From NCBI RefSeq assembly GCF_023703085.1, contig NZ_JAMQJY010000001.1, positions 2,418,001-2,482,000 of the forward strand: a stretch of DNA of 64,000 nt, written 5' to 3'. Below are positions 1 to 64,000 of the stretch, in pieces. Numbering within the stretch: position 1 is the stretch's first letter; every line of letters begins with the position of its first letter. The notes under the pieces were generated by a model. That model saw only the letters and a program-made list of their open reading frames with translations. It was not told where the DNA came from and made no database searches. A program made the position numbers and the translations under genes. The stretch comes from Alkalicoccobacillus plakortidis. GTDB lineage: Bacteria > Bacillota > Bacilli > Bacillales > Bacillaceae_D.

Positions 1-1
1 A

Positions 2-937
2 CATTTATTCATTTGGTTAACGTATCAAATTCTAAATAAAAATCAGGGTGATCTTGTTTCTATTCACATCAAAACCTTTGGTGTTTTTATAGGTACAATA
101 ATGAATATTTACTTTCTTTGTTACTTCTTTCTACTTAGCTATACAGTGATTCGAACGTATGTTGAGATCATTCAGGTTTGGATGTTCCCTGACGTAAAAG
201 CGTGGGTACTCTCTCTCTTATTGGTAATCTTAAGTTATTCATATGTAACAAGAGGACTGCGTGTTATTACTGGTTTTGCAATCGTAAGTCTTCTAATTAC
301 TCTCCCACTTTTATTTGCCAATTATTTTACGTTTCCACACACTCATCCATCTAACCTTTTACCAATAGCTACACACTCTGTTACTGATTTATTTAAGGGT
401 GTAAGGGCAATGACTTTAAACATTCTTGGTTTCTGCGTTCTTTTTATGGTATATCCCTTTCTAAAGAATGCACCAACATCTCAAAAATGGTCTCATCTAG
501 CCATTGTATTTAACATGTCTCTATATCTATTTGCAATCATTCTGACGACCGTTTACTTTAGTGAAAATCAGCTTGAACAAACCATTTGGGCAACAATTAC
601 TCTTTGGAAAGTTGTGGACCTCAGTGTAGTAGAACGTTTTGAATATATTGGTGTTTCACTCTGGCTTTTTGTTGTTCTCCCTTCTTTCTGTCTGCTTTTA
701 TGGGCGGCAAGTAGACTAACAAAAAGGATGCTTCATTGGAAGCAGCGTACCGGATTGAGACTTATTTCTATCCTTCTGTTTTTCTGTTCATTTTTTTTAT
801 TAGGACGTAGTGGAGTAGAATCACTAAACGATTTCACTTCAAACGTTGGATTCTATACCATTTATTTTTATATTCCCTTTCTATTTTTCTCCCAAAAAGT
901 AAGCTCACGTATACAAAATTGGAGGAATGCTAAGTGA
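2..937 (+). CDS. GerAB-type spore germination permease (5' end outside window)
   Basis: This is an integral membrane subunit of a nutrient germination receptor (endospore permease family, APC-like fold), acting in the spore inner membrane. The frame is open from the first bases of the window, so the ATG at 101 is internal and roughly the first 50 residues of a usual ~365-residue protein are missing. The visible part is a series of hydrophobic helices with short polar loops, including the second-half pattern common to GerAB proteins. Its stop overlaps the GTG start of the next gene by four bases (GTGA), the usual gerB-gerC coupling. A gerA-type gene is expected just upstream, outside the window. 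Family assignment is confident; the nutrient sensed cannot be told. Confidence 0.85.
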   Translation, partial: HLFIWLTYQILNKNQGDLVSIHIKTFGVFIGTIMNIYFLCYFFLLSYTVIRTYVEIIQVWMFPDVKAWVLSLLLVILSYSYVTRGLRVITGFAIVSLLITLPLLFANYFTFPHTHPSNLLPIATHSVTDLFKGVRAMTLNILGFCVLFMVYPFLKNAPTSQKWSHLAIVFNMSLYLFAIILTTVYFSENQLEQTIWATITLWKVVDLSVVERFEYIGVSLWLFVVLPSFCLLLWAASRLTKRMLHWKQRTGLRLISILLFFCSFFLLGRSGVESLNDFTSNVGFYTIYFYIPFLFFSQKVSSRIQNWRNAK

Positions 938-2016
938 AAAAAGGAATGTTTGTCTGTTTTTGGTGTATCTTTTTGATCAGTTGCTCCCCAACTCCAAAAG
1001 TAATTGAAGAATTACAATTGATCCAAGCGCTAGGTTATGATTATGTGAGCGAAAGTGAGTTCAGAACTGTAGCTGGTTCACAAATCATTTTACCCGGGGA
1101 AGAAGAGCTACCCCAAACAGCTGTGTTTTCTGCGGTAGGAAATACTTCAAGAATCACACGTAAAAAAATGCAAACAGAGTCCTCTAAGCTTTTAGTTTTG
1201 GGTCGAGTTAACCTCATTTTGTTTCAGGATGATTTAGCGAAAGAAGGTGTCTTTTATTATTTAGATATTCTACAACGGGATCCCTTAGTTGGTCGTAATG
1301 TAAGGCCTGCCGTAGTAGAAGGAAAGGTGTTTGATCTATTATCACAAAACTATAAACTCGACATTACCGTTTATCAATACTTAAACGATCTGATTGAACA
1401 AAATGAAAAAGAAATCATTCCTCAAATCACATTGCACACTGTCTTATATGAATATTATAAAGACGGCGTTGATGTAACCTTACCAATGATAAAACAAAAT
1501 GATAATCGTGCCCAAATAACTGGACTAGCTTTGTTTAAAGATGATCACTATATTCAAAAGCTTAACGTCAGAGAAGCATCATATCTTAAACTTCTTAAAG
1601 AGTCTTTTGAGGGAGGCTTTTACCAAATAGATATAGATGAGCATGACTATGTTAGCCTGGAAAATGTAAATGCCGCCCCTGTATACACGGTTAAACAAGA
1701 CGAATCAGGTCTACATGTCTCAATAGACATTAAAATAACAGGAATTGTAAACGAACAAGGCGACGTTAATGGACCTAATCATTACAATAAAAATGATATC
1801 AAGCATTTAGGATCTACACAATTCGAGAAACACATGAACCAATTAATTAAAAAATTCCAGGAATGGAATGTCGACCCTATCGGATTAGGTGCTGTAGCAA
1901 GAAGTTCTGTTAGAGACTTTAATATAGACGACTGGCATAAGAACTACCCTACGTTAGATATCAAGGTTAATGTAGATCTTAGTTTTGTAAGTAGCGGAAT
2001 TACGGAAGAAAACTAA
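934..2016 (+). CDS. GerAC-type germination receptor lipoprotein (Ger(x)C family)
   Basis: This is the lipoprotein C subunit of a germination receptor, anchored on the outer face of the spore inner membrane. At 360 residues it is the usual family length. The N-terminus is a lipoprotein signal ending in the lipobox Leu-Ile-Ser-Cys with the modified Cys at about residue 17. The C-terminal third has the Ger(x)C arrangement, with a G-x-G-x-x-A helix and a Trp-x-x-x-Tyr-Pro segment before the last beta strands. GTG start, translationally coupled to the permease by a 4-base overlap and preceded by GGAGG. A second gerC-type gene sits alone at 20.9-22.0 kb. Confidence 0.88.
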   Translation: MKKGMFVCFWCIFLISCSPTPKVIEELQLIQALGYDYVSESEFRTVAGSQIILPGEEELPQTAVFSAVGNTSRITRKKMQTESSKLLVLGRVNLILFQDDLAKEGVFYYLDILQRDPLVGRNVRPAVVEGKVFDLLSQNYKLDITVYQYLNDLIEQNEKEIIPQITLHTVLYEYYKDGVDVTLPMIKQNDNRAQITGLALFKDDHYIQKLNVREASYLKLLKESFEGGFYQIDIDEHDYVSLENVNAAPVYTVKQDESGLHVSIDIKITGIVNEQGDVNGPNHYNKNDIKHLGSTQFEKHMNQLIKKFQEWNVDPIGLGAVARSSVRDFNIDDWHKNYPTLDIKVNVDLSFVSSGITEEN

Positions 2017-2092
2017 TGTTTTTCCACCAAAATAAATGGGAATATTCTAGTATCTTTTATTTTAAGTTTATCGTTAGAAAGGATGACTAGAA

Positions 2093-3475
2093 GTGCACCC
2101 ACTCCGCTATTTTAAAAGGACTTTCCACCGTTTAAACAGCTTATCTTATCACCAGGTAAAGTATGAGCTTAAGTCTAATGTATGGCTTATCTGCTTATTT
2201 TATGGATTAATCGGTACAGCTATAGCAGGTATCGCTTATTATGCAGACATGCATATGTTATTTGGGTTAGACGCTCCTAATTTTTTTCAAGCTGATTATG
2301 AATTAACACGACAAATCGTTAGCTCACTTGTTGCTGGTATTATTACTCTTAATGCCTTCACTTTAAACTCCATTCTGGTCGTGTTAACTAACTTTTCTGG
2401 TCAGTTTACCCCAAGAATGCTAACAACATTTATTTCTGATCGACGCACTCAGCATTTACTTGGAATTTTTAACTTATCATTTGTATTTATATTATTAACT
2501 TTTTTCTTAATTGATGAGGAAGTAGCTTCTTATTATGCCCTAATTCCTACTCTTACGATTTTAGTGATGTTACTAGCCGTAGTTTCTTTTGTTGTCTTCA
2601 TTAACCATACAATCAAATGGATGCAGGTTCCAAATATCATGCAAAATATGAAGAATGAGTCTCAACAACAAATTTTGACTACTCTAGTGAAGGATCTCGA
2701 GGAGTTTCGAACATCAGAGCCCAAAAGAAATATTGCCGATCAATTAAACGGTGAAGGTATGACAATATCCGCTACTAAATCAGGTTATATCCAAATTGTA
2801 GATTACAAACGGTTGATCAAATATGCTCAATCTGTCGATACGGTCATTCGTTTTGAAAAAAGGATTGGTGAGTTTGTTTTAAAGGGGACCCCCCTTCTCA
2901 CCTATTGGAAGAATGGGAGATTCCCTATTGAGCCTAAAGAAATCAACAAGAGGGTATTTATCGGTTCTAAAAAAACAGAAGTACAAGACATTGAATTTGG
3001 TATTAATAAGTTAAAAGAAATTGCTATTAAATCCTTGGGTAATGACGATCCACACACAGCATCTAATGCAATCTTTCAGCTGACCGATCTATTACTATCA
3101 ATCTCAAAAGTCTCTAGATTTTCATCCTATTTAACAGATTCAAATAATGAATTAAGAGTCATTATAAAAAAAGAGTCATTTGCTTTTTATCTTAACTCAA
3201 CATTCTCGCATATTACGTTATATGCAAAAGAAGATCCTGTGATCACCAACGATATCTTAGAAGCTATGACTCTACTCGTTCAATCAATTGATAAACAGTA
3301 CCATGAATGCTCTTGGAAATTCGCTTTAATGGTTGCGAAGGGCTATGCAGCACCTTTCTCATTTGAGTACAATGAACAGAAATTCTATCGTTCCCTGGAG
3401 AAGATCTCAGACACAACAGGTCATCAAGATGACTATCAAGCTTTTTTGGATGAGATAAAAGATAGCAAAAGATAA
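2093..3475 (+). CDS. DUF2254 family membrane protein
   Basis: A predicted integral membrane protein of 460 residues matching the DUF2254 pattern. There are four hydrophobic helices in the first ~175 residues (near 30-50, 75-100, 120-140 and 145-170), with a Phe-Ser-x-Gln-Phe-(T/S)-Pro-Arg motif between helices 2 and 3. A long soluble C-terminal region of about 280 residues follows. The molecular function of the family is not known. GTG start behind an AAAGGA-type site. A gap of about 75 bases separates it from gerC, so it could be cotranscribed or have its own promoter. It ends in a strong terminator. Confidence 0.8.
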   Translation: MHPLRYFKRTFHRLNSLSYHQVKYELKSNVWLICLFYGLIGTAIAGIAYYADMHMLFGLDAPNFFQADYELTRQIVSSLVAGIITLNAFTLNSILVVLTNFSGQFTPRMLTTFISDRRTQHLLGIFNLSFVFILLTFFLIDEEVASYYALIPTLTILVMLLAVVSFVVFINHTIKWMQVPNIMQNMKNESQQQILTTLVKDLEEFRTSEPKRNIADQLNGEGMTISATKSGYIQIVDYKRLIKYAQSVDTVIRFEKRIGEFVLKGTPLLTYWKNGRFPIEPKEINKRVFIGSKKTEVQDIEFGINKLKEIAIKSLGNDDPHTASNAIFQLTDLLLSISKVSRFSSYLTDSNNELRVIIKKESFAFYLNSTFSHITLYAKEDPVITNDILEAMTLLVQSIDKQYHECSWKFALMVAKGYAAPFSFEYNEQKFYRSLEKISDTTGHQDDYQAFLDEIKDSKR

Positions 3476-3480
3476 GATAC

Positions 3481-3514
3481 AAAAGGATACAGTCTGATCT
3501 GTATCCTTTTTCTT
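3481..3514 (+). terminator. Rho-independent terminator after the DUF2254 gene
   Basis: The stem AAAAGGATACAG pairs with CTGTATCCTTTT around a 6-base loop and is followed by a T-rich run. It begins just past the stop codon. It also lies 3' of the minus-strand LysR gene, so it may act on both strands. Confidence 0.85.
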
Positions 3515-3526
3515 ATCGAAAGACTA

Positions 3527-4402
3527 TTAGACAAGCTTCAAAATAGTTTCAGAAAAGGCTGCCGCCTCTTCCGATGGAGATTTTGTAAGGATATAAGTAG
3601 ATACTGTTGGCAAATCTAGTTTAGGAATCTCGGCTTCCAATATTCTTCCTTCAGCGATCTCTCGCCTTACAGCTGAACGTGGTAAAATTGAGCAGCCAAG
3701 TCCTTCTTCAATAAACCTCTTGGCCACATGCACTTGTGATACCTTCATTTCCCGTATACCTGGTAATAACCGTTTACATAAAAGCAATACATCATCCCAA
3801 TACATGGGGTGATTATGCGTTAATAACACATGCTCCCTGAGCACCTCTTCATAGTCTACGAATGAGCCATTTTCCTCTTCTCGCCCATCGTGCGGCACAA
3901 CAAAAACCAACTTCTCAGACTGAATTTGCCTGCATGTCACTCCGATCGACTGCACTGGCATACGAGAAATTCCGATGTCCACCTTGCCTTCATCAATTGC
4001 CGGACCAATTAACATCGATTCCATTACCTCTACCTTAACTTCAGTATGTGGGTTTTCTTTTATAAAAGCCTTCACCCAATGGGGCAGATAGCTTGTAGCA
4101 ATTAGAGGAGATACAGCTATCCTTATTTCTTTTTGAAAGCCTTGAACTTTTCTATCCATGTGAACCATTCCTTTATGGTAGGCATCATAAATAGATTCGG
4201 CATGTTGCACAAATTCCCGTCCATAATGCGTCAATACTACCTTTCGTCCTGTCCTCTCAAACAGATCCGTACCAACAAGCTTTTCTAGTTGATGAATATG
4301 TACAGTCACGGTTGGCTGTGAGACATATAGAGAAGATGCTGCTTTTCTGAAATTCTCATATTGAGCTGCCGCAAGAAAGCTTTCGATCCAGTGAATGTTC
4401 AT
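3527..4402 (-). CDS. citR: LysR-family regulator, likely CitR (regulator of citA)
   Basis: A LysR-type regulator of about 291 residues, with an N-terminal winged HTH (residues 1-60) and a periplasmic-binding-like effector domain. It is divergently transcribed from a citrate synthase gene, exactly the citR-citA arrangement of Bacillus subtilis, where CitR represses citA. The longer reading frame reaches 4447, but the ATG at 4402 has GGGAGG just upstream and gives the standard LysR N-terminus (Asn-Ile-His-Trp-Ile-Glu-Ser-Phe). The family is certain; the CitR name rests on gene order. Confidence 0.85.
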   Translation of the reverse strand: MNIHWIESFLAAAQYENFRKAASSLYVSQPTVTVHIHQLEKLVGTDLFERTGRKVVLTHYGREFVQHAESIYDAYHKGMVHMDRKVQGFQKEIRIAVSPLIATSYLPHWVKAFIKENPHTEVKVEVMESMLIGPAIDEGKVDIGISRMPVQSIGVTCRQIQSEKLVFVVPHDGREEENGSFVDYEEVLREHVLLTHNHPMYWDDVLLLCKRLLPGIREMKVSQVHVAKRFIEEGLGCSILPRSAVRREIAEGRILEAEIPKLDLPTVSTYILTKSPSEEAAAFSETILKLV

Positions 4403-4455
4403 ACGTCCTCCCAAATATTGATTAAATATCATAATCAGAATAGGCATAATTATTT

Positions 4456-4467
4456 ATTATTCATAAT
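4456..4467. promoter_or_regulatory. Short dyad in the citR-citA divergent region
   Basis: ATTAT-TC-ATAAT lies in the ~110-base AT-rich region between the two start codons. LysR proteins usually bind such dyads near the divergent promoter, so this is a candidate CitR site. It is weak because the whole region is AT-rich. Confidence 0.3.
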
Positions 4468-4514
4468 CATATCATTCTAGTAGAATGAAGAAAATGGATG
4501 AAAGGATGATGACT

Positions 4515-5603
4515 ATGCATGCAAAAGGCTTAGAAGGTATTGTGGTTGCAGAAACAAGCATAAGTGATGTGGATGGAAAAAAGGGAGAACTCCTATACCG
4601 CGGCTATGATGCAGGGAATCTTGCCCAGATGCAAAGCTTTGAAGAAGTAGCTTACCTACTTTTAAACGGAGGATTGCCAAATCAATCAGAACTAGAGGCT
4701 TTTATTTTTGCATTAAAAGAAAAGAGAACGCTCCCAACTGAGGTACAGCACTTACTTCGCTCCTTACCAAAAGAGCTTATGATCATGGATGTCTTAAGAA
4801 GCTGCATCTCGAGTTTAAATCCAAAAGCGACGTGGCCTCCAACAAAAGAAGAAGCTATTCAACTAATCGCCCTCTTTCCCACCATTATAGCTTCATGGAT
4901 ACGCCATTCTGCTGGTAAAGTGCCTCTAGAACCAGATCACTCTCTTAATCATGTACAAAATTATTTATATATGATGAGTGGAAATCAGCCTGAGGCGGCG
5001 CATGTCTCCGCATTAACCTCCTATCTCATCCTTACAATGGAGCACGGCATGAACGCATCCACCTTTGCAGCCAGAGTTGTCAGCTCAACAGAATCAGATT
5101 TGCCTTCCGCTATCTGCGGAGCACTCGGCACGATGAAAGGCCCACTGCACGGCGGCGCACCAACAGGGGTCCTGCAGCTACTTAGTGACGTGCAGTCAGA
5201 TACAAAAAGCCCTGAAGAAATAGTGCGTGAAAAACTACAGCGAGGCGAAAAGCTCATGGGCTTTGGCCACAGAGTCTATAAAACGACGGACCCTCGTGCG
5301 ATTGCATTGCGACATGTATTGAAGTCAACAGGAGGCGCAGACCAAGTACTTTCAAACGCTGTTGACATCGAACAGCTCATCACTCAATTACTCGCGGAGT
5401 ATAAACCAGGACGCAATCTTCACGTTAATGTCGAGTACTATGCTGCAGCTGTCATGGATGCCATTGCCTTTAAACCAGACTGGTTCACCCCAACCTTCTG
5501 CGTGAGTCGAATTGTTGGTTGGTGCACCCACGTCATTGAGCAATCAGAGGATAATCGAATATTCCGGCCGCAGCAGGAATACGTCGGAACGAGAAAAAAC
5601 TAG
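4515..5603 (+). CDS. citA: Citrate synthase (CitA-type)
   Basis: Condenses oxaloacetate and acetyl-CoA to citrate in the cytoplasm. About 362 residues, the length of the short Gram-positive type. Visible signatures are Glu-His-Gly-Met-Asn-Ala-Ser, the substrate-binding Leu-His-Gly-Gly-Ala-Pro, Gly-Phe-Gly-His-Arg-Val-Tyr, and the catalytic-Asp region replaced in register by Asn-Val-Glu-Tyr-Tyr as in B. subtilis CitA. An upstream ATG at 4485 exists, but AAAGG nine bases before the ATG at 4515 and alignment with CitA (which begins a few residues before Gly-Leu-x-Gly) favour 4515. Divergent from citR, followed by a strong terminator. Confidence 0.92.
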   Translation: MHAKGLEGIVVAETSISDVDGKKGELLYRGYDAGNLAQMQSFEEVAYLLLNGGLPNQSELEAFIFALKEKRTLPTEVQHLLRSLPKELMIMDVLRSCISSLNPKATWPPTKEEAIQLIALFPTIIASWIRHSAGKVPLEPDHSLNHVQNYLYMMSGNQPEAAHVSALTSYLILTMEHGMNASTFAARVVSSTESDLPSAICGALGTMKGPLHGGAPTGVLQLLSDVQSDTKSPEEIVREKLQRGEKLMGFGHRVYKTTDPRAIALRHVLKSTGGADQVLSNAVDIEQLITQLLAEYKPGRNLHVNVEYYAAAVMDAIAFKPDWFTPTFCVSRIVGWCTHVIEQSEDNRIFRPQQEYVGTRKN

Positions 5604-5613
5604 ATAATGATTA

Positions 5614-5650
5614 TAAGTACAGTCCCTGGAGGGGGGACTGTACTTATTTT
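5614..5650 (+). terminator. Terminator after citA
   Basis: AAGTACAGTCCC pairs with GGGACTGTACTT around a short G-rich loop and is followed by ATTTTGATTTT. Confidence 0.85.
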
Positions 5651-5693
5651 GATTTTAGAGAGGGGGATCCTGGATTGGTTGGATTGCGATGGT

Positions 5694-5939
5694 CATCGTT
5701 TTGATTCCAAGCTCTATCGTTTCACTTGATCCTCCATCGTTTTGATTCCGGGCTCTATTGTTTCACTTGATCCTCCATCGTTTTGATTCCGGGCTCTATT
5801 GTTTCACTTGATCCTCCATCGTTTTGATTCCGAGCTCTATCGTTTCACTTGATCCTCCATCGTTTTGATTCCGAGCTCTATCGTTTCACTTGATCCTCCA
5901 TCGTTTCGATTCCGGGCTCTATCGGTTCATTTGATCCTC
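5694..5939. repeat. Six tandem copies of a 41-bp intergenic repeat
   Basis: Copies start at 5694, 5735, 5776, 5817, 5858 and 5899, each 41 bases with one to five differences; a decayed seventh start follows at 5940. Each unit is itself two related half-units (21 + 20 bases) that both begin ATCGTTT or ATTGTTT and end CTC, so the array is really twelve half-units of about 20.5 bases. The unit length is not a multiple of three and no reading frame crosses it. It fills most of the 428-base gap between citA and the catalase gene; the rest is the two flanking terminators. Confidence 0.93.
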
Positions 5940-5989
5940 CATTGCCCCGTTCACAACTCATTCCCTCCCCACAAAACCCATCCCCAAAC

Positions 5990-6024
5990 AAAAAAAGCAG
6001 CAAACACCACGTGTTCACTGCTTC
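5990..6024 (-). terminator. Terminator after the catalase gene
   Basis: Read on the minus strand, GCAGTGAACAC pairs with GTGTTTGCTGC (two G-T pairs, loop GTG) and is followed by a run of seven T. Confidence 0.8.
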
Positions 6025-6031
6025 ATCATTT

Positions 6032-7631
6032 TTAATATGGGCTAGATGGTTCGCTTAGTTCTTGGGCTTGCTCAACGGCTGATTTTTGAGTTGATTCGGA
6101 TTTGCCTAATTGCTCAATTCCTTCTTTCACTCTTCGGCCATATTCTTCATCTGCCTCAGTTAAATTTCGGATCATTTGCTCCTGCACCTGAGCGTTTGCC
6201 TGGCCAATTCCGACCACCAAATTTTTAACCAAGCTCATCTTTTTCCCAGTCTGATAATCGATTATAGGTTTCACCCGCTTGGCCAAAGTTGTTAGGGCGG
6301 TCAATTGGTGCTTTAACTACTCGGCCGCTTACTTCGGGCTCGTGGGGTTTGCCATTTCGATCGGCTTCACGTAGGCCTTCCACGGATGGTTCATAGTTAA
6401 TATGTGGGTTGTGAGAAGGTGGTGTGTCTACATGATAGGCCATTTGCCCGTCTCGTTGATTGGTTGCTACTCGTTTTTTTGGAGCGTTGATAGGAAGCTG
6501 CAAATAATTTGCCCCTACTCGGTGACGTTGGGTATCGGAGTAACTAAAGGTTCTTCCTTGCAGCATTTTATCATCAGAAAATTCTAATCCATCGACTAAA
6601 ACTCCGGTACCAAATGCAGCCTGTTCCACCTCAGCAAAATAATTTTGCGGATTTTTATTTAAAGTCATTTTCCCTACTTTGTGCCATGGAAATTGATCCT
6701 TATACCAAAGCTTCGTATCATCAAGTGGATCAAAATCCAAATCTGGATGCTCATGGTCTTCGATGATCTGTACATACAACTCCCATTCAGGGAAATCACC
6801 TTTTTCAATCGCATCATACAAATCCTCCGTTGCATGATTAAAGTTTTCAGCTTGAATCTTTTCAGCTACTTCCTGCGTTAAGTTTTTAATTCCTTGCAGT
6901 GGTTCCCAATGATACTTAACGAGTACAGCCTCGCCTTCTTCATTGACCCATTTATATGTATTCACACCTGACCCTTGCATTTGTCGGTAATTGGCGGGAA
7001 TACCCCACGGGGAGAAAAGAAATGTAATCATGTGAGTAGCCTCTGGGCTTTGTGAAATGAAGTCGAAAATTCTACCTGGATCTTGGGTGTTTGTGACTGG
7101 GTCTGGTTTGAACGCATGAATCAGATCAGGGAATTTCATTGCGTCTCGGATAAAAAAGATTTTTAGATTGTTCCCCACAAGATCCCAGTTGCCATCTTCG
7201 GTATAAAACTTCACGGCAAAGCCTCGAGGATCTCGTAATGTTTCCGGCGAATGAGTGCCATGGGTGACTGTTGAGAAACGAACAAAGACAGGTGTTTGCA
7301 CGTTTGTATTGGTAAAAACCTTCGCACGAGTGTATTTTGAAATTGGATCATCTCCAACCTTGCCATACGACTCAAAATATCCATGTGCACCAGCTCCACG
7401 TCCATGAACTACACGTTCAGGTACTCTCTCGCGGTCGAAGTGACTAATTTTCTCTAAGAAATCATAGTTTTCTAAGGTTGATGGTCCGCGATTTGTGACG
7501 GTTTTGATATTTTGGTTATCAACAATCGGCTGACCTTGGCGGTTTGTGAGCGTCTGATCCATTTCATTAGCTGCCTTACGTTGGTCTTGTGAGTCTCCTT
7601 CGTGCTGAGCATTAACCTCATTTTTTCCCAA
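6032..7631 (-). CDS. katA: Catalase (KatA-type, heme), frameshifted near its C-terminus
   Basis: A monofunctional heme catalase that disproportionates hydrogen peroxide in the cytoplasm. The main frame covers 468 residues with the N-terminal arm, distal His (Val-Val-His-Gly-Arg-Gly, residue ~76), the Gly-Asn-Asn-x-x-x-Phe-Phe heme segment, and the proximal Arg/Tyr region Ser-Tyr-x-Asp-Thr-Gln-x-x-Arg. It stops after Asp-Glu-Leu-Gly at 6225, while the natural continuation (Val-Lys-Asn-Leu-Val-Val-Gly-Ile-Gly) lies in another frame ending at 6032. Removing one base at 6229-6234 (GCTTGG to GCTGG) restores a single ~530-residue protein. TTG start with AAAAGGGG nine bases upstream. No clear PerR box is visible. 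Confidence 0.9.
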
Positions 7632-7634
7632 GTG

Positions 7635-7698
7635 AATAAACCCCTTTTCCTGGTCAATTTTGGATCGCTCTTATTGTTGTCCAGTTTAGGGGTTTATT
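7635..7698 (-). promoter_or_regulatory. Long inverted repeat covering the catalase ribosome binding site
   Basis: AATAAACCCC at 7635-7644 and GGGGTTTATT at 7689-7698 are perfect complements; the inner CCTGG and CCAG extend the pairing. In the catalase mRNA the right arm contains the AAAAGGGG Shine-Dalgarno, so folding would hide it. The arm begins only a few bases after the GNAT stop codon. It could be a leader hairpin controlling translation, an operator, or an imperfect terminator of the GNAT gene (there is no T run). Confidence 0.55.
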
Positions 7699-7704
7699 AT
7701 TCTT

Positions 7705-8202
7705 CTACAGCCATTTTTCCATAATAAAATCATCCATGACAAAGCCATTTCCGATCTCTTTGACCTCCGTGCGCACCTTTTTAAAGCCTTTTTTCTCATA
7801 AATAGCTATCGTATGCTCATTCTCACGATTAACAGTAAGCCAAATCGAGCTTAAACCTCTGCTTCTGCAAAACTCTTCCAAAAACACAATAACCTCACTT
7901 GCATACCCCATGCCTCTAAACTGTTTAAGCAAATATAGTTTACTTAAAAACAACGTACCTTCTTCTTCTTTTACGCCTATATAACCAATTGGGATACCAC
8001 TTTTAATTACATTAAAGTACTCATACCCCTCACTATGTATTTGACGTTGCACAGCTTCAGTGGATTGAAACTCTTTAATCATATAGTCTACCTGTTCTTT
8101 GGTAATAATCCCGATATAATGTTCATTCCAAATGCCAATTGCTAGTTCGGCTAGTGCTCCTATTTCTTCGTCGGTTTGCACCGTAGAAATTTGTATATTC
8201 AT
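7705..8202 (-). CDS. GNAT family N-acetyltransferase
   Basis: A GCN5-related acetyltransferase of about 165 residues that transfers acetyl from acetyl-CoA to an unknown amine. The fold signature is visible: Leu-Tyr-Leu-Leu-x-x-Phe-Arg-Gly-Met-Gly-Tyr-Ala (motif A, the CoA pyrophosphate loop, near residue 95) and the late Ile-Tyr-Glu-Lys-x-Gly-Phe motif B. The frame extends to 8382, but the ATG at 8202 has AAGGAG nine bases upstream and gives the proper N-terminus. It lies immediately upstream of the catalase and may be cotranscribed with it. Confidence 0.85.
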   Translation of the reverse strand: MNIQISTVQTDEEIGALAELAIGIWNEHYIGIITKEQVDYMIKEFQSTEAVQRQIHSEGYEYFNVIKSGIPIGYIGVKEEEGTLFLSKLYLLKQFRGMGYASEVIVFLEEFCRSRGLSSIWLTVNRENEHTIAIYEKKGFKKVRTEVKEIGNGFVMDDFIMEKWL

Positions 8203-8246
8203 GCCTTCAGCTCCTTTATAAATAACTCCATTATACGCACTCATAG

Positions 8247-8280
8247 AAAAAAGAGCTAAATACATAAAGTATCTAGCCCT
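8247..8280 (-). terminator. Terminator overlapping the stop of the Gfo/Idh gene
   Basis: On the minus strand, GGCTAGATAC and GTATTTAGCTC form a stem with a 5-base loop followed by six T. It closes the glycan operon. Confidence 0.75.
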
Positions 8281-9568
8281 TAATTTCTTCGTATTGCTGC
8301 TGTAATAACTGCTCAATATCAATTGGTTTTCCACTTTTAGACGATTTCCATACAGCTTCTCCCACTGCAATGGAGTAAGCACCCGCCTCTGAACCTGCTA
8401 GTATTTCGTAAGGTCTAGTTGGATCTGATCCCAAAAAGATATCCTCTTGAATGAGTGGATCTCCACCTCCGTGCCCGCCATCATTTTTCACAACATGAAT
8501 AATTTCCTTAGACCCAAACAGTGGATAAAAATCAATCGTTTGTTCAGGAACAGGAAATGGTGTCCGGTCCGGCGAGTGAAACTCTTGTGTTTCGAGTCTT
8601 CCTTTTGTTCCATTAATAGCAAGTCTGTATCCTTCATATGGCAAAGAGAAATTGATGGAATAGCTTAATAAAGCACCTTGGTCATATCGTACAGTTGCTG
8701 CATACGTATCTTCAATGTCAATTTCATGATCAAAAATACAGGCATCTGGGCGATAATTTGTGTACGCTTCTGTTTTCTGATCACTGATTAAATGATCATC
8801 CTCTGTCTCACCACTACCTCGTCCAAACAAGCGTGAATAATAAGAGCACAAGTGCCGCTCACTACAGGTTCCGCAATAACGGTTATCTGTTGGGCTTGGA
8901 TTTAACTCGCCATCTTTTCCGTAGTAGTTTAATGCACCAAATGAAAAGACCTGATCAGGTTTTTGATCGATCCACCAATTAACCAAATCGAAATGATGCG
9001 TAGATTTATGAATGGATAACCCGCCTGAAAATTCTCGCATTCGATTCCACCGTTTAAAGTAACTTGAGCCATGATACGTATCGATGTACCAGTTTAAATC
9101 AATGGAAGTAATTCGTCCTAGTTTGCCATCCGCTACCAGCTCTTTAATCTTACGGTGATAAGGGCTGTATCGATAGTTGAAGGCAACTGTAACTGTTCCT
9201 TTACTTTTTTCTTCAGCTTCCACAACTCTTTTTGCATCTTTGACTGTTGTGACCATTGGTTTTTCAGTAATGACATCAAGATCATGCTCAAGTCCTCTTA
9301 CAATATAGTCAACATGAGAATCATCTCTTCCAGTCACAATAATCGTATTGGCTCCTGTTTCTTTAATCATCTCTGCAAACTGTTCATATTGAGAGTAAAA
9401 AGGTATTCCAGTGAGTTCTGGGAATTTCTCACGACAAACCGCTTCTCTACGTGGATCAATATCAAGTAGACCAACGATTTGATTTTGTTTTGAGAATTGA
9501 TAGACAACCGGTTCCATAAACATTTTTAATGCACGATTACTAATTCCGCATACGGCAATTCGTCTCAT
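8273..9568 (-). CDS. Gfo/Idh/MocA family NAD(P)-dependent oxidoreductase
   Basis: A predicted cytoplasmic sugar or sugar-acid dehydrogenase of 431 residues. The N-terminal Rossmann fold begins Ile-Ala-Val-Cys-Gly-Ile-Ser-Asn-Arg, and the Glu-Lys-Pro motif (Thr-Glu-Lys-Pro-Met-Val) near residue 98 is the family hallmark. A cysteine cluster (Cys-Gly-Thr-Cys...Cys) around residues 230-240 is seen in a subset of carbohydrate-cluster members and may bind metal or be structural. It overlaps the YesL-type gene by ATGA, so it is translationally coupled. Last gene of the operon. The substrate is unknown, probably a sugar released by the GH43 enzyme. Confidence 0.85.
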   Translation of the reverse strand: MRRIAVCGISNRALKMFMEPVVYQFSKQNQIVGLLDIDPRREAVCREKFPELTGIPFYSQYEQFAEMIKETGANTIIVTGRDDSHVDYIVRGLEHDLDVITEKPMVTTVKDAKRVVEAEEKSKGTVTVAFNYRYSPYHRKIKELVADGKLGRITSIDLNWYIDTYHGSSYFKRWNRMREFSGGLSIHKSTHHFDLVNWWIDQKPDQVFSFGALNYYGKDGELNPSPTDNRYCGTCSERHLCSYYSRLFGRGSGETEDDHLISDQKTEAYTNYRPDACIFDHEIDIEDTYAATVRYDQGALLSYSINFSLPYEGYRLAINGTKGRLETQEFHSPDRTPFPVPEQTIDFYPLFGSKEIIHVVKNDGGHGGGDPLIQEDIFLGSDPTRPYEILAGSEAGAYSIAVGEAVWKSSKSGKPIDIEQLLQQQYEEIKG

Positions 9569-10194
9569 ACTTTAGCCTCCTGTGCTTTTCTCTCAAGTGA
9601 ATGATGAACTAACTTAAATATCCACATTAAGAATAATGCCGGTACAGCTGCTCCAAAGAATAAAATGAGTCCTGGAACTGTCATGAATAATGCTTGTAGT
9701 GCATACAAACCTACAAGAATTAGGATCAAAAAGTGGGGGTGGCCAAATGCGAGGGCAAGTGACGTTTTAATACGGTCAAGACCAGCTACTTCAAAACTTA
9801 CGTATGTTGGAAATAGAAAGATCACCATAATGGCATATGCAATTCCTAAAGAGATCATACTGTATCGGATTACGACGTATGTCCATTCCATTCCTGTGAA
9901 TAAAGTAAGATTCCAATAAATCAAAAACCCTACTAACAATAATCCAAAACCTAAGCCATTGGATTTTAGAAATTCAGTTTTATAATTGCTCCAGAACGTT
10001 TGAAAAACAGGAATGTCCAAGCTCCCCTGCATCCATTTCTTGCAAACAGTAAAAAGGGAAATTGTAGCTGGCATAAGGCCAAATGCAACCAACCCAACAA
10101 TAGTAAATAACAACCATAAAAAATTTACATAAGCGAGTTTATAAATAACGGTACTGATTCGATAAAAACTTCCCCAAATTCCTGGCATCTCCAT
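9565..10194 (-). CDS. YesL/DUF624 family membrane protein
   Basis: A small polytopic membrane protein (~209 residues) of the YesL family. Members usually sit in carbohydrate-utilisation clusters with Lpl-type transporters; their function is not established. Four to five hydrophobic helices are visible, with the typical N-terminal Trp-Gly-x-Phe-Tyr-Arg and Asn-x-x-Trp-Leu pattern. The start is either ATG 10200 or ATG 10194; GGGGTGA is well spaced only for the latter. Downstream gene overlaps by four bases; a small lipoprotein gene lies 16 bases upstream. Confidence 0.8.
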   Translation of the reverse strand: MEMPGIWGSFYRISTVIYKLAYVNFLWLLFTIVGLVAFGLMPATISLFTVCKKWMQGSLDIPVFQTFWSNYKTEFLKSNGLGFGLLLVGFLIYWNLTLFTGMEWTYVVIRYSMISLGIAYAIMVIFLFPTYVSFEVAGLDRIKTSLALAFGHPHFLILILVGLYALQALFMTVPGLILFFGAAVPALFLMWIFKLVHHSLERKAQEAKV

Positions 10195-10210
10195 GACCAT
10201 TCACCCCATT

Positions 10211-10714
10211 CTAGTTAGGAAATAATGTTTCCAAAATCTCTATAGCTTCTTCTGGCTGCGGACTATATACCGGTATACCAACGATGTGATTATTTTCTAG
10301 TAGTACGTCACGTTCCTCTTGTAATAGACTGCTTTCATTCAGGTTTAAAGCTTTGATTTCCTGTGCACCTTCTTCACCTTGAAGATACTCTTCATCCGCA
10401 AACCCGATATCAAAGCCTTCTAAATGAATCATTGCCTCGTATTCTACCATCTGCTTAGCGAGTCTTTGTTCCACAATCAAGAGACTTGACTGATGGCTAG
10501 CAAGCTCTGTTAATAACCGCTCTGCTATCTCTGGATAGAAAGTGATCTCAGTATCAGTACCCAGATCAAGCTTTGATTCAATCTTCTCTTTCTGCTCATA
10601 GATGTCATCAGAAAAAACAATGATTTTAAACTGGTCATCCCCTGATTGACAAGCAGTTAGAGGAATACAGAGAAACACAAACACTATTAATCTATTCACA
10701 GCTTTTTTCATCAT
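10211..10714 (-). CDS. Small lipoprotein of unknown function in the glycan operon
   Basis: I do not recognise a family. About 167 residues with a clear lipoprotein signal (two Met, Lys-Lys, hydrophobic stretch, lipobox Leu-Thr-Ala-Cys). The mature part is acidic with alternating helices and strands (for example Ile-Ile-Val-Phe-Ser-Asp-Asp), reminiscent of half of a periplasmic-binding-protein lobe, but far too short to be one. ATG at 10714 is preceded by GAGTGAGGG; the longer ATG at 10738 has no ribosome binding site. Its place between GH43 and YesL suggests a role at the membrane in the same oligosaccharide pathway. Confidence 0.7.
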   Translation of the reverse strand: MMKKAVNRLIVFVFLCIPLTACQSGDDQFKIIVFSDDIYEQKEKIESKLDLGTDTEITFYPEIAERLLTELASHQSSLLIVEQRLAKQMVEYEAMIHLEGFDIGFADEEYLQGEEGAQEIKALNLNESSLLQEERDVLLENNHIVGIPVYSPQPEEAIEILETLFPN

Positions 10715-10741
10715 GTATCCCTCACTCCTGTCATTCATTTA

Positions 10742-12306
10742 TTAATCGAGCCCGCTATAATAAAACCAGTCAAAGTCTGCATGGTTCTGACTTTGAGCGC
10801 CATTACTAGTTGCAAAAGGTCCTAAGTAGGCTCCCGTGAATCCTCAGCCAAATCTGTACTAAGGATTCTTCCATCTTCCTCTATCTTCAATTCTACCCAT
10901 TCATCAGGCTTCTCTCCGTAATAAAAATGATAGGACTGACCATGAGCCTCCACTTTTAAATAAACGATAGATTGTGAATAAGGATTACTTGCTACAACTG
11001 TATCCTCACCGTTCTCACGCCTGACTAATCTAACTACAGGAGCATTTTGATCAATGCCTACTTCCAACCTAAATTGATAGTTGTGATTTTGAATGAGCAG
11101 CACCCCTGCCGCTTCTTCTTTACTAGCTGGTGTGAACTCAAGAACTGTTGATGCAGAAAAGCTGAGGTGCTGCTGTCTGCGTCCTATAAAACTTGGATTC
11201 TTGTACTCAATTGTATTCTCTGGTCTCAAGTTTAATCGTAGATAACCCGGTCTTTCAGACAGTGAGTAAATGGATTCATCAGGTGTACGAAGAAAATTCC
11301 AACGAAAATCCAGTTGCTCACTTTCAAATGAATCATAAGCCGGCAAACTTGGCCATAGGTGTTCAGGAAGATCGGGACGTTCCATTTCAAGGTCGATTTT
11401 CCCTGTATCCGGACACATAACTGGCCAGTCGTCCTCCCAAATCATCGGTGCTAGGAAGGTCTCTCTACCTAAATTACGATAATGTCCTCCGTACGGTCTA
11501 GACGCTAGACATACAAGCCACCAATCACCATTTTGAGTCTCGATTATATCTGCATGCCCTACGTTAGCGATTTCTGAGTTCTTACCTAAATGTCTATGGG
11601 TTAAGATTGGATTTCTTTTAGACGATTCATACGGTCCAGTTATGGACTCACTTCTGGCCACCGTCACCGCATGTGTATAGCCAGTTCCGCCTTCAGCGAT
11701 AATTAGATAATAATAACCATCTTTTTTATATAAATGGGGTGCTTCTTGTGCATGAGCGTTTTTAAGTGCGCCATCCCATATTCCCAGACGTTCTCCAACC
11801 AATTTCCCTTGGTTGATATCTAGTTCTTGCAACCAAATTTCATTTTGCTTAAGGTGTTTCTTTCCAGTAGGTGAAAGCCTATTCCCTGTATAGTACACAC
11901 GTCCATCGTCGTCAAAAAAGAGTGATGGATCGATACCAGGAGCATCCTCTAACCAAACTGGGTCAGACCAAGGTCCTTCAGGATTTTTTGCTGTCACATA
12001 AAAATTCCTTCTAGCCCCTTCCCTACTCACAACAAATGTTGTAATCATATAGAACGTTCCCTCATGATAACGGATGGTTGGTGCCCATATTCCACATGAA
12101 GGAGGCGTATCCTTCAAATCTAGTTGGGAAGGACGATCTAATACATGACCAAGTTGTTTCCAATTCACAAGGTCTTTACTATGAAAGATTGGTACTCCAG
12201 GAAAGAACTCAAAAGTTGATGTAACTAGATAATAATCATCCCCCACCCTACAAATAGAGGGGTCTGGGTAGAATCCTGGAATAATAGGATTTTTAAATGT
12301 ACTCAC
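10742..12306 (-). CDS. GH43 beta-xylosidase/arabinofuranosidase-type glycosidase, frameshifted at the C-terminus
   Basis: A glycoside hydrolase family 43 enzyme (XynB-type, five-bladed propeller plus a C-terminal beta-sandwich) acting on xylo- or arabino-oligosaccharides. It has no signal peptide, so it is cytoplasmic. Catalytic features: the base Asp in Gly-Phe-Tyr-Pro-Asp-Pro-Ser near residue 16, the modulating Asp in Gly-Ile-Asp-Pro-Ser, and the acid Glu in Glu-Ala-Pro-His-Leu-Tyr. The frame stops at 10822, but the family ending (Gly-Phe-Thr-Gly-Ala-Tyr-Leu-Gly-Pro) continues in another frame to a TAA at 10742. One missing G around 10845 (GGCTGGAGG read as GGCTGAGG) explains it. GTG start with AAGGAG. 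Confidence 0.88.
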
Positions 12307-12333
12307 ACAATCACTCCTTAAAAATATATGATT

Positions 12334-13209
12334 TTAGCCTTTCATTGATCCAATTAGTGCACCTTTTGCAAAGTACTTTTGTAGGAACGGATAAACCATT
12401 AATACAGGGATCGTTGCGACCACGATTACTGCCATTTTCACCGCAATCTCAGGTGGTGGAATATTTGTATACTCTGCTCCGTCATAATTTAATCCAGACG
12501 CCAACACAACTACTTGTCTCAGTAATACCTGCACGGGCCACTTAGAAGCATCATTTAGATACAAGATCGCATGCATATACGTATTCCAATACGTCACCGC
12601 ATAAAATAGTGAAATGGTTGCTATCGCTGGCATTGAACAAGGAAGTACAATACGGAATAACACTCCAAAATCATTACATCCATCTATTTTTGCTGACTCT
12701 TCTAAACCAACAGGAAGGTTCATAAAGAAACTTCTAAGAATGATCATATTAAATGCATTTATTGAGACTGGAATAACTAGAGCCAATAATGTATTCATCA
12801 GGCCCGTTTGTTGTACGACTAAGAAGGTTGGAATCATCCCCCCATTAAAAAGCATAGTGAAGATAATGAAGAACATAATAAATCTTCTACCTACTAGGTC
12901 TCTTCTAGATAACCCATATGCCGTTAAAACGGATAGAAACATGCTCCATGCTGTTCCCCCAACCGTTACACCTATTGAGACAAATAGTGATCTAAGAATC
13001 GTATCCGTTGAAAAGATATATCTGTACGCATCTAAACTAAACGTAGTTGGGAAGATCAAGAAACTTCTTTGTGCAATCTCTGCGCTTGTTGCAAATGAGC
13101 TGCCGATCACATGCACAAAAGGAAGTACACACAAAAGTGCAATGACTCCGAGAATGAAGGCATTCATGCCTGTAAACAATCGGTTTGATATTGATTTTTC
13201 TCCTACCAT
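12334..13209 (-). CDS. ABC sugar permease, LplC/CarB-type
   Basis: Inner-membrane permease (291 residues, six helices) of a carbohydrate uptake family 1 (CUT1-like) transporter. The cytoplasmic EAA loop is clear: Glu-Glu-Ser-Ala-Lys-Ile-Asp-Gly-Cys followed by the Leu-Pro segment near residues 195-215. It ends with the typical Pro-Phe-Leu-Gln-Lys-Tyr-Phe-x-Lys-Gly-x-x-x-Gly-Ser-x-Lys-Gly. It is paired with the LplB-type gene 14 bases upstream. No ATPase gene accompanies it. Confidence 0.92.
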   Translation of the reverse strand: MVGEKSISNRLFTGMNAFILGVIALLCVLPFVHVIGSSFATSAEIAQRSFLIFPTTFSLDAYRYIFSTDTILRSLFVSIGVTVGGTAWSMFLSVLTAYGLSRRDLVGRRFIMFFIIFTMLFNGGMIPTFLVVQQTGLMNTLLALVIPVSINAFNMIILRSFFMNLPVGLEESAKIDGCNDFGVLFRIVLPCSMPAIATISLFYAVTYWNTYMHAILYLNDASKWPVQVLLRQVVVLASGLNYDGAEYTNIPPPEIAVKMAVIVVATIPVLMVYPFLQKYFAKGALIGSMKG

Positions 13210-13223
13210 GGTGTACCTCCTTT

Positions 13224-14186
13224 CTAATAAACGCCCTCTTCACCGTACTTTTTAGCCAATTTATTGGCTCCAACTACAAGAATAAGGCCGACTATTCCTT
13301 TAAAGAAACCAACTGCAGTACTATAACTGAATTGCCCCTGCTGTAGACCCGCTGTAAAAACATACGTATCAAAAATCTCTGCCACTGCACGGTTTGATGA
13401 ATTTAATAATAGATAGACGTGCTCAAACCCTAACTCTAATACATCACCAATTTTTAATATGAGTAAAATGATGATGACGCTTCTAATAGAGGGCAGTGTA
13501 ATATGCCAAATCTGTCTTAATCGACTCGCTCCATCAATTTTAGCTGCCTCATATAGCTGTGGATCCACTCCTGCTATTGCAGCTAAGAATATAATGGTTC
13601 CCCAACCTGACTCCCGCCAAATGATCTGCAGAATGTACATAGGCCTGAACCATTCTTCACTTAATAGGAAGTTGATTTGACCAAAACCCATCACTCGCAG
13701 GATGCTGTTAATGATCCCGCCATCCAACGTCAGCATCACATAACTAATGGATACAATAACTACCCATGACATAAAGTGAGGAATGTAGATAAGTGTTTGA
13801 ACACTTCTCTTATACAAGTTACTCCGCACTTCATTTAACATCAAAGCTAGTATGATCGGTATTGGGAACGCTATGACTAACTGAAGAATAAATAAGACAA
13901 TGGTATTCTTAAAAATCATCCAGAAATCAGGATCCTGGAATAATCGTTGAAAATGTTGAAACCCGACCCACTCACTTCCTGAGATACCGAGGTATGGTTT
14001 ATAATCCTGAAATGCAATGATAAGTCCATACATTGGAAAGTACTTATAGATCAGAAAATAAATGATACCCGGTGCAATCATTAAATAAATGAGTTTGTTT
14101 TTCTTTATATTCTTCATTCGTTCCTTACGTCTGGCTGCTTTTAGGTCAATCTTCTGATTAGGCTCTAGTGATACTTGACTAGCCAT
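13224..14186 (-). CDS. ABC sugar permease, LplB-type
   Basis: Partner permease (320 residues, six helices) of the LplC-type protein. It has a basic cytoplasmic N-terminus (residues 14-32), the Pro-Met-Tyr-Gly-Leu-Ile-Ile-Ala-Phe-Gln-Asp-Tyr first periplasmic segment typical of LplB proteins, and the EAA loop Tyr-Glu-Ala-Ala-Lys-Ile-Asp-Gly-Ala. It sits 52 bases downstream of the first binding-protein gene, so the order is binding protein, LplB, LplC, GH43. Confidence 0.92.
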   Translation of the reverse strand: MASQVSLEPNQKIDLKAARRKERMKNIKKNKLIYLMIAPGIIYFLIYKYFPMYGLIIAFQDYKPYLGISGSEWVGFQHFQRLFQDPDFWMIFKNTIVLFILQLVIAFPIPIILALMLNEVRSNLYKRSVQTLIYIPHFMSWVVIVSISYVMLTLDGGIINSILRVMGFGQINFLLSEEWFRPMYILQIIWRESGWGTIIFLAAIAGVDPQLYEAAKIDGASRLRQIWHITLPSIRSVIIILLILKIGDVLELGFEHVYLLLNSSNRAVAEIFDTYVFTAGLQQGQFSYSTAVGFFKGIVGLILVVGANKLAKKYGEEGVY

Positions 14187-14238
14187 GATACACCCCTTTC
14201 ATTTAGAAGGAGCAGTTGATTTCTGCTCCTTCACTGAG

Positions 14239-15738
14239 TTATCCGTTTATTTCGTTATGAGACTCTGTATACTCATCCATGATGTCCTGACCACCTTGGT
14301 TGACCCAATTGTCGACAGCTTTCTCAAATCCTTCTTCATCCATTTGTCCAAGGATATACTGATAAGTTGCGTCATTAATGATCTCTTGTAAACGCTCTCC
14401 ATTTTGAATATACGCATCTGAGTGCAAACCAATAGATAGATCTTGAATAAGGTAGTTTTCATTGTCTTTTTCTAACTCTGTGGCCTTTGTTTTCGGTTCG
14501 TAATCCGAGAAACCTTCATAACGACCACTGCTGTCCGCTTCACCTATTTCAAGTGACAAATATGGTTTGACTTCTCGATCAATTGCTTGTTGATTCTCTG
14601 CGATTGATTGAGCCATACCGTCTTCAACGTTGTAATGCTCGCCTTCCACTCCCCATACAAGTAAGTTGGTATTATCTGTTTCCATCAGTTGGTCATAAAA
14701 GGATAAGATTCGTTTTAGGTCATCCTCTGTTTCAACTGATGACTTAGGGAACATCAACATGCTGCCATAACCCGGAATCGACCATATTCCATATTCTCCG
14801 TGAGGACCTTCCACGTAATTATGAACGTCATATTCCAAATCAGGATTTAATTTTGACGCATCATTGTAAATAGATTCCACATCGCCCATTGAGCCAATGT
14901 ACATTCCTGCTTTTCCTGTTTTAAACATATCCTGTTGATCAGTTTTGCTTGTAACAGGAAAGTCCTTATTCATATAACCGTTCTCATGAATGTCTCTAAA
15001 AAAGTTTAATGTATCAACGTACTCGTCAAACATAAACTCTGGAGTGATCACTCCATCTTTTTCTCCCCAATGGTTAGGTGTTCCGAACCATGAAGAAACA
15101 GCTTTAAAGGCTCCATACTCCAAATCACTTCTATCGGTTAAACCTATTGTGTCATCTTGGCCATTTCCATCTGGATCGTCTTCTGTAAATGCACGAACCA
15201 TTTCAAACACTTCTTCGGTTGTAGTAGGAGCTTCTAAACCTAAATTTTCTGCCCAATCTTTGCGATAGATCATGCCTGACCTAGATAATGGTCTACCTTG
15301 ATACAGGGAGTAGATTTTATCGTCAATCTTTACATTCTCCATAATTTCAGGCTTAAGCTTTTGTAAATTTTCGAATTCATCTAAATAAGGTCCAATCTCC
15401 CAAAATTGATCATCTCGTACAGCACCTTTAAACATGTCAGCATTTTTAATGGAAATAACCTGCGGAAGTGTTCCCGTAGCAAACGCTGCGTTTAACCGTT
15501 CATCATAGTTATTATCAGGAACCCATTGAATATCAAGAGTAACTCCCGTCTCCTCTTCAATCATATTTTGAATCTTTTTATCGGGAACTTCAGGAGTATG
15601 AAGTGTTGCCATTATAGTGATAGGGTCTGAATCACTCCCTCCTTCCGATGAAGCGCTTTCATTTTGATTACAGGCTGTGAGTCCCAGAATACCTACGCAA
15701 ACACTTGTTAACACAGCTGCTTTATTTACTTTCTTCAC
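14239..15738 (-). CDS. Extracellular solute-binding lipoprotein, LplA-type (copy 1)
   Basis: Cell-surface lipoprotein (about 499 residues) that binds an oligosaccharide and delivers it to the adjacent permeases. Signal peptide with lipobox Leu-Thr-Ala-Cys, then a Ser/Gly/Asp-rich linker and a type-1-like binding fold. An ATG at 15747 lies only two bases from GTGAGG; the in-frame GTG at 15738 is spaced ten bases from it and is the better start. It is strongly similar along its full length to the neighbour at 15915-17411, so the two arose by tandem duplication. Confidence 0.9.
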   Translation of the reverse strand: MKKVNKAAVLTSVCVGILGLTACNQNESASSEGGSDSDPITIMATLHTPEVPDKKIQNMIEEETGVTLDIQWVPDNNYDERLNAAFATGTLPQVISIKNADMFKGAVRDDQFWEIGPYLDEFENLQKLKPEIMENVKIDDKIYSLYQGRPLSRSGMIYRKDWAENLGLEAPTTTEEVFEMVRAFTEDDPDGNGQDDTIGLTDRSDLEYGAFKAVSSWFGTPNHWGEKDGVITPEFMFDEYVDTLNFFRDIHENGYMNKDFPVTSKTDQQDMFKTGKAGMYIGSMGDVESIYNDASKLNPDLEYDVHNYVEGPHGEYGIWSIPGYGSMLMFPKSSVETEDDLKRILSFYDQLMETDNTNLLVWGVEGEHYNVEDGMAQSIAENQQAIDREVKPYLSLEIGEADSSGRYEGFSDYEPKTKATELEKDNENYLIQDLSIGLHSDAYIQNGERLQEIINDATYQYILGQMDEEGFEKAVDNWVNQGGQDIMDEYTESHNEING

Positions 15739-15805
15739 AATAATCATTCCTCACTCTCTATTGGTGGCCATGCCGCTTAGCTTGATTGTAGCTTTTAGGA
15801 AATGT

Positions 15806-15828
15806 ATTGAGAATAATCATTGCTTCAG
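15806..15828 (-). promoter_or_regulatory. Promoter-proximal motif shared by both LplA-type paralogs
   Basis: On the plus strand the segment AATAATCATT-G-CTTCAG recurs as AATAATCATT-T-CTTCAG at 17491-17512, at about the same distance before the other paralog. A weak -10 (TACAAT) lies downstream with a poor -35 overlapping the motif. It is a candidate activator site, perhaps for the AraC-type regulator of this cluster. Confidence 0.45.
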
Positions 15829-15914
15829 GTGATTTTATATAGGTGGGATAAGTCATTGAGTCCTTACATGGGTTTATGATTACTGCTGTTATTTAGTGAT
15901 TGATGCCACCAATA

Positions 15915-17411
15915 TCAATTTAATTCATTGTAGGACTCTGTATACTCATCCATTATTATTTGACCGCCTTGATTTTTCCAATTGTCCACAGCTCTCTCAA
16001 AGCCTTCTTCATCTAACTGACCTAAAATAAATTGATACGTAGCGTCATTCATTATTTCTTGCAATCTCTCACCATCTCGAACATACGTGTCAGAGTTCAA
16101 GCCAATCGACATGTCTTGAATAAGATAGTTCTCATTGTCTTTTTCAAGTTCTGCTGCCTTAATTTTTGGTTCATATTCCGAAAGACCTTCATATCGTCCA
16201 CTTGTTTCTGCTTCGCCAATTTCTATTGATAAGTAAGGCTTCACTTCTCGATCATTAGCTTGTTGATTCTCCGCTATCGGTCGAGCCATGCCATCTTCGA
16301 CTGTATAATGCTCACCTTCTACGCCCCAAGTGATTAGGTTTGCAAGTTCTGGTTCCATAAGTTGATCAAAAAATTGAAGAATATGCTTTAAATCTTCTTC
16401 TGTTTCTATAGAAGATTTAGGGAATAATAACATTCTGCTATACCCTGGTATAGACCAAATACCATATTCACCATGAGGGCCCTCTACGTAGTTATGAACA
16501 TCGTATTCTAAATCAGGATTTAGAGCTGAAGCGTCATTGTATAGTGTCTCAACATCTCCCATTGATCCTATATACATTCCTGCTTCTCCTGTTTTAAACA
16601 TATCCTGTTGATCGGTTTTACTCGTTACTGGAAAGTCTCTATTCATGTATCCATTTTCATGGACTTCTCTAAAAAAGTGTAAGGTATCCATATACTCATC
16701 AAACATAAATTCTGGGGTGATCGTTCCATCCTTCTCTCCCCATTGATTTGGTGCTCCAAACCAAGAGGCTACAGCTTTAAATGCCCCATACTGTAGTTCA
16801 TTTCGATCGGTTAAGCCTATTGTGTCGTCCCTGCCATTTCCATCGGGGTCATCTTCCGTAAATGCACGTAGCATCTCAAAGACCTCATCGGTGGTAGTTG
16901 GAGCAGACAAGCCCAATTCATCTGCCCAGTCTTTGCGATAAATGATACCTGATCGAGACAGTGGTCTTCCCTGGTAAAGGGAATAAATTTTATCGTCAAA
17001 CCTCATATTGTCCATAATCTCTGGTTTGAGATTCTGTAGGTTCTCGAACTCATCTAAATAAGGACCAATTTCCCAGAATTGATCATCTCTAATGGCTTCG
17101 TAAAACATCTCTGGATTTGAAATATACAAAACTTGTGGCAAAGTACCTGTAGCAAATGCAGCATTGAGTCGTTCTTCATAGTTATTCTGAGGTACCCATT
17201 GAATCTCAAGCTCAGTATCTGTTTTCTCTTCAATCATTTCATGAATTTTTTTGTCTGGTACTTCTGGTGTGTGGAGCACCGCCATAATAGAAACAGGTTG
17301 AGATTCTTTCGCGCCATCCGAGGAAGCGCTTTCATTTTGGTTACAACCTAACAGTCCTAGAACCCCAATAAAACAACTTGTACCAACGACCATTCTCTTA
17401 GTTTTACTCAT
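15915..17411 (-). CDS. Extracellular solute-binding lipoprotein, LplA-type (copy 2)
   Basis: 498-residue binding lipoprotein, paralog of the gene directly downstream (long identical blocks such as the Arg-Pro-Leu-Ser-Arg-Ser-Gly segment near residue 155). Lipobox Leu-Leu-Gly-Cys. ATG start with GGGAGG. The differences cluster in the N-terminal strand region and near residues 340-400, so the copies may differ in ligand specificity. Both have upstream regions of about 165 bases with a shared motif, so each probably has its own promoter. Confidence 0.9.
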   Translation of the reverse strand: MSKTKRMVVGTSCFIGVLGLLGCNQNESASSDGAKESQPVSIMAVLHTPEVPDKKIHEMIEEKTDTELEIQWVPQNNYEERLNAAFATGTLPQVLYISNPEMFYEAIRDDQFWEIGPYLDEFENLQNLKPEIMDNMRFDDKIYSLYQGRPLSRSGIIYRKDWADELGLSAPTTTDEVFEMLRAFTEDDPDGNGRDDTIGLTDRNELQYGAFKAVASWFGAPNQWGEKDGTITPEFMFDEYMDTLHFFREVHENGYMNRDFPVTSKTDQQDMFKTGEAGMYIGSMGDVETLYNDASALNPDLEYDVHNYVEGPHGEYGIWSIPGYSRMLLFPKSSIETEEDLKHILQFFDQLMEPELANLITWGVEGEHYTVEDGMARPIAENQQANDREVKPYLSIEIGEAETSGRYEGLSEYEPKIKAAELEKDNENYLIQDMSIGLNSDTYVRDGERLQEIMNDATYQFILGQLDEEGFERAVDNWKNQGGQIIMDEYTESYNELN

Positions 17412-17487
17412 AAATTCCTCCCGACTTCGTATTTATTACATGCTAAAGGTCTTTCGGAAACTTATTAAAAGTGTATATCCAAAAAAA

Positions 17488-17512
17488 GAAATGATAATAA
17501 TCATTTCTTCAG
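17488..17512 (-). promoter_or_regulatory. Palindromic promoter motif before LplA-type copy 2
   Basis: GAAATGAT-AATA-ATCATTTC is a perfect dyad. Its right half extends into CTTCAG, shared with the site at 15806-15828. A possible -10 (TACACT) is about 16 bases further on. It resembles a Fur box only in AT content and is more simply read as the operator of the local regulator. Confidence 0.45.
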
Positions 17513-17579
17513 ACTAATGTATCCCTCGTCATGTAAGGGTTTTCATATGGATGTGTGCTAATGATTATTGATTTTATAG

Positions 17580-19907
17580 TCAGTTATCTCCAATCGTATG
17601 ATCTTTTCGGTTGGCTGCACGATACTGTCCAGGTGTCATATCTTCCTGTTTTTTAAAAGAACGAATGAAATTTTGGGAATTATTATATTGGAGCTTTTCA
17701 GCAATTTCTTTTACTGGTTTTGTTGTTTCCGATAGAAAATGCTTCGCCATCTCAAATCGATAGTACGTAACATATTCACTGAAGGTTTTCCCAGTACTTT
17801 GTTTAAAAACAGTGCTCAAATAGTTTGCATTATAATGCAAATACGAGGCACAGGATTCCAAAGTCAGTTGTTTATCATATTGCTCCTGAACAAACATAAT
17901 CATTCGATCAGCTAATTGTTGATATTGAGACTCGTGAATTGTATGAAAACGATCAAGTAGTGGTGTTAGCAGTTGTTTTTTAAACCATTTCTCTACATCT
18001 TCTTTTCGATGAAGCTTCAGAAGCTCCTTGTATAGATCAGACTCCGTTCGATTGTCCAACATGTACTGATACAAACCACTTTCTTGTCTCAATCGGAGTA
18101 GTTTAGTGAGTAACTGGTTAAATGAAACCTGATACTCACCTAGATACTCTGCTTTATTAAAGATATTACTAATCCACTGATCAAATAAGGAATTTGCACT
18201 CTTGTCATTTCCCTCACGCAAAGCAAGTAATAGCTCACCTTCAATTTTCTTCGGATATTGATATTCAATGATCTTTTTACGTGAACCTGATTTTATATTT
18301 TCATAGAATATAATACTATTATTCTCGAATTTTAAACGATGTGCCAAGGCTTCTTTTCCTTCTTGGAGCGCAGATGGAGTGTCAATAAGTTCAGAAAATG
18401 GAGCACTTACGCCTATACTTATAGGTAATTTAAGATACTTTTCAATATAAGAATGGATAAGTTCAGTCCACTCATACACATGCTGATCGATATTCTCCTT
18501 CTGACCATCCATGCCAACTAATATTAATAACGAATGATCATTCCAAACAGTTGGAAGTCTATGATGCTCATGGATGACCTCCTCTACGATATTTTTAATA
18601 GCAAATGTATGCCATTCTTCATGTTGCGCCGCTGTTTCTTCATCATCGGCACTATTATAACGGTCATATCGCAGAACAATCATTGTCATAATGTCCCATG
18701 ATTCGATCTTCTCATCTAATTTATAAATTTTAACCTTTTCTAAGATCTCATGTTTGTCCAATGTTTTTCCTTCATAAAAGCGAATAAGAAAAAATAATAA
18801 GGATTGCTTTAAGTGTTTATTAATATCTTTCTCAAGACCTTTTTTTGATGTGAATAGTTCATTAAGGTGACGTTCAATTTCCACTACATCATCTTTATTC
18901 TGTGTGAAAGGTACTGGCTGTGCTTGTCTTGCGAGTTTGAGAAGGTTATTAATTGGCCGATAAAGATTACGACTAATCATCCAGACAGCCACTAAACAAA
19001 ATAGAATAATACCTGAGACGATTGAAAACGTAAACCACCCAATTGAGTTGGATTCTTTTGTTAATTCACTTATTGATGCACTATAAATATAGGTCCAGTT
19101 GTTAGACGATCTAGCGTATGTAAGTACATGTTCTTCTCCATTTAAATTCGTATGATATTGACCTTCGTCTAAATTAGTAGGAAGATTTTCTTCATATCCG
19201 ATTTCCGTTAAGGTCTTCCCAATGTTCTCAGTATCCTGATCAATGAGAATTTTTCCTTCTTTGTCGAGAACGAACTTAGCTCCTGCTCCACTTTCGTCAG
19301 CAATCATGTCCTGTAATGTACACATCGGCACATTGGCAAGCACCATACTGGTTTTGTCGATTGTTTTTTCAGGGAGCTTTTTCACTAAACTAATGGTATA
19401 AGGACAGTCTCTATTAATGATGCTACTGCTGAACTCTGCATTATTAAGCAACACCCAACCCATATCATTCTCTATATCCATTAAAGATTGATATTCTAGT
19501 TGATCTTGATGCTGATCAAGTCTTTCTAATCCATCATTTTTAACAATCCAGTTCTGATCGGTATTAACCATTATGACCTCTTCAACCTTTGTTCCAAGTG
19601 ACTGAAGCCTAATAAAATCTCCCTTTATATTGTTTAATAATTTGAAATCTTCAGCTAATAAAGGACGCCTAACCGCTTCGTTAATCGTTGGAGAATCAAT
19701 TAATACGTCTATCGAATGGCTTACAATTGAAAGAGTCTGCTCTATATTTGAGCGCATTTGTTGAATGAATTCTACATTTTCATTACTCACTTTCTCCTCA
19801 ACTTGCTTAACAGACTGTTGATAAGAAAAAATACCAACAATAATGACTGGAATAATACTGATAAGTGCTCCATATAAAAGTAATCTTGCTTTAAAGCTAT
19901 ACTTCAA
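17580..19907 (-). CDS. Membrane-bound AraC-family sensor-regulator
   Basis: About 775 residues. Two transmembrane helices (near residues 6-27 and 285-310) flank an extracellular Cache-like sensor domain. A short HAMP-like linker and a cytoplasmic region follow, and the C-terminal ~100 residues are an AraC-type double HTH (Leu-Thr-Leu-Glu-Ser-Cys-Ala ... Lys-Glu-Ile-Ala-Glu-Lys-Leu-Gln-Tyr). Such one-component regulators in Bacillaceae and Paenibacillus sit beside Lpl-type transporters and activate them on sugar sensing. The frame opens at 19925, but AAAGGAGG lies inside it and points to the TTG at 19907. It probably controls the genes downstream of it. Confidence 0.87.
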   Translation of the reverse strand: MKYSFKARLLLYGALISIIPVIIVGIFSYQQSVKQVEEKVSNENVEFIQQMRSNIEQTLSIVSHSIDVLIDSPTINEAVRRPLLAEDFKLLNNIKGDFIRLQSLGTKVEEVIMVNTDQNWIVKNDGLERLDQHQDQLEYQSLMDIENDMGWVLLNNAEFSSSIINRDCPYTISLVKKLPEKTIDKTSMVLANVPMCTLQDMIADESGAGAKFVLDKEGKILIDQDTENIGKTLTEIGYEENLPTNLDEGQYHTNLNGEEHVLTYARSSNNWTYIYSASISELTKESNSIGWFTFSIVSGIILFCLVAVWMISRNLYRPINNLLKLARQAQPVPFTQNKDDVVEIERHLNELFTSKKGLEKDINKHLKQSLLFFLIRFYEGKTLDKHEILEKVKIYKLDEKIESWDIMTMIVLRYDRYNSADDEETAAQHEEWHTFAIKNIVEEVIHEHHRLPTVWNDHSLLILVGMDGQKENIDQHVYEWTELIHSYIEKYLKLPISIGVSAPFSELIDTPSALQEGKEALAHRLKFENNSIIFYENIKSGSRKKIIEYQYPKKIEGELLLALREGNDKSANSLFDQWISNIFNKAEYLGEYQVSFNQLLTKLLRLRQESGLYQYMLDNRTESDLYKELLKLHRKEDVEKWFKKQLLTPLLDRFHTIHESQYQQLADRMIMFVQEQYDKQLTLESCASYLHYNANYLSTVFKQSTGKTFSEYVTYYRFEMAKHFLSETTKPVKEIAEKLQYNNSQNFIRSFKKQEDMTPGQYRAANRKDHTIGDN

Positions 19908-19932
19908 TTCATTTCCTCCTTTCATTTCATTT

Positions 19933-19957
19933 AAAAAGACCTGATAATCAGGTCTTT
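19933..19957 (-). terminator. Terminator or attenuator between the dehydrogenase and the AraC regulator
   Basis: On the minus strand AAAGACCTGA and TCAGGTCTTT pair around a 3-base loop and are followed by TTTTTAAA. It separates the catabolite-controlled first gene from the regulator gene, whose ribosome binding site is only about 20 bases away. Confidence 0.7.
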
Positions 19958-19963
19958 CGAATA

Positions 19964-20719
19964 CTACTTATTTAATACATCCTGTGCATTAAATAGTGAA
20001 CGATAGTGTAGATCGTCCGTTGCTATTTGGGTTGACCATGGTTTTCCTTCATTATCTGAAACTGCGTAATACGTACCATATTTACGATTTGACTTTAGGG
20101 CAAGCCGAAACAGTTGAACAAGATCCTGCTCAGTTAGTAACGTATGTTGAACTCGAGAATGTTTAAAAATGGCTTCTTTTGGCGTTTCTTTCGGGAATGT
20201 ACCAATCCTCAAATTGATAACAGAAAGTTGCTTATGCTCTGAGAATAGAAAACCTAATTGCTCTGAAGCAAACTTTAAGACCCCATACAATCCTTTTGAT
20301 TTGGGTATATCCTCAGTTGTGATCTCTCTTCCCAACAAGGAATGCCCCTCTTCTTCGTAAAAATCCGTTACGTGGTTAGAGCTGGCAAAAACAACCTTAG
20401 GTATCTTTTTCTCCGCCGCTGCTTGTAATACATAAAAACTTGAGCGAAAAAAGATATTGGTCATGTGTTCAAACTGCTCTTCCTCTAAACTATTACGTGT
20501 ATTTGTATTTAAAAGGTTTAACAACGCAGTTGCATTTGGGGGTATTTTATTTAAAAGATCCTCCTTATTTAAAGCATCTGTCTCAACATATTCGATGTTA
20601 GAGTGCTTTAAATTAGGGTTCTTTTGATCTAAAATCCTAACGTTATACTCAGTTGCCAAATGCTTTGCAAGTACTTGGCCGATTGTTCCCGCACCACCAA
20701 CTAGAATAATGGTTTTCAT
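19964..20719 (-). CDS. NAD-dependent epimerase/dehydrogenase, uronate-dehydrogenase-like
   Basis: Short-chain-type Rossmann enzyme of about 251 residues. It has the NAD loop Gly-Gly-Ala-Gly-Thr-Ile-Gly at residues 7-13, the strand Phe-Ala-Ser-Ser-Asn-His-Val, and the catalytic Tyr-x-x-x-Lys (Tyr-Gly-Val-Leu-Lys). The Ser-Ser-Asn-His-Val motif is typical of uronate dehydrogenases, which oxidise glucuronate or galacturonate, but I call only the family with confidence. ATG 20719 starts exactly at the Rossmann fold; the longer frame to 20755 has no better site. First gene behind a promoter with a cre. Confidence 0.78.
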   Translation of the reverse strand: MKTIILVGGAGTIGQVLAKHLATEYNVRILDQKNPNLKHSNIEYVETDALNKEDLLNKIPPNATALLNLLNTNTRNSLEEEQFEHMTNIFFRSSFYVLQAAAEKKIPKVVFASSNHVTDFYEEEGHSLLGREITTEDIPKSKGLYGVLKFASEQLGFLFSEHKQLSVINLRIGTFPKETPKEAIFKHSRVQHTLLTEQDLVQLFRLALKSNRKYGTYYAVSDNEGKPWSTQIATDDLHYRSLFNAQDVLNK

Positions 20720-20758
20720 GTTGTGACCCCGTCCTTCCAATCTCCATGTAATCATCCT

Positions 20759-20772
20759 GTAAACGCTTATTT
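20759..20772. promoter_or_regulatory. cre-like site in the leader of the dehydrogenase gene
   Basis: TGTAAACGCTTATT fits the CcpA operator consensus TGWAANCGNTNWCA except the last two bases. It lies between the promoter and the start codon, where a roadblock by CcpA is common. Confidence 0.5.
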
Positions 20773-20840
20773 TCTCTTTCTACAAGACGAACTATACATA
20801 AATAGTTTAGCGAAGGTCCTAATGAAAATGACATATCCTA

Positions 20841-20869
20841 ACTATAACATGTTAGCGTTTTCATAACAA
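20841..20869 (-). promoter_or_regulatory. Sigma-A promoter with a cre in its spacer (glycan cluster)
   Basis: Minus-strand -35 TTGTTA (20864-20869), spacer 17, -10 TATAGT (20841-20846). The spacer contains a 14-base segment (20850-20863) that fits the cre consensus with a single mismatch. Together with the second site at 20759 this argues for CcpA repression of the cluster's first gene. Confidence 0.65.
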
Positions 20870-20884
20870 TTACATGACAGCTCG

Positions 20885-22003
20885 TTAATTAATGATGCCA
20901 TGTTCAATAATTTCCACAGTTACTGTAGCATTCAGATCTATAGTTGGATACACATCTTTCCATTTTTTTTTTCCACTCATCATTATAGTAGGCATAAACT
21001 TTTCGTCCAATCCCGAGATAATCACAATTCGCTTCCTGAATTTTTTTAAATATTGTATTAGCCTCACTTGTTAACTGCTTAGAAAGCTCGGTGTTTAATT
21101 TTTTTACGACCTCTCTTTTATATAAATCATCATCTGGAGATTCAGTAGCGTTGAGATATAGAGTTACGTCTATATCTGCTTTTACACCATCCGGTTCTGT
21201 TAAGATGGTTAACACACGGTCCATCTTCCTGACCTCCACTGTAATATCATCATACAATTCATTTTTTATCGAATCATTCACTTTACGAGTAAAACGATGC
21301 TCTCCTTTTTTATTTCCGTCGAGTATTAACAATAAGGTCGACTCATCTGTATCTAGTTTGCCCGATAATTTAAGCCCATCAAATAAGCCAACACCAGTGA
21401 GCGCTGCTCCATTATTTGAATCCACGATCTTCATCGTAGGAATAATCGCATCTTGACCTTCATCATATAGAATCGTTAACGTGTTCTGTAAATTCACCAA
21501 CGGAATAATTCCAGTATCAACCCCAGTGGTTAATAAGCCTTTAAGGTAGTCATTAATTAGAGGTACATTTTCCGTTTTAATTTGTAGCATTGGCCCGGCC
21601 CTACCTTCTATAATAGCTAAGTTAGCTGTTAATGAACTTAGTGGCGAACGATAATTTACATCTAGTACGGAGTAGATATCTTCTTTCGCTAATTCTTCAC
21701 TAAGAAGAGTAACTTGGTTTTTCGATGCAAATAGTTCGTTACCTATTTTCTTATCTAATTCCGTCCTACTATCACGCGTATTGTGACCTTCTGCAGAAAG
21801 AATGACATTTTGAGTTGGTACCTTCTCATTTGGAAATTCAGTTACAATTGCTACTGTTGTGATAAGCTTACCTGATTCTTCATCTATATCAAATGCTTGG
21901 CTTTTAATTAATGTAACGTCTTTTAGTAGTTGTTCATCCAGCATCCTGTTAATGAAAGCAGAAGAAAACTATATAAAGTTAATCTACTCAAAAAACGCAT
22001 CAT
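20885..22003 (-). CDS. Orphan Ger(x)C germination lipoprotein, two frameshifts
   Basis: A GerAC-type lipoprotein of about 372 residues when read through two lesions. The true N-terminus (ATG 22003, GAGGGG eight bases upstream) encodes a signal peptide with lipobox Leu-Thr-Gly-Cys. One base is missing just after it, near 21944. The middle 340 residues are uninterrupted. Near 20966 a run of ten A, where nine are needed, throws the frame; the correct ending (Trp-Lys-Asp-Val-Tyr-Pro ... Val-Thr-Val-Glu-Ile) continues to a stop at 20885. No gerA or gerB gene is adjacent, so it is an orphan C subunit that may work with a receptor elsewhere. Confidence 0.82.
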
Positions 22004-22074
22004 TCTATGACCCCTCTATATGTAAGATCCATCTTAAGCTTTTATTTTCTCCTTTTTTTATTGATTCATGCATA

Positions 22075-22122
22075 AAAAGACCTGAACAGTTACGCGATAG
22101 GTACGCATATGTCCAGGTTTTT
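22075..22122 (-). terminator. Terminator after the HxlR gene
   Basis: On the minus strand ACCTGGACA and TGTTCAGGT pair (one G-T), enclosing a 21-base loop, followed by CTTTTT. Confidence 0.65.
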
Positions 22123-22135
22123 AAGCATGTATCGT

Positions 22136-22501
22136 TTAATTATTTACTGTGACAGTCTCATTTGGTTGCTCAAGTACATGTTCAATATATTCTTTTCCCC
22201 ATGTATACATCGCATCCAAAATTGGGAGTAAGCTTTCTCCATGTGTTGTGAGTGAGTATTCAACTTTTGGCGGGACAACAGGATACACTTCACGGTGTAA
22301 AATCTGATGGTCTTCAAGCTCACGCAACTGAGTGACTAGCATTCGTTGTGTAATGCCTGGCATAAGTGCTTTTAACTCACCAAAACGTTTTGTACCTTCC
22401 TTACCTAAATGCCAAAGAATCAACATCTTCCATTTTCCACCTATTACAGAAAGAGTTAATTCTTTCTCACAGTTAAATTTCCGCTCACCTAAGTTTGGCA
22501 T
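22136..22501 (-). CDS. HxlR-family transcriptional regulator
   Basis: MarR-like winged-helix regulator of the HxlR/YodB type, about 121 residues. The pattern Cys-x-x-x-x-x-Leu-x-x-Ile-Gly-Gly-Lys-Trp at the N-terminus and Ile-Thr-Gln-Arg-Met-Leu-x-x-Gln-Leu-Arg-Glu-Leu in the recognition region are diagnostic. The N-terminal Cys is the redox-sensing residue in YodB relatives. ATG 22501 has AAAGGGGG nine bases upstream; the frame to 22534 has none. It stands alone, and no divergent target is visible in the next 290 bases. Confidence 0.85.
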
Positions 22502-22637
22502 ATAGCAAGCCCCCTTTCCTTGAGCATAGCACACAGTATATTTTTTCGCACAATGTTCGATTTATGTGCTATTTTGCATTTTTTGTGGGTTTTGTATGAT
22601 GAATAAAATGGAGCTGGGTCAACAGTTGGAGAACGCA

Positions 22638-22682
22638 CCAAACGACGATCGATCCTGTTTTATGGATCGGTCGTCGTTTTGG
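22638..22682. repeat. Long hairpin in a gene-free gap
   Basis: Arms of about 18 bases (CCAAACGACGATCGATCC with GGATCGGTCGTCGTTTTGG) around an 8-base loop, almost perfect. It lacks a T run on either side, so it is not an obvious terminator. The 290-base gap around it holds nothing else I can identify. Confidence 0.6.
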
Positions 22683-22791
22683 TTTCGAGATATTTGTAAA
22701 AGCATGGTTTTTGAGCGAGGGTGTAATTGATCTTATGTTACTTTCGAGTGTCTTTTCTTTTGATCACTAACCTTCTTTTTTACTTAATTTA

Positions 22792-23743
22792 TTATTTAAG
22801 TTCTTCGGCAATTTGATCAACAACGAGATCTAGTGCAATTGGAGAGTAATACCCAACCCACAAGGCCGTATCTTTTTCATAAACGTGGTCTTCGGTAACG
22901 GCTTTTAAGCCTTTCCATACAGAAGTGTCCATAAATTCCGCTGTTAATTCTGCGTTGGTGTCATCCTGAAGTAAAAAGAAATGATCAGCATCCATCTCAG
23001 GCAAGATCTCAATGGAAATCATTGAACTGGTGTCGGTATGATCTTCTGCTAATTCAGGAGGTGTCAGCCCCAAATCATCATATAAAATTGCTGCTGTGCG
23101 ATGATCGACTGTATGAAGACGAATCATATCGTCTCGTGGACGAATGAGAGCCACTGTCTCTCCACCACCGTTTTAGCAAGTTCCTCTTTAAGTCCACTCA
23201 CTTTTTCATTGTAATCATCAACAATTTTTTGTGCTTGCTCTTGTTGCCCTAACAACTCTCCCATTTTTAGCTGAACAGTCTTCCAGTCCTCCATACGGTC
23301 TAGCACAATTGTATCTGCAATGCTTTCTAATTGATCATGGATCCCTTCTTGAGCGTCAGTTGCAATGATAAGATCAGGTTCTAGGGAAAGAATTTGTTCA
23401 ATATTAGGCTCTTCATACGTTCCAAGTAATGTCGGATCACCTGGTAAATCGCCAAGATAATCTGGAAGTGCTTGGTCCGTTCCAAGCGTATACCGTTCCA
23501 ATTGGTTGTGTACCTAATGCCAATAGATGATCTAAATATTGAACATCAAGAACCACTATGTTCTCAGGTATTTGATCAAAGGTTATTTCCCCTTTGAGGT
23601 GTTCAATCGTCACTTCACCCTCTGATGAAGATTGAGCTTCAGCTTCATTTTCCTCATCTGTTGTATTTCCGCATGCTCCAAGCAATATAGCAAGACCAAG
23701 CTAAAAGATTTATCGTCCATCCTCTTTTTGTTTTAGCATTCAT
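22792..23743 (-). CDS. Iron-siderophore ABC transporter binding lipoprotein, three frameshifts
   Basis: FecB/FhuD/FeuA-type binding lipoprotein (~316 residues) that captures a ferri-siderophore. ATG 23743 with AAGGAG opens a signal peptide that reaches the lipobox Leu-Leu-Gly-Ala-Cys only if one base is removed at 23696-23701. A second lesion of the same kind is at 23482-23487 (restores Val-Tyr-Ala-Gly-Thr-Asp-Gln). A third, one missing base, is near 23158-23163. Between them runs the family pattern Pro-Asn-Ile-Glu-x-Ile-Leu-Ser-Leu-x-Pro-Asp-Leu-Ile-Ile. Divergent from the Btr-like regulator across a Fur-like box. No permease or ATPase genes are adjacent. Confidence 0.85.
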
Positions 23744-23768
23744 AAAATCGATCTCCTTCACCCTAATT

Positions 23769-23787
23769 GATATTGATAATCATATCC
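23769..23787. promoter_or_regulatory. Fur-like box between the siderophore-binding gene and its regulator
   Basis: GATATTGATAATCATATCC matches the classic 19-base Fur consensus GATAATGATAATCATTATC at 16 of 19 positions. It lies 26 bases before the binding-lipoprotein start and 91 bases before the regulator start, positioned to repress both when iron is plentiful. Confidence 0.7.
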
Positions 23788-23877
23788 ACTTGTACTACTA
23801 TAAAGATTCAGCCACCTATCGTCCATGCACATTTCTGTTTTTCCATGTATGATAGCGGAAAAGGAAAGGATATTTCT

Positions 23878-25480
23878 ATGACTTTTAATGACAACATAAA
23901 AAACGAACTTTCCTCTTATGTATATAAATTAGAAAGCGTTACCTATTTTGATTCACAAAAAAGTATCATGCAAACTCCGTCTCACCATAGTTTCATTCTA
24001 TTTAAAGAATCCATTGGACAGATTGAACTAAACGGAACTAACTATTCTATTAATGAGGATTCTGTCTTTTTTTCACATGCCAACAATCATAAAAAGCAGG
24101 AGATCCACTTCACAGAACGCCTACAAGGATATCATTTTCAATTTTATTCTTTAATAGATCAAGTGGCCGGAGAGTACAAACAAAGTCCTCTTTCTTGCCC
24201 TCAAAAGCTCTATACAACACAACACTCGTTACTACAGACAAAAGCAGAAGAGATCTTCAATCTACAAGACCACGATAAGATGATGGCGAATATCTTATTT
24301 CAAAAATGGATCTACACAGTATTTAACGAATTACAAACTGGACAGTCCTTATCTATTGAACAACTCATTCATAAAAGCCGTGAATACATAAACACCCATT
24401 ACCACTTAGAGATTACACGTGACCAACTTGCTCAAATGACTGGACTGAATGTTGATTATTATTCACGTAAATTTAAGCAATACTTTCAAAAAAGTCCGAT
24501 CACGTACTTAAATGATGTCCGTCTGTGGCAAGCCAAGCAACGGCTGATTCAAACAAATGAACCAATTCGCTCTATTGCTAAACAAGTAGGGTTCACTGAT
24601 GAGTTTTATTTTAGTCGAAAATTCAAAACAAAAGAGGGGTACTCCCCTACGTTTTATATAAATAAATTAAAACAATCGAGACGTTTGGCCTCACTTAACC
24701 ATGTTGTTACTGGTCACTCGCTTGCACTTGGTATTGAGCCTTACGCCGCTATACGGAATCAATCTTTTCCTCTTACTAGCGAAATCGAGCATACCCTTTC
24801 AATTGGCAATGAGTATCCTGATTTAGAAAGATTGCTTACTGTTAAGCCTGAACTAATTGTTAGATGTGCACCTGCAGATCAAAAACAAACCAATAAAGAC
24901 GAGCTGTACCATCATATTGCTCCTACAGTCACTCTATCCTTTCAAGATAGCTTGGAAAAAGAATTTAGATATTATGGCTCGTTTACTTAATAGAGAAAAT
25001 GAAGCTATGACTTTTTTGGAAACGTATCACACAAAAGTAGAGATGGTTAAGAAACAGATAAAACATAAAGTTGGTAGTGGCAATATTCTTATACTGGGGA
25101 TAGGAGAAGGTGCAATTTGTGTATATGGACAACGAAATCTTGGCAGTGTTCTATACAACGATTTACACATCTCAAAACCTGCAGGAGTGGAGCAGATCTA
25201 TCATGTGAAAGAAATCTCCCTTTCCGACTTATGTATGATGAATCCAGACCATATCTTGTTAACCATCTATCGAAACAAAAATAGACTACCAAGTAAACAA
25301 GCTATACGTAACCAAATAGTACACGTACAGCAAAGTCCAGAGTGGAACGCACTCAAAGCTGTCCAACAGGACAAGATCTATTCAATTCTTGACACAAATC
25401 ACTTATACACCAGCTATAACTCCTTCTCACAACATTTATTTCTGAATAAAATGCAGCAGTTATTAACTGAGAGAATCTAA
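23878..25480 (+). CDS. Btr-like AraC regulator fused to a siderophore-binding domain, one frameshift
   Basis: A ~533-residue regulator. It has an N-terminal cupin-like region, an AraC-type double HTH (about residues 160-260), and a C-terminal FecB-type substrate-binding domain, the architecture of B. subtilis Btr, which senses ferri-bacillibactin and activates uptake genes. The frame breaks at 24950-24955: with GCTGG in place of GCTTGG the text reads Asp-Ser-Trp-Lys-Lys-Asn-Leu-Asp-Ile-Met-Ala-Arg-Leu-Leu and continues to 25480. ATG 23878 with AAAGGA is preferred over the upstream in-frame ATG at 23767. It likely controls the divergent binding-protein gene. Confidence 0.85.
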
Positions 25481-25596
25481 TAATAGTCTTAAATGTTCAA
25501 CAACATCACGCAAATGTCCATGTTCAACATTTACCTACTCACGAATAATAAACGGATAAGCTCTATTCAGAAATTTTTCGTGTAGGAAGGTGAACC

Positions 25597-26319
25597 ATGG
25601 CCGTTAACGAGTTACAGATGGAAGAATTAAAGCCTTTTGGCATTTTCACTTGGGAAGAAGCAATAAAAGAACAAGGAACACCCGCCATTAATCTATTAAA
25701 CGACGATCAATGTCGTTCTTTTCTTACTCAATATATGCATGAAATTAATGCCCCTAACTTACGAGTTACTGCATCATTATTTATGAAACAATATGCACGA
25801 ATTACCATTGCAGCGGCGCTTTATCAAATAAGCTTAAACAATGCATTTGTATCCTTACCAATTGAAAGCTGCCTGTTTGGTAAAGACCGTAAGCTACATA
25901 TTAAACAAAACGCATGTGACTGGAACGAATGGGAAGCAGATAACCGCAAAGCCTGGCTGCACAGCGTCCTGCACCCCATGTTTGCTCGGCACTTAACACC
26001 CATGATCGTCATGCTGCAGCGAACGTCTAAGCTCTCATCCAAAATCCTTTGGGAAAATGCAGCCGTGCGAATCAATTCTTTTTATCGTCAGTTACTTAAA
26101 GAAGAGCTTAGCCAAACCCAATCCGATCACGTTATAGCGGATTTTAATTTCCTAAAAGAAGCAAGCGGAGACCTCTTTCAATTAAAAGAGAATCCACTAG
26201 CTCCCTTCTTACATCTAGATACTGAGACCTGTACACGCCGTACCTGCTGTATGTATTATTTAATGGATAAAAATGAATACTGTGGTGTTTGTCCGCTGAC
26301 CAAAAACCCTTCCTCTTAA
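25597..26319 (+). CDS. FhuF-like ferric-siderophore reductase
   Basis: A 240-residue cytoplasmic protein with a C-terminal cysteine signature Cys-Cys-x10-Cys-x2-Cys (within the last 25 residues), the FhuF [2Fe-2S] ligand set. FhuF proteins reduce Fe(III) in imported siderophores to release iron. Well-spaced AGGAAGG before the ATG. Its place directly after the Btr-like regulator and binding lipoprotein supports the role. The stop codon lies inside the terminator stem. Confidence 0.83.
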   Translation: MAVNELQMEELKPFGIFTWEEAIKEQGTPAINLLNDDQCRSFLTQYMHEINAPNLRVTASLFMKQYARITIAAALYQISLNNAFVSLPIESCLFGKDRKLHIKQNACDWNEWEADNRKAWLHSVLHPMFARHLTPMIVMLQRTSKLSSKILWENAAVRINSFYRQLLKEELSQTQSDHVIADFNFLKEASGDLFQLKENPLAPFLHLDTETCTRRTCCMYYLMDKNEYCGVCPLTKNPSS

Positions 26320-26336
26320 AATGAGGAAGGGTTTTT
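26302..26336 (+). terminator. Terminator overlapping the FhuF-like stop codon
   Basis: AAAAACCCTTCCTC pairs perfectly with GAGGAAGGGTTTTT around a 7-base loop. The stop codon TAA is in the loop. A-rich and T-rich arms make it usable on both strands (the VOC gene ends at 26347). Confidence 0.88.
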
Positions 26337-26346
26337 AGCTACATTT

Positions 26347-26735
<389 letters not shown>

Positions 26736-26754
26736 ATCGTTCACTCCAATCTAT

Positions 26755-27573
26755 TCACACTTGTTTCGCATCAAAAAGCCTTTGTATTTTCTTTGCGAAG
26801 TTTTGGACTGGTCGATGAGGATACCGTTTCAGTAAATCAATTACCTCTTGGATAGACACTTGGTTTAGCCCTTCTTCATCTAAGCGCAGATCGACAATAT
26901 GATAAAGTGTTACAGCGGCATCCTGCACAATATACTCATCTTCTTTTACAGCAACCTTTTTTAACTGAGTAAGAAGCCAGTTTGTATCACTGTCTGTGTT
27001 AATAAAATAAGACAGGGCAGAACTGATTTTACCTATGTTATTTCTAGAAAACACCTTATTACCTTCTTCGTATGTATATTCGATCTGTTCCTCTTCAGAT
27101 GTATAATCCTGATCAGAGTCAGTTTCACGGTATAGCTTCGTCAGGAATTCATTAAAGGACTCTGCAATGGTTGCTTCAAATTCTAAATCGACATCGATTA
27201 AGACAACACACGGATCAATCTTATTCTGCCTATAATCTAAGGCTATCCAAACTGAACCATTACCACTTAGTAAAACAATCTTCTTAGGTAATTCCCACTC
27301 ATTTATTAAATATGACGATTGTAATACGCCTTCTTCTTGATCTACGCTCAATCCGAATAAGTGTTCAATTGTTAAGCTTTCGTCCTCAGATTCATACGCA
27401 AATGGAAATTTGTCAAAATGTAAATAGCCTCCGTTTTGTACTTTTAGAAGTTGAAGATACGCTTTAGGAAAACGGACATTTAACTGCTTTTCTACTTCTT
27501 GTACAATTGAATCGGTTAATGGCGAAAGTTCATACTCATCAAATAGATCTGAAGTCCAATATGTTTGTTTCAT
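26755..27573 (-). CDS. SMI1/KNR4 (SUKH) family protein
   Basis: A 272-residue protein whose N-terminal ~150 residues show the SUKH pattern: Glu-x-x-Leu-x-Val-Arg-Phe-Pro-x-x-Tyr-x-x-Leu-Leu-x-x-Gln-Asn-Gly-Gly, Trp-Glu-Leu-Pro, and Asn-Gly-Ser-Val-Trp-Ile-Ala-Leu-Asp-Tyr. The C-terminal part is a helical extension not typical of the family. SUKH proteins include immunity proteins of contact-dependent toxins, but no toxin gene is next to it, and housekeeping members exist. ATG with GGGAG. Confidence 0.8.
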   Translation of the reverse strand: MKQTYWTSDLFDEYELSPLTDSIVQEVEKQLNVRFPKAYLQLLKVQNGGYLHFDKFPFAYESEDESLTIEHLFGLSVDQEEGVLQSSYLINEWELPKKIVLLSGNGSVWIALDYRQNKIDPCVVLIDVDLEFEATIAESFNEFLTKLYRETDSDQDYTSEEEQIEYTYEEGNKVFSRNNIGKISSALSYFINTDSDTNWLLTQLKKVAVKEDEYIVQDAAVTLYHIVDLRLDEEGLNQVSIQEVIDLLKRYPHRPVQNFAKKIQRLFDAKQV

Positions 27574-27627
27574 TTGTCTTCTCCCTTTTTAAAATGAACC
27601 GTACCCGTTCTGTTTGCCGAGCTCCCC

Positions 27628-28335
27628 CTACATCGAATACCCTGTCGACTGAAAAAAGAACTGCGATTGTTGATAATTATACGTAACCCTAGAAAAATCA
27701 AATGGTTGAGCATTATTCAAATGAAATATCGTCTCTACAAATAATTTAGGTTCACCCTCTTGTAACCCCAAATACTCTGCTTCTACTTTGGTTAGCGAAT
27801 TCACATGAAGATACATATCAGAGAACCCAATTTTGTGCCCAAGGGCTTCGCTGATGTAGTCAAAAATTGAATTGGTTGCAATTTCGTTATTCAAATAGGT
27901 CACAATTGACTTGTTGTAATAGGATTCCTCTAAGCAGAGCGTTTGCCCGTTGATATAACGAACACGTTTGACGTAATAGACATCCTCATCAAGATCAATA
28001 TTAAGACTCTCTGCTGCTTCCTGCGTTGGCTTTCTAATGTCCAGTTCGATTACTTTCGCAGTAATCTTATCATCTCGAAGCTCCCCACTAAATCCTTGGT
28101 TCGTGAAACGAATATAGCCTTTACGCTTTTGTTTCCTTACAAAAATGCCACTTCCCCTTACTTGATAGACTAATCCCTTTTTCTCCAATAAGCTAATTGC
28201 TTTAATAACAGTACTTTTGCTCGCTTGATATTGCCCCATTAACGTTTCAAGTACCGGAAGCTTACTTCCTTGCTCAAGCTCATTTTGACTAATATTCTTT
28301 TCTAATTCCTTTGCAATTTCCTCATACTTTAGCAT
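27628..28335 (-). CDS. GntR-family regulator with UTRA domain
   Basis: 235 residues: N-terminal GntR winged HTH (Ala-Ser-Lys-Ser-Thr-Val-x-x-Ala-Ile-x-x-Leu near residues 38-50) and a C-terminal UTRA effector domain (Tyr-Tyr-Val-Lys-Arg-Val-Arg-Tyr ... Leu-Glu-Glu-Ser-Tyr-Tyr). UTRA regulators usually bind phosphorylated sugars. It is divergent from the 6-phospho-beta-glucosidase gene, which it most likely represses until a 6-phosphoglycoside accumulates. Confidence 0.88.
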   Translation of the reverse strand: MLKYEEIAKELEKNISQNELEQGSKLPVLETLMGQYQASKSTVIKAISLLEKKGLVYQVRGSGIFVRKQKRKGYIRFTNQGFSGELRDDKITAKVIELDIRKPTQEAAESLNIDLDEDVYYVKRVRYINGQTLCLEESYYNKSIVTYLNNEIATNSIFDYISEALGHKIGFSDMYLHVNSLTKVEAEYLGLQEGEPKLFVETIFHLNNAQPFDFSRVTYNYQQSQFFFQSTGYSM

Positions 28336-28412
28336 AGACAGTCCTCTTTTTGCTTTTTTGTTCTTGTCCCTAAATCATACCATATAGCCATAGATCAAAC
28401 ATTATTAGGTTA

Positions 28413-28441
28413 TTGATAAATTATAACGGTACAATTATAAT
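28413..28441 (+). promoter_or_regulatory. GH1 promoter with an embedded dyad
   Basis: -35 TTGATA (28413-28418), spacer 17, -10 TATAAT (28436-28441). Within and across the spacer, ATTATAA and TTATAAT form an inverted repeat eight bases apart, a plausible GntR operator overlapping the -10. Confidence 0.7.
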
Positions 28442-28478
28442 GTAAGTGTATAATCAATCATAATTAGGGGGTCTATAG

Positions 28479-29917
<1,439 letters not shown>

Positions 29918-29925
29918 GTTCATGA

Positions 29926-29966
29926 GAAAAACGCAGGTTGCCCGCTTAGGGTCCTGCGTTTTTTTT
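29926..29966 (+). terminator. Terminator after the GH1 gene
   Basis: AAAACGCAGG pairs with CCTGCGTTTT, followed by eight T in total. It also abuts the end of the convergent monooxygenase gene, so it is probably bidirectional. Confidence 0.82.
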
Positions 29967-31017
29967 ACTCTGCCGTATATTTACGAACAGCAGGTAAGAT
30001 CTTCGTTGCGATGATCTCAATATTTTTCTCAAGCTTTTCTAACGGAACCCCACCAAAGTCCATTTGTGCTACATATCGCTGATGACCAAATACTTCGCGT
30101 TGATAAAGGATCTTCTCAATAATTTGCTCAGGACTTCCCACATTCATCACGTTATGTGGATCAGTACCCTGCTCAAACAGAAAGCGTGGGAACCCTTGAC
30201 CATTGGTACGCTTCATGCCTTCATTGATGTGAGGATAATACTCATCAATCGCCTGTTGAGTCGTCTCTGCTGCATAGAAGAAACCTGCTGTCGCAACTGG
30301 TAAAGCTGCCGGATCATGTCCACCTTCTGTTGCAGCCATACGGTACGCATCCACCGTACGTTTAAATGCTTCAACCGGTCCACCCAAATGAGCCAGGAAC
30401 ATCGGAACCCCTGCATAGCCCGCTTTAATAGCACTAGTTGGTGTTCCCCCAACTGCACGCCAGATGGGCAGGCGGCCATTCGTTGGACGTGGAAGAACCT
30501 CTGCATTCCGAAGCGGCTTACGGAATTCTCCACTCCAGTTGACTACCTCTTCTTCATTAATCTTACGTAGCAAATCAAACTTCTCTTCAAATAGTTCTTC
30601 ATAATTGTGTAGGTCATAGCCCAGCAGCTCGTATAAGCCGACACGTGAAGCGCGCCCTGCAACGATCTCTGCACGCCCACCTGACAACAAATCAATTGTA
30701 GAAAAATTCTCGTAGACTCGCACAGGGTCTGACGTACTAATAATTGTTGAGCTACTTGCAATCTTAATCTTTTCCGTTGCCTGCGCAATCGCTGATAACA
30801 CAACCGCATGTGCTTGTGTCGCAAAAAATTCCTGATGACTTTCGCCAACGCTGAAGAAATCAAGACCCGCCTGCTCAGCGAGCTGAGCCAATTTAATAAT
30901 TTCCTGCAGTCGTTGCTGTACAGGGATTCGCTCACCCGTCCAAGGATTCGCTAAGTGATCCCCCAATGTATATAAACCAAACTCAAACTTGTTAGGATTA
31001 ATCCGATACTTCTCCAT
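29965..31017 (-). CDS. LLM-class flavin-dependent oxidoreductase (luciferase-like)
   Basis: 350-residue bacterial-luciferase-like monooxygenase, cytoplasmic, using reduced FMN from a partner reductase. Typical segments are Phe-Phe-Ser-Val-Gly-Glu-Ser-His near residue 55, Ser-Ser-Thr-Ile-Ile-Ser-Thr-Ser-Asp-Pro-Val-Arg-Val near 90-105 and Gly-Arg-Ala-Glu-Ile-Val-Ala-Gly-Arg. Substrate unknown. ATG with a GAGGTGA site. Single-gene unit between two clusters. Confidence 0.87.
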   Translation of the reverse strand: MEKYRINPNKFEFGLYTLGDHLANPWTGERIPVQQRLQEIIKLAQLAEQAGLDFFSVGESHQEFFATQAHAVVLSAIAQATEKIKIASSSTIISTSDPVRVYENFSTIDLLSGGRAEIVAGRASRVGLYELLGYDLHNYEELFEEKFDLLRKINEEEVVNWSGEFRKPLRNAEVLPRPTNGRLPIWRAVGGTPTSAIKAGYAGVPMFLAHLGGPVEAFKRTVDAYRMAATEGGHDPAALPVATAGFFYAAETTQQAIDEYYPHINEGMKRTNGQGFPRFLFEQGTDPHNVMNVGSPEQIIEKILYQREVFGHQRYVAQMDFGGVPLEKLEKNIEIIATKILPAVRKYTAE

Positions 31018-31121
31018 CTAATCACCTCTATCCTTATTATAGAAAGAAAGCTCACCATTTGTAAGTACGCACTTATGAGTGACATTGTATCTAAAAGGAT
31101 ACTGTAAAAAGAGTGTATAAA

Positions 31122-31163
31122 AGAAAAAAAGCCTGCTGACAGCTTCATTCGTCAGCAAGCCTT
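31122..31163 (-). terminator. Terminator after the second permease operon
   Basis: On the minus strand GCTTGCTGAC and GTCAGCAGGC pair (one G-T) and are followed by seven T. Confidence 0.82.
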
Positions 31164-31176
31164 CATTTTAATTTCT

Positions 31177-32064
31177 TTATTCCTTAACCGAGCCTAGTAC
31201 GATCCCTTTTACAAAATACTTCTGTAAGAAAGGGTAAACCATTATAATTGGCAATGCACCAATAAAGATTTGAGCAGCACGCACGGTTCTTTCAGACATC
31301 GCCTTCATCTCATCTGGATTCACGTTCATTTGTGAATAGTCATTCTGTACAATAATGGTTTGTAAAAAAGTCGATAGTGGAAACTTAGATGAATCCGTTA
31401 AATAAATCAATCCATCAAACCACGAATTCCATTGACCTACCATCGTAAACAATCCGATCGTTGCAAGAGCTGGCAGTGAGATCGGCAAATAAATACTAAA
31501 AAGAATTCTAAAATGACCAGCTCCATCTATTAAAGCGGCTTCCTCCAGAGATTTTGGTACCCCCGTTCGGAAGAAATTCAACATTAGGATAAGATTAAAC
31601 ACGTTTACTGCACCTGGTAGCACCAAAGCCCAAATCGTATTAATTAACCCTAGGTTCTGTACAAGAATATAAGTAGGAATTAATCCTCCATTGAAAAGCA
31701 TGATGAATACTAAAAAATAGATATAAAACGTTCTCCCTTTAAACTCATGATCTTCTTTAGATAAGGCATAAGCAGCTAAAGTAATGGTTACTAAGCTGAC
31801 TACTGTACCAAGTACCGTTCTTGAGACTCCATTCCAAAGTGCACGCAAGAAGTTATCGTTCCCTAACGTTTGTTCCCAAGCTGAAATTGTAAAATCTATG
31901 GGTAAGAATCGTACTAAATTTGCATTGGTTGAAGCTGGTGCACTAAATGATACAGCTAAAATATGAATCAGAGGAATGATACAAATAATTCCAAGTAAGA
32001 TTAAAAATCCTGTATTCAATATAGTAAATATTCGATAAGATTTACTCATGTGATTCATACTCAT
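31177..32064 (-). CDS. ABC sugar permease, LplC-type (second system)
   Basis: 295-residue, six-helix permease. EAA loop Glu-Glu-Ala-Ala-Leu-Ile-Asp-Gly-Ala near residue 195, and the family ending Pro-Phe-Leu-Gln-Lys-Tyr-Phe-Val-Lys-Gly. It is clearly distinct in sequence from the first system's permease. Last gene of the second uptake operon; six bases separate it from its LplB-type partner. Confidence 0.92.
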   Translation of the reverse strand: MSMNHMSKSYRIFTILNTGFLILLGIICIIPLIHILAVSFSAPASTNANLVRFLPIDFTISAWEQTLGNDNFLRALWNGVSRTVLGTVVSLVTITLAAYALSKEDHEFKGRTFYIYFLVFIMLFNGGLIPTYILVQNLGLINTIWALVLPGAVNVFNLILMLNFFRTGVPKSLEEAALIDGAGHFRILFSIYLPISLPALATIGLFTMVGQWNSWFDGLIYLTDSSKFPLSTFLQTIIVQNDYSQMNVNPDEMKAMSERTVRAAQIFIGALPIIMVYPFLQKYFVKGIVLGSVKE

Positions 32065-32070
32065 TCCTCC

Positions 32071-33030
32071 TTAAAAGATACGATAATTTGCGTATTTATA
32101 GGCTAGACGATACCCTAGAACGATCAAAATAAAGGCTATAACTGATTTAAAAAGCCCTACAGCAGTCGCATAACTGAAATTTCCTCCCAATAGCCCTTGT
32201 CGATAAACATACGTATCAATAATATCGCCTTTATCATAAACCAACGGGTTATATAGATTGAAAATTTGATCAAATCCTGCGTTTAATATGTTCCCTAGAG
32301 CGAGAGTAGCAACTACAATAGTAATTGGTAGCAGTGCAGGTAACGTAATGAATAATACTTGTTGAAAACGATTGGCCCCATCCACTACGGCAGCTTCATA
32401 TAAAGCAGGGTTAATACCTGAAAGTGCTGCCAAAAAAATAATCGCAGAAAACCCAAAGTCCTTCCAAACATCACTTGCAATCACAGTGACACGGAACCAG
32501 TCACCATCACCTAGAAAAAAGATAGAGTTTATTCCAAAATAATTAAGAAACTGATTAACTAGTCCTCCATCTACACTTAATAAATCGAGTAAAATACCTC
32601 CTAAAATAACCCACGAGAGAAAATGAGGGAGATAAACTAGTGTCTGTATGGATCGTTTAAATGCCGTGACCCTTACTTCATTTAGTAACAATGCAAACGC
32701 AATCGGAATAATTAATTGAAAGACAATTTTAAAGCTAGAGATCACTAGTGTATTCCAAATAACCTGCCTACCCTCACTAAACTCAAAGATCTTCCTAAAT
32801 TGGTCAAAACCTACCCATTCTGACCCTGTAAAGCCGTGCCATGGCTTGTACTCTTGAAAAGCCATTACAATTCCTGCAAGAGGTAAGTAGTTAAAAATAA
32901 AGGCAAGAATAATCGCCGGCATTACCAGCACATGTAACGGCCAATTCCGTTTTAAATTCCAAGCACTCTTTTTCCTTTTCTTCTTCTTTTGGTATTTCAA
33001 TTCATTTTGAGGATTTGTTAATGCGCTCAT
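32071..33030 (-). CDS. ABC sugar permease, LplB-type (second system)
   Basis: About 319 residues with six helices, a very basic N-terminal tail (Lys/Arg run near residues 14-22), and EAA loop Tyr-Glu-Ala-Ala-Val-Val-Asp-Gly-Ala. The frame extends to 33141, overlapping the response regulator, but ATG 33030 has GGAAGGAG at proper distance and removes the overlap. 16 bases separate it from the regulator gene. Confidence 0.92.
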   Translation of the reverse strand: MSALTNPQNELKYQKKKKRKKSAWNLKRNWPLHVLVMPAIILAFIFNYLPLAGIVMAFQEYKPWHGFTGSEWVGFDQFRKIFEFSEGRQVIWNTLVISSFKIVFQLIIPIAFALLLNEVRVTAFKRSIQTLVYLPHFLSWVILGGILLDLLSVDGGLVNQFLNYFGINSIFFLGDGDWFRVTVIASDVWKDFGFSAIIFLAALSGINPALYEAAVVDGANRFQQVLFITLPALLPITIVVATLALGNILNAGFDQIFNLYNPLVYDKGDIIDTYVYRQGLLGGNFSYATAVGLFKSVIAFILIVLGYRLAYKYANYRIF

Positions 33031-33046
33031 TAAAACACTCCTTCCA

Positions 33047-34246
33047 TTACCTGTTTCTGAATTCCTGTGGAGTCTTATTGAAATACTTTTTAAATACTTT
33101 AATAAAATAGGACGAATCGCTGTACCCAAGAGATTCGGCAACTTTTATAACTCGTTGGTTCGTATGCACAAGGAGATAAACTGCATGCTCCATTTTCAAC
33201 TGGTGTGTATAATCAGAAAAATTCTCTCCTGAGATTTCTTTAAAAATCTTTGATAGGTAAGCAGAATGAACTTGAAGTTTGTCTGCAGCTCCTTGAAGAG
33301 TTGGGTACGAATGAAGGTTTAGCCTGACATATTGCTTAGCACGTTCTACTAAGGTTTCTGATGAAGACTTATTTCCAACTTGCTTTGCTTTCTCAATAGA
33401 ATGTTTCACTTGATTAATCTGCTCCATGACGTTTGGCCAAAAAGTAAAACAATCTGTAATTTCTACTACAGTTGTGGTTTTTAATTTCATAGATAAACGT
33501 TGTTTCAATTTAATAATCTGGTGATTAAGAAGCTCTTTTTTACCATTAAATAGTTCCTCATTTTGAACAATTAGAAGAATGGTAACAGTACAAGGGTCTT
33601 CCATTAGCATAATTGGAAACCCAATTGATGAAAGTTCGGATTGAACTTCGTGCTCTATTAAAGCTCCTTCTTTTAGGAGCTCGTTGTAGATTCCTACCCA
33701 ATAACATTGTGAGTCAATTTTTATAGGGAGTTGGTATTCATCTATTTGTCTTTGAATATGTTCTACTTCAGTCTTATTAACCTTCCAATTTCTTAATAGT
33801 ATCCCCCCAATAAAAACAGGCTTTTTAGATAGTTCCAAAAGCATATTCTGTCTTTCCGTATCCTGACTTTCTTCTTCCTTCCACTTTTTTAATACACCTT
33901 CTACAGAAATCAAGAGTTCCTCGTCCGAGCAAGGTTTAAGTAAGTAATCAACAGCATGAACACGGATCGCCTGCTTAGCGTATTCGAATTCCGCATATCC
34001 AGATAAAAGAATTCCTTTAGTGGAGTATTGTCTTTTATTCATTTCAATTAATAGATCAATACCTGATTGACCTGGCATTCTAATGTCGGTAACAACTACG
34101 TGAACAATATTAGACTCTAGCAGTTCTAAAGCTTCATTCACTGAAGAGGCCGATAGTATAGTCGTAATACCTAAATCTCCCCAATCTATCGCACTTAAGC
34201 CAAGTAAGGTTGCCTCTTCATCATCCACCAATAGAAGTGTATACAC
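33047..34246 (-). CDS. YesN-type response regulator with AraC output domain
   Basis: 399 residues. The receiver domain comes first (acidic pair Asp-Asp-Glu at 8-10, phospho-acceptor Asp about 54 in Val-Thr-Asp-Ile-Arg-Met-Pro-Gly, Lys in Leu-Lys-Pro-Cys). A linker and a C-terminal AraC double HTH follow (about residues 300-395). It is the partner of the histidine kinase 12 bases upstream and probably activates the flanking binding-protein and permease genes on sugar sensing. Confidence 0.92.
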   Translation of the reverse strand: MYTLLLVDDEEATLLGLSAIDWGDLGITTILSASSVNEALELLESNIVHVVVTDIRMPGQSGIDLLIEMNKRQYSTKGILLSGYAEFEYAKQAIRVHAVDYLLKPCSDEELLISVEGVLKKWKEEESQDTERQNMLLELSKKPVFIGGILLRNWKVNKTEVEHIQRQIDEYQLPIKIDSQCYWVGIYNELLKEGALIEHEVQSELSSIGFPIMLMEDPCTVTILLIVQNEELFNGKKELLNHQIIKLKQRLSMKLKTTTVVEITDCFTFWPNVMEQINQVKHSIEKAKQVGNKSSSETLVERAKQYVRLNLHSYPTLQGAADKLQVHSAYLSKIFKEISGENFSDYTHQLKMEHAVYLLVHTNQRVIKVAESLGYSDSSYFIKVFKKYFNKTPQEFRNR

Positions 34247-34258
34247 GTAAGTGCCCCC

Positions 34259-35956
34259 TCATTTGTTTGCCTCTAGCACTTGCCATTTAAGTTCAACTTT
34301 TAATCCGCCAAGTTCAGATTTACTAAGATAAATGCCCGATTCGTCATCATATTTTTTTTGTAAGCGTTGATGGACGTTGCGAAGCCCATAACTATCTTTT
34401 AAAACCTCACCATCCTCCAAATTAAAAGCTAGTTCGTTCATTTCAAGGTCAGAAAGACCTAATCCGTTATCTTCAATTGTAATTAGATATGAATTCTGAT
34501 TAACCTTTCCTGAAATGCGTATATAACTTTTTCCTGTGACTGATTCAATTCCATGAACAATTGCGTTTTCAACAATAGGCTGAATAAGTAGTCTTGGAAT
34601 TTCAAGATCATACATATCTTTTGGTACCGAAATTGAATAGGTTAAACATTTCTTTCTTAGTGCATGAATGGATAAGAAATGTTCAACTAAATCTATTTCT
34701 TCCTGTAATCTTGTCTTTTCATCTTCAACCCTCGTTCGGTATCTAAAATAGTGTCCTAAATGAAGAGCCATTTTCTCTACAGCTTCTGTTTGCTGAACTT
34801 TAGCCATGTTTTTAATATAGAATAGACAGTTGTAAAGAAAATGAGGGTTTATTTGAGCTTGCATTAATTTTAAAAAGGCATCTTGTGAACGAATCTTCTC
34901 CACATATACCTGTTCAATTAACGTTTGAATTTGTTGAGCCATTTCATTAAAGCCATGTGTTAGTTTATGGAATTCATTATTATGCTCAGCTGTAATTCTT
35001 ACGGAATAATCAGCTTGTTTAATCTTGTGTACAGCATGACTTAAATCACGAATTGGGATGTGAATTTCCTTATACAAAAGCCAACCTGAAATGACTCCAA
35101 AAAAAATCATGAGTACAACAGATGTATACAGTAAATACCTACTTGTATAAACAGGTTTCAACAACTCATCCAGAGGAAAAAAGTCAATTAAAACCCAATC
35201 AAGAGCTTCTGATTGTACATAACTAACTAGATACTGAATTCCATTATGATGAACGTTTAGCGTGCCACTGCTTCCTTGAAGCTGATGATCTATTGATTCT
35301 GTTAAAGTAGAATTGGTTCTCTCTGGAGCAATCGTTCCGAAATTGTCATGAAACAAAAAAGCTTCATTATCGTTTGTTGTTACTAATTCATCTAAATGAT
35401 CTCTTAAACTTTGTGCATATACTCGGGCTTCAATAATCACTTCATTCCCAATGACAACGTTATTTAATGGATATCGTACGTGACGAATAAAGTAATCTTG
35501 CTCCCTGCCAGTACTACTCTCTATATAACTCCATGAACTTGATAAATTCTCGGGAGTATCAGGGAAATTAGGCATAGTCGTGATAGCGTTATCATTACTT
35601 GGCATATAAATTGTCACATCAACTAAAAGCTTACTTAACTGCTGATAGGTACGGAGTTTTTCAGAGACATTTTCTTTCAAAGCAACTGCTTCAAAAGGAC
35701 TGTACAATTCAATGTTTCTTAAACTACTAATATCGGAATCGATACTAAGAGCGACAATAAACTGTGAAATTTGATCAAGGTCAGATTCAAACTGATTGAC
35801 TGATACCTCTAATCGGTTTACGTTACGAGAGTGAATGTCTTCAATAATAACTTGTTCAGTTACATAATTTGAATAGCTATAAATAAGTACTGTCGGTAAC
35901 AGTAATAAAAGCAGAATAATGACTGCCTTTTGAAACAGTGTTAATCTACTCATCAT
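34259..35956 (-). CDS. YesM-type sensor histidine kinase
   Basis: 565-residue membrane kinase. Helix at residues 8-28, extracellular Cache-like sensor to about 275, second helix about 275-297, HAMP domain, then the His-kinase region with phospho-acceptor His in Gln-Ile-Asn-Pro-His-Phe-Leu-Tyr-Asn and an ATPase domain (Val-Glu-Asn-Ala-Ile-Val-His-Gly; Gly-Leu-Gly-Leu). This layout is the YesM/LytS class linked to Lpl-type transporters. GAGGAGG lies before two adjacent ATG codons. Confidence 0.92.
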   Translation of the reverse strand: MMSRLTLFQKAVIILLLLLLPTVLIYSYSNYVTEQVIIEDIHSRNVNRLEVSVNQFESDLDQISQFIVALSIDSDISSLRNIELYSPFEAVALKENVSEKLRTYQQLSKLLVDVTIYMPSNDNAITTMPNFPDTPENLSSSWSYIESSTGREQDYFIRHVRYPLNNVVIGNEVIIEARVYAQSLRDHLDELVTTNDNEAFLFHDNFGTIAPERTNSTLTESIDHQLQGSSGTLNVHHNGIQYLVSYVQSEALDWVLIDFFPLDELLKPVYTSRYLLYTSVVLMIFFGVISGWLLYKEIHIPIRDLSHAVHKIKQADYSVRITAEHNNEFHKLTHGFNEMAQQIQTLIEQVYVEKIRSQDAFLKLMQAQINPHFLYNCLFYIKNMAKVQQTEAVEKMALHLGHYFRYRTRVEDEKTRLQEEIDLVEHFLSIHALRKKCLTYSISVPKDMYDLEIPRLLIQPIVENAIVHGIESVTGKSYIRISGKVNQNSYLITIEDNGLGLSDLEMNELAFNLEDGEVLKDSYGLRNVHQRLQKKYDDESGIYLSKSELGGLKVELKWQVLEANK

Positions 35957-36013
35957 TAATTCCTCCTCTTGTTAAAAGTTTATCTGAATCGTTGCAAGAG
36001 GAGGAGATAAATC

Positions 36014-37693
36014 TTATTCGCTTTCTTGAATTGTTTTATACCACTCATTTACTTCCGTAGTAATATCATCTCCACCAGAGCTTTTCCATTTATCAACAAT
36101 ATTTTCGAATTCATCAATGGATTGTTCTCCGTAGATCATTTTACTAAATGACTCTGAGAGCATAGTGTCGAGAGTATCTTGCCTTGAGAGCATCGTAGGT
36201 GTTGGTGCACCAGTAAACATACTCGCTACCTGTTTATCTGCTCCATCTACAACAATTCTAGCTCCTTCCCAAGCCGCTTCTGGATATTGTAAATACACTT
36301 TTTTCTCAAATGGAGTTTCGGGCTCCTGGCCACGTGCAAATTCAGCTAGCGTATTGATGTATAGAGAGGGAATTCTTGCTCCATCAAAAGTAATTGTGTA
36401 TTTAACAGGATCTATTCTTCCACCCGGAATTTCATCATCCTTATACTTTACATCTTCTTCATCTAAATAATAATCATAGCCTTCAGCAAAACCGTATTCG
36501 AATTCATTTCCTTCTACAGGATTCGCAAAGTTCTCAAATAGGTAATTCTGGTAGACAAAAAAGGCTTGGATTTCTTCTTCCGTCGCACTTTCATTTATCA
36601 TGACAGCACCATTTTGAGACGTGATTCCAGTAGAACGACCCGCTTCACCATTTGGACCAACAGGTATTTCGTATGCTTTATACTCTGCACCATCCACATT
36701 ATTAAGCAATTCCGCAAGTGGCCAATCAGGCATCCAATGTGGTCCAGCAATGATTCCAGCTCTTCCAGATGTAAATAATTCAGATGCTTTTACTTCATCC
36801 CATAGGCCGGATTCAGGATGTATATATCCTTTTTCCATCCACTCCTTAAGTGTTTGTAATCCTTCCTTAACCTCAGGTTGAATGGAACCATTTTCTAGAG
36901 TACCATCTTCTGTAAGATTCCACTGATCAGGCATTGCACCATATGCTCCAAATACCCAATCTGTGGTGGACATCCATGTGTTATAAGAGTTTGCAAATCC
37001 TGCAGCTAACCCATATGTTTTTTCCCCGGTTCCACTCGGATCTTCATTTACAAATTCATCCATAATCGATTCAATATCTTCCATAGTCTCGGGTCCCTCT
37101 AACCCCAATTTGTCTAACCAATCCTGGCGAATGAATAAGACAGTATCTCCATTCATTTCATAATCTAATATAGGGATAGCAAATCTACCTTCTTCCCGTG
37201 TATATGGATCCCATGCATGAGGATCTGCTTCCATTGCTTCCTTCCATGCTGATGACGCGTATTTATCAAAGATTTCACCTACTTCAACTACACGACCTGA
37301 ATCAATTAAATCCTGAGTTATATTACTTCTTAAACTAATAATTGATGGTAACTCTTCATTCGCCGACATACTCAGTTGCAGCTTAGTATCAAAAGTGTCG
37401 TCTGGTCCACTTGTTGTCCAAAGGTAATCTAGATCAATATTGAATGTATCTTTCACCCATTTTGTATGCACATTATCTTGAATTGTCTCTCCCTCTTTAA
37501 ATAAGATGTCTCCAGATATATGTTTAATTAAACTAATTGAAACTGGCTCCTCAAAAGACTCTGGTAGCTCCTCAGCTGATGCAACCGGGTCTAACTTACT
37601 TTCTTTTTGAGCAGATTCATTATTACTACATGCAGCCGTTAAAATAAGAATACTACTAAAAAATGAAAGCTTTAAAACCTGACTTCTTTTCAT
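36014..37693 (-). CDS. Extracellular solute-binding lipoprotein, LplA-type (second system)
   Basis: 559-residue binding lipoprotein with lipobox Thr-Ala-Ala-Cys near residue 22. It is the first gene of an operon ordered binding protein, kinase, regulator, LplB, LplC. Only distantly related to the pair at 14.2-17.4 kb and longer. ATG with AAAGGGGG. Opposite it, a GH3 beta-glucosidase is divergently transcribed, so the imported ligand is probably a beta-glucan oligosaccharide (inference from context). Confidence 0.9.
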   Translation of the reverse strand: MKRSQVLKLSFFSSILILTAACSNNESAQKESKLDPVASAEELPESFEEPVSISLIKHISGDILFKEGETIQDNVHTKWVKDTFNIDLDYLWTTSGPDDTFDTKLQLSMSANEELPSIISLRSNITQDLIDSGRVVEVGEIFDKYASSAWKEAMEADPHAWDPYTREEGRFAIPILDYEMNGDTVLFIRQDWLDKLGLEGPETMEDIESIMDEFVNEDPSGTGEKTYGLAAGFANSYNTWMSTTDWVFGAYGAMPDQWNLTEDGTLENGSIQPEVKEGLQTLKEWMEKGYIHPESGLWDEVKASELFTSGRAGIIAGPHWMPDWPLAELLNNVDGAEYKAYEIPVGPNGEAGRSTGITSQNGAVMINESATEEEIQAFFVYQNYLFENFANPVEGNEFEYGFAEGYDYYLDEEDVKYKDDEIPGGRIDPVKYTITFDGARIPSLYINTLAEFARGQEPETPFEKKVYLQYPEAAWEGARIVVDGADKQVASMFTGAPTPTMLSRQDTLDTMLSESFSKMIYGEQSIDEFENIVDKWKSSGGDDITTEVNEWYKTIQESE

Positions 37694-37708
37694 AATTATC
37701 CCCCTTTA

Positions 37709-37724
37709 ATGTAAGCCCTTACAT
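37709..37724. promoter_or_regulatory. Perfect 16-base palindrome just before the binding-protein gene
   Basis: ATGTAAG-CC-CTTACAT lies a few bases upstream of the ribosome binding site of the 36.0-37.7 kb gene. The half-site ATGTAAG with flanking C/G also occurs upstream of both LplA-type paralogs in the first cluster. It is a candidate operator or leader hairpin. Confidence 0.45.
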
Positions 37725-37911
37725 AATAGTACTTACTTTTAGAAGCTACGAAAACCCAATTTATTTAAGGTACATATGACTTTATTAATCATACTCTTAT
37801 AATCAGATTCAATTAAGACTTGCATTTTATTTAACTTACATAAAAAGCCTTAGGTTTCCAATCCCTCAAAAACGGAAATACCTACGTTAGATACATAAGG
37901 AGGATATAAAG

Positions 37912-40208
37912 TTGAATAATCAAGTGAAGCAATGGTTAAATGACCTGACGATAGAAGAAAAAGCGGAGTTATGTAGTGGTAAGGATTTCTGGACAACACA
38001 AGCCGTTGAGCGATTAGGCATCCCTTCCATTATGATGACGGACGGCCCACATGGACTGCGTAAGCAGGCTGGTGAATCCGATCACCTAGGTTTAAATGAA
38101 AGTGTTCCTGCTACCTGCTTTCCCTCAGCAGTAAGCCTTGCCTCAACGTGGAATCGTGACCTGATCTACGATGTGGGGGTGGCTTTAGGTAAGGAGGCCC
38201 GAAAAGAAGAGGTGGCTGTTCTTCTCGGCCCAGGTGCAAATATCAAACGTTCGCCGCTATGCGGTCGCAACTTCGAATACTTTTCGGAGGATCCGTACGT
38301 TTCTGCGCAGCTCGCAGCAGCTCATATTAAAGGTGTACAGAGTGAGGGCGTAGGTGCTTCTCTTAAGCACTTTGCTGTAAACAATCAGGAGCACCGCCGC
38401 ATGAGTGTTGATGCTGTAGTTGATGAACGAACACTGCGCGAGATCTATCTAGCTAGTTTTGAAGGCGCAGTAAAAGAAGCGCAGCCATGGACAGTTATGT
38501 GCTCTTATAATCTGGTTAACGGAGAGTATGCCTCAGAGCATAAGCGTTTGTTAACAACAATCCTTCGTGATGAGTGGGGATTTGATGGTCTTGTTGTCTC
38601 TGACTGGGGAGCGGTGAATGAACGTGCCGCTGGTGTAGGAGCTGGTATGGATTTAGAGATGCCAACATCAAACGGGGTAGGAACTCAGAAAATCCTTAAT
38701 GCGATAGAACAGGGTGAGCTTGACGAACAAGCTCTTGATTATGCTGTCACTCGCATTTTGAATTTGGTTGTTAAGTCTTCCTCTCAAAAGGATCTAGTAG
38801 ATGTTGATATGGATGCACAGCACAGCTTGCACGAAAAGTTGCTAGAGAGGCTGTTGTTCTTTTAAAAAACGAGGGTGACCTGCTTCCTCTTCAAAAGAGT
38901 CAGAGCGTTGCCGTGATAGGTGAGCTTGCTAAAAAGCCTCGATATCAAGGCGGAGGAAGTTCTCACATTAATCCGTATCAACTAGATAATGCTTATGATG
39001 AGCTCGCGCTTTATGCAGATTCGCTATCTTATGCACAAGGATATGACCTTGAAAAAGATAAAGAGGATGATCAGTTGATTCGTGAGGCAACAGATTGCGC
39101 ACGAGATGCAGAGGTAGCTATTTTGTTTGTTGGCTTGCCGGATCGCTATGAGTCTGAGGGATTTGATCGAGATCATATGTCTCTACCAACCAACCATGAA
39201 GCCTTAATCCACTCTGTTTTAGACGCACAGCCAAACACCATTGTGATTCTAAGCAACGGCTCGCCTGTTGAAATGCCTTGGGTCGATGATATGCCATCTA
39301 TTATTGAAGGGTACCTAGGTGGACAAGCAGGCGGTGGCGCTGTTGCAGATGTCTTATATGGCGTTGAATCTCCTTCCGGTAAATTAGCTGAGACGTTCCC
39401 AGTAAAAGTTGAGGATAACCCATCCTATCTTTATTTCCCGGGAGAAGATGATCGCGTCGAGTATCGAGAGGGGATTTTCGTTGGCTATCGCTACTATGAC
39501 ACCAAAAAGGTCAAACCACTGTTTCCTTTTGGTCATGGGTTAAGCTATACAACGTACTCTTATGAAAACATGACTGTTTCTAGCCATGAACTGAATGATT
39601 CAGAAAAAGTTACGGTTACGGTTACGGTTACGGTTACGGTTCAAGTTAAAAATACGGGGTCCGTAAAAGGAAAAGAAATCGTTCAATTATACGTGCACGA
39701 CAAGCAATCATCTGTTGTTCGACCGGAGAAAGAACTTAAAGCATTTGATAAGGTCGAGCTTGAACCTGGTGAAACAAAAGAGGTTCACCTTGGATTAGAT
39801 CGTCGTGCCTTTGCCTACTACAATATGGATAAAGAAGACTGGTCAGTAGAAAGCGGAGAATTTGAATTAAGAGTTGGACCATCTTCTGCTGAAATTGCAC
39901 TTACGGAAACCATCTCAATTACGTCTTCTGAGCCAACAAGTTTTGAAGTGACTCGTAAATCAACGATTGGTGATTTAATGCAGTCTGAACATGCAGACAA
40001 GCTGAATCAATGGCTGGAGAGTCATTTTGGCGATAGTCCTTTTACTCCAAATGAAGAAACAGAAGCGAAAAGTGAAGAAGGTGGTTCTGACATGATGAGC
40101 GAAATGCTTAAATATATGCCTCTTCGTGCACTAGTGAATTTCCAACCTTCAAAAGAAGCAAATGAAGCACTCGAGCAGTTTATAAAAGAATGTAATCAAT
40201 CAGAGTAA
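37912..40208 (+). CDS. GH3 beta-glucosidase, one frameshift
   Basis: Glycoside hydrolase family 3 enzyme of about 765 residues without a signal peptide, so cytoplasmic: (alpha/beta)8 barrel, alpha/beta sandwich, then a fibronectin-III-like domain. The nucleophile Asp is in Leu-Val-Val-Ser-Asp-Trp-Gly, and Lys-His substrate residues are in Ser-Leu-Lys-His-Phe-Ala-Val-Asn-Asn. A single missing base near 38830 splits it between the barrel and the sandwich; the continuation reads [14 protein letters not shown]. TTG start with AAGGAGG. A hexanucleotide repeat lies in the third domain. Divergent from the second sugar-uptake operon. Confidence 0.9.
39609..39638 (+). repeat. Five in-frame copies of GTTACG inside the GH3 gene
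   Basis: Five perfect copies of the hexamer encode alternating Val-Thr in a beta strand of the fibronectin-III-like domain. Copy-number change by slippage would keep the frame and only lengthen the strand. Confidence 0.9.
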
Positions 40209-40210
40209 AT

Positions 40211-40250
40211 AAAAGGGCTAATGATTCGATCCTGAATCATTAGCCCTTTT
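40211..40250. terminator. Bidirectional terminator between GH3 and glutaminase genes
   Basis: AAAAGGGCTAATGATTC pairs perfectly with GAATCATTAGCCCTTTT around a 6-base loop, with A and T runs on opposite sides. Confidence 0.92.
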
Positions 40251-40261
40251 ACCTTTTTCTC

Positions 40262-41191
40262 TTAAAACATACTCAATGAATACTTTTTCGACATCATTTC
40301 CAGCAGTTTGATTCCCGCAATGCTGTTCCCTTTGTCGTCTAATGCAGGTCCACATATGGCAATCCCACATTTCCTCGGAAGGGAGCCCATTACTCCACCC
40401 GCAACACCACTTTTAGCAGGAATTCCAACCTTAATCGCAAACTCTCCTGATGCATTATACATTCCACAAGTCACCATAAACGTTTTACATATGCGAGCAA
40501 TATCCCATGGAATGATCTGTTCACCTGTTACAGGATCTGCTCCATCCATCGCTAAGACACAGCCAACCCGAGCCAAATCCAAACAGTTCATTTCTATTGC
40601 ACATTGCTTCGTATACAAATCCATTAATTCCTCAACTGGTTCATCAATAACACCATGTTGCTTCATAAAATAACAAAGTGACCGGTTAAGGTGTCCCGTC
40701 TCAAGTTCAGATTGAGCAATGATTTGATTATATGTAATAGATGGATTACCTGAGAGCTTCCTAATAAAAGAAAGCAACCGTTGTAACCTATCCTCCACGC
40801 TCTCTCCAACAATCATATGTGTAATCGCCAAAGCACCTGCATTAATCATTGGATTTAATGGTTTCGAGGGCTTATTTGTTTCAAGCTTGGCAATTGAATT
40901 AAATGGATCTCCTGTTGGCTCTTGACCGACATGATCAAATACATATTCTTCGCCACGGTCCATTAAAGCAAGAGCTAGTGTTAACACCTTCGAGATGCTC
41001 TGTAACGTGAAATTTTCAGCTGTATCGCCTGCTGAATAACAGCGCCCATCCGGATAATAGAGTGCCACTGAGAGCTTATCTTCATCAGCGTCGGCAAGAG
41101 CCGGTATGTAATCTGCAACCTTCCCATATTTCGTCTGCTGCTTTGCTTCCTCAACTAACGCCTCTAGTTCATTGTTTGATTGACATCTCAT
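40262..41191 (-). CDS. glsA: Glutaminase
   Basis: Serine-dependent beta-lactamase-fold glutaminase (about 309 residues) that converts glutamine to glutamate and ammonia. Catalytic motif Gln-Ser-Ile-Ser-Lys-Val near residue 65, Asn-Pro-Met-Ile-Asn-Ala-Gly-Ala, and Lys-Ser-Gly-Val-Ala-Gly-Gly near the C-terminus. The GTG at 41200 overlaps the GGAG; ATG 41191 is spaced eight bases from it. Single gene. Confidence 0.92.
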
Positions 41192-41330
41192 TATATCCAC
41201 TCCAATTTCTACATATGTCTATAGATTAGATTATCCAATAACATTTATTTCTATAAACTCATAGTAGCACTAAAGCCTATATACCATAAATGAATATGAT
41301 AGATAGGCTCCCGTGCGTGTCATTTATTTC

Positions 41331-42501
41331 TTAGTTTTTATCCATATTGTAGCTAATAAAAGAAAGTACGGAAGCAATTAATGCACAAGCACCACCAACA
41401 AGTGCAAGATATGGCAAGCTTCCATTAGCAACGACCAGTCCACCTAATGCAGATCCAAGCGTTATACCTACGTTAACTGAAACAGGAGTTAAAGAGGATG
41501 CAAGGTCTCTTGCTCCAGTAGAATACGCTTCTGCCTTATCCATCAGATACACTTGAATGGTTGCGTTCATCATATAAAGTGTAATAGCCATCAGCATAAT
41601 ACTAATTAAACCTGCGACCGTGAATCCCATCGTAACAAATAAAGAAGCGATAATAAGTGCTTGTACAATAAAGGCATAACGTAAATGACCAATGCCTTTA
41701 CTGCTTGCAATTTTACCAAGCCAAGAAGTTACTTCCAATCGAAAAAACACCGTATACAAGTAAGACAAGCCCTACTGAATGAGAGGCGATTCCTAGTTCT
41801 CCCTCCAAGATCGGGGCAATATACGTGTAAATCGCATATGTTCCAGCAATACTAAACGTCGGAATAAAAAAAGCTATTAAGATCTTTGGATCCTTAAATA
41901 AAACAAGCTGTTGCTTAATAGAGCTTCCACCACTCGATTTTAACTTTGGCAGAACAAATAGAGAGATGATAAATGCCACTAAACCAAGTGCCGCTGTGGC
42001 CCAAAACGTAAGATGCCAAGAACCTAGCTGCCCAATAAACGTTCCAAGAGGCACACCTAATACATTAGCAATGGTAAATCCAGCAAAGATCAGTGCGATG
42101 ACAGATGACCTTTTTGCTGCAGGCATTGTATCACTCGCAATGGTCATGGCTAGGGCAGTGAGAACTCCACTAGCAGCAGCTGTAAGAATTCGTGCCGTTA
42201 GTAGCACATTAAATGAAGAAGTTAAGGCACTAACTACATTTCCTAAGATAAAGAAACCAATTAAAATTAACATAAGTGGGTATTTTGGAAATCTACTTAC
42301 CCATCCTGTAAGTAATGGCGTACCCACCGCATAAGCAATTGCAAATCCAGAAACTAATGTGCCCGCTGCAGCTATACTTACATTTAGATCCTGCGCTACC
42401 TCTGACAATAATCCTACAATAACAAACTCACTTGTTCCCATTACAAATGTAAGTAATGTTAGAGTAAAAGCCAATATCTTTTGTTGCTTCGTTAATACCA
42501 T
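41331..42501 (-). CDS. MFS transporter (AraJ/DHA1-like), one frameshift
   Basis: A 12-helix major facilitator of about 389 residues, probable drug or sugar efflux. N-terminal Gly-Thr-Ser-Glu-Phe-Val-Ile-Val-Gly-Leu and the motif-A-like loop place it in the AraJ/YdhP group. The two frames join when one base is removed at 41716-41721 (GCTTGG to GCTGG), giving Asn-Phe-Leu-Ala-Gly-Lys-Ile-Ala-Ser. ATG 42501 with GGTGGAG. Shares an operator with the ArsR gene upstream, which probably represses it. Confidence 0.87.
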
Positions 42502-42527
42502 ATAAATCTCCACCCCTATATCTATTA

Positions 42528-42543
42528 ATCGGAATATACCGAT
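42528..42543. promoter_or_regulatory. Operator copy before the MFS gene
   Basis: ATCGG-AATATA-CCGAT, nearly identical to the dyad in the arsR promoter (ATCGG-AATAAA-CCGAT on the minus strand). It is located about 30 bases upstream of the MFS start codon, where binding would block transcription. Confidence 0.75.
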
Positions 42544-42589
42544 ATATATAAACAAAAAAAGAAATCCCTCATGGATTTCTCGAACTTCT

Positions 42590-42904
42590 TTACAGCTCTA
42601 CATCCAAATATTGAACTAACTTCTTAATCGTGTTTTCATTCCTTCTATAGTATGTCCACTGATTATAGCGCACAGACTCAAGCAAACCTGCTCGTTGCAT
42701 CATTGCCAAATGTTGAGAAACTGTCGACTGGGACGCTTGAACCTTCTCTTGAATATCTCCTACGCAAACCCCTCCTTTATAGTGAACCTCCTTTGGAAGA
42801 TGAGCTTGTTGTTTTGGAAAATACTTCTCCGGTTCTTTAAGCCATTGCAGAATCTGCAGTCTCTTTTCATTGGAAAGTGCTTTTAATACCTCGATAATTT
42901 CCAT
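42590..42904 (-). CDS. ArsR-family winged-helix regulator
   Basis: About 104 residues. Start of helix 1 Glu-Val-Leu-Lys-Ala-Leu-Ser-Asn-Glu-Lys-Arg-Leu-Gln-Ile-Leu and recognition helix Ser-Gln-Ser-Thr-Val-Ser-Gln-His-Leu are typical. A single Cys (Gly-Val-Cys-Val) precedes the recognition helix, so metal sensing by the classic Cys-Val-Cys motif is not supported. The frame extends to 43054, but the ATG at 42904 coincides with the predicted transcription start and has no Shine-Dalgarno, so the mRNA may be leaderless. Likely represses itself and the MFS gene downstream. Confidence 0.85.
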   Translation of the reverse strand: MEIIEVLKALSNEKRLQILQWLKEPEKYFPKQQAHLPKEVHYKGGVCVGDIQEKVQASQSTVSQHLAMMQRAGLLESVRYNQWTYYRRNENTIKKLVQYLDVEL

Positions 42905-42910
42905 GGACAC

Positions 42911-42939
42911 ATTATATATCGGTTTATTCCGATATTCAA
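42911..42939 (-). promoter_or_regulatory. arsR promoter with the operator in its spacer
   Basis: -35 TTGAAT (42934-42939), spacer exactly 17, -10 TATAAT (42911-42916). The palindrome ATATCGG-TTTATT-CCGATAT (42916-42935) fills the spacer. Six bases follow the -10 before the ATG at 42904, which puts +1 on the A of the start codon. Confidence 0.8.
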
Positions 42940-43023
42940 CTATATGTTCTTTTATTCCTAAGAGATGTCTGCCGTTCCTCCTCATTTCCTGACTCAATAT
43001 ACTATACAAAGGAGGCATGGAAT

Positions 43024-43641
43024 ATGTATTCATATCTAGCAATAGGTGATTCACTCACAACGGGTGTTGGCTCAACAAACGGCGGATTTGTTCTACCTTA
43101 TCGAAGCATGGCTACCGAGAGACTAGAACAACCGATTTACATCCATCAATTAGCAAAAAGCGGATTAACCTGTGAACAAATCGTTCGCTTAGCATCCAAA
43201 CATAGAAAACAAATCTATCACGCTAATATCATTACCATAACAGCAGGAGGCAATAACTTTATAGATGCCCTAAAATACATGCAACGAACGGGATCAATGG
43301 CGCATTTACCACATACCGCGTCAACTGTGTACCAGTGCTTGTATACACTGATACATCTAATTGAGGAGACGAAAAAAACGAGCACAAAACCCTATATCAT
43401 CCGAATTTTCAACCTGTACAACCCATTACTAGAAAGCCCTGAGCTCAATCAACTTTTAACTACATTTAACCGTAGCTTATATACATTTGAACAGAATCGT
43501 CATGTGCGTGTTGTTGATGTTAGCTCTATTTTTGATCGGCGAAACAATGGATATCTATCAAGAGATGGTGTTCATCCAAACAACCGAGGATACGAGCAAA
43601 TGGCAGTTGCGGCTTATCGGACGGGGTTTTATCCTTTGTGA
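43024..43641 (+). CDS. SGNH/GDSL-family hydrolase
   Basis: 205-residue esterase/lipase-type hydrolase. The nucleophile Ser is in Gly-Asp-Ser-Leu at residues 8-11, the block III oxyanion residues are in Gly-Gly-Asn-Asn, and the catalytic Asp-His pair is in Asp-Gly-Val-His-Pro-Asn near the C-terminus. No signal peptide, so cytoplasmic or exported by another route. AAAGGAGG before the ATG. Its start overlaps the unused 5' extension of the divergent ArsR frame. Confidence 0.88.
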   Translation: MYSYLAIGDSLTTGVGSTNGGFVLPYRSMATERLEQPIYIHQLAKSGLTCEQIVRLASKHRKQIYHANIITITAGGNNFIDALKYMQRTGSMAHLPHTASTVYQCLYTLIHLIEETKKTSTKPYIIRIFNLYNPLLESPELNQLLTTFNRSLYTFEQNRHVRVVDVSSIFDRRNNGYLSRDGVHPNNRGYEQMAVAAYRTGFYPL

Positions 43642-43649
43642 CCTATATT

Positions 43650-43682
43650 AAAAAACCCTTAATTTTAATTTTTATTAAGGGC
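43650..43682 (-). terminator. Terminator after the ligase remnant
   Basis: On the minus strand CCCTTAAT and ATTAAGGG pair and are followed by TTTTTT. Confidence 0.75.
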
Positions 43683-43726
43683 AAAACACGTATAAATTTA
43701 TGATGTCACACTTGAAGTTGCTCTGA

Positions 43727-44253
43727 TTAAATATAATGACTTAATTTTTGATCTAACCCGTCCTGTTCTCTATAGTAGTTTACTTGTTCCCGTAATCCCT
43801 TCACCACAAAAGAGATCATATCCTTTTGCTGACCTTCTAACCTCTCGGGATAGATTAAATAGAAACACACTTTTTCTTTGCGTTCATGCAGCGGTTTCGA
43901 GGTAAACGTTTGTGCTGGTGGTAAAGACTATCAAACGCCACAAATTGAAGGGGGACTTGATCAACCAATTTCTTTGATCGGGAGCGCAGCTGCAACGCTT
44001 CAAAGTCCGGCTTCCCTTCATCGTCCAGGGCAATAAGTTCGCCATCGAGCATCGTTCCCTCTTCAATCTCATTTTCCAGGAGTTCCGGGTACATCGTTGT
44101 AACCTCGTTTCGATGCCTGGTGAAAAGTCTTGTTTTTCCTTCAAAGCGGCTCATGATCATTCTATGGCCATCGTGCTTTAATTCTGTGATGCACTCTATA
44201 TCGTTATCCGGTGGTTCCGGTAAGGATTGTAACAGCATGGGTGACTTAAACAT
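43727..44253 (-). pseudogene. Remnant of an ATP-dependent DNA ligase
   Basis: N-terminal half of a LigD-like or stand-alone ATP-dependent ligase adenylation domain. The nucleophile Lys is in Glu-Leu-Lys-His-Asp-Gly-His-Arg (residues 24-31), motif III is in Leu-Asp-Gly-Glu-Leu-Ile-Ala-Leu, then Phe-Val-Ala-Phe-Asp. A frameshift near 43905 is followed in another frame by Ser-Lys-Pro-Leu-His-Glu-Arg-Lys and then about 45 residues that do not resemble a ligase, ending at 43727. Motifs IV-V and the OB fold are absent, so the protein cannot ligate. The tail may come from another gene joined by deletion. ATG preceded by AAGGAG. Confidence 0.72.
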
Positions 44254-44364
44254 TAAGTATCCAACTCCTTACTACCATTGTAAAACTTTTATGTGTATTA
44301 TTTATATGGTAATGATAGGTAGGTTTGATAGAATAAATAGAACGTGTATTATCTAAGTTTTTGC

Positions 44365-44898
44365 CTATAGTCTGATATTAACATTGAACTTTTCCTGTAT
44401 AAGTTGATTCAATTTATCTCTTTCTTCTAAAGGGAAATCCTTCGGGAATTTTGGGAACATAACTGTTTTTTTACATTCATTTATGTACATATAAACGTAC
44501 AAGTCGTCTGTATCCACAATAGAAAACTCAGTCCACTTATATTGTTTTTCATTAATCTCAATAAACTCTTCATTGTATGTAAATGTACGTTTCCCTACAA
44601 AATTCTTATGTACATTTTTTTTATAAGAGACTTTTTTTTCTTTTTTTGCAAAAACGTCATCATAACGCTGATACCCAAGGACCGCTATTGAAACTACTGC
44701 AAGATTTGCAAAGAATAAATATAGATATTCACCAGGGTACAGTATACCCAAATAGATAGTGAAGATTGCATAACCAACCACAAGTAGAATAGAGAATATT
44801 AAACCAATGCGTTTGCGTTTCTTATAATATGGATGGTGCTTTACGAGGTTATCCACCCATCTTTCAAACGCTTCGTTGTCTAATTCATAAGTAAAAAT
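44365..44898 (-). CDS. YcxB-like membrane protein, possible ATT start
   Basis: Small protein with two transmembrane helices (about residues 31-50 and 57-75 of the extended form) and a C-terminal soluble beta domain (Phe-Thr-Tyr-Asn-Glu-Glu-Phe-Ile-Glu-Ile, Tyr-Lys-Trp-Thr-Glu-Phe), the pattern of YcxB-like proteins of unknown function. The first conventional start is GTG 44856, which has no ribosome binding site. The coding pattern continues upstream (Phe-Thr-Tyr-Glu-Leu-Asp-Asn-Glu-Ala-Phe-Glu-Arg-Trp) to an ATT at 44896-44898, seven bases after a strong AGGAGGG. Either ATT is used or an ATG was lost or misread. Confidence 0.65.
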   Translation of the reverse strand: MFTYELDNEAFERWVDNLVKHHPYYKKRKRIGLIFSILLVVGYAIFTIYLGILYPGEYLYLFFANLAVVSIAVLGYQRYDDVFAKKEKKVSYKKNVHKNFVGKRTFTYNEEFIEINEKQYKWTEFSIVDTDDLYVYMYINECKKTVMFPKFPKDFPLEERDKLNQLIQEKFNVNIRL

Positions 44899-44986
44899 TC
44901 CTTTTCCCTCCTAAAGTAGCTACTTTTTTTATCCCTATATATATAGCAACATATTTTGTTTTTATCAACCTTTTTCCACATTTCCC

Positions 44987-45191
44987 TTACACTTCAAACA
45001 CTCGATTCATTGCTATTTTTCCGTATAACGCAATCACTTTTCCATTTTTACTCTCCCATTTTTCGTTATGTACAATTGGTATAGAGAATTGGCCCTCCAT
45101 AAAACGTCATAAGCAAGGATAGCTGATTCGTTTTTATCTCCTCCGGACGATATATCTCTTCATATCTACTGTTGAGTTCCTTTAAATCCAT
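44987..45191 (-). CDS. Small protein downstream of the integrase, frameshifted
   Basis: I do not recognise it. ATG 45191 follows GAGGGGAG. The frame runs about 40 residues, then needs one base removed near 45077 (AATTG to AATG) to continue Val-His-Asn-Glu-Lys-Trp-Glu-Ser-Lys-Asn-Gly-Lys-Val-Ile-Ala-Leu-Tyr-Gly to a stop at 44987, for about 67 residues. It lies 23 bases after the integrase gene on the same strand, so the two are probably cotranscribed. Soluble, no Cys or signal peptide. Confidence 0.5.
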
Positions 45192-45214
45192 TTTTGACTC
45201 CCCTCTTTCATCTA

Positions 45215-45781
45215 TTACAGCATGAATGATTTTAAATTGTTTTCAACCTCTTCTTCCAGGATACCAATATAGGTCAGTGTTACTTTTGGGTGAGAATGGT
45301 TAAAGATCATTTGCAGCTCGGCCACATCTTTAAATTGCTTATAATGCCAATAGCCAAACGTCTTTCTCATCGTGTGAGTGCTAATGCCTTCCGGAATGTC
45401 GGACATATCCCCGGCTTTAATAGGTTGCCGATATGCTTGGACCCTTGAAATCGGGTTCTCCCCTTTTCGACTAGGGAACAACCAGGAGGATTCCGGAAGA
45501 GACTCAACATAAATAGCCAACTCATCATATACATTTGATAAATAGATCGTACGTGGCTTTCTCGTTTTTCCTTCACGGATAACGACCTTTTATTTTCCTT
45601 GAACGTCGGCCACTTTTAACCGCAGCAAGTCCCCTACTCTCAAACCCGTATTAATGCCTAAAAGGAAAAGAATATAATCACGCTCTGAACAGTGACGTTT
45701 AAACGACCATTTCATGTCCTGGATTAATTCGAGTGATCGTAATGGCTGCACGTTCTTAATTTCGTCTGCTTTTGAATCCAC
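45215..45781 (-). pseudogene. Small tyrosine recombinase/integrase with an in-frame stop
   Basis: A minimal tyrosine recombinase of about 188 codons. The catalytic Arg is in Asn-Thr-Gly-Leu-Arg-Val-Gly-Asp, then the box II residues Gly-x-x-Thr-His-Thr-x-Arg-Lys-Thr-Phe-Gly (His, Arg), the second His in Phe-Asn-His-Ser-His, and the nucleophile Tyr in Thr-Leu-Thr-Tyr-Ile-Gly. A TAA at 45590-45592 interrupts it after Asp-Val-Gln-Gly-Lys; reading continues in the same frame with Lys-Val-Val-Ile-Arg-Glu-Gly-Lys-Thr. So this is a nonsense codon, not a frameshift. GTG start with GGAG. All catalytic residues are present. Confidence 0.8.
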
Positions 45782-45849
45782 AGAGGATACTCCTTATAGC
45801 GTTTTGAATTTAACTTATTTATGTAATTTTTTACCATAGATAAAAAGAA

Positions 45850-45872
45850 AAAAGGCTAGAATTTAGCCTTTT
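45850..45872. terminator. Hairpin with A and T arms upstream of the integrase
   Basis: AAAAGGCTA pairs with TAGCCTTTT around a 5-base loop in the 237-base gap between the integrase start and the small membrane protein gene. It may insulate the two divergent units. Confidence 0.55.
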
Positions 45873-46018
45873 CCAATGTAACAAAAGAACTAAAATGTAA
45901 CTTTTGCAATTCACTCAAACTTATCTTTTCTCAATTAATTCACTTGAATAGATATTAATAACTACACGATTAGGGTAAGCATTAAATAAGTTAAAAAATA
46001 TAGTCAAGGAGTGGTTTT

Positions 46019-46222
46019 ATGAAAAACTTGTTCTTAATGTTATTTTTCTTGTTCTTTGGAATTGTAGGAGGATACTTAGTGCCTTTATTTCTACACGATA
46101 TAAGTAATTTTCCAATTGAACTACCAGTATGTGTGTTACTAGGGATGGTTCTTTCAATGCAAATTTTGAATTATATGACTCAAAGTGGTTTGTTAGAAAA
46201 AATAACAAAAAAAATTACCTAA
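46019..46222 (+). CDS. Small two-helix membrane protein
   Basis: 67 residues with hydrophobic segments at about 4-26 and 33-52 and a short basic C-terminus (Lys-Ile-Thr-Lys-Lys-Ile-Thr). AAGGAG lies seven bases before the ATG, so it is likely translated. I recognise no family; the shape would fit a small transporter-accessory or immunity-type protein, which is only a guess. It precedes the broken secreted-protein gene by about 80 bases on the same strand. Confidence 0.6.
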   Translation: MKNLFLMLFFLFFGIVGGYLVPLFLHDISNFPIELPVCVLLGMVLSMQILNYMTQSGLLEKITKKIT

Positions 46223-46305
46223 ATCTAGATATTAGGTTTATTAATTACATCAAAAGGAAAGTGGTAAATATGAACTAAAAATTATAAAAGAAGCGAGGTT
46301 TTCAA

Positions 46306-47112
46306 ATGAAAGGAAAAATTGTATTTTTATCTACGATTCTAGTTTTTGGATTAGGAGGTTATGGCACAGCTAATGCAGAAGAGAGTGAGAACTTAATTCA
46401 GTTAACTCCAGAAGAAATAACTGAATTTCAAGAGTATGGTTTCCACGAAGGACAATTGGTAGAGGGATTGACTCAAGAGCTATATGAAACTTATAAAGGT
46501 GCAGAAGTTGAAGCGTTTGATAAAGTAATCTATGAATATATTGAAGATAATGATGGTTCTGTTGAATATGAAGTTGTTACAGAAGAAGTATATGAAAGTA
46601 GATCAGCAGAAAATGAGTTTGGGTTACTCAATGAAACAGAAGATTCTGGTTGGATTATCCTTGAACTTACCGTATCTAATGTTGGTGGTGGAGAAAGAAT
46701 GGTCCAAAATTCGTTTACATTTCAAGGTCATAGTCCTTCTTCGACATTTAGAGATGCTGTATGAATTAGTCACGATCATAATAGTCAGAATAGGTCTGCA
46801 GGAACTTCTTTTTGGTATCAAACAGATGTAAGTGGAAGTGGAACGTATGAATTTCAAGAAAATACAAACACCGGAATAGGTATTGCATTTGATTTGCAAA
46901 ATGAGCCTACAGGATAAAATCACAGAGGGAGTTTTTCTATGCCAGTAGTTGATTCTGGCGCAGCTGATAAAGCTACTGTCTACGGACATTATATTCATAC
47001 CAATACACCTAGTTGGTTTGAAAATATATCCATAGGTTTTGGTACTTTTAGTGTGTCTGGTGTTAATAGCACGAGTCAAGCTACTGCCCCGTCAGCAACC
47101 TGGGATTGGTAA
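46306..47112 (+). pseudogene. Secreted protein of unknown family with two in-frame stop codons
   Basis: The first 152 codons encode a signal peptide (cleavage near Ala-Asn-Ala-Glu, about residue 24) and an acidic region. A TGA at 46762-46764 ends it, but the same frame continues with typical secreted beta-rich sequence (Thr-Ser-Phe-Trp-Tyr-Gln-Thr-Asp-Val-Ser-Gly-Ser-Gly-Thr-Tyr) to a TAA at 46915-46917. It then continues again, through Trp-Phe-Glu-Asn-Ile-Ser-Ile-Gly-Phe, to a final TAA at 47110. Read through, it is one ~268-residue protein with a Ser/Thr/Gly-rich C-terminus. No frame changes are needed. The family is unknown to me. Confidence 0.65.
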
Positions 47113-47292
47113 GGGTTGTTACAGCACATTTGAGCTAAATAATAAATACATAAGTGCAATTATGATACTTAATAGTCATGAGTCACACATAACATCATGG
47201 AGATAAATTATTATTCTCTTCAAACTCTAAATTCATTGATTTAAGATCTTGTAAGTTAGCTTTTGATTAGCTTGCGTTTGTCGATCAAGCAA

Positions 47293-47319
47293 ATGACCCC
47301 TGAACAATACCGGGGTCAT
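47293..47319. other. Short hairpin in a 475-base gap without genes
   Basis: ATGACCCC pairs with GGGGTCAT. No T run follows directly, though a T-rich stretch comes 16 bases later. The gap 47113-47587 otherwise holds only the terminator at 47544; I see no plausible reading frame in it. Confidence 0.4.
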
Positions 47320-47543
47320 CTACTAATTGCATAAGGTTTTTTTAAAAACTGTCTAGATCTTAGGGTACAGTTCACTAAAAGGGTCTTTTTTTAGAAAAAC
47401 TAAGATTAGTTTAAGGAAATTTTTCGTTTAACTCAGTATAAATCATCCGATTCTTTATGCAATAAATGCAGAGTAAAGTCGTCTCTCACCCCTGCAGCAA
47501 AGTATAAAACCCTTATTTAGCCGATTTGAGGAGATAATCAAAT

Positions 47544-47577
47544 AGAGGTCAAGCCTTAACAAGCTTGACCTCTTTTT
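47544..47577. terminator. Terminator at the end of the phosphotransferase gene
   Basis: AGAGGTCAAGC pairs perfectly with GCTTGACCTCT around 8 bases, followed by TTTTT on the plus strand. It sits just downstream of the minus-strand gene ending at 47588. Confidence 0.7.
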
Positions 47578-47587
47578 ATTGTGAAGG

Positions 47588-48502
47588 TTAGATATCAGTG
47601 TTCAATTGACTTCTATTCTCATAAATCCAAAGAAACATCTCTTTGTTCATGGTATACAGCTCTTGATCCCTTGAAAAAAATGCCATAAAAATAGACTGAA
47701 TGCAAAGCATCACACACCAGATCGATGATTTTTCTCTAGGAGTAAGAGGATTATGTTGATGATATTCAGCTACTAACTCACCAACAAACCTTACCCACTT
47801 TTCACGTAAATGATTCTGATAAAAAACTTCACTCAATACACTAGTAGCACAATAACACAGATCTAGTATCCTTACGTTACATTCTACTAAATCGAAATCG
47901 ATCATACCCCTGAATTGATTAGCTTTAAATAATAGATTGTGAATATGTGCGTCTCGGTGTATGAGTTGCTTTGGTAAGGTGTCCGAAATGATTTTAATTT
48001 CTCGCTCAAGTTGTTGATAGATTGATAATAGTATCTCTGAATCGTCTACCTTCTCAATCTCCTTTAAGGCAAATCCGTATACTATTTGATATAAGTCTTT
48101 GGTAGGGAAATCGGTAGCATAACTCACTGAGCTCATTGCATCGTGTAACGAAGCAATCGTGCTACCTAGAAGTTTAGGAACAATAGGATTATTGATACTT
48201 TCTGTTGAACTAAAGGTTTCTCCACTTATATAAGGATATAGAACATAATAGTTGTTTTGGTAGGTGACTACAGACTCATCAGATTGATTTGCGATTGGGA
48301 CTTGAGCGCGAAAATTGTTGCGATTAAGGTGCTTTAAGAGTTTGTATTCACTTTCAGATGTCTTCAAACTCTGCTTTCTTTTAAGCACAAACTTCTCATT
48401 TTCCTCTGTACTAACAAGAGTTGCTCGTTCGGATAAGGCTTCGACATTCCTGACTTTCATATTATAGCTTGATGTAATGTTTTGGATCTCTACTAACCTC
48501 AC
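47588..48502 (-). CDS. Aminoglycoside-phosphotransferase/choline-kinase-fold protein
   Basis: 304-residue kinase-like protein. Brenner motif His-Arg-Asp-Ala-His-Ile-His-Asn-Leu-Leu-Phe near residue 185 (catalytic Asp) and Ile-Asp-Phe-Asp-Leu-Val for Mg binding; the ATP-lid Lys is in Phe-Val-Leu-Lys-Arg. CotS-like spore coat proteins, homoserine kinases and antibiotic kinases all share this fold, so the substrate is open. GTG start with GGAGGG. It follows the DUF1349 gene by 20 bases. Confidence 0.8.
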   Translation of the reverse strand: MRLVEIQNITSSYNMKVRNVEALSERATLVSTEENEKFVLKRKQSLKTSESEYKLLKHLNRNNFRAQVPIANQSDESVVTYQNNYYVLYPYISGETFSSTESINNPIVPKLLGSTIASLHDAMSSVSYATDFPTKDLYQIVYGFALKEIEKVDDSEILLSIYQQLEREIKIISDTLPKQLIHRDAHIHNLLFKANQFRGMIDFDLVECNVRILDLCYCATSVLSEVFYQNHLREKWVRFVGELVAEYHQHNPLTPREKSSIWCVMLCIQSIFMAFFSRDQELYTMNKEMFLWIYENRSQLNTDI

Positions 48503-48522
48503 ACCATTCCCTCCATACCTTC

Positions 48523-49117
48523 TTAAAATCTAGTTTTTACGTCCGGATTAGCAAGAACAACATCAGTAAAATGCACAGTGTTTCCGCTTCCAATTGGCGA
48601 TTGCGCAACAATACCTGCCTTACATTTTTCCGATGTCTTCATCCCAAAATAACGGATTAACTTCCATGTTTCCCCGTCTTCTGAATAGAAAAAGGATACG
48701 CAGTTTTTGACTTTACTAATTTTTAAATAGGGTTTTGAAACGACCACTTCTACTGAATTACAATCATCTGACCAACCATCTCTTGTGACAACCGAAACAA
48801 TCGTTGGTACTTCTCCATCATATTCAAAACAAAGCTTAGCCCAATTCAGCTCATCCTCCATCAGCATCAAGCAGCCTGAATCGTATTGAGTAATCATCTC
48901 CACATCAACTTGAGCAATTAGTTCAAAGGATTCAGACACCGTTGTATATAAAAAGGGAGCGGACTTTTTAATGTGATTGCCTGCTGGATCATTAAAGAAA
49001 TCCGCCCCAAGCCTGCGCTTGAATATGAATCCCTTCTGCCTCTAAAAAAGTCCATGTATCAGGTTCATTCATCCACTCTAATTGTTCCCGTTTTTCTTTG
49101 CTAAGTAAGTTTGTCAC
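48523..49117 (-). CDS. DUF1349 family protein (concanavalin-like fold), one frameshift
   Basis: About 198 residues, family of unknown function with a lectin-like beta-sandwich. The strong start is the GTG at 49117 with AGGAGG nine bases upstream (GTG 49123 is too close). The first 37 residues run in one frame (Asn-Glu-Pro-Asp-Thr-Trp-Thr-Phe). Removing one base at 49007-49012 (GCTTGG to GCTGG) joins them to Gly-Ala-Asp-Phe-Phe-Asn-Asp and the rest of the protein, including Asp-Gly-Glu-Thr-Trp-Lys-Leu-Ile-Arg-Tyr. Same operon as the phosphotransferase. Confidence 0.82.
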
Positions 49118-49211
49118 CTTCACTCGCCTCCTACAGATTTCTCACTAGTACCTATTCGACTAAACTTGAGAATAATCCTACATAGTGGAGGGAGATATAT
49201 GAATCTGATCA

Positions 49212-50577
49212 TTAATTTATTGCAAACTGTTTTTCAGCTAAATGTTTTCCTAAATATATACCACTGGCAGCAGCCTGAGAGAGTGAACTTGTGATACCTG
49301 AGCAATCTCCTATTACATAAAGCCCTTTACAATTTGTTTGGAACTGATCATCCGTTTCAATGATTGGGGAATAAAATTTACCATCGATCCCATATAGAAG
49401 TGTATCTCCATCTATCTCTTGACCTACAAAATCTTGCAATCTACAAAGAAACTCTTCCAAGCGTCTTCGTATAGAGTTCAGGAATTTCGTCATGAAGATT
49501 TCCACAGTCAGCTTTTAGGGTAGGTCGTATGTGATTCTTCATTAATTGTGAATTATTTGTTGCCTGCTTATTTCTAAAGTCTTCTAAACGTTGTATGACA
49601 ATCCGATCCCCACCTTTATTAATTTGACCAATCACCTGCTGTGCATAGTCATTCGCCTCTCTCAAAGTAGTAAAATAAGTCGGAGTAAAAAAAGTGAAGT
49701 TCAAATTAGAAGTACCTGTTTCTTTTTCTCGGAAATTCTGACCATCTGGCATCACTAATCCCTCTTGATGTTTGCGGATAATTTGGCCTCTTGGGTTCAT
49801 ACAATATGTAGTTGAAGTACGATCTCTATAGGTCATAGCTAATTTTGTTTCAAAAGTACCTTGTAAAATGGACCTCAATTGCGTCTCTTTCATTTCTACT
49901 CTCATGCCCAAATCTAGTCTTGTTTTCCCTCGATTCACTCCTAATTCAGAGCACTTTTCATCTAGCCACTCTGTGCCAGACCGTCCGGTAGCCACTACTA
50001 GTTTTTGAGAAGAGTAGACACCTTTATCTGTAGATAATGAAAATCCATTCTTCTTTTTTTCTATTTTATCTATATTCACTTCAAATGCCATATCTATCTT
50101 AGAACTTATACTCAACACACGATAGAATTCTTGGAAAACTTCGGTTGATAGCTTGCTTCCTAAATGTCTAACTTCAGTTGTTAACATCTGTAAACTGGAG
50201 GCTATGGCTTTTTGATCTAGTTTCTCATTTACCGTTGAATATTTAGAGACTTTATCTCCACCAAAGTGACATATTACCTCATCAACTTCTCTTAGTAGTT
50301 CCTCATGCCTCTGATTCCCAACTTTCCTGGCCAACTCTCCTCCAAAACCACTTGCATAATTAAATTTACCTTCAGACTTTCCTAAGCCAGCAAACCCAAC
50401 ATATCTATCACAAGTCTCACAATGGCAGACTCCTGTTTGATCAGATGAACAGTTTCTATCAGCCAAAGGTTTTCCCTTTTCAAGAATAAGAATCTTTTGA
50501 TTGAGATTCGATTCGGCTAGCGTTAATGCGAGAAATAAGCTACTCACCCCTGAGCCTACAATGATGATCTCGTACAT
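49212..50577 (-). CDS. FAD-dependent dehydrogenase (COG2509-like), one frameshift
   Basis: About 454 residues. N-terminal FAD-binding Rossmann motif Gly-Ser-Gly-Val-Ser-Ser, a cysteine group Cys-His-Cys-x-x-Cys with an upstream Cys around residues 43-56, and the Gly-Lys-Phe-Asn-Tyr-Ala-Ser-Gly-Phe-Gly-Gly segment like uncharacterised FAD dehydrogenases. The C-terminal FAD motif is Gly-Leu-Tyr-Val-Ile-Gly-Asp-Cys-Ser-Gly. One extra base at 49457-49462 (GCTTGG for GCTGG) splits it; correction gives Tyr-Thr-Lys-Thr-Leu-Glu-Glu-Phe-Leu. The cysteines could bind a metal or cluster. Single gene. Confidence 0.82.
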
Positions 50578-50683
50578 ATTCTCTCACTCCCCTCTATAGA
50601 TATTTCCTTCTCTCATTTGATTCTGATTATAACGGTTCTTTAATAAAAGAAAACAAATAAATGGACTTAGGGAGGCACCTAAA

Positions 50684-50850
50684 TGCTCAAAAATTCTATA
50701 TAGGCGCTCGAAAATACTGAGGCATGGCTCAAAAAAATCATAAATGCTCAAAAATCAATCAACTATGCTTAGAAAAGTAACTGGATTGCTCAAAAATCTC
50801 TAAAATGCTCAAATTTCCCTCTTTCGCGCGCAAAAAACAGAGAATCGCTC
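50684..50850. repeat. Nine-unit intergenic array phased at about 20 bp
   Basis: The word NGCTCAAAAAT (with variants) begins at 50684, 50705, 50726, 50745, 50766, 50787, 50806, 50827 and 50846, so the steps are 21, 21, 19, 21, 21, 19, 21, 19. The bases between the words are not conserved. The last copy supplies the stop codon of the diguanylate cyclase. The regular spacing of about two helical turns puts every A-tract on the same DNA face. It fills the gap between the FAD gene and the cyclase gene. Confidence 0.85.
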
Positions 50851-52411
50851 AACTGGCATTCTCTGCGTACATTTGTACTTGATTTCGGCCTTGTCTCTTA
50901 GCTGCATATAATGCTTGATCGGCCTTTTTTAAGAGCTGATGCAAGGTTTCCTTCGCACCCTCACCTGTTTCAGCTACTCCACAACTAATGGTTACCGAGA
51001 TGGCCGCATCATTCATTAATAGTGGCTTAGATTCCAATTGAAGTCGTAGCTGATTAGCGACTGCCTCTGCTTCTGCTCCGGTGCAGTTATTTAGTCCAAT
51101 GACAAATTCTTCTCCACCATATCGCGCAAACAGGATCTCTTCTTTTAATTGTTGTTGGCATACATGTACCACATGCTTCAGCAATTGGTCGCCCACATCA
51201 TGCCCAAAGGTATCATTCACTTTTTTAAAATAATCAACATCCATTAAGATAATAGAATACGGACTTGCGGTCTGCTGCGCTACATTAAATTCATGCTCAC
51301 ATTTTTCGAAAAAAGCTCTACGATTATAGATTTGTGTTAATTCATCATAATAAGCACGATTCTCAAGCTCTAGCTGAAGTCTTTTTAACTCTGTCACCTC
51401 AGTGAAAATTAAAAGCAACCCCTTACGATTATTCGCATGCTGCAGTGGTGAAATACGCACCTGATAAATGTAGGGGACTTCTTCAGCTTTTAATTGCACT
51501 TCATTGGTTATCCCAGCTGAATCCAACTTAAGTGGAAAGACCTCTCCAGTAAGTCCTATCCATACTTGTTTGAAGTCCATTCCATACATCGACTTATGTA
51601 TGGAGGGAAACATGCTCTTATACGCTTGATTAAACTCAATTAATCGATGCGACTCATCTAACACAATAACACCATCGTTAATACTGTTAAATATCGCATC
51701 CTTTGCAATCGGCATAATCGAAAACATTCTGGTTGAATTAATCGACCATACATACAATAGCGAAGTGAACCATAACACCATTGGCACAGGGTCAATGCCT
51801 GGAGGTGTCAGACCTAGTAGGTAAATAAAAGCCGTTACCATTGGCACAAATTGACCAATCAATAAAAATAACAGCTGTGCACGATACACCTTTGCCGTTT
51901 CCCTCCAACGTGAGAGCATCAGAAAAAATGCGACAAACATGCTTGCAAAGGTAAAAATGCCATGAATCATATACCATGACCCAATTTCTTGAATGACAAA
52001 AGGTGCACCCAAATCAGGGTCAATTTCAAAGACACGATAATGAAGATGGTGGAAATCATTCGTTGCGACCATTACAAAACTAATCACCGAGATCGACAAA
52101 AGAGGCAGAACCCACGCTGCCTTTAACTTCATACCTAAATACTTCATTGCAAATAATAAACCAAGTGGTGCAGATATAGGCATCCCAATATAAAGAATGA
52201 CATTCCAAAACTTTAGCTGTTCAAGGGTTGTTGAAGTCAGACCTAATGCAGAACCAAAACAATAAATGGATATAGCTGCTGTATAGAAAATAAAATAGTA
52301 AGCAATATTTGTGTATTGATGCCGCCTTAAAAAGACATACATACACAAATATAGATTAATAACTCCCGAAGTACTAAATAGCGTAATATAAGCGGTTAAT
52401 TGTGAACTCAC
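50849..52411 (-). CDS. Diguanylate cyclase with 7TM sensor and PAS domains
   Basis: About 520 residues. Seven hydrophobic helices in the first ~220 residues (histidine-kinase-type 7TM sensor), a PAS domain (about 225-350), then a GGDEF domain with an active-site Arg-Tyr-Gly-Gly-Glu-Glu-Phe near residue 440, the catalytic variant GGEEF. It makes cyclic di-GMP at the membrane. No obvious RxxD inhibitory site immediately before it. The GTG at 52411 is spaced eight bases from GAGGG; the ATG at 52426 has no site. Confidence 0.88.
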   Translation of the reverse strand: MSSQLTAYITLFSTSGVINLYLCMYVFLRRHQYTNIAYYFIFYTAAISIYCFGSALGLTSTTLEQLKFWNVILYIGMPISAPLGLLFAMKYLGMKLKAAWVLPLLSISVISFVMVATNDFHHLHYRVFEIDPDLGAPFVIQEIGSWYMIHGIFTFASMFVAFFLMLSRWRETAKVYRAQLLFLLIGQFVPMVTAFIYLLGLTPPGIDPVPMVLWFTSLLYVWSINSTRMFSIMPIAKDAIFNSINDGVIVLDESHRLIEFNQAYKSMFPSIHKSMYGMDFKQVWIGLTGEVFPLKLDSAGITNEVQLKAEEVPYIYQVRISPLQHANNRKGLLLIFTEVTELKRLQLELENRAYYDELTQIYNRRAFFEKCEHEFNVAQQTASPYSIILMDVDYFKKVNDTFGHDVGDQLLKHVVHVCQQQLKEEILFARYGGEEFVIGLNNCTGAEAEAVANQLRLQLESKPLLMNDAAISVTISCGVAETGEGAKETLHQLLKKADQALYAAKRQGRNQVQMYAENAS

Positions 52412-52484
52412 TCTTTCAACCCTCATTTACCAAAGCATTTTATTTAAATGTAGCATAAAAGTCCTAGGAAGGTTAGAGGGTATC

Positions 52485-52514
52485 AAAAAAAAACGACTGA
52501 GTTCAACTCAGTCG
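52485..52514 (-). terminator. Terminator after the MazG-like gene
   Basis: On the minus strand CGACTGAGT and ACTCAGTCG pair around a 3-base loop, followed by nine T. Confidence 0.88.
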
Positions 52515-52522
52515 AGAACAAT

Positions 52523-52816
52523 TTATGTCATGACAGAACTCCACTTAACTACCTTCATCTTCAAGTAATGTTCTAATGCACCTTCATCTTGATTTAATTT
52601 ATAAAAAAGTGAAAGAGCTACAATCATGACATCCACACACTCTTCTTCTACATCAGCTTTCCCTAACTTTTTATATTCGCTTCCTGGAGCTCCTTTATAA
52701 GAAAGCAGAGCTTGTGAAGTTTCACCAACTTCTTCTGATAATTTAAGGACCATTTGCTCTAATGTTTTCTTTTCTTTTGCACTTAATTCTTTTATTCTCG
52801 TTAATAATTCTTCCAT
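52523..52816 (-). CDS. MazG-like nucleotide pyrophosphohydrolase
   Basis: About 97 residues, single MazG-like domain. The metal-binding motif is visible: Glu-Glu-Val-Gly-Glu near residue 29 and Glu-Glu-Cys-Val-Asp about 27 residues later. Such proteins hydrolyse (d)NTPs or modified nucleotides to monophosphates. ATG 52816 with AGGTAGG; the 5' extension overlaps the TetR gene. Same strand as, and 19 bases after, the TetR gene. Confidence 0.82.
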   Translation of the reverse strand: MEELLTRIKELSAKEKKTLEQMVLKLSEEVGETSQALLSYKGAPGSEYKKLGKADVEEECVDVMIVALSLFYKLNQDEGALEHYLKMKVVKWSSVMT

Positions 52817-52835
52817 TAAACAAAACCTACCTTTT

Positions 52836-53426
52836 TTATTGTTCCTTTTCTCTTTCTCTATGCACAAAACCCATTAATCCATAGTTGGTGAAGTGATGAA
52901 TGAGAATGGCCATTTCCTTAGGTGATTCTTTTTGTCCATTCACAAGCCAGCTCTCGATCGCATCTATGCTTCCACTCACAACAAGTAGTGGTAGGTATGC
53001 TGATACCTTGCCTTGCATATGAAAGTCCTCAATCCACTCTTTCATTATAATATCCTGGGTCAACTCCATAACCTGCTTCTTAAAGGTTGAATCTACATTC
53101 TCACTTAAAAGCACCTGACAGAGATCACTTTTATCGGCAACATATTCTAGTATCTTTTCAGTCATTTGTAAGGCTTCTTCTTCTTTATTGAAATTATACT
53201 GACTTAACGTTTGGTACATATCTTCAACGACCTCTTCACTTATTTTATCCAGAAGATCGTATTGATCAGTATAGTGTCCATAAAAGGTTGATCGATTGAT
53301 ATCAGCCAAAAGACAGAGCTCCTTAACCGTTACAGAAGAGATTGCTTTTTCTTTTAGTAAATGAATGAGTGAATCCTTCAATACCATACGTGTGTATTTT
53401 TTTCGTCTGTCTATTTTTTCGTTCAC
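52836..53426 (-). CDS. TetR/AcrR-family regulator
   Basis: 196 residues with an N-terminal TetR HTH (Ile-Ser-Ser-Val-Thr-Val-Lys-Glu-Leu-Cys ... Asn-Arg-Ser-Thr-Phe-Tyr-Gly-His-Tyr) and a helical ligand domain. Divergent from the MMPL gene; a 30-base perfect dyad lies between them. By analogy with YhgD and similar regulators it represses the adjacent transporter. Confidence 0.9.
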   Translation of the reverse strand: MNEKIDRRKKYTRMVLKDSLIHLLKEKAISSVTVKELCLLADINRSTFYGHYTDQYDLLDKISEEVVEDMYQTLSQYNFNKEEEALQMTEKILEYVADKSDLCQVLLSENVDSTFKKQVMELTQDIIMKEWIEDFHMQGKVSAYLPLLVVSGSIDAIESWLVNGQKESPKEMAILIHHFTNYGLMGFVHREREKEQ

Positions 53427-53467
53427 TTAATCTTCACACCCTTTTTTCCATTTATCCAACACATTAC

Positions 53468-53497
53468 TTGATTATGTATAGTAGAAAACATAATCAA
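53468..53497. promoter_or_regulatory. Perfect 10-base inverted repeat between TetR and MMPL genes
   Basis: TTGATTATGT and ACATAATCAA are separated by 10 bases (total 30). Size and position fit a TetR-family operator controlling the divergent genes. Confidence 0.7.
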
Positions 53498-53507
53498 ATC
53501 AACTGTT

Positions 53508-53538
53508 TGTTGTTTACCCAACACTGTGTCTATATACT
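53508..53538 (+). promoter_or_regulatory. Promoter of the MMPL gene
   Basis: -35 TTGTTT (53510-53515), spacer 17, -10 TATACT (53533-53538). A smaller dyad TGTTG-N6-CAACA (53508-53523) covers the -35. Confidence 0.65.
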
Positions 53539-53581
53539 ATTATAGGAAATACTCTAGATGTCAATATAGGTGGGGAACAAA

Positions 53582-55637
53582 TTGCTCATTCAAAAAATAA
53601 TTCAGTATAAGCGTTCCGTTGTACTTTTCTTTGCTGTCATGACGATCATTGCCGTCATCGCACAATTTTTTGTATCGATTAACTATAATATGGTCGATTA
53701 TTTACCCGAGGAGGCTCCTTCAAGTATTGGACTTGAGGAAATGGAATCAGAATTTACAGCTTCCATTCCAAATACCAGTGTTCTGATAAGGGATGTCTCT
53801 GTTCAAGAAGCAATTGAATACAAAGAACAATTAGGCACGATTGATGGCGTATCAGATGTCATGTGGCTTGATGATCTAATGGATACTAGAATTCCTTTAG
53901 AAGTTGCTGACTCTAGTATGATTGAATCCTATTATAAGGATGGCCAGGCTCTTATTTCTTTAACGATCGAAACTGGAGCAGAGGTTGATGCGACTAATGC
54001 CATTTATGAGCTAATTGGAGAAGAGAATGCGGTTGCAGGTGAAGCTGTAAACACAGCGACTTCTCAGAATATGACTAGCTCAGAAACAATTTATGCAGCT
54101 GCTTTATTAATTCCGATTATCGTGATTATTTTAATACTATCCACTAATTCATGGGCCGAACCTATCTTTTTCTTAACCGCTATAGGTGTATCAATCTTAA
54201 TTAATTTAGGCACAAACGTTTTTCTAGGAGAGATTTCATTTGTTACACAATCTGTGGCTCCAATTCTGCAGTTAGCCGTCTCACTGGATTATGCCGTTTT
54301 CTTACTCCATCGATTTTCAGATGAGCTAAAGCTTGGGCATTCTCCGGAAAAAGCAATGTCAATAGCAATGAAAGCTTCTTTCCCGGTTATCTTTGTTAGT
54401 GCTCTTACTACTTTTTTTGGATTTATGTCCTTAATGCTAATGGAGTTTGGCATAGGCGCAGATCTTGGTTTAAACCTTGTAAAAGGTATTGTTTTCAGCT
54501 TTTTGTCTGTAGTCGTCTTTTTACCTGCTTTAACCCTATACGGTTACAAATGGATTGAAAAAACAAGACATAAAAGCTTAGTTCCAAGCTTTAAAGGGGT
54601 TGGCTCAAAAATTCTAAAGTGGCGCATCCCTGCTCTTCTGCTTGTTTTCGCTTTGCTTGTTCCGAGTTTCTTAGCTCAGAGCAGTACGTCTTTCACATAT
54701 GGGTTAGGAGATTTACCTGAAGATACCCGTACTGGTCAGGATGTACGAGCAATTGAGGAGGCATTTGGTCAATCAACACCGATTGTGTTGTTGGTTCCTA
54801 ACAATGATGTAGCGAAAGAAGAGGCGTTAGCTCATGAACTGGAAATGCTTCCACATGTAGATTCAGTGATGTCTTACGCTACAGCAGTAGATTCAGCGAT
54901 TCCTATTGATTTCCTTGATGAATCCATTACAAGTGAGTTTCGCTCTGCTTCTTATAGTCGACTTATGGTGTTTACGAATGCAGGGGTTGAAGGGGACATT
55001 CCGTTTCAGCTAGTAGAACAAACAAGGGAGCTAGCCTCTTCTTATTATGGTGATGAAGCTCATAGCTTAGGTGAGAGCGTGACGCTTTATGATATCAAAG
55101 AGACGGTAAGCAAGGATAATCAGTTTGTAAACATTATGACCATTGTCACCATAGCGTTTATTCTTCTTTTGACATTCCGGTCTATATCGATACCCATCAT
55201 ATTATTGCTTACCATTCAAGCAGCCGTGTGGATTAATTTATCTGTTCCTTATTTCACAAATGATTCGCTTGTTTTCGTAGGATACTTAATCGTGAGTACA
55301 GTACAATTAGCTGCTACTATTGATTATGGGATTTTACTAATGGAAACCTACAAACACCACCGGGAGAAGATGCCAGCATACCAAGCTATGAAAACAGCTT
55401 TGGATGAAAAACTGTTCTCCATTACGATATCTGCAGCCATCCTATCAAGTGTTGGCTTCATCCTTTGGTTCACTTCTACCAATCCAACAGTATCCTCCAT
55501 TGGACTACTGCTAGGACGTGGTGCTGCTCTTGCATTTTTACTGGTCATATTTTTCCTGCCAGCTTTATTGCTTGGTCTCTGATCGGTTCGTTAAAAAGAC
55601 AACCTATAAAGCTGATTTTTATGAGGAGGAAGACTAA
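53582..55637 (+). CDS. MMPL/RND-family transporter, frameshifted at its last residues
   Basis: About 684 residues with twelve predicted helices in two repeats: one helix, a large extracytoplasmic loop, then five helices, twice. Signatures are Leu-Asp-Tyr-Ala-Val-Phe-Leu-Leu-His-Arg and Ile-Asp-Tyr-Gly-Ile-Leu-Leu-Met in the helices that carry the proton-relay Asp in MmpL proteins. The TTG at 53582 is spaced six bases from GGTGGGG; the GTG at 53570 overlaps it. The frame stops early at 55582; removing one base at 55570-55575 (GCTTGG to GCTGG) yields a charged tail ending in four acidic residues, with TAA abutting the next gene's ATG. Confidence 0.9.
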
Positions 55638-57452
55638 ATGAAAAGACTACAATACATGACGTTTGCCACTGTTCTTGTTCTTCAACCAGCTTTGTTTGCT
55701 TCAATTGCCTCTGCTGAAGAAGAGACAACAACAGGCTCGATTTCATCAAAAGATGAAGTGGTCTATGCCAACTTAAACAACAGCGGTCAAGTGAATGAAC
55801 TATACATTGTAAATGCGCTCGAAGTAAATAATGAAGGAAAAATCATTGATTATGGCTCCTATGATAAAGTATTAAACTTAACGACATTAGCAGACATCAA
55901 CCAAACAGACTCAAACGAGGTAGAAGTAGAGGCCCCTGAAGGAACCTTTTATTATCAAGGAAACCTTTCGAACCAAACCCAACTTCCGTGGGATTTCACC
56001 ATTTCTTACTCACTCAATGGTGAAAGTCTTAATGCTGAGGAGCTTATAGGCGAAGACGGAGCTTTCGAGCTTGAGATAGATGTGACTCAAAACGAAGAGA
56101 TTGACCCTGCTTTCTTTGAAAATTACTTGCTTCAGATATCGATCCCGTTGGATAGTAGTATCTTCTCCGGAATTGAAGCGCCTGAAGCAACGATTGCCAA
56201 TGCAGGACAAAATAAGCAGTTAGCCTTTACTGTCATGCCTGAGGAAGAGGCTTCATATAAAATCACAGCTGATGTTACAAATTTTGAGATGGAAGGCATT
56301 GAAATCTCTGCTCTACCTTCCTCCTTTGCTATTGATACACCTGATACCGAAGAGTTAACTGGAGAATTTGATTCCTTAACTGGAGCTATCTCTGACTTAA
56401 ACGCCGGGCTTGGAGAAGTGAAAAATGGAATAGACGAATTATCTTCTGGCTTAGGTCAGCTTGAGGATGGATCAGCTAGCTACAAAAATGGTGTGAGCGA
56501 TGCAGCTAACGGTGGAACAGAACTAGTTGCAGCCTCTAGTGACATCCAATCTGGTTTACTTGAGATAAGTGAAGGACTAAATAACAGCGACATTGATATG
56601 GACATCGGTCTAGATGAAGACCTTTTTGAGGCACTTGACCAATTTTCAAATGGCATGTCCGAGCTTGGTGACGGGATAGACGAACTTAATACCCACTATC
56701 AACAGGCTTATGGAGCCCTAAAAGAAGCAATAAATGAGATTCCAGACCATGATATAAGCGAAGAAGAGATTGAACAGCTTTATATGGATAATCCAGAATC
56801 AGAAGCGATCCAACAGCTTGTAGAAACTTATGCAGCTGCACAAAAAGCCAAAGGAACCTTCACTGCTGTACAAGAAGGCTTTGAAGCTGTGCAGCCTGCC
56901 TTAGAAGAGATTAGCTCCTCTACAACACAATTAGAGGAAGGGCTCGACACCTTCTCCTCATCTGTACAAGAGGCCATTCAAGAGATTGATCCTGGTGAAG
57001 GGCTCAACGAATTAAGCAATGGAATTAAAGAGCTTGCTACTCAATACGGTAGCTTTCACAATGGGCTTAAGGACTACACAAACGGAGTAAGCCAACTGTC
57101 AGAAGGGTACGAGGATCTACATTCAGGTATTAGTCGTTCTGCAGATGGATCAGGAGAATTATCAGGAGGCTTATCAGAGATTCGTGATGGTATGAGTGAA
57201 TTAGAGACGGCTACTTCAGAAATTCCTGAACAGATGCAGCAAGAAATTGATGAGATGATCTCACAATATGATAAATCAGATTTTGAAGCCGTATCATTTG
57301 TCTCAGAAGACAATAATGATGTCATTAAAAATGTTCAATTTGTGATTCAGACAGAAAGTATTAAGCCCCCTGAAGAGACAGAAGAAACCACCGAAACAGA
57401 AGACGAACCAAGCATTTGGCAACGATTTTTACAATTGTTTGGCTTGGATTAA
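55638..57452 (+). CDS. Secreted coiled-coil protein with Leu-x-x-Gly repeats, MMPL partner
   Basis: 604 residues with a signal peptide (cleavage near Ala-Ser-Ala-Glu, residue 26), a beta-rich N-terminal domain (to about 235), then a long helical region (about 240-545) full of Leu-x-x-Gly/heptad repeats such as Gly-Leu-Gly-Gln-Leu-Glu-Asp-Gly, as in YhgE/Pip-type proteins. It ends in an acidic tail and a short amphipathic segment with Trp. Unlike YhgE it has no visible transmembrane helices; the membrane part is the separate MMPL gene whose stop touches this ATG. Probably an extracellular partner of that transporter. Confidence 0.82.
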   Translation: MKRLQYMTFATVLVLQPALFASIASAEEETTTGSISSKDEVVYANLNNSGQVNELYIVNALEVNNEGKIIDYGSYDKVLNLTTLADINQTDSNEVEVEAPEGTFYYQGNLSNQTQLPWDFTISYSLNGESLNAEELIGEDGAFELEIDVTQNEEIDPAFFENYLLQISIPLDSSIFSGIEAPEATIANAGQNKQLAFTVMPEEEASYKITADVTNFEMEGIEISALPSSFAIDTPDTEELTGEFDSLTGAISDLNAGLGEVKNGIDELSSGLGQLEDGSASYKNGVSDAANGGTELVAASSDIQSGLLEISEGLNNSDIDMDIGLDEDLFEALDQFSNGMSELGDGIDELNTHYQQAYGALKEAINEIPDHDISEEEIEQLYMDNPESEAIQQLVETYAAAQKAKGTFTAVQEGFEAVQPALEEISSSTTQLEEGLDTFSSSVQEAIQEIDPGEGLNELSNGIKELATQYGSFHNGLKDYTNGVSQLSEGYEDLHSGISRSADGSGELSGGLSEIRDGMSELETATSEIPEQMQQEIDEMISQYDKSDFEAVSFVSEDNNDVIKNVQFVIQTESIKPPEETEETTETEDEPSIWQRFLQLFGLD

Positions 57453-57462
57453 TGTTAGTGAA

Positions 57463-57497
57463 GGAATGGACATCACGGATATCCATTCCTTCTTTTT
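57463..57497 (+). terminator. Terminator of the MMPL operon
   Basis: GGAATGGACATC pairs with GATATCCATTCC (one mismatch) around 3 bases, followed by TTCTTTTT. Confidence 0.85.
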
Positions 57498-57509
57498 GTA
57501 GATTTCTCC

Positions 57510-57908
57510 CTACATGAATTCCGTTTCCTTTTTCAATAGATATTCTGCAAAACCTTCTATACTTCCCACATATCGATCTACACCTTTAACATAATAAAAG
57601 GTACTCGTTTGATCCATATTATAGCTTTCCTCAGTAGAAGAATAGACATATACTCGCTTGTCGAGTCCAAGACCTATACCTAGTTCCACATGACTGCTCT
57701 TTCCACCAGGAAGCAGAAGGACCACAAAATCAGATTTTTTAACTGCTTCTTTCTCATTCTCTCCAATGGCTGATATCAATTCAATGGACTTTACCCCTTC
57801 TACTTCAGTCCAGTCATACGTAAATTCAAACCCTTCTTTTTTCAGCAAGCTCGCAAGCTCTCGAACAAAGTCGATATTTTTTAAACTAGACGCAATATAG
57901 AACCTCAT
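57510..57908 (-). CDS. Nucleoside 2-deoxyribosyltransferase-like protein
   Basis: 132 residues beginning Phe-Tyr-Ile-Ala-Ser-Ser-Leu-Lys-Asn, with Asp-Phe-Val-Val-Leu-Leu-Leu-Pro-Gly-Gly-Lys-Ser-Ser-His-Val-Glu-Leu-Gly. The Glu after Ser-His-Val matches the nucleophile position of the family. Members cleave N-glycosidic bonds of nucleosides or nucleotides; many are only distantly related to the transferases. ATG with AAGGAG. Convergent with the MMPL operon. Confidence 0.75.
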   Translation of the reverse strand: MRFYIASSLKNIDFVRELASLLKKEGFEFTYDWTEVEGVKSIELISAIGENEKEAVKKSDFVVLLLPGGKSSHVELGIGLGLDKRVYVYSSTEESYNMDQTSTFYYVKGVDRYVGSIEGFAEYLLKKETEFM

Positions 57909-58024
57909 AAAATGGACTCCTTACTCTAGTATTTTTCCCATTCTAAATCCTCTTCTAATTCTCTAATTAAGTCTAACAGAATGTTTTGGCTTTTAATGCT
58001 CTATGATATTAAATCTCAAAACAA

Positions 58025-58057
58025 AAAACAGCTGAGGACTCGCTCCTCAGCTGTTTT
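58025..58057 (-). terminator. Terminator of the PTS operon
   Basis: AAAACAGCTGAGGA pairs perfectly with TCCTCAGCTGTTTT around 5 bases; on the minus strand the T run is six long. Confidence 0.92.
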
Positions 58058-58068
58058 GGTCATTATAA

Positions 58069-59967
58069 TTATATAACTGAATCCATTGCTTTACCTTTAT
58101 TTCGATCTTTCTCAGATAGAGGCTTCTTCAAAAGCCCAATCATTAAGCAGGTTACGATCGATCCAAGTAGGATACATCCAATGTATAAGAAAGGATGATT
58201 ACTTGCTATCGGTATGACAAAGATCCCGCCATGTGGTGCTTGTAGAGATATATTTAGAGCCATACACGCAGCACCACCAATTGCAGCACCTACGATATTC
58301 GCAGGAATGATTCGTAATGGATCTGCTGCTGCAAATGGAATTGCACCCTCTGTAATAAAGCTTGCTCCCAATACATAGCTTGCTTTTCCAGCTTCCGCTT
58401 CTTGAAGAGTGAAGCGATTTTTGAATAACGTTGTCGCTAGTGCAATCCCGATTGGTGGGACCATACCACCAACCATAAGAGCGGCAGAAGGCTCAAAGAT
58501 ATTCGCTGCAAACATCGCTAAACCAAAGGCTGATGCGGTCTTGTTAATTGGACCGCCCATATCTGATGCCATCATACCAGCTAACAATGCACCTAAGATT
58601 GCTGCATTAATACCTGTAAGACCTGTTAACCAGTTTTCTAAGAATACATTGAGTAAGGACATTGGTGTATTTAAGATAAAGAACATAAATGCACCAACAA
58701 TAAGAGTACTTAATAATGGAACTAATAAAACAGATATTAAGCCTTGGAAGGCCTTTGGTACTCTAGCAAAAGCTCGTCCAATATACAAAGCTGAGAATCC
58801 AGCCACAAACCCGGCAAACATCCCGCCAAGGAATCCAGATCCACCAATACTTGCGACCATACCACCGATCATAGCAGGAGCAAGACCTTGCTTATCCGCA
58901 ATACTGTATCCAATGAACCCAGCCAAAATAGGAACCATTAGAGCGAACGCTGCTTCTCCACCTACTTGACTAAAGAATTCTGCAAAGATATTATACTGAT
59001 CACTTTGAGGATCAGCTGCATAGATTCCAAACATAAATGAAATGGCAATGAAGATACCACCCACCACTACAAATGGGATCATATAAGATACACCACTCAT
59101 AATATGCTTATAGAAATTCAAGCCTGACTTCTTCTCAGGTTCAGCATGCGATTCTGAAACATGCTCAGACTGAGGGTCACGAATATCATAGGCGAGTGCT
59201 TGGTCAATTAATTGATCAGCATGACTAATCGCCTTTTTTACTGGGACATCAACAAAACGTTTCCCTTTGAATACATCCGTATCCACTTTAACATCATGTG
59301 CCACAACAATTGCATCCGCATTCTGAATATCTGATGCTGTTAAACGATTTTCCGGTCCATTGGCACCATTGGTTTGAATTTTAATTTTCATTCCACGTTT
59401 GGCTGCTGCTTCTTTTAATGACTCTGCAGCCATATACGTATGCGCAATACCCGTCATGCAAGCGGTGATACCCACTATATATTTTCCTGAATCCTGCTTG
59501 TCCGTTTGGTCAGGCTCATCAGATACGTCTTGATTCTTTATAGCGTTTATGACCTCATCCATTGATGTAGCTACTAGTAACTTTGCTCGGAATGCTTCAC
59601 TCATTAGAAACGTCGAGAGCTTAGATAAAAGAGAGAGATGTTCATTTGATGCATTTTCAGGTGCAGCAATCATAAAGATTAAGTTCGTGTGCTGTCCTCC
59701 ATAATCTATTCCTTGAAGTGTTCGCCCCATTATGATTGTCGGCTTAGAAACGGATTTTGATTTTGCGTGTGGAATTGCTACTCCATACCCCACAGCTGTA
59801 GAAATTTCATTCTCTCTTTTATATATCGCTTTTTTAAAGGCAATAGGATCATTTGTCAGTTGATTCTCAGTCAACTTGTTCACTAATTCATCAATGACAG
59901 TATCTTGATCAGTACCTTTGAGATTTAAAATTATATTATCACTAGTAAGAATGTCTACTAATTCCAC
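58069..59967 (-). CDS. PTS fructose-type EIIABC transporter
   Basis: 632 residues with all three PTS domains. EIIA (1-145, phosphoryl His about 67 in Val-Ala-Ile-Pro-His-Ala-Lys), EIIB (about 163-260, Cys about 170 in Thr-Ala-Cys-Met-Thr-Gly-Ile-Ala-His-Thr) and EIIC (about 285-625, eight to ten helices; Pro-Ile-Gly-Ile-Ala). It imports and phosphorylates a fructose-like sugar. Last gene of a three-gene operon with a PRD regulator and a class II aldolase. The sugar may be fructose or another ketose; the aldolase suggests its product is cleaved after a second phosphorylation. Confidence 0.92.
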   Translation of the reverse strand: MELVDILTSDNIILNLKGTDQDTVIDELVNKLTENQLTNDPIAFKKAIYKRENEISTAVGYGVAIPHAKSKSVSKPTIIMGRTLQGIDYGGQHTNLIFMIAAPENASNEHLSLLSKLSTFLMSEAFRAKLLVATSMDEVINAIKNQDVSDEPDQTDKQDSGKYIVGITACMTGIAHTYMAAESLKEAAAKRGMKIKIQTNGANGPENRLTASDIQNADAIVVAHDVKVDTDVFKGKRFVDVPVKKAISHADQLIDQALAYDIRDPQSEHVSESHAEPEKKSGLNFYKHIMSGVSYMIPFVVVGGIFIAISFMFGIYAADPQSDQYNIFAEFFSQVGGEAAFALMVPILAGFIGYSIADKQGLAPAMIGGMVASIGGSGFLGGMFAGFVAGFSALYIGRAFARVPKAFQGLISVLLVPLLSTLIVGAFMFFILNTPMSLLNVFLENWLTGLTGINAAILGALLAGMMASDMGGPINKTASAFGLAMFAANIFEPSAALMVGGMVPPIGIALATTLFKNRFTLQEAEAGKASYVLGASFITEGAIPFAAADPLRIIPANIVGAAIGGAACMALNISLQAPHGGIFVIPIASNHPFLYIGCILLGSIVTCLMIGLLKKPLSEKDRNKGKAMDSVI

Positions 59968-59997
59968 AAAAACCCCTCCCAGATCATTCTGAAATGC

Positions 59998-60868
59998 TTA
60001 ACTGAAATAGTGATGCGCTTGATTCGTTGAATTAAATAGATCCATCTTTTTCTTCACAACTTCTTGTGCAGCCTTACGTGCACTCGGCATGATCATATCA
60101 GGCTCATAAGCTGTATCGTTTTCGATTAGGAAGCGACGCATTTCTTTGAAGAAAGCATTCTTCATATCAGTTGAAAGATTAATTTTTGATACTCCATGTA
60201 GGTAGGTCTGAGAGATTTCCTCATCTTTGTTATCACTACCACCATGAAGAACAAGAGGGATATCTACATTTTTGTTGATCTCAGCAAGCAGATCTAACTT
60301 TAATTCTGGCTGTCTATCGTGTTTGTATTGACCATGGGACGTTCCAATTGCTATAGCCAATGTATCAATTCCAGTTTGTTCTACAAATGTTTTTGCATCA
60401 TCTACATCTGTATATAAGATGACATCCGCTCCACCTTCAGAGCTTCCTTCATTTGATCCAATTGTTCCTAGTTCAGCTTCAACAGAAACATTGACGCTAT
60501 GTGCAAGTTTCACTACCTCTTTAGAGATGGCAATGTTATCTTCAAATGATGCGTGAGATGCATCAATCATGACAGACGTAAATCCGTTTCTAATCGCTCT
60601 CATAACATCTTCTACAGAACCACCATGGTCAAGATGGATAACCATTGGAACCTTTGCATTTCGGCAGCTCTCACGAACATAAGCAATAAAATCATCACCT
60701 AGAAGTTCTACTTCATTTGGGTGGATTTGAATGATAGCTTGGTGCATTTTTCTCTTCAGCAGATTCAATAATAACCCTTACAAATTCACTGTTCGCCACG
60801 TTAAATGACCCTACTGCAAACTGATGCTTGTACGCTACCGCTAATAGATCCTTCATATTCATTAACAT
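59998..60868 (-). CDS. Class II ketose-bisphosphate aldolase, one frameshift
   Basis: Zinc-dependent aldolase of about 289 residues cleaving fructose- or tagatose-1,6-bisphosphate. Signatures are Val-Ile-His-Leu-Asp-His-Gly (Asp base and Zn His), Val-Glu-Ala-Glu-Leu-Gly-Thr-Ile-Gly, and Leu-Val-Leu-His-Gly-Gly-Ser-Asp. The true ATG is 60868 with AGGAGAG. The first ~39 codons join the rest when one base is removed at 60737-60742 (CCAAGC to CCAGC on the coding strand), giving Asn-Ala-Pro-Ala-Ile-Ile-Gln-Ile. It lies 21 bases after the regulator and 30 before EIIABC. Confidence 0.88.
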
Positions 60869-60889
60869 AATTATCTCTCCTCTTTTGTT

Positions 60890-62774
60890 TTAAATCTGAT
60901 TCCAAACGTTTAAAAACTCTTCTTCAGTTGTTGTATGAACCAGTGACCTCACATGTTCAATGTTCTTCGTCTTCTGAAAAAACTCTGTAAATACATATTC
61001 ATTCCGTTCAACATCTGACGAAGGAATATAGATGATAATCAGCTGTACCTTTTCTGTGCCCCACTGAATGGCTTGTTGATTAATACCAATCATGACGCGT
61101 TCCTTATACTCTTTCATTTCGAAATAAGGATGAGGAATGGCGACTAGATTTCCTATAGATGTATAGGACATCGTCTCTCTTCTCATAATGGGCTCATAAA
61201 ATGATTCTTGTTGACTCACTGTTAATAAGTGATGAATCGCTTCAGAAGGGCTTTGTTCGTTCATCCAGAAAATATTCGCTTGTTCAACTATCATATTTTG
61301 AGCTTCTAGAAAGAATCTTATTCTCTTGATATCTGCGCTTTTAAAACTACCCTGTACATTAATAAAATTGGTTTGATCTTGAGAAACATGTGTTAGATCG
61401 ATCCCAATATATAAATAATGATCTTTAAACACCTGATCTGCTGAATACTTTTCTAGTTTGACTATTTCTAGCTCATCGAAATAAGTAGCGATCTTTGAAG
61501 CAAGAAGCTCCGTTCGCTCATATCCTCTTGTGTAAAGAATGATTGTCTTACGCTTCTTTTTGTCCTGCGACTGGATGATTACCTGAATGTGATAGGCCAG
61601 ATAAGCAATCTCACTATCCTGAATTTCCACGTCAAATTCCTTTTCGATTTGTAAGGCTAAATTTGAAGCGACACTAAACGAGAAGAAATACTCTGCTTTT
61701 GTTTCTTTCACAAACGGATTATAGATAAGCAAATTATGTGAAGCTGGATAGATAATCCGATAGATGTGATTGAGTATATTATGTCTATAACGCTGCTCTG
61801 AATAGGTTGGCACATGATATATCTGCTCTACTTTGAATAGAATCGACTCGATTTTTTCGACAATCTTTGAATTTCGATTGGATATATCTACATCCTCTAA
61901 ATCAAGCTGTAACGACATCAAATAATTGACCAGGAAGACAATTTCGTCTTCTGAAAATGTGGTGTACTCATTCATCTGAGTTTGAAACGCTTGGGCCACA
62001 TCATATTCCTTAAACTCTGTTAACTTCATCAGTTCTTTATCATCAATAACAACCAGACGTTTTTGATTCATTTGATGAATCATTATGAGTAGCTGCACGG
62101 TTAACTTTTTATAAATAGTGAATTCGATATTTAACTGATACTTTATGTTCATTTCATCCACTAATCTAAAAACGCTTTCAATTGTCTGTGAATCCACCCA
62201 TGACTGAAAATGCTGAATAACAAAATCCTTATAGTTTTCTTTTTTCACATGAATAGAAGTGAAAAAGCTCTCAAGTAGGATTCTTTTTTGCATTTCTGTT
62301 CCAAGCTAGTTTAATCCCCTTAAACACCCTAGTATCAATTGATACATCAATTCCTAGAGAATAAATGTTTATCGTGAGCTTCTGCATACGACTTCGAATC
62401 GTTTGTGGCGAATAATAAAAGGCTTCTGCTAGCTCTTCATAAGTAGTGTATTCATCTCTATTCATTAAGAATTGGATGATTTCAAACTCAAGAATAGCCT
62501 CTTCAGGTTCCTTATTTGTTAGATCAACCTCCTCTTGATTTCCTTGGCTATCGTCAGACATCATTGCATATCCTTGAGGAGATGAGACGATGACGATATC
62601 ACTGAAGTTCTCATTAATATCTTTTATATAATTACGAATGGTTCGATCTGTAACGTTTAACATGTCTGCTAACGTTGCAGCCGATACGTAACCTTGGTTT
62701 TGCTTTAATAGAAAGTCAATTAATTGTTTACGTTTTTCATGCAAATCAACCACAACCTTTCTATGACTCAACAA
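60890..62774 (-). CDS. PRD-domain transcriptional regulator (MtlR/BglG-like), one frameshift
   Basis: About 627 residues: N-terminal HTH pair (Thr-Asp-Arg-Thr-Ile-Arg-Asn-Tyr near residue 45, second HTH about 115-130), two PTS regulation domains, an EIIB-like segment and a C-terminal EIIA-like domain with Ile-Pro-His-Pro-Tyr (His phosphorylation site). It senses PTS activity and should activate its own operon. One extra base at 62301-62306 (GCTTGG for GCTGG) splits it; correction gives Lys-Leu-Ala-Gly-Thr-Glu-Met-Gln-Lys. The start is uncertain: TTG 62774 or another TTG about ten codons later, closer to AAAGG. Confidence 0.87.
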
Positions 62775-62788
62775 TAAGACACCTCTAT

Positions 62789-62829
62789 TGAAAGCGCTAT
62801 ATCAGTAGATTTTCCTACTGCTAGGAAAA
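62789..62829. promoter_or_regulatory. cre-like site and perfect palindrome upstream of the PTS operon
   Basis: TGAAAGCGCTATAT (62789-62802) fits the cre consensus apart from its last two bases. TTTTCCTA-CTGC-TAGGAAAA (62810-62829) is a perfect dyad and a candidate binding site for the PRD regulator. No convincing -35/-10 pair is visible beside them. Confidence 0.5.
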
Positions 62830-62874
62830 AATACACCTTGTTAGTAACAATAGCTCTACCACCAGCTTTTAAAA

Positions 62875-62910
62875 CAAAAAAAAACAAACCAGATAACGGT
62901 TTGTTTTTTT
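62875..62910 (-). terminator. Terminator of the aldo/keto reductase gene
   Basis: AACAAACC pairs with GGTTTGTT around 7 bases; the minus strand continues with a run of ten or more T. Confidence 0.85.
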
Positions 62911-62923
62911 ATCCTTTATTCGT

Positions 62924-63853
62924 TTATGGGATCATATTGTCTGCCGCCGCGTACAACTCATACCATTCTTCTCTTGTTAATGGAATGTCTGATCCTGCTG
63001 CGGACTCTTGCAGACGACCCGCATTTGTTGTGCCAAGTACCACTTGAATGTTTGCTGGGTGGCGTGTGATCCACGCGACTGCAATGGTGGTTGGAGTGAC
63101 ATCATATTTAGTGGCTAAGCGCTCAAGCACTTTGTTTAATGTAGGAAAACGCTGATGATCACCTACAAAGACCCCATCAAAGAATCCCGTTTGGAATGGC
63201 GACCATGCTTGTAGCGAGATATCGTTTAATCGGCAATACTCCAGTGTGCTGCTATCTCTATTGACTGCATTTTCTGTGTTCATATTTAAGGACACACCGG
63301 AATCAATTAATGGTGTATGCGCTAAGCTGAATTGAACCTGGTTCACCACTAGTTTTTGATTTAAGCTCTTTTGTAACAGCTCAATTTGCATTGGATTATG
63401 ATTAGATACACCAAAATGACGTACCTTTCCAGACTCATGTAGTTGATCAAACGCTTCTGCTACTTCTTCTGGTTCCATTAACGGATCTGGACGATGTAGC
63501 AACAAAATGTCCAAATAATCCGTTTGCAGTCTTTTTAAGATATTGTCAACGGATGACAGGATATGGTCCTTAGAAAAGTCATAATAACCAGTCGCCCCTC
63601 TTCTAATCCCACATTTACTCTGAAGAATCATTTTTTCTCTCACATTTTTATCCATAGAAAGCGCTTTCGAAAACTGTTCTTCACAACTGCCTCCACCATA
63701 GATATCTGCATGATCAAAAAAGTTAATACCCGATTCCTGTGCTGTATGAATCAATGTTTCCGTTTCTTTTAGTGTAAGATTGTTAATTCGCATATTGCCC
63801 ATGATAATATTGGATACATGTAGATCGGTTCCTTTTATGTTAAATGTTTTCAA
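62924..63853 (-). CDS. Aldo/keto reductase
   Basis: NADPH-dependent (alpha/beta)8 reductase of about 309 residues. The tetrad is in place: Asp-His-Ala-Asp-Ile-Tyr (Asp, Tyr near residues 47-52), Lys in Leu-Gln-Ser-Lys-Cys, His in Leu-Leu-Leu-His-Arg-Pro-Asp. Ser/Asn in Gly-Val-Ser-Asn-His. Resembles the YdhF/YcsN group. The GTG at 63862 lies inside GGAGG, so the TTG at 63853, nine bases from it, is the likely start. Substrate unknown. Confidence 0.88.
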   Translation of the reverse strand: MKTFNIKGTDLHVSNIIMGNMRINNLTLKETETLIHTAQESGINFFDHADIYGGGSCEEQFSKALSMDKNVREKMILQSKCGIRRGATGYYDFSKDHILSSVDNILKRLQTDYLDILLLHRPDPLMEPEEVAEAFDQLHESGKVRHFGVSNHNPMQIELLQKSLNQKLVVNQVQFSLAHTPLIDSGVSLNMNTENAVNRDSSTLEYCRLNDISLQAWSPFQTGFFDGVFVGDHQRFPTLNKVLERLATKYDVTPTTIAVAWITRHPANIQVVLGTTNAGRLQESAAGSDIPLTREEWYELYAAADNMIP

Positions 63854-63926
63854 TTTTCGCACCCTCCTATTAATCGCATCTATCTTATGAATAGCATACT
63901 AAATTGCAGGGGAACTGTATACTTTT

Positions 63927-63963
63927 AAGGAGTTAGAGATGATTTATCTCTAACTCCTTTTTC
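63927..63963. terminator. Terminator at the right edge
   Basis: AAGGAGTTAGAGAT pairs perfectly with ATCTCTAACTCCTT around 5 bases. A T-rich stretch follows on the plus strand. It lies just past the stop of the minus-strand gene entering from the right. Confidence 0.8.
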
Positions 63964-64000
63964 TTATTTTTTAACATGCTTGAGGAATGTCGTAAGTAGC
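63964..64000 (-). CDS. C-terminal end of an unidentified gene continuing beyond the window
   Basis: An open minus-strand frame enters at the right edge and ends Phe-Leu-Lys-His-Val-Lys-Lys-TAA (stop at 63964-63966), directly before a strong terminator. Only about eleven codons are visible; the product cannot be told. Confidence 0.4.
   Translation of the reverse strand, partial: LLTTFLKHVKK

Follow-up and report, generated by a model that had tools for sequence, protein, structure and literature searches.

Frame breaks at GCTGG in an Alkalicoccobacillus plakortidis assembly as very probable consensus errors, with a tandem cytosine-5 methyltransferase locus as candidate source

Two published cases of systematic error at a short DNA motif come closest to the lesions described here. 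In Listeria monocytogenes R20-0026 (ST1081), nanopore errors were centred on GCTGG (CCAGC) and were not fixed by polishing; modification was given as the cause, since the errors disappeared on whole-genome amplification, the 5,670 mismatches falling to 16 (PMC10687267, Commun Biol 2023). Such errors occurred in only one of twelve Listeria strains and in that report the modification is not identified, 5mC counts are not raised and the counts of 5mC and 6mA offer no explanation (PMC10687267). The lesions reported here involve the same pentamer, at which the Listeria genome has thousands of errors. In Listeria these are mismatches in R9.4 data, indels not being the source, whereas the lesions scored here are indels that add a T or remove a G; and no enzyme was assigned there, whereas we can point to a candidate methyltransferase pair. 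The second case, the consensus errors made by nanopore base callers at Dcm sites (CCAGG/CCTGG), is alike in that the errors are systematic, the Dcm pentamer being cytosine-methylated and the models untrained on it, but differs in its motif and in its organism, Klebsiella (PMC6591954, Genome Biol 2019).

The window, by which we mean the whole 64-kb stretch analysed, had been described in a first-pass annotation as carrying genes broken at twelve positions where GCTGG had become GCTTGG, together with a GH43 gene in which GCTGG seemed to have lost a G. GCTTGG or CCAAGC is indeed present at all twelve, and ten of them coincide with +1 frame switches relative to the open reading frames (ORFs) of related genomes. 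The remaining two, 49007 and 49457, are ends of ORFs, and there no relative's ORF in the set compared gives a frame junction. The GH43 case held up, as a -1 switch at a GCTG word. The features are as follows, with G001 to G004 denoting the same-genus genomes and the strand that of the feature.

6229..6234, minus strand: catalase gene, C-terminal part lost; +1 switch relative to G002 and G003 ORFs
10845..10848, minus strand: gene named GH43 in the first-pass annotation, second lesion type at a GCTG word; -1 switch, 26 sources
23482..23487, minus strand: siderophore-binding lipoprotein gene (Peripla_BP_2), GCTTGG break; +1 switch relative to G002, G003 and A. gibsonii L021
23696..23701, minus strand: the same lipoprotein gene, second GCTTGG break; +1 switch, G002 only
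24950..24955, plus strand: gene previously named Btr-like, Peripla_BP_2 domain, GCTTGG break; +1 switch relative to G002 and G003
29106..29111, plus strand: GH1 glycosidase gene (Glyco_hydro_1), GCTTGG break; +1 switch, 14 alignments
29628..29633, minus strand: the GH1 gene (itself on the plus strand), second GCTTGG break; +1 switch, 23 alignments
41716..41721, minus strand: MFS transporter gene (MFS_1), GCTTGG break; +1 switch, G002 only, broad junction 41719-41771
49007..49012, minus strand: gene previously named DUF1349, claimed GCTTGG break; word present, ORF ends only
49457..49462, minus strand: FAD-dependent enzyme (Pyr_redox_3 and DAO matches), claimed GCTTGG break; ORF 49441-50577 ends there
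55570..55575, plus strand: MMPL-family transporter gene (MMPL), GCTTGG break; +1 switch relative to G003 and L175 (G003 locus)
60737..60742, plus strand: class II fructose-bisphosphate aldolase-like gene (F_bP_aldolase; gene on the minus strand), GCTTGG break; +1 switch relative to G002 (also as L172) and L174 of G001
62301..62306, minus strand: PRD/PTS-EIIA regulator gene (PRD, PTS_EIIA_2), GCTTGG break; +1 switch relative to G002 (also as L172), L173 of G004 and L174 of G001

The catalase illustrates the effect on a protein: its ORF (6225-7631) encodes 468 aa and matches Catalase-rel only partly, while the best-scoring relative, at 92% identity, is 533 aa long and has both catalase domains. 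Three more -1 breaks in the window, at ~23166, ~26455 and ~38823, are each supported by 2-3 sources, and two weaker ones, at ~20966 and ~53432, by 1-2. On both strands together the window holds 37 GCTTGG words, 25 of them at places not claimed as breaks. Its density of the word is below that of the genome, and shuffled sequence gives a mean of 21.8 and a maximum of 37, with 3 of 100 shuffles reaching that number; this enrichment is weak in the window alone, and our argument is therefore not built on the window count.

The stronger evidence comes from beyond the window. When 574,628 sampled bases, the window included, were compared with G003 proteins, 94 distinct frame breaks were found and 66 of them contain GCTTGG, as against a mean of 2.78 and a maximum of 10 in 2,000 random placements on aligned coding DNA. 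Among the +1 breaks the word is almost universal (61 of 62), so that homopolymer-length noise was rejected for these lesions, much as the first-pass annotation had maintained; some of the -1 breaks do fit homopolymers, and some of the 28 breaks that lack the word resemble homopolymer losses. The reciprocal scan of G003 yielded six breaks, none with GCTTGG, as compared with 101 in this genome, 72 with the word, when duplicates are left unmerged. In the other sister genomes, G001, G002 and G004, it is the GCTTGG count per Mb that is lower, the break scan having been run in G003 alone. A genome-wide count, which had been proposed as a check on the idea, gives 3,178 GCTTGG words in 4.366 Mb (728/Mb) versus ~507-544/Mb in four same-genus genomes, densities that are approximate as the sizes of those genomes were rounded; by simple arithmetic the difference amounts to ~850 extra words. 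The reversed control word occurs at 252/Mb here and at 233-284/Mb in the same four genomes. Among 39 relatives, G023 is equally dense (~725/Mb) and G034 denser (~973/Mb), and density by itself is thus no proof outside the genus. GCTGG is also the lowest-scoring pentamer relative to G003, with 542 seen and 853 expected by length, a deficit that is partly a G+C effect. At the DNA level, GCTTGG lies in 73 of 331 one-base insertions relative to G003 and in 26 of 97 relative to G002, with exact GCTGG in the relative for 24 of the 73 and 11 of the 26; these alignments are at 77-79% identity and many of their indels are unrelated to the motif.

The loss of a G at GCTGG probably accounts for many of the -1 breaks, to judge from their positions: 17 of 22 lie within 12 bases of GCTG/CAGC, where random placement gives a mean of 5.45 and none of 2,000 placements reaches 17. 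DNA-level support is thin, one-base deletions with GCTGG in the relative numbering 14 of 204 for G003 and 3 of 68 for G002, and the lost-G lesion is less fully supported than the doubled T. Among the rows listed of the G003 comparison, one tRNA gene (L119:7334-7406) lacks a G of the GCTGGG that G003 has, and ARAGORN gives it no amino acid, but as the loss is also that of one G from a run of three we do not count it as proof.

Sequences that ought to be intact carry the lesions too. Six full copies of the 23S rRNA gene carry six indels (0 to 2 each), all six in GCTGG sites, two of them a doubled T and four a lost G; one is located in AGCTGGTTCTCC. The copies differ in the sites that are hit, and one site is hit in three copies. 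Another copy, L151, of which the first 32 positions are uncovered, is free of indels at its seven GCTGG sites and shows a single one elsewhere, and L152 was omitted from the count because it lies at a contig end and contains dozens of indels. In 16S rRNA, one indel outside the motif is common to all eight stretches. The leucyl-tRNA synthetase gene leuS, for which only one locus was found (leuS being the gene searched for second copies), runs through two frames in this genome but through a single one in each of the other four, and GCTTGG breaks were also seen in metG, serS, thrS, sufB, sufS, polA and ptsI. As rRNA and housekeeping genes such as these are expected to be intact, the lesions favour consensus error, and we are highly confident that the frame breaks are errors in the consensus of this assembly, probably a long-read one, rather than mutations.

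The first-pass annotation had offered two explanations, a wrong consensus where a base is modified or a motif-specific mutator, and the former is supported by the lesions in rRNA and tRNA ligase genes, by the GCTGG precedent (PMC10687267) and by a pair of cytosine-5 methyltransferases in the genome. The assembly would be a long-read one, most likely nanopore: the indels of L152 resemble those of raw reads and, with some homopolymer losses, suggest long reads. GCTGG/CCAGC is probably modified in the cell, with 5-methylcytosine the most likely mark, and at a fraction of the modified sites the base caller would go wrong in one of two ways, with a second T (GCTTGG) or with a missing G (GCTG). Only part of the GCTGG sites are hit, so that modification alone is not a full explanation. 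The GCTGG lesions are almost certainly a known kind of sequencing artefact and not new biology, with consequences for use of the genome: some 690-850 such lesions are implied by extrapolation in a single public genome, housekeeping genes included, and pseudogene counts or inferences of gene loss or decay drawn from this assembly are misleading. The GCTGG footprint might also serve as a cheap flag for assemblies of this sort and as a hint, from finished sequence, of a modification motif.

What might write the modification? A search for a methyltransferase gene, which had been suggested from the window alone, found two in tandem beside rlmH, in a locus that resembles a restriction-modification system and is our candidate writer.

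L159 9245-10489 and 10500-11666: tandem cytosine-5 methyltransferases, both over cut-off for PF00145 and TIGR00675
L159 11974-13107: HNH nuclease gene adjoining the methyltransferase pair; HNH_2 domain, PADLOC HNH matches

HNH models match the nuclease over its C-terminal part only (residues 231-374 of 377); its homologues are called HNH endonuclease in Bacillus, and its role as cognate partner is putative. Close homologues of the methyltransferase pair are present in Bacillus, for instance. When plasmids were searched with the nuclease, and both plasmids and phages with the 414-aa methyltransferase, all matches were below 60% identity. A Lactococcus plasmid likewise has two adjacent cytosine-5 methyltransferases, next to a nuclease with a PLD domain. 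PF00145 has no match in G002-G004. Dcm is a single methyltransferase with a palindromic site; there are type II restriction-modification systems in which a pair of cytosine-5 methyltransferases serves an asymmetric site. The L159 locus is like the latter in its adjacent pair and nuclease gene, its recognition sequence being putative, and as GCTGG is asymmetric a tandem pair would suit it. On these grounds we consider it somewhat probable that the rlmH-linked pair causes the GCTGG errors. About as likely as not, in our view, is the fuller proposal that the locus encodes a type II restriction-modification system specific for GCTGG, which marks both strands and leaves GCTTGG, GCTG and GTTGG as its footprint in the assembly; no description of a system of that kind and specificity was found in the literature searched. 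If it is correct, motif-specific frame breaks in public assemblies could reveal the specificities of methyltransferases even where the reads are not at hand.

The artefact could have the same origin in modified GCTGG and yet another writer, whether the phage-linked cytosine-5 methyltransferase which, along with a fragment, is also present in the genome, an adenine- or N4-cytosine-modifying enzyme that went unrecognised, or a modification other than methylation. The Listeria case lends this some weight, the known 5mC and 6mA counts offering no explanation there (PMC10687267), but it sits less easily with the fit between a tandem pair and an asymmetric site and with the outcome for the five methyltransferase families searched, four of which gave nothing convincing in this genome: PF01555 and PF02086 have no match, PF02384 has a single weak match over cut-off, and matches of like weakness turn up in each of the four sister genomes, and both PF07669 matches are below cut-off. 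We regard another writer as possible but rather doubtful.

Very unlikely, in our judgement, is a fault that involves no modification, the base caller or polisher simply failing on GCTGG as a sequence context. It would accord with the hitting of only a fraction of sites, but the errors at the same pentamer in Listeria vanished on amplification and affected a single strain (PMC10687267). The surrounding sequence hardly marks out the sites that are hit. A dependence of GCTGG recognition on its context had been suggested but finds no support: in a comparison of 60 hit with 542 intact sites over 8 bases on each side (2 of the 62 +1 breaks, which do not contain exactly one word each, were left out), only the immediately adjacent positions differ, -1 (p 0.006) and +1 (p 0.0055), an effect so weak that neither survives correction for 16 positions, and no longer motif was found within that span.

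That a motif-specific mutator or error-prone repair truly inserted the T, the genes being broken in life, seems to us next to impossible. The strong motif specificity would suit such a process, as would the cytosine methyltransferases in the genome and a modest surplus of C-to-T changes at position 2 of GCTGG (GTTGG at 9 of 74 sites where G002 and G003 agree on GCTGG, 3.1 expected); however, one motif suffers two different indel types, the hit sites vary between 23S copies, the extra words are spread in their hundreds across the genome, and a cell in which four tRNA ligase genes together with sufB and sufS were all damaged simultaneously would hardly be viable. Equally negligible is the notion that the insertions are real but tolerated because ribosomes shift frame, or transcripts are edited, at GCTTGG. 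Although two in three of the +1 lesions located in genes have the word in sense orientation (of 62, 40 sense, 20 antisense, one both and one neither), programmed frameshifting was rejected on the 20 antisense lesions, where the transcript carries another word, on the rRNA lesions and on the many GCTTGG words in the window where no break is claimed.

If GCTGG is modified and miscalled as we propose, the base caller may at times also read its C as T. GTTGG stands for GCTGG of G003 at 45 of 581 sites, with 8 of 398 in the reverse direction, and the excess is smaller relative to G002 (22/266 and 7/173); several control words likewise show C-to-T drift. Part of the excess might be true deamination of 5-methylcytosine and not miscalling. 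Codon phase gives a mixed picture: the GTTGG excess is seen in the phase that changes Ala to Thr (9/97 and 5/39) and, relative to G003, outside ORFs (7 of 68 forward, 0 of 48 in reverse), and not in the phase that changes Ala to Val (3/199 and 2/128).

The first-pass annotation had described twelve frameshifts in the window at which GCTGG has become GCTTGG (CCAAGC on the other strand). One of the two words was found at each of the twelve positions, and ten of these are +1 switches relative to the open reading frames of relatives, with 49007 and 49457 having no junction in the set; the proposed GH43 lesion (~10845) was seen as a -1 switch in 26 sources. Three other -1 breaks, at ~23166, 26455 and 38823 of the window, have no evident association with GCTGG.

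A scan blind to the motif was made by tblastn of open reading frames from an 800,000-base sample of a congeneric genome, G003, against 574,628 bases of the studied genome, in which the window was supplemented by the surroundings of dnaA (110,628 bases) and by a further stretch of 400,000 bases, recording frame switches between adjacent aligned pieces. The studied genome comprises 4,366,190 bases in nine contigs, with the window at positions 2,418,001-2,482,000 of contig 1; a single window protein used as scan query placed Alkalicoccobacillus gibsonii closest among named genomes (79% protein identity). GCTTGG or CCAAGC, scored as present if no more than 12 bases from the break, accompanied 66 of 94 distinct breaks, against a mean of 2.78 and a maximum of 10 in 2,000 random placements, and was present at 61 of the 62 breaks with one extra base. 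Where one base is missing, GCTG or CAGC lay close by in 17 of 22 cases (5.45 expected; 17 was reached in none of the 2,000 placements). Some other -1 breaks resemble ordinary homopolymer losses, and one-base deletions in DNA alignments seldom fall at a relative's GCTGG (14/204 for G003, 3/68 for the congeneric G002). The reciprocal scan, in which G003 was searched with frames from the studied genome, gave six breaks, none with GCTTGG, and GCTGG is the lowest-scoring pentamer relative to G003 (542 observed where sequence length predicts 853, with G+C content accounting for part of the shortfall). GCTGG is therefore where the doubled-T lesion arises and also, though on less complete evidence, the lost-G lesion. 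Since the flanking context hardly differs between 60 hit and 542 intact sites, the signal is the pentamer itself, hit part of the time.

The word counts are supporting evidence only. GCTTGG is mildly enriched in the window; genome-wide, where the first-pass annotation had proposed counting it, there are 3,178 copies (728/Mb, versus about 507-544/Mb in four sister genomes, G001-G004), a surplus of ~850 by arithmetic from counts with relatives' sizes rounded, and the reversed control word stands at 252/Mb versus 233-284/Mb. Some genomes from outside the genus (G023, G034), however, equal or exceed the GCTTGG density seen here. GTTGG occurs at 9 of 74 sites where G002 and G003 both have GCTGG (3.1 expected, in the same 574,628 bases), a modest surplus with mixed controls that would fit a modified C, through either base miscalling or true 5mC deamination.

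Is the lesion a consensus error or the work of a motif-specific mutator? Compared with G003, the six full 23S copies have six indels between them (one copy has none, another two), all within the seven GCTGG sites: two doubled Ts and four lost Gs, at four sites, one hit in three copies and the others in single copies. Each hit site stays intact in other copies, and one lesion falls inside AGCTGGTTCTCC, a stretch we take to be near-universal. The seventh copy has one indel, outside the GCTGG sites. In 16S, a CCAGC site is hit in one of the eight stretches covering it, and one indel outside the motif is common to all eight. Small indels number in the dozens in a contig-end 23S copy (L152, G000:C8:65650-68387; 96% identity), which was excluded from the 23S count for that reason and looks like unpolished long-read sequence. 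Not counted in this evidence is a tRNA gene (L119:7334-7406) that lacks a G present in the GCTGGG of G003 and was assigned no amino acid by ARAGORN.

Housekeeping genes are also broken. The leuS gene, whole in all four sister genomes, runs here in one frame, then for ~260 codons in a second, then in the first again; one break is +1 with GCTTGG and the other -1, where G003 has CCAGC. A search for second copies, made for leuS only, found no further match above the leuS model cut-off. GCTTGG breaks also affect the genes for methionyl-, seryl- and threonyl-tRNA ligases and DNA polymerase I, sufB, sufS and ptsI (names are from G003 proteins: 20 of 77 affected genes, picked from 55 with GCTTGG, were submitted and 17 named). 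A living cell lacking all these functions is not credible, which leaves the mutator unsupported. Because of the rRNA copies, the housekeeping genes and the unpolished-looking L152 copy, we regard the lesions as error rather than mutation, which supports the consensus-error alternative put forward in the first-pass annotation.

Base callers fail at modified motifs absent from their training data, Dcm sites being an example (PMC6591954). In PMC10687267, nanopore errors in Listeria monocytogenes R20-0026, ascribed to modification, share the motif GCTGG but are mismatches rather than indels, and 5mC counts are not raised; on that account the phenomenon, motif included, is already described. The indel form in another genus, together with a candidate methyltransferase pair, was not found in the literature searched.

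Methyltransferase genes, whose presence the first-pass annotation had suggested looking for, do occur. The search covered five families, and convincing matches came from C5 methyltransferases (PF00145) alone: a neighbouring pair of genes, a phage-linked gene and a fragment, versus one profile match in the sister genome G001 and none in G002-G004. The adjacent pair lies on locus L159, in the order rlmH, nuclease, 388-aa and 414-aa methyltransferase along the minus strand (methyltransferase-nuclease locus L159:9245-13107 = G000:C1:2593245-2597107):

L159 13552-14031, minus strand, rlmH
L159 11974-13107, minus strand, HNH nuclease gene
L159 10500-11666, minus strand, C5 methyltransferase, 388 aa (PF00145)
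L159 9245-10489, minus strand, C5 methyltransferase, 414 aa (PF00145)

At an asymmetric site such as GCTGG/CCAGC each strand needs its own mark, which the presence of two cytosine methyltransferases would fit, and this pair may be responsible for the GCTGG signal. L159 ~9000-13600 contains no GCTGG/CCAGC and five GCTTGG/CCAAGC, in open frames. The 414-aa protein has close Bacillus relatives (87% and 78% identity, among the best 120 of 7,992 matches), and the nuclease has Bacillus homologues that are 433 aa long, the match to them continuing, still in frame, upstream of where the start is listed. A Lactococcus plasmid likewise carries an adjacent methyltransferase pair (56.6% identity), but beside a nuclease different from the HNH gene here. 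The further C5 methyltransferase at L160:8836-9897 is probably prophage-borne, since a phage terminase small subunit gene lies two genes away, and the fragment at L161:9590-10264 matches the family profile over its first half only.
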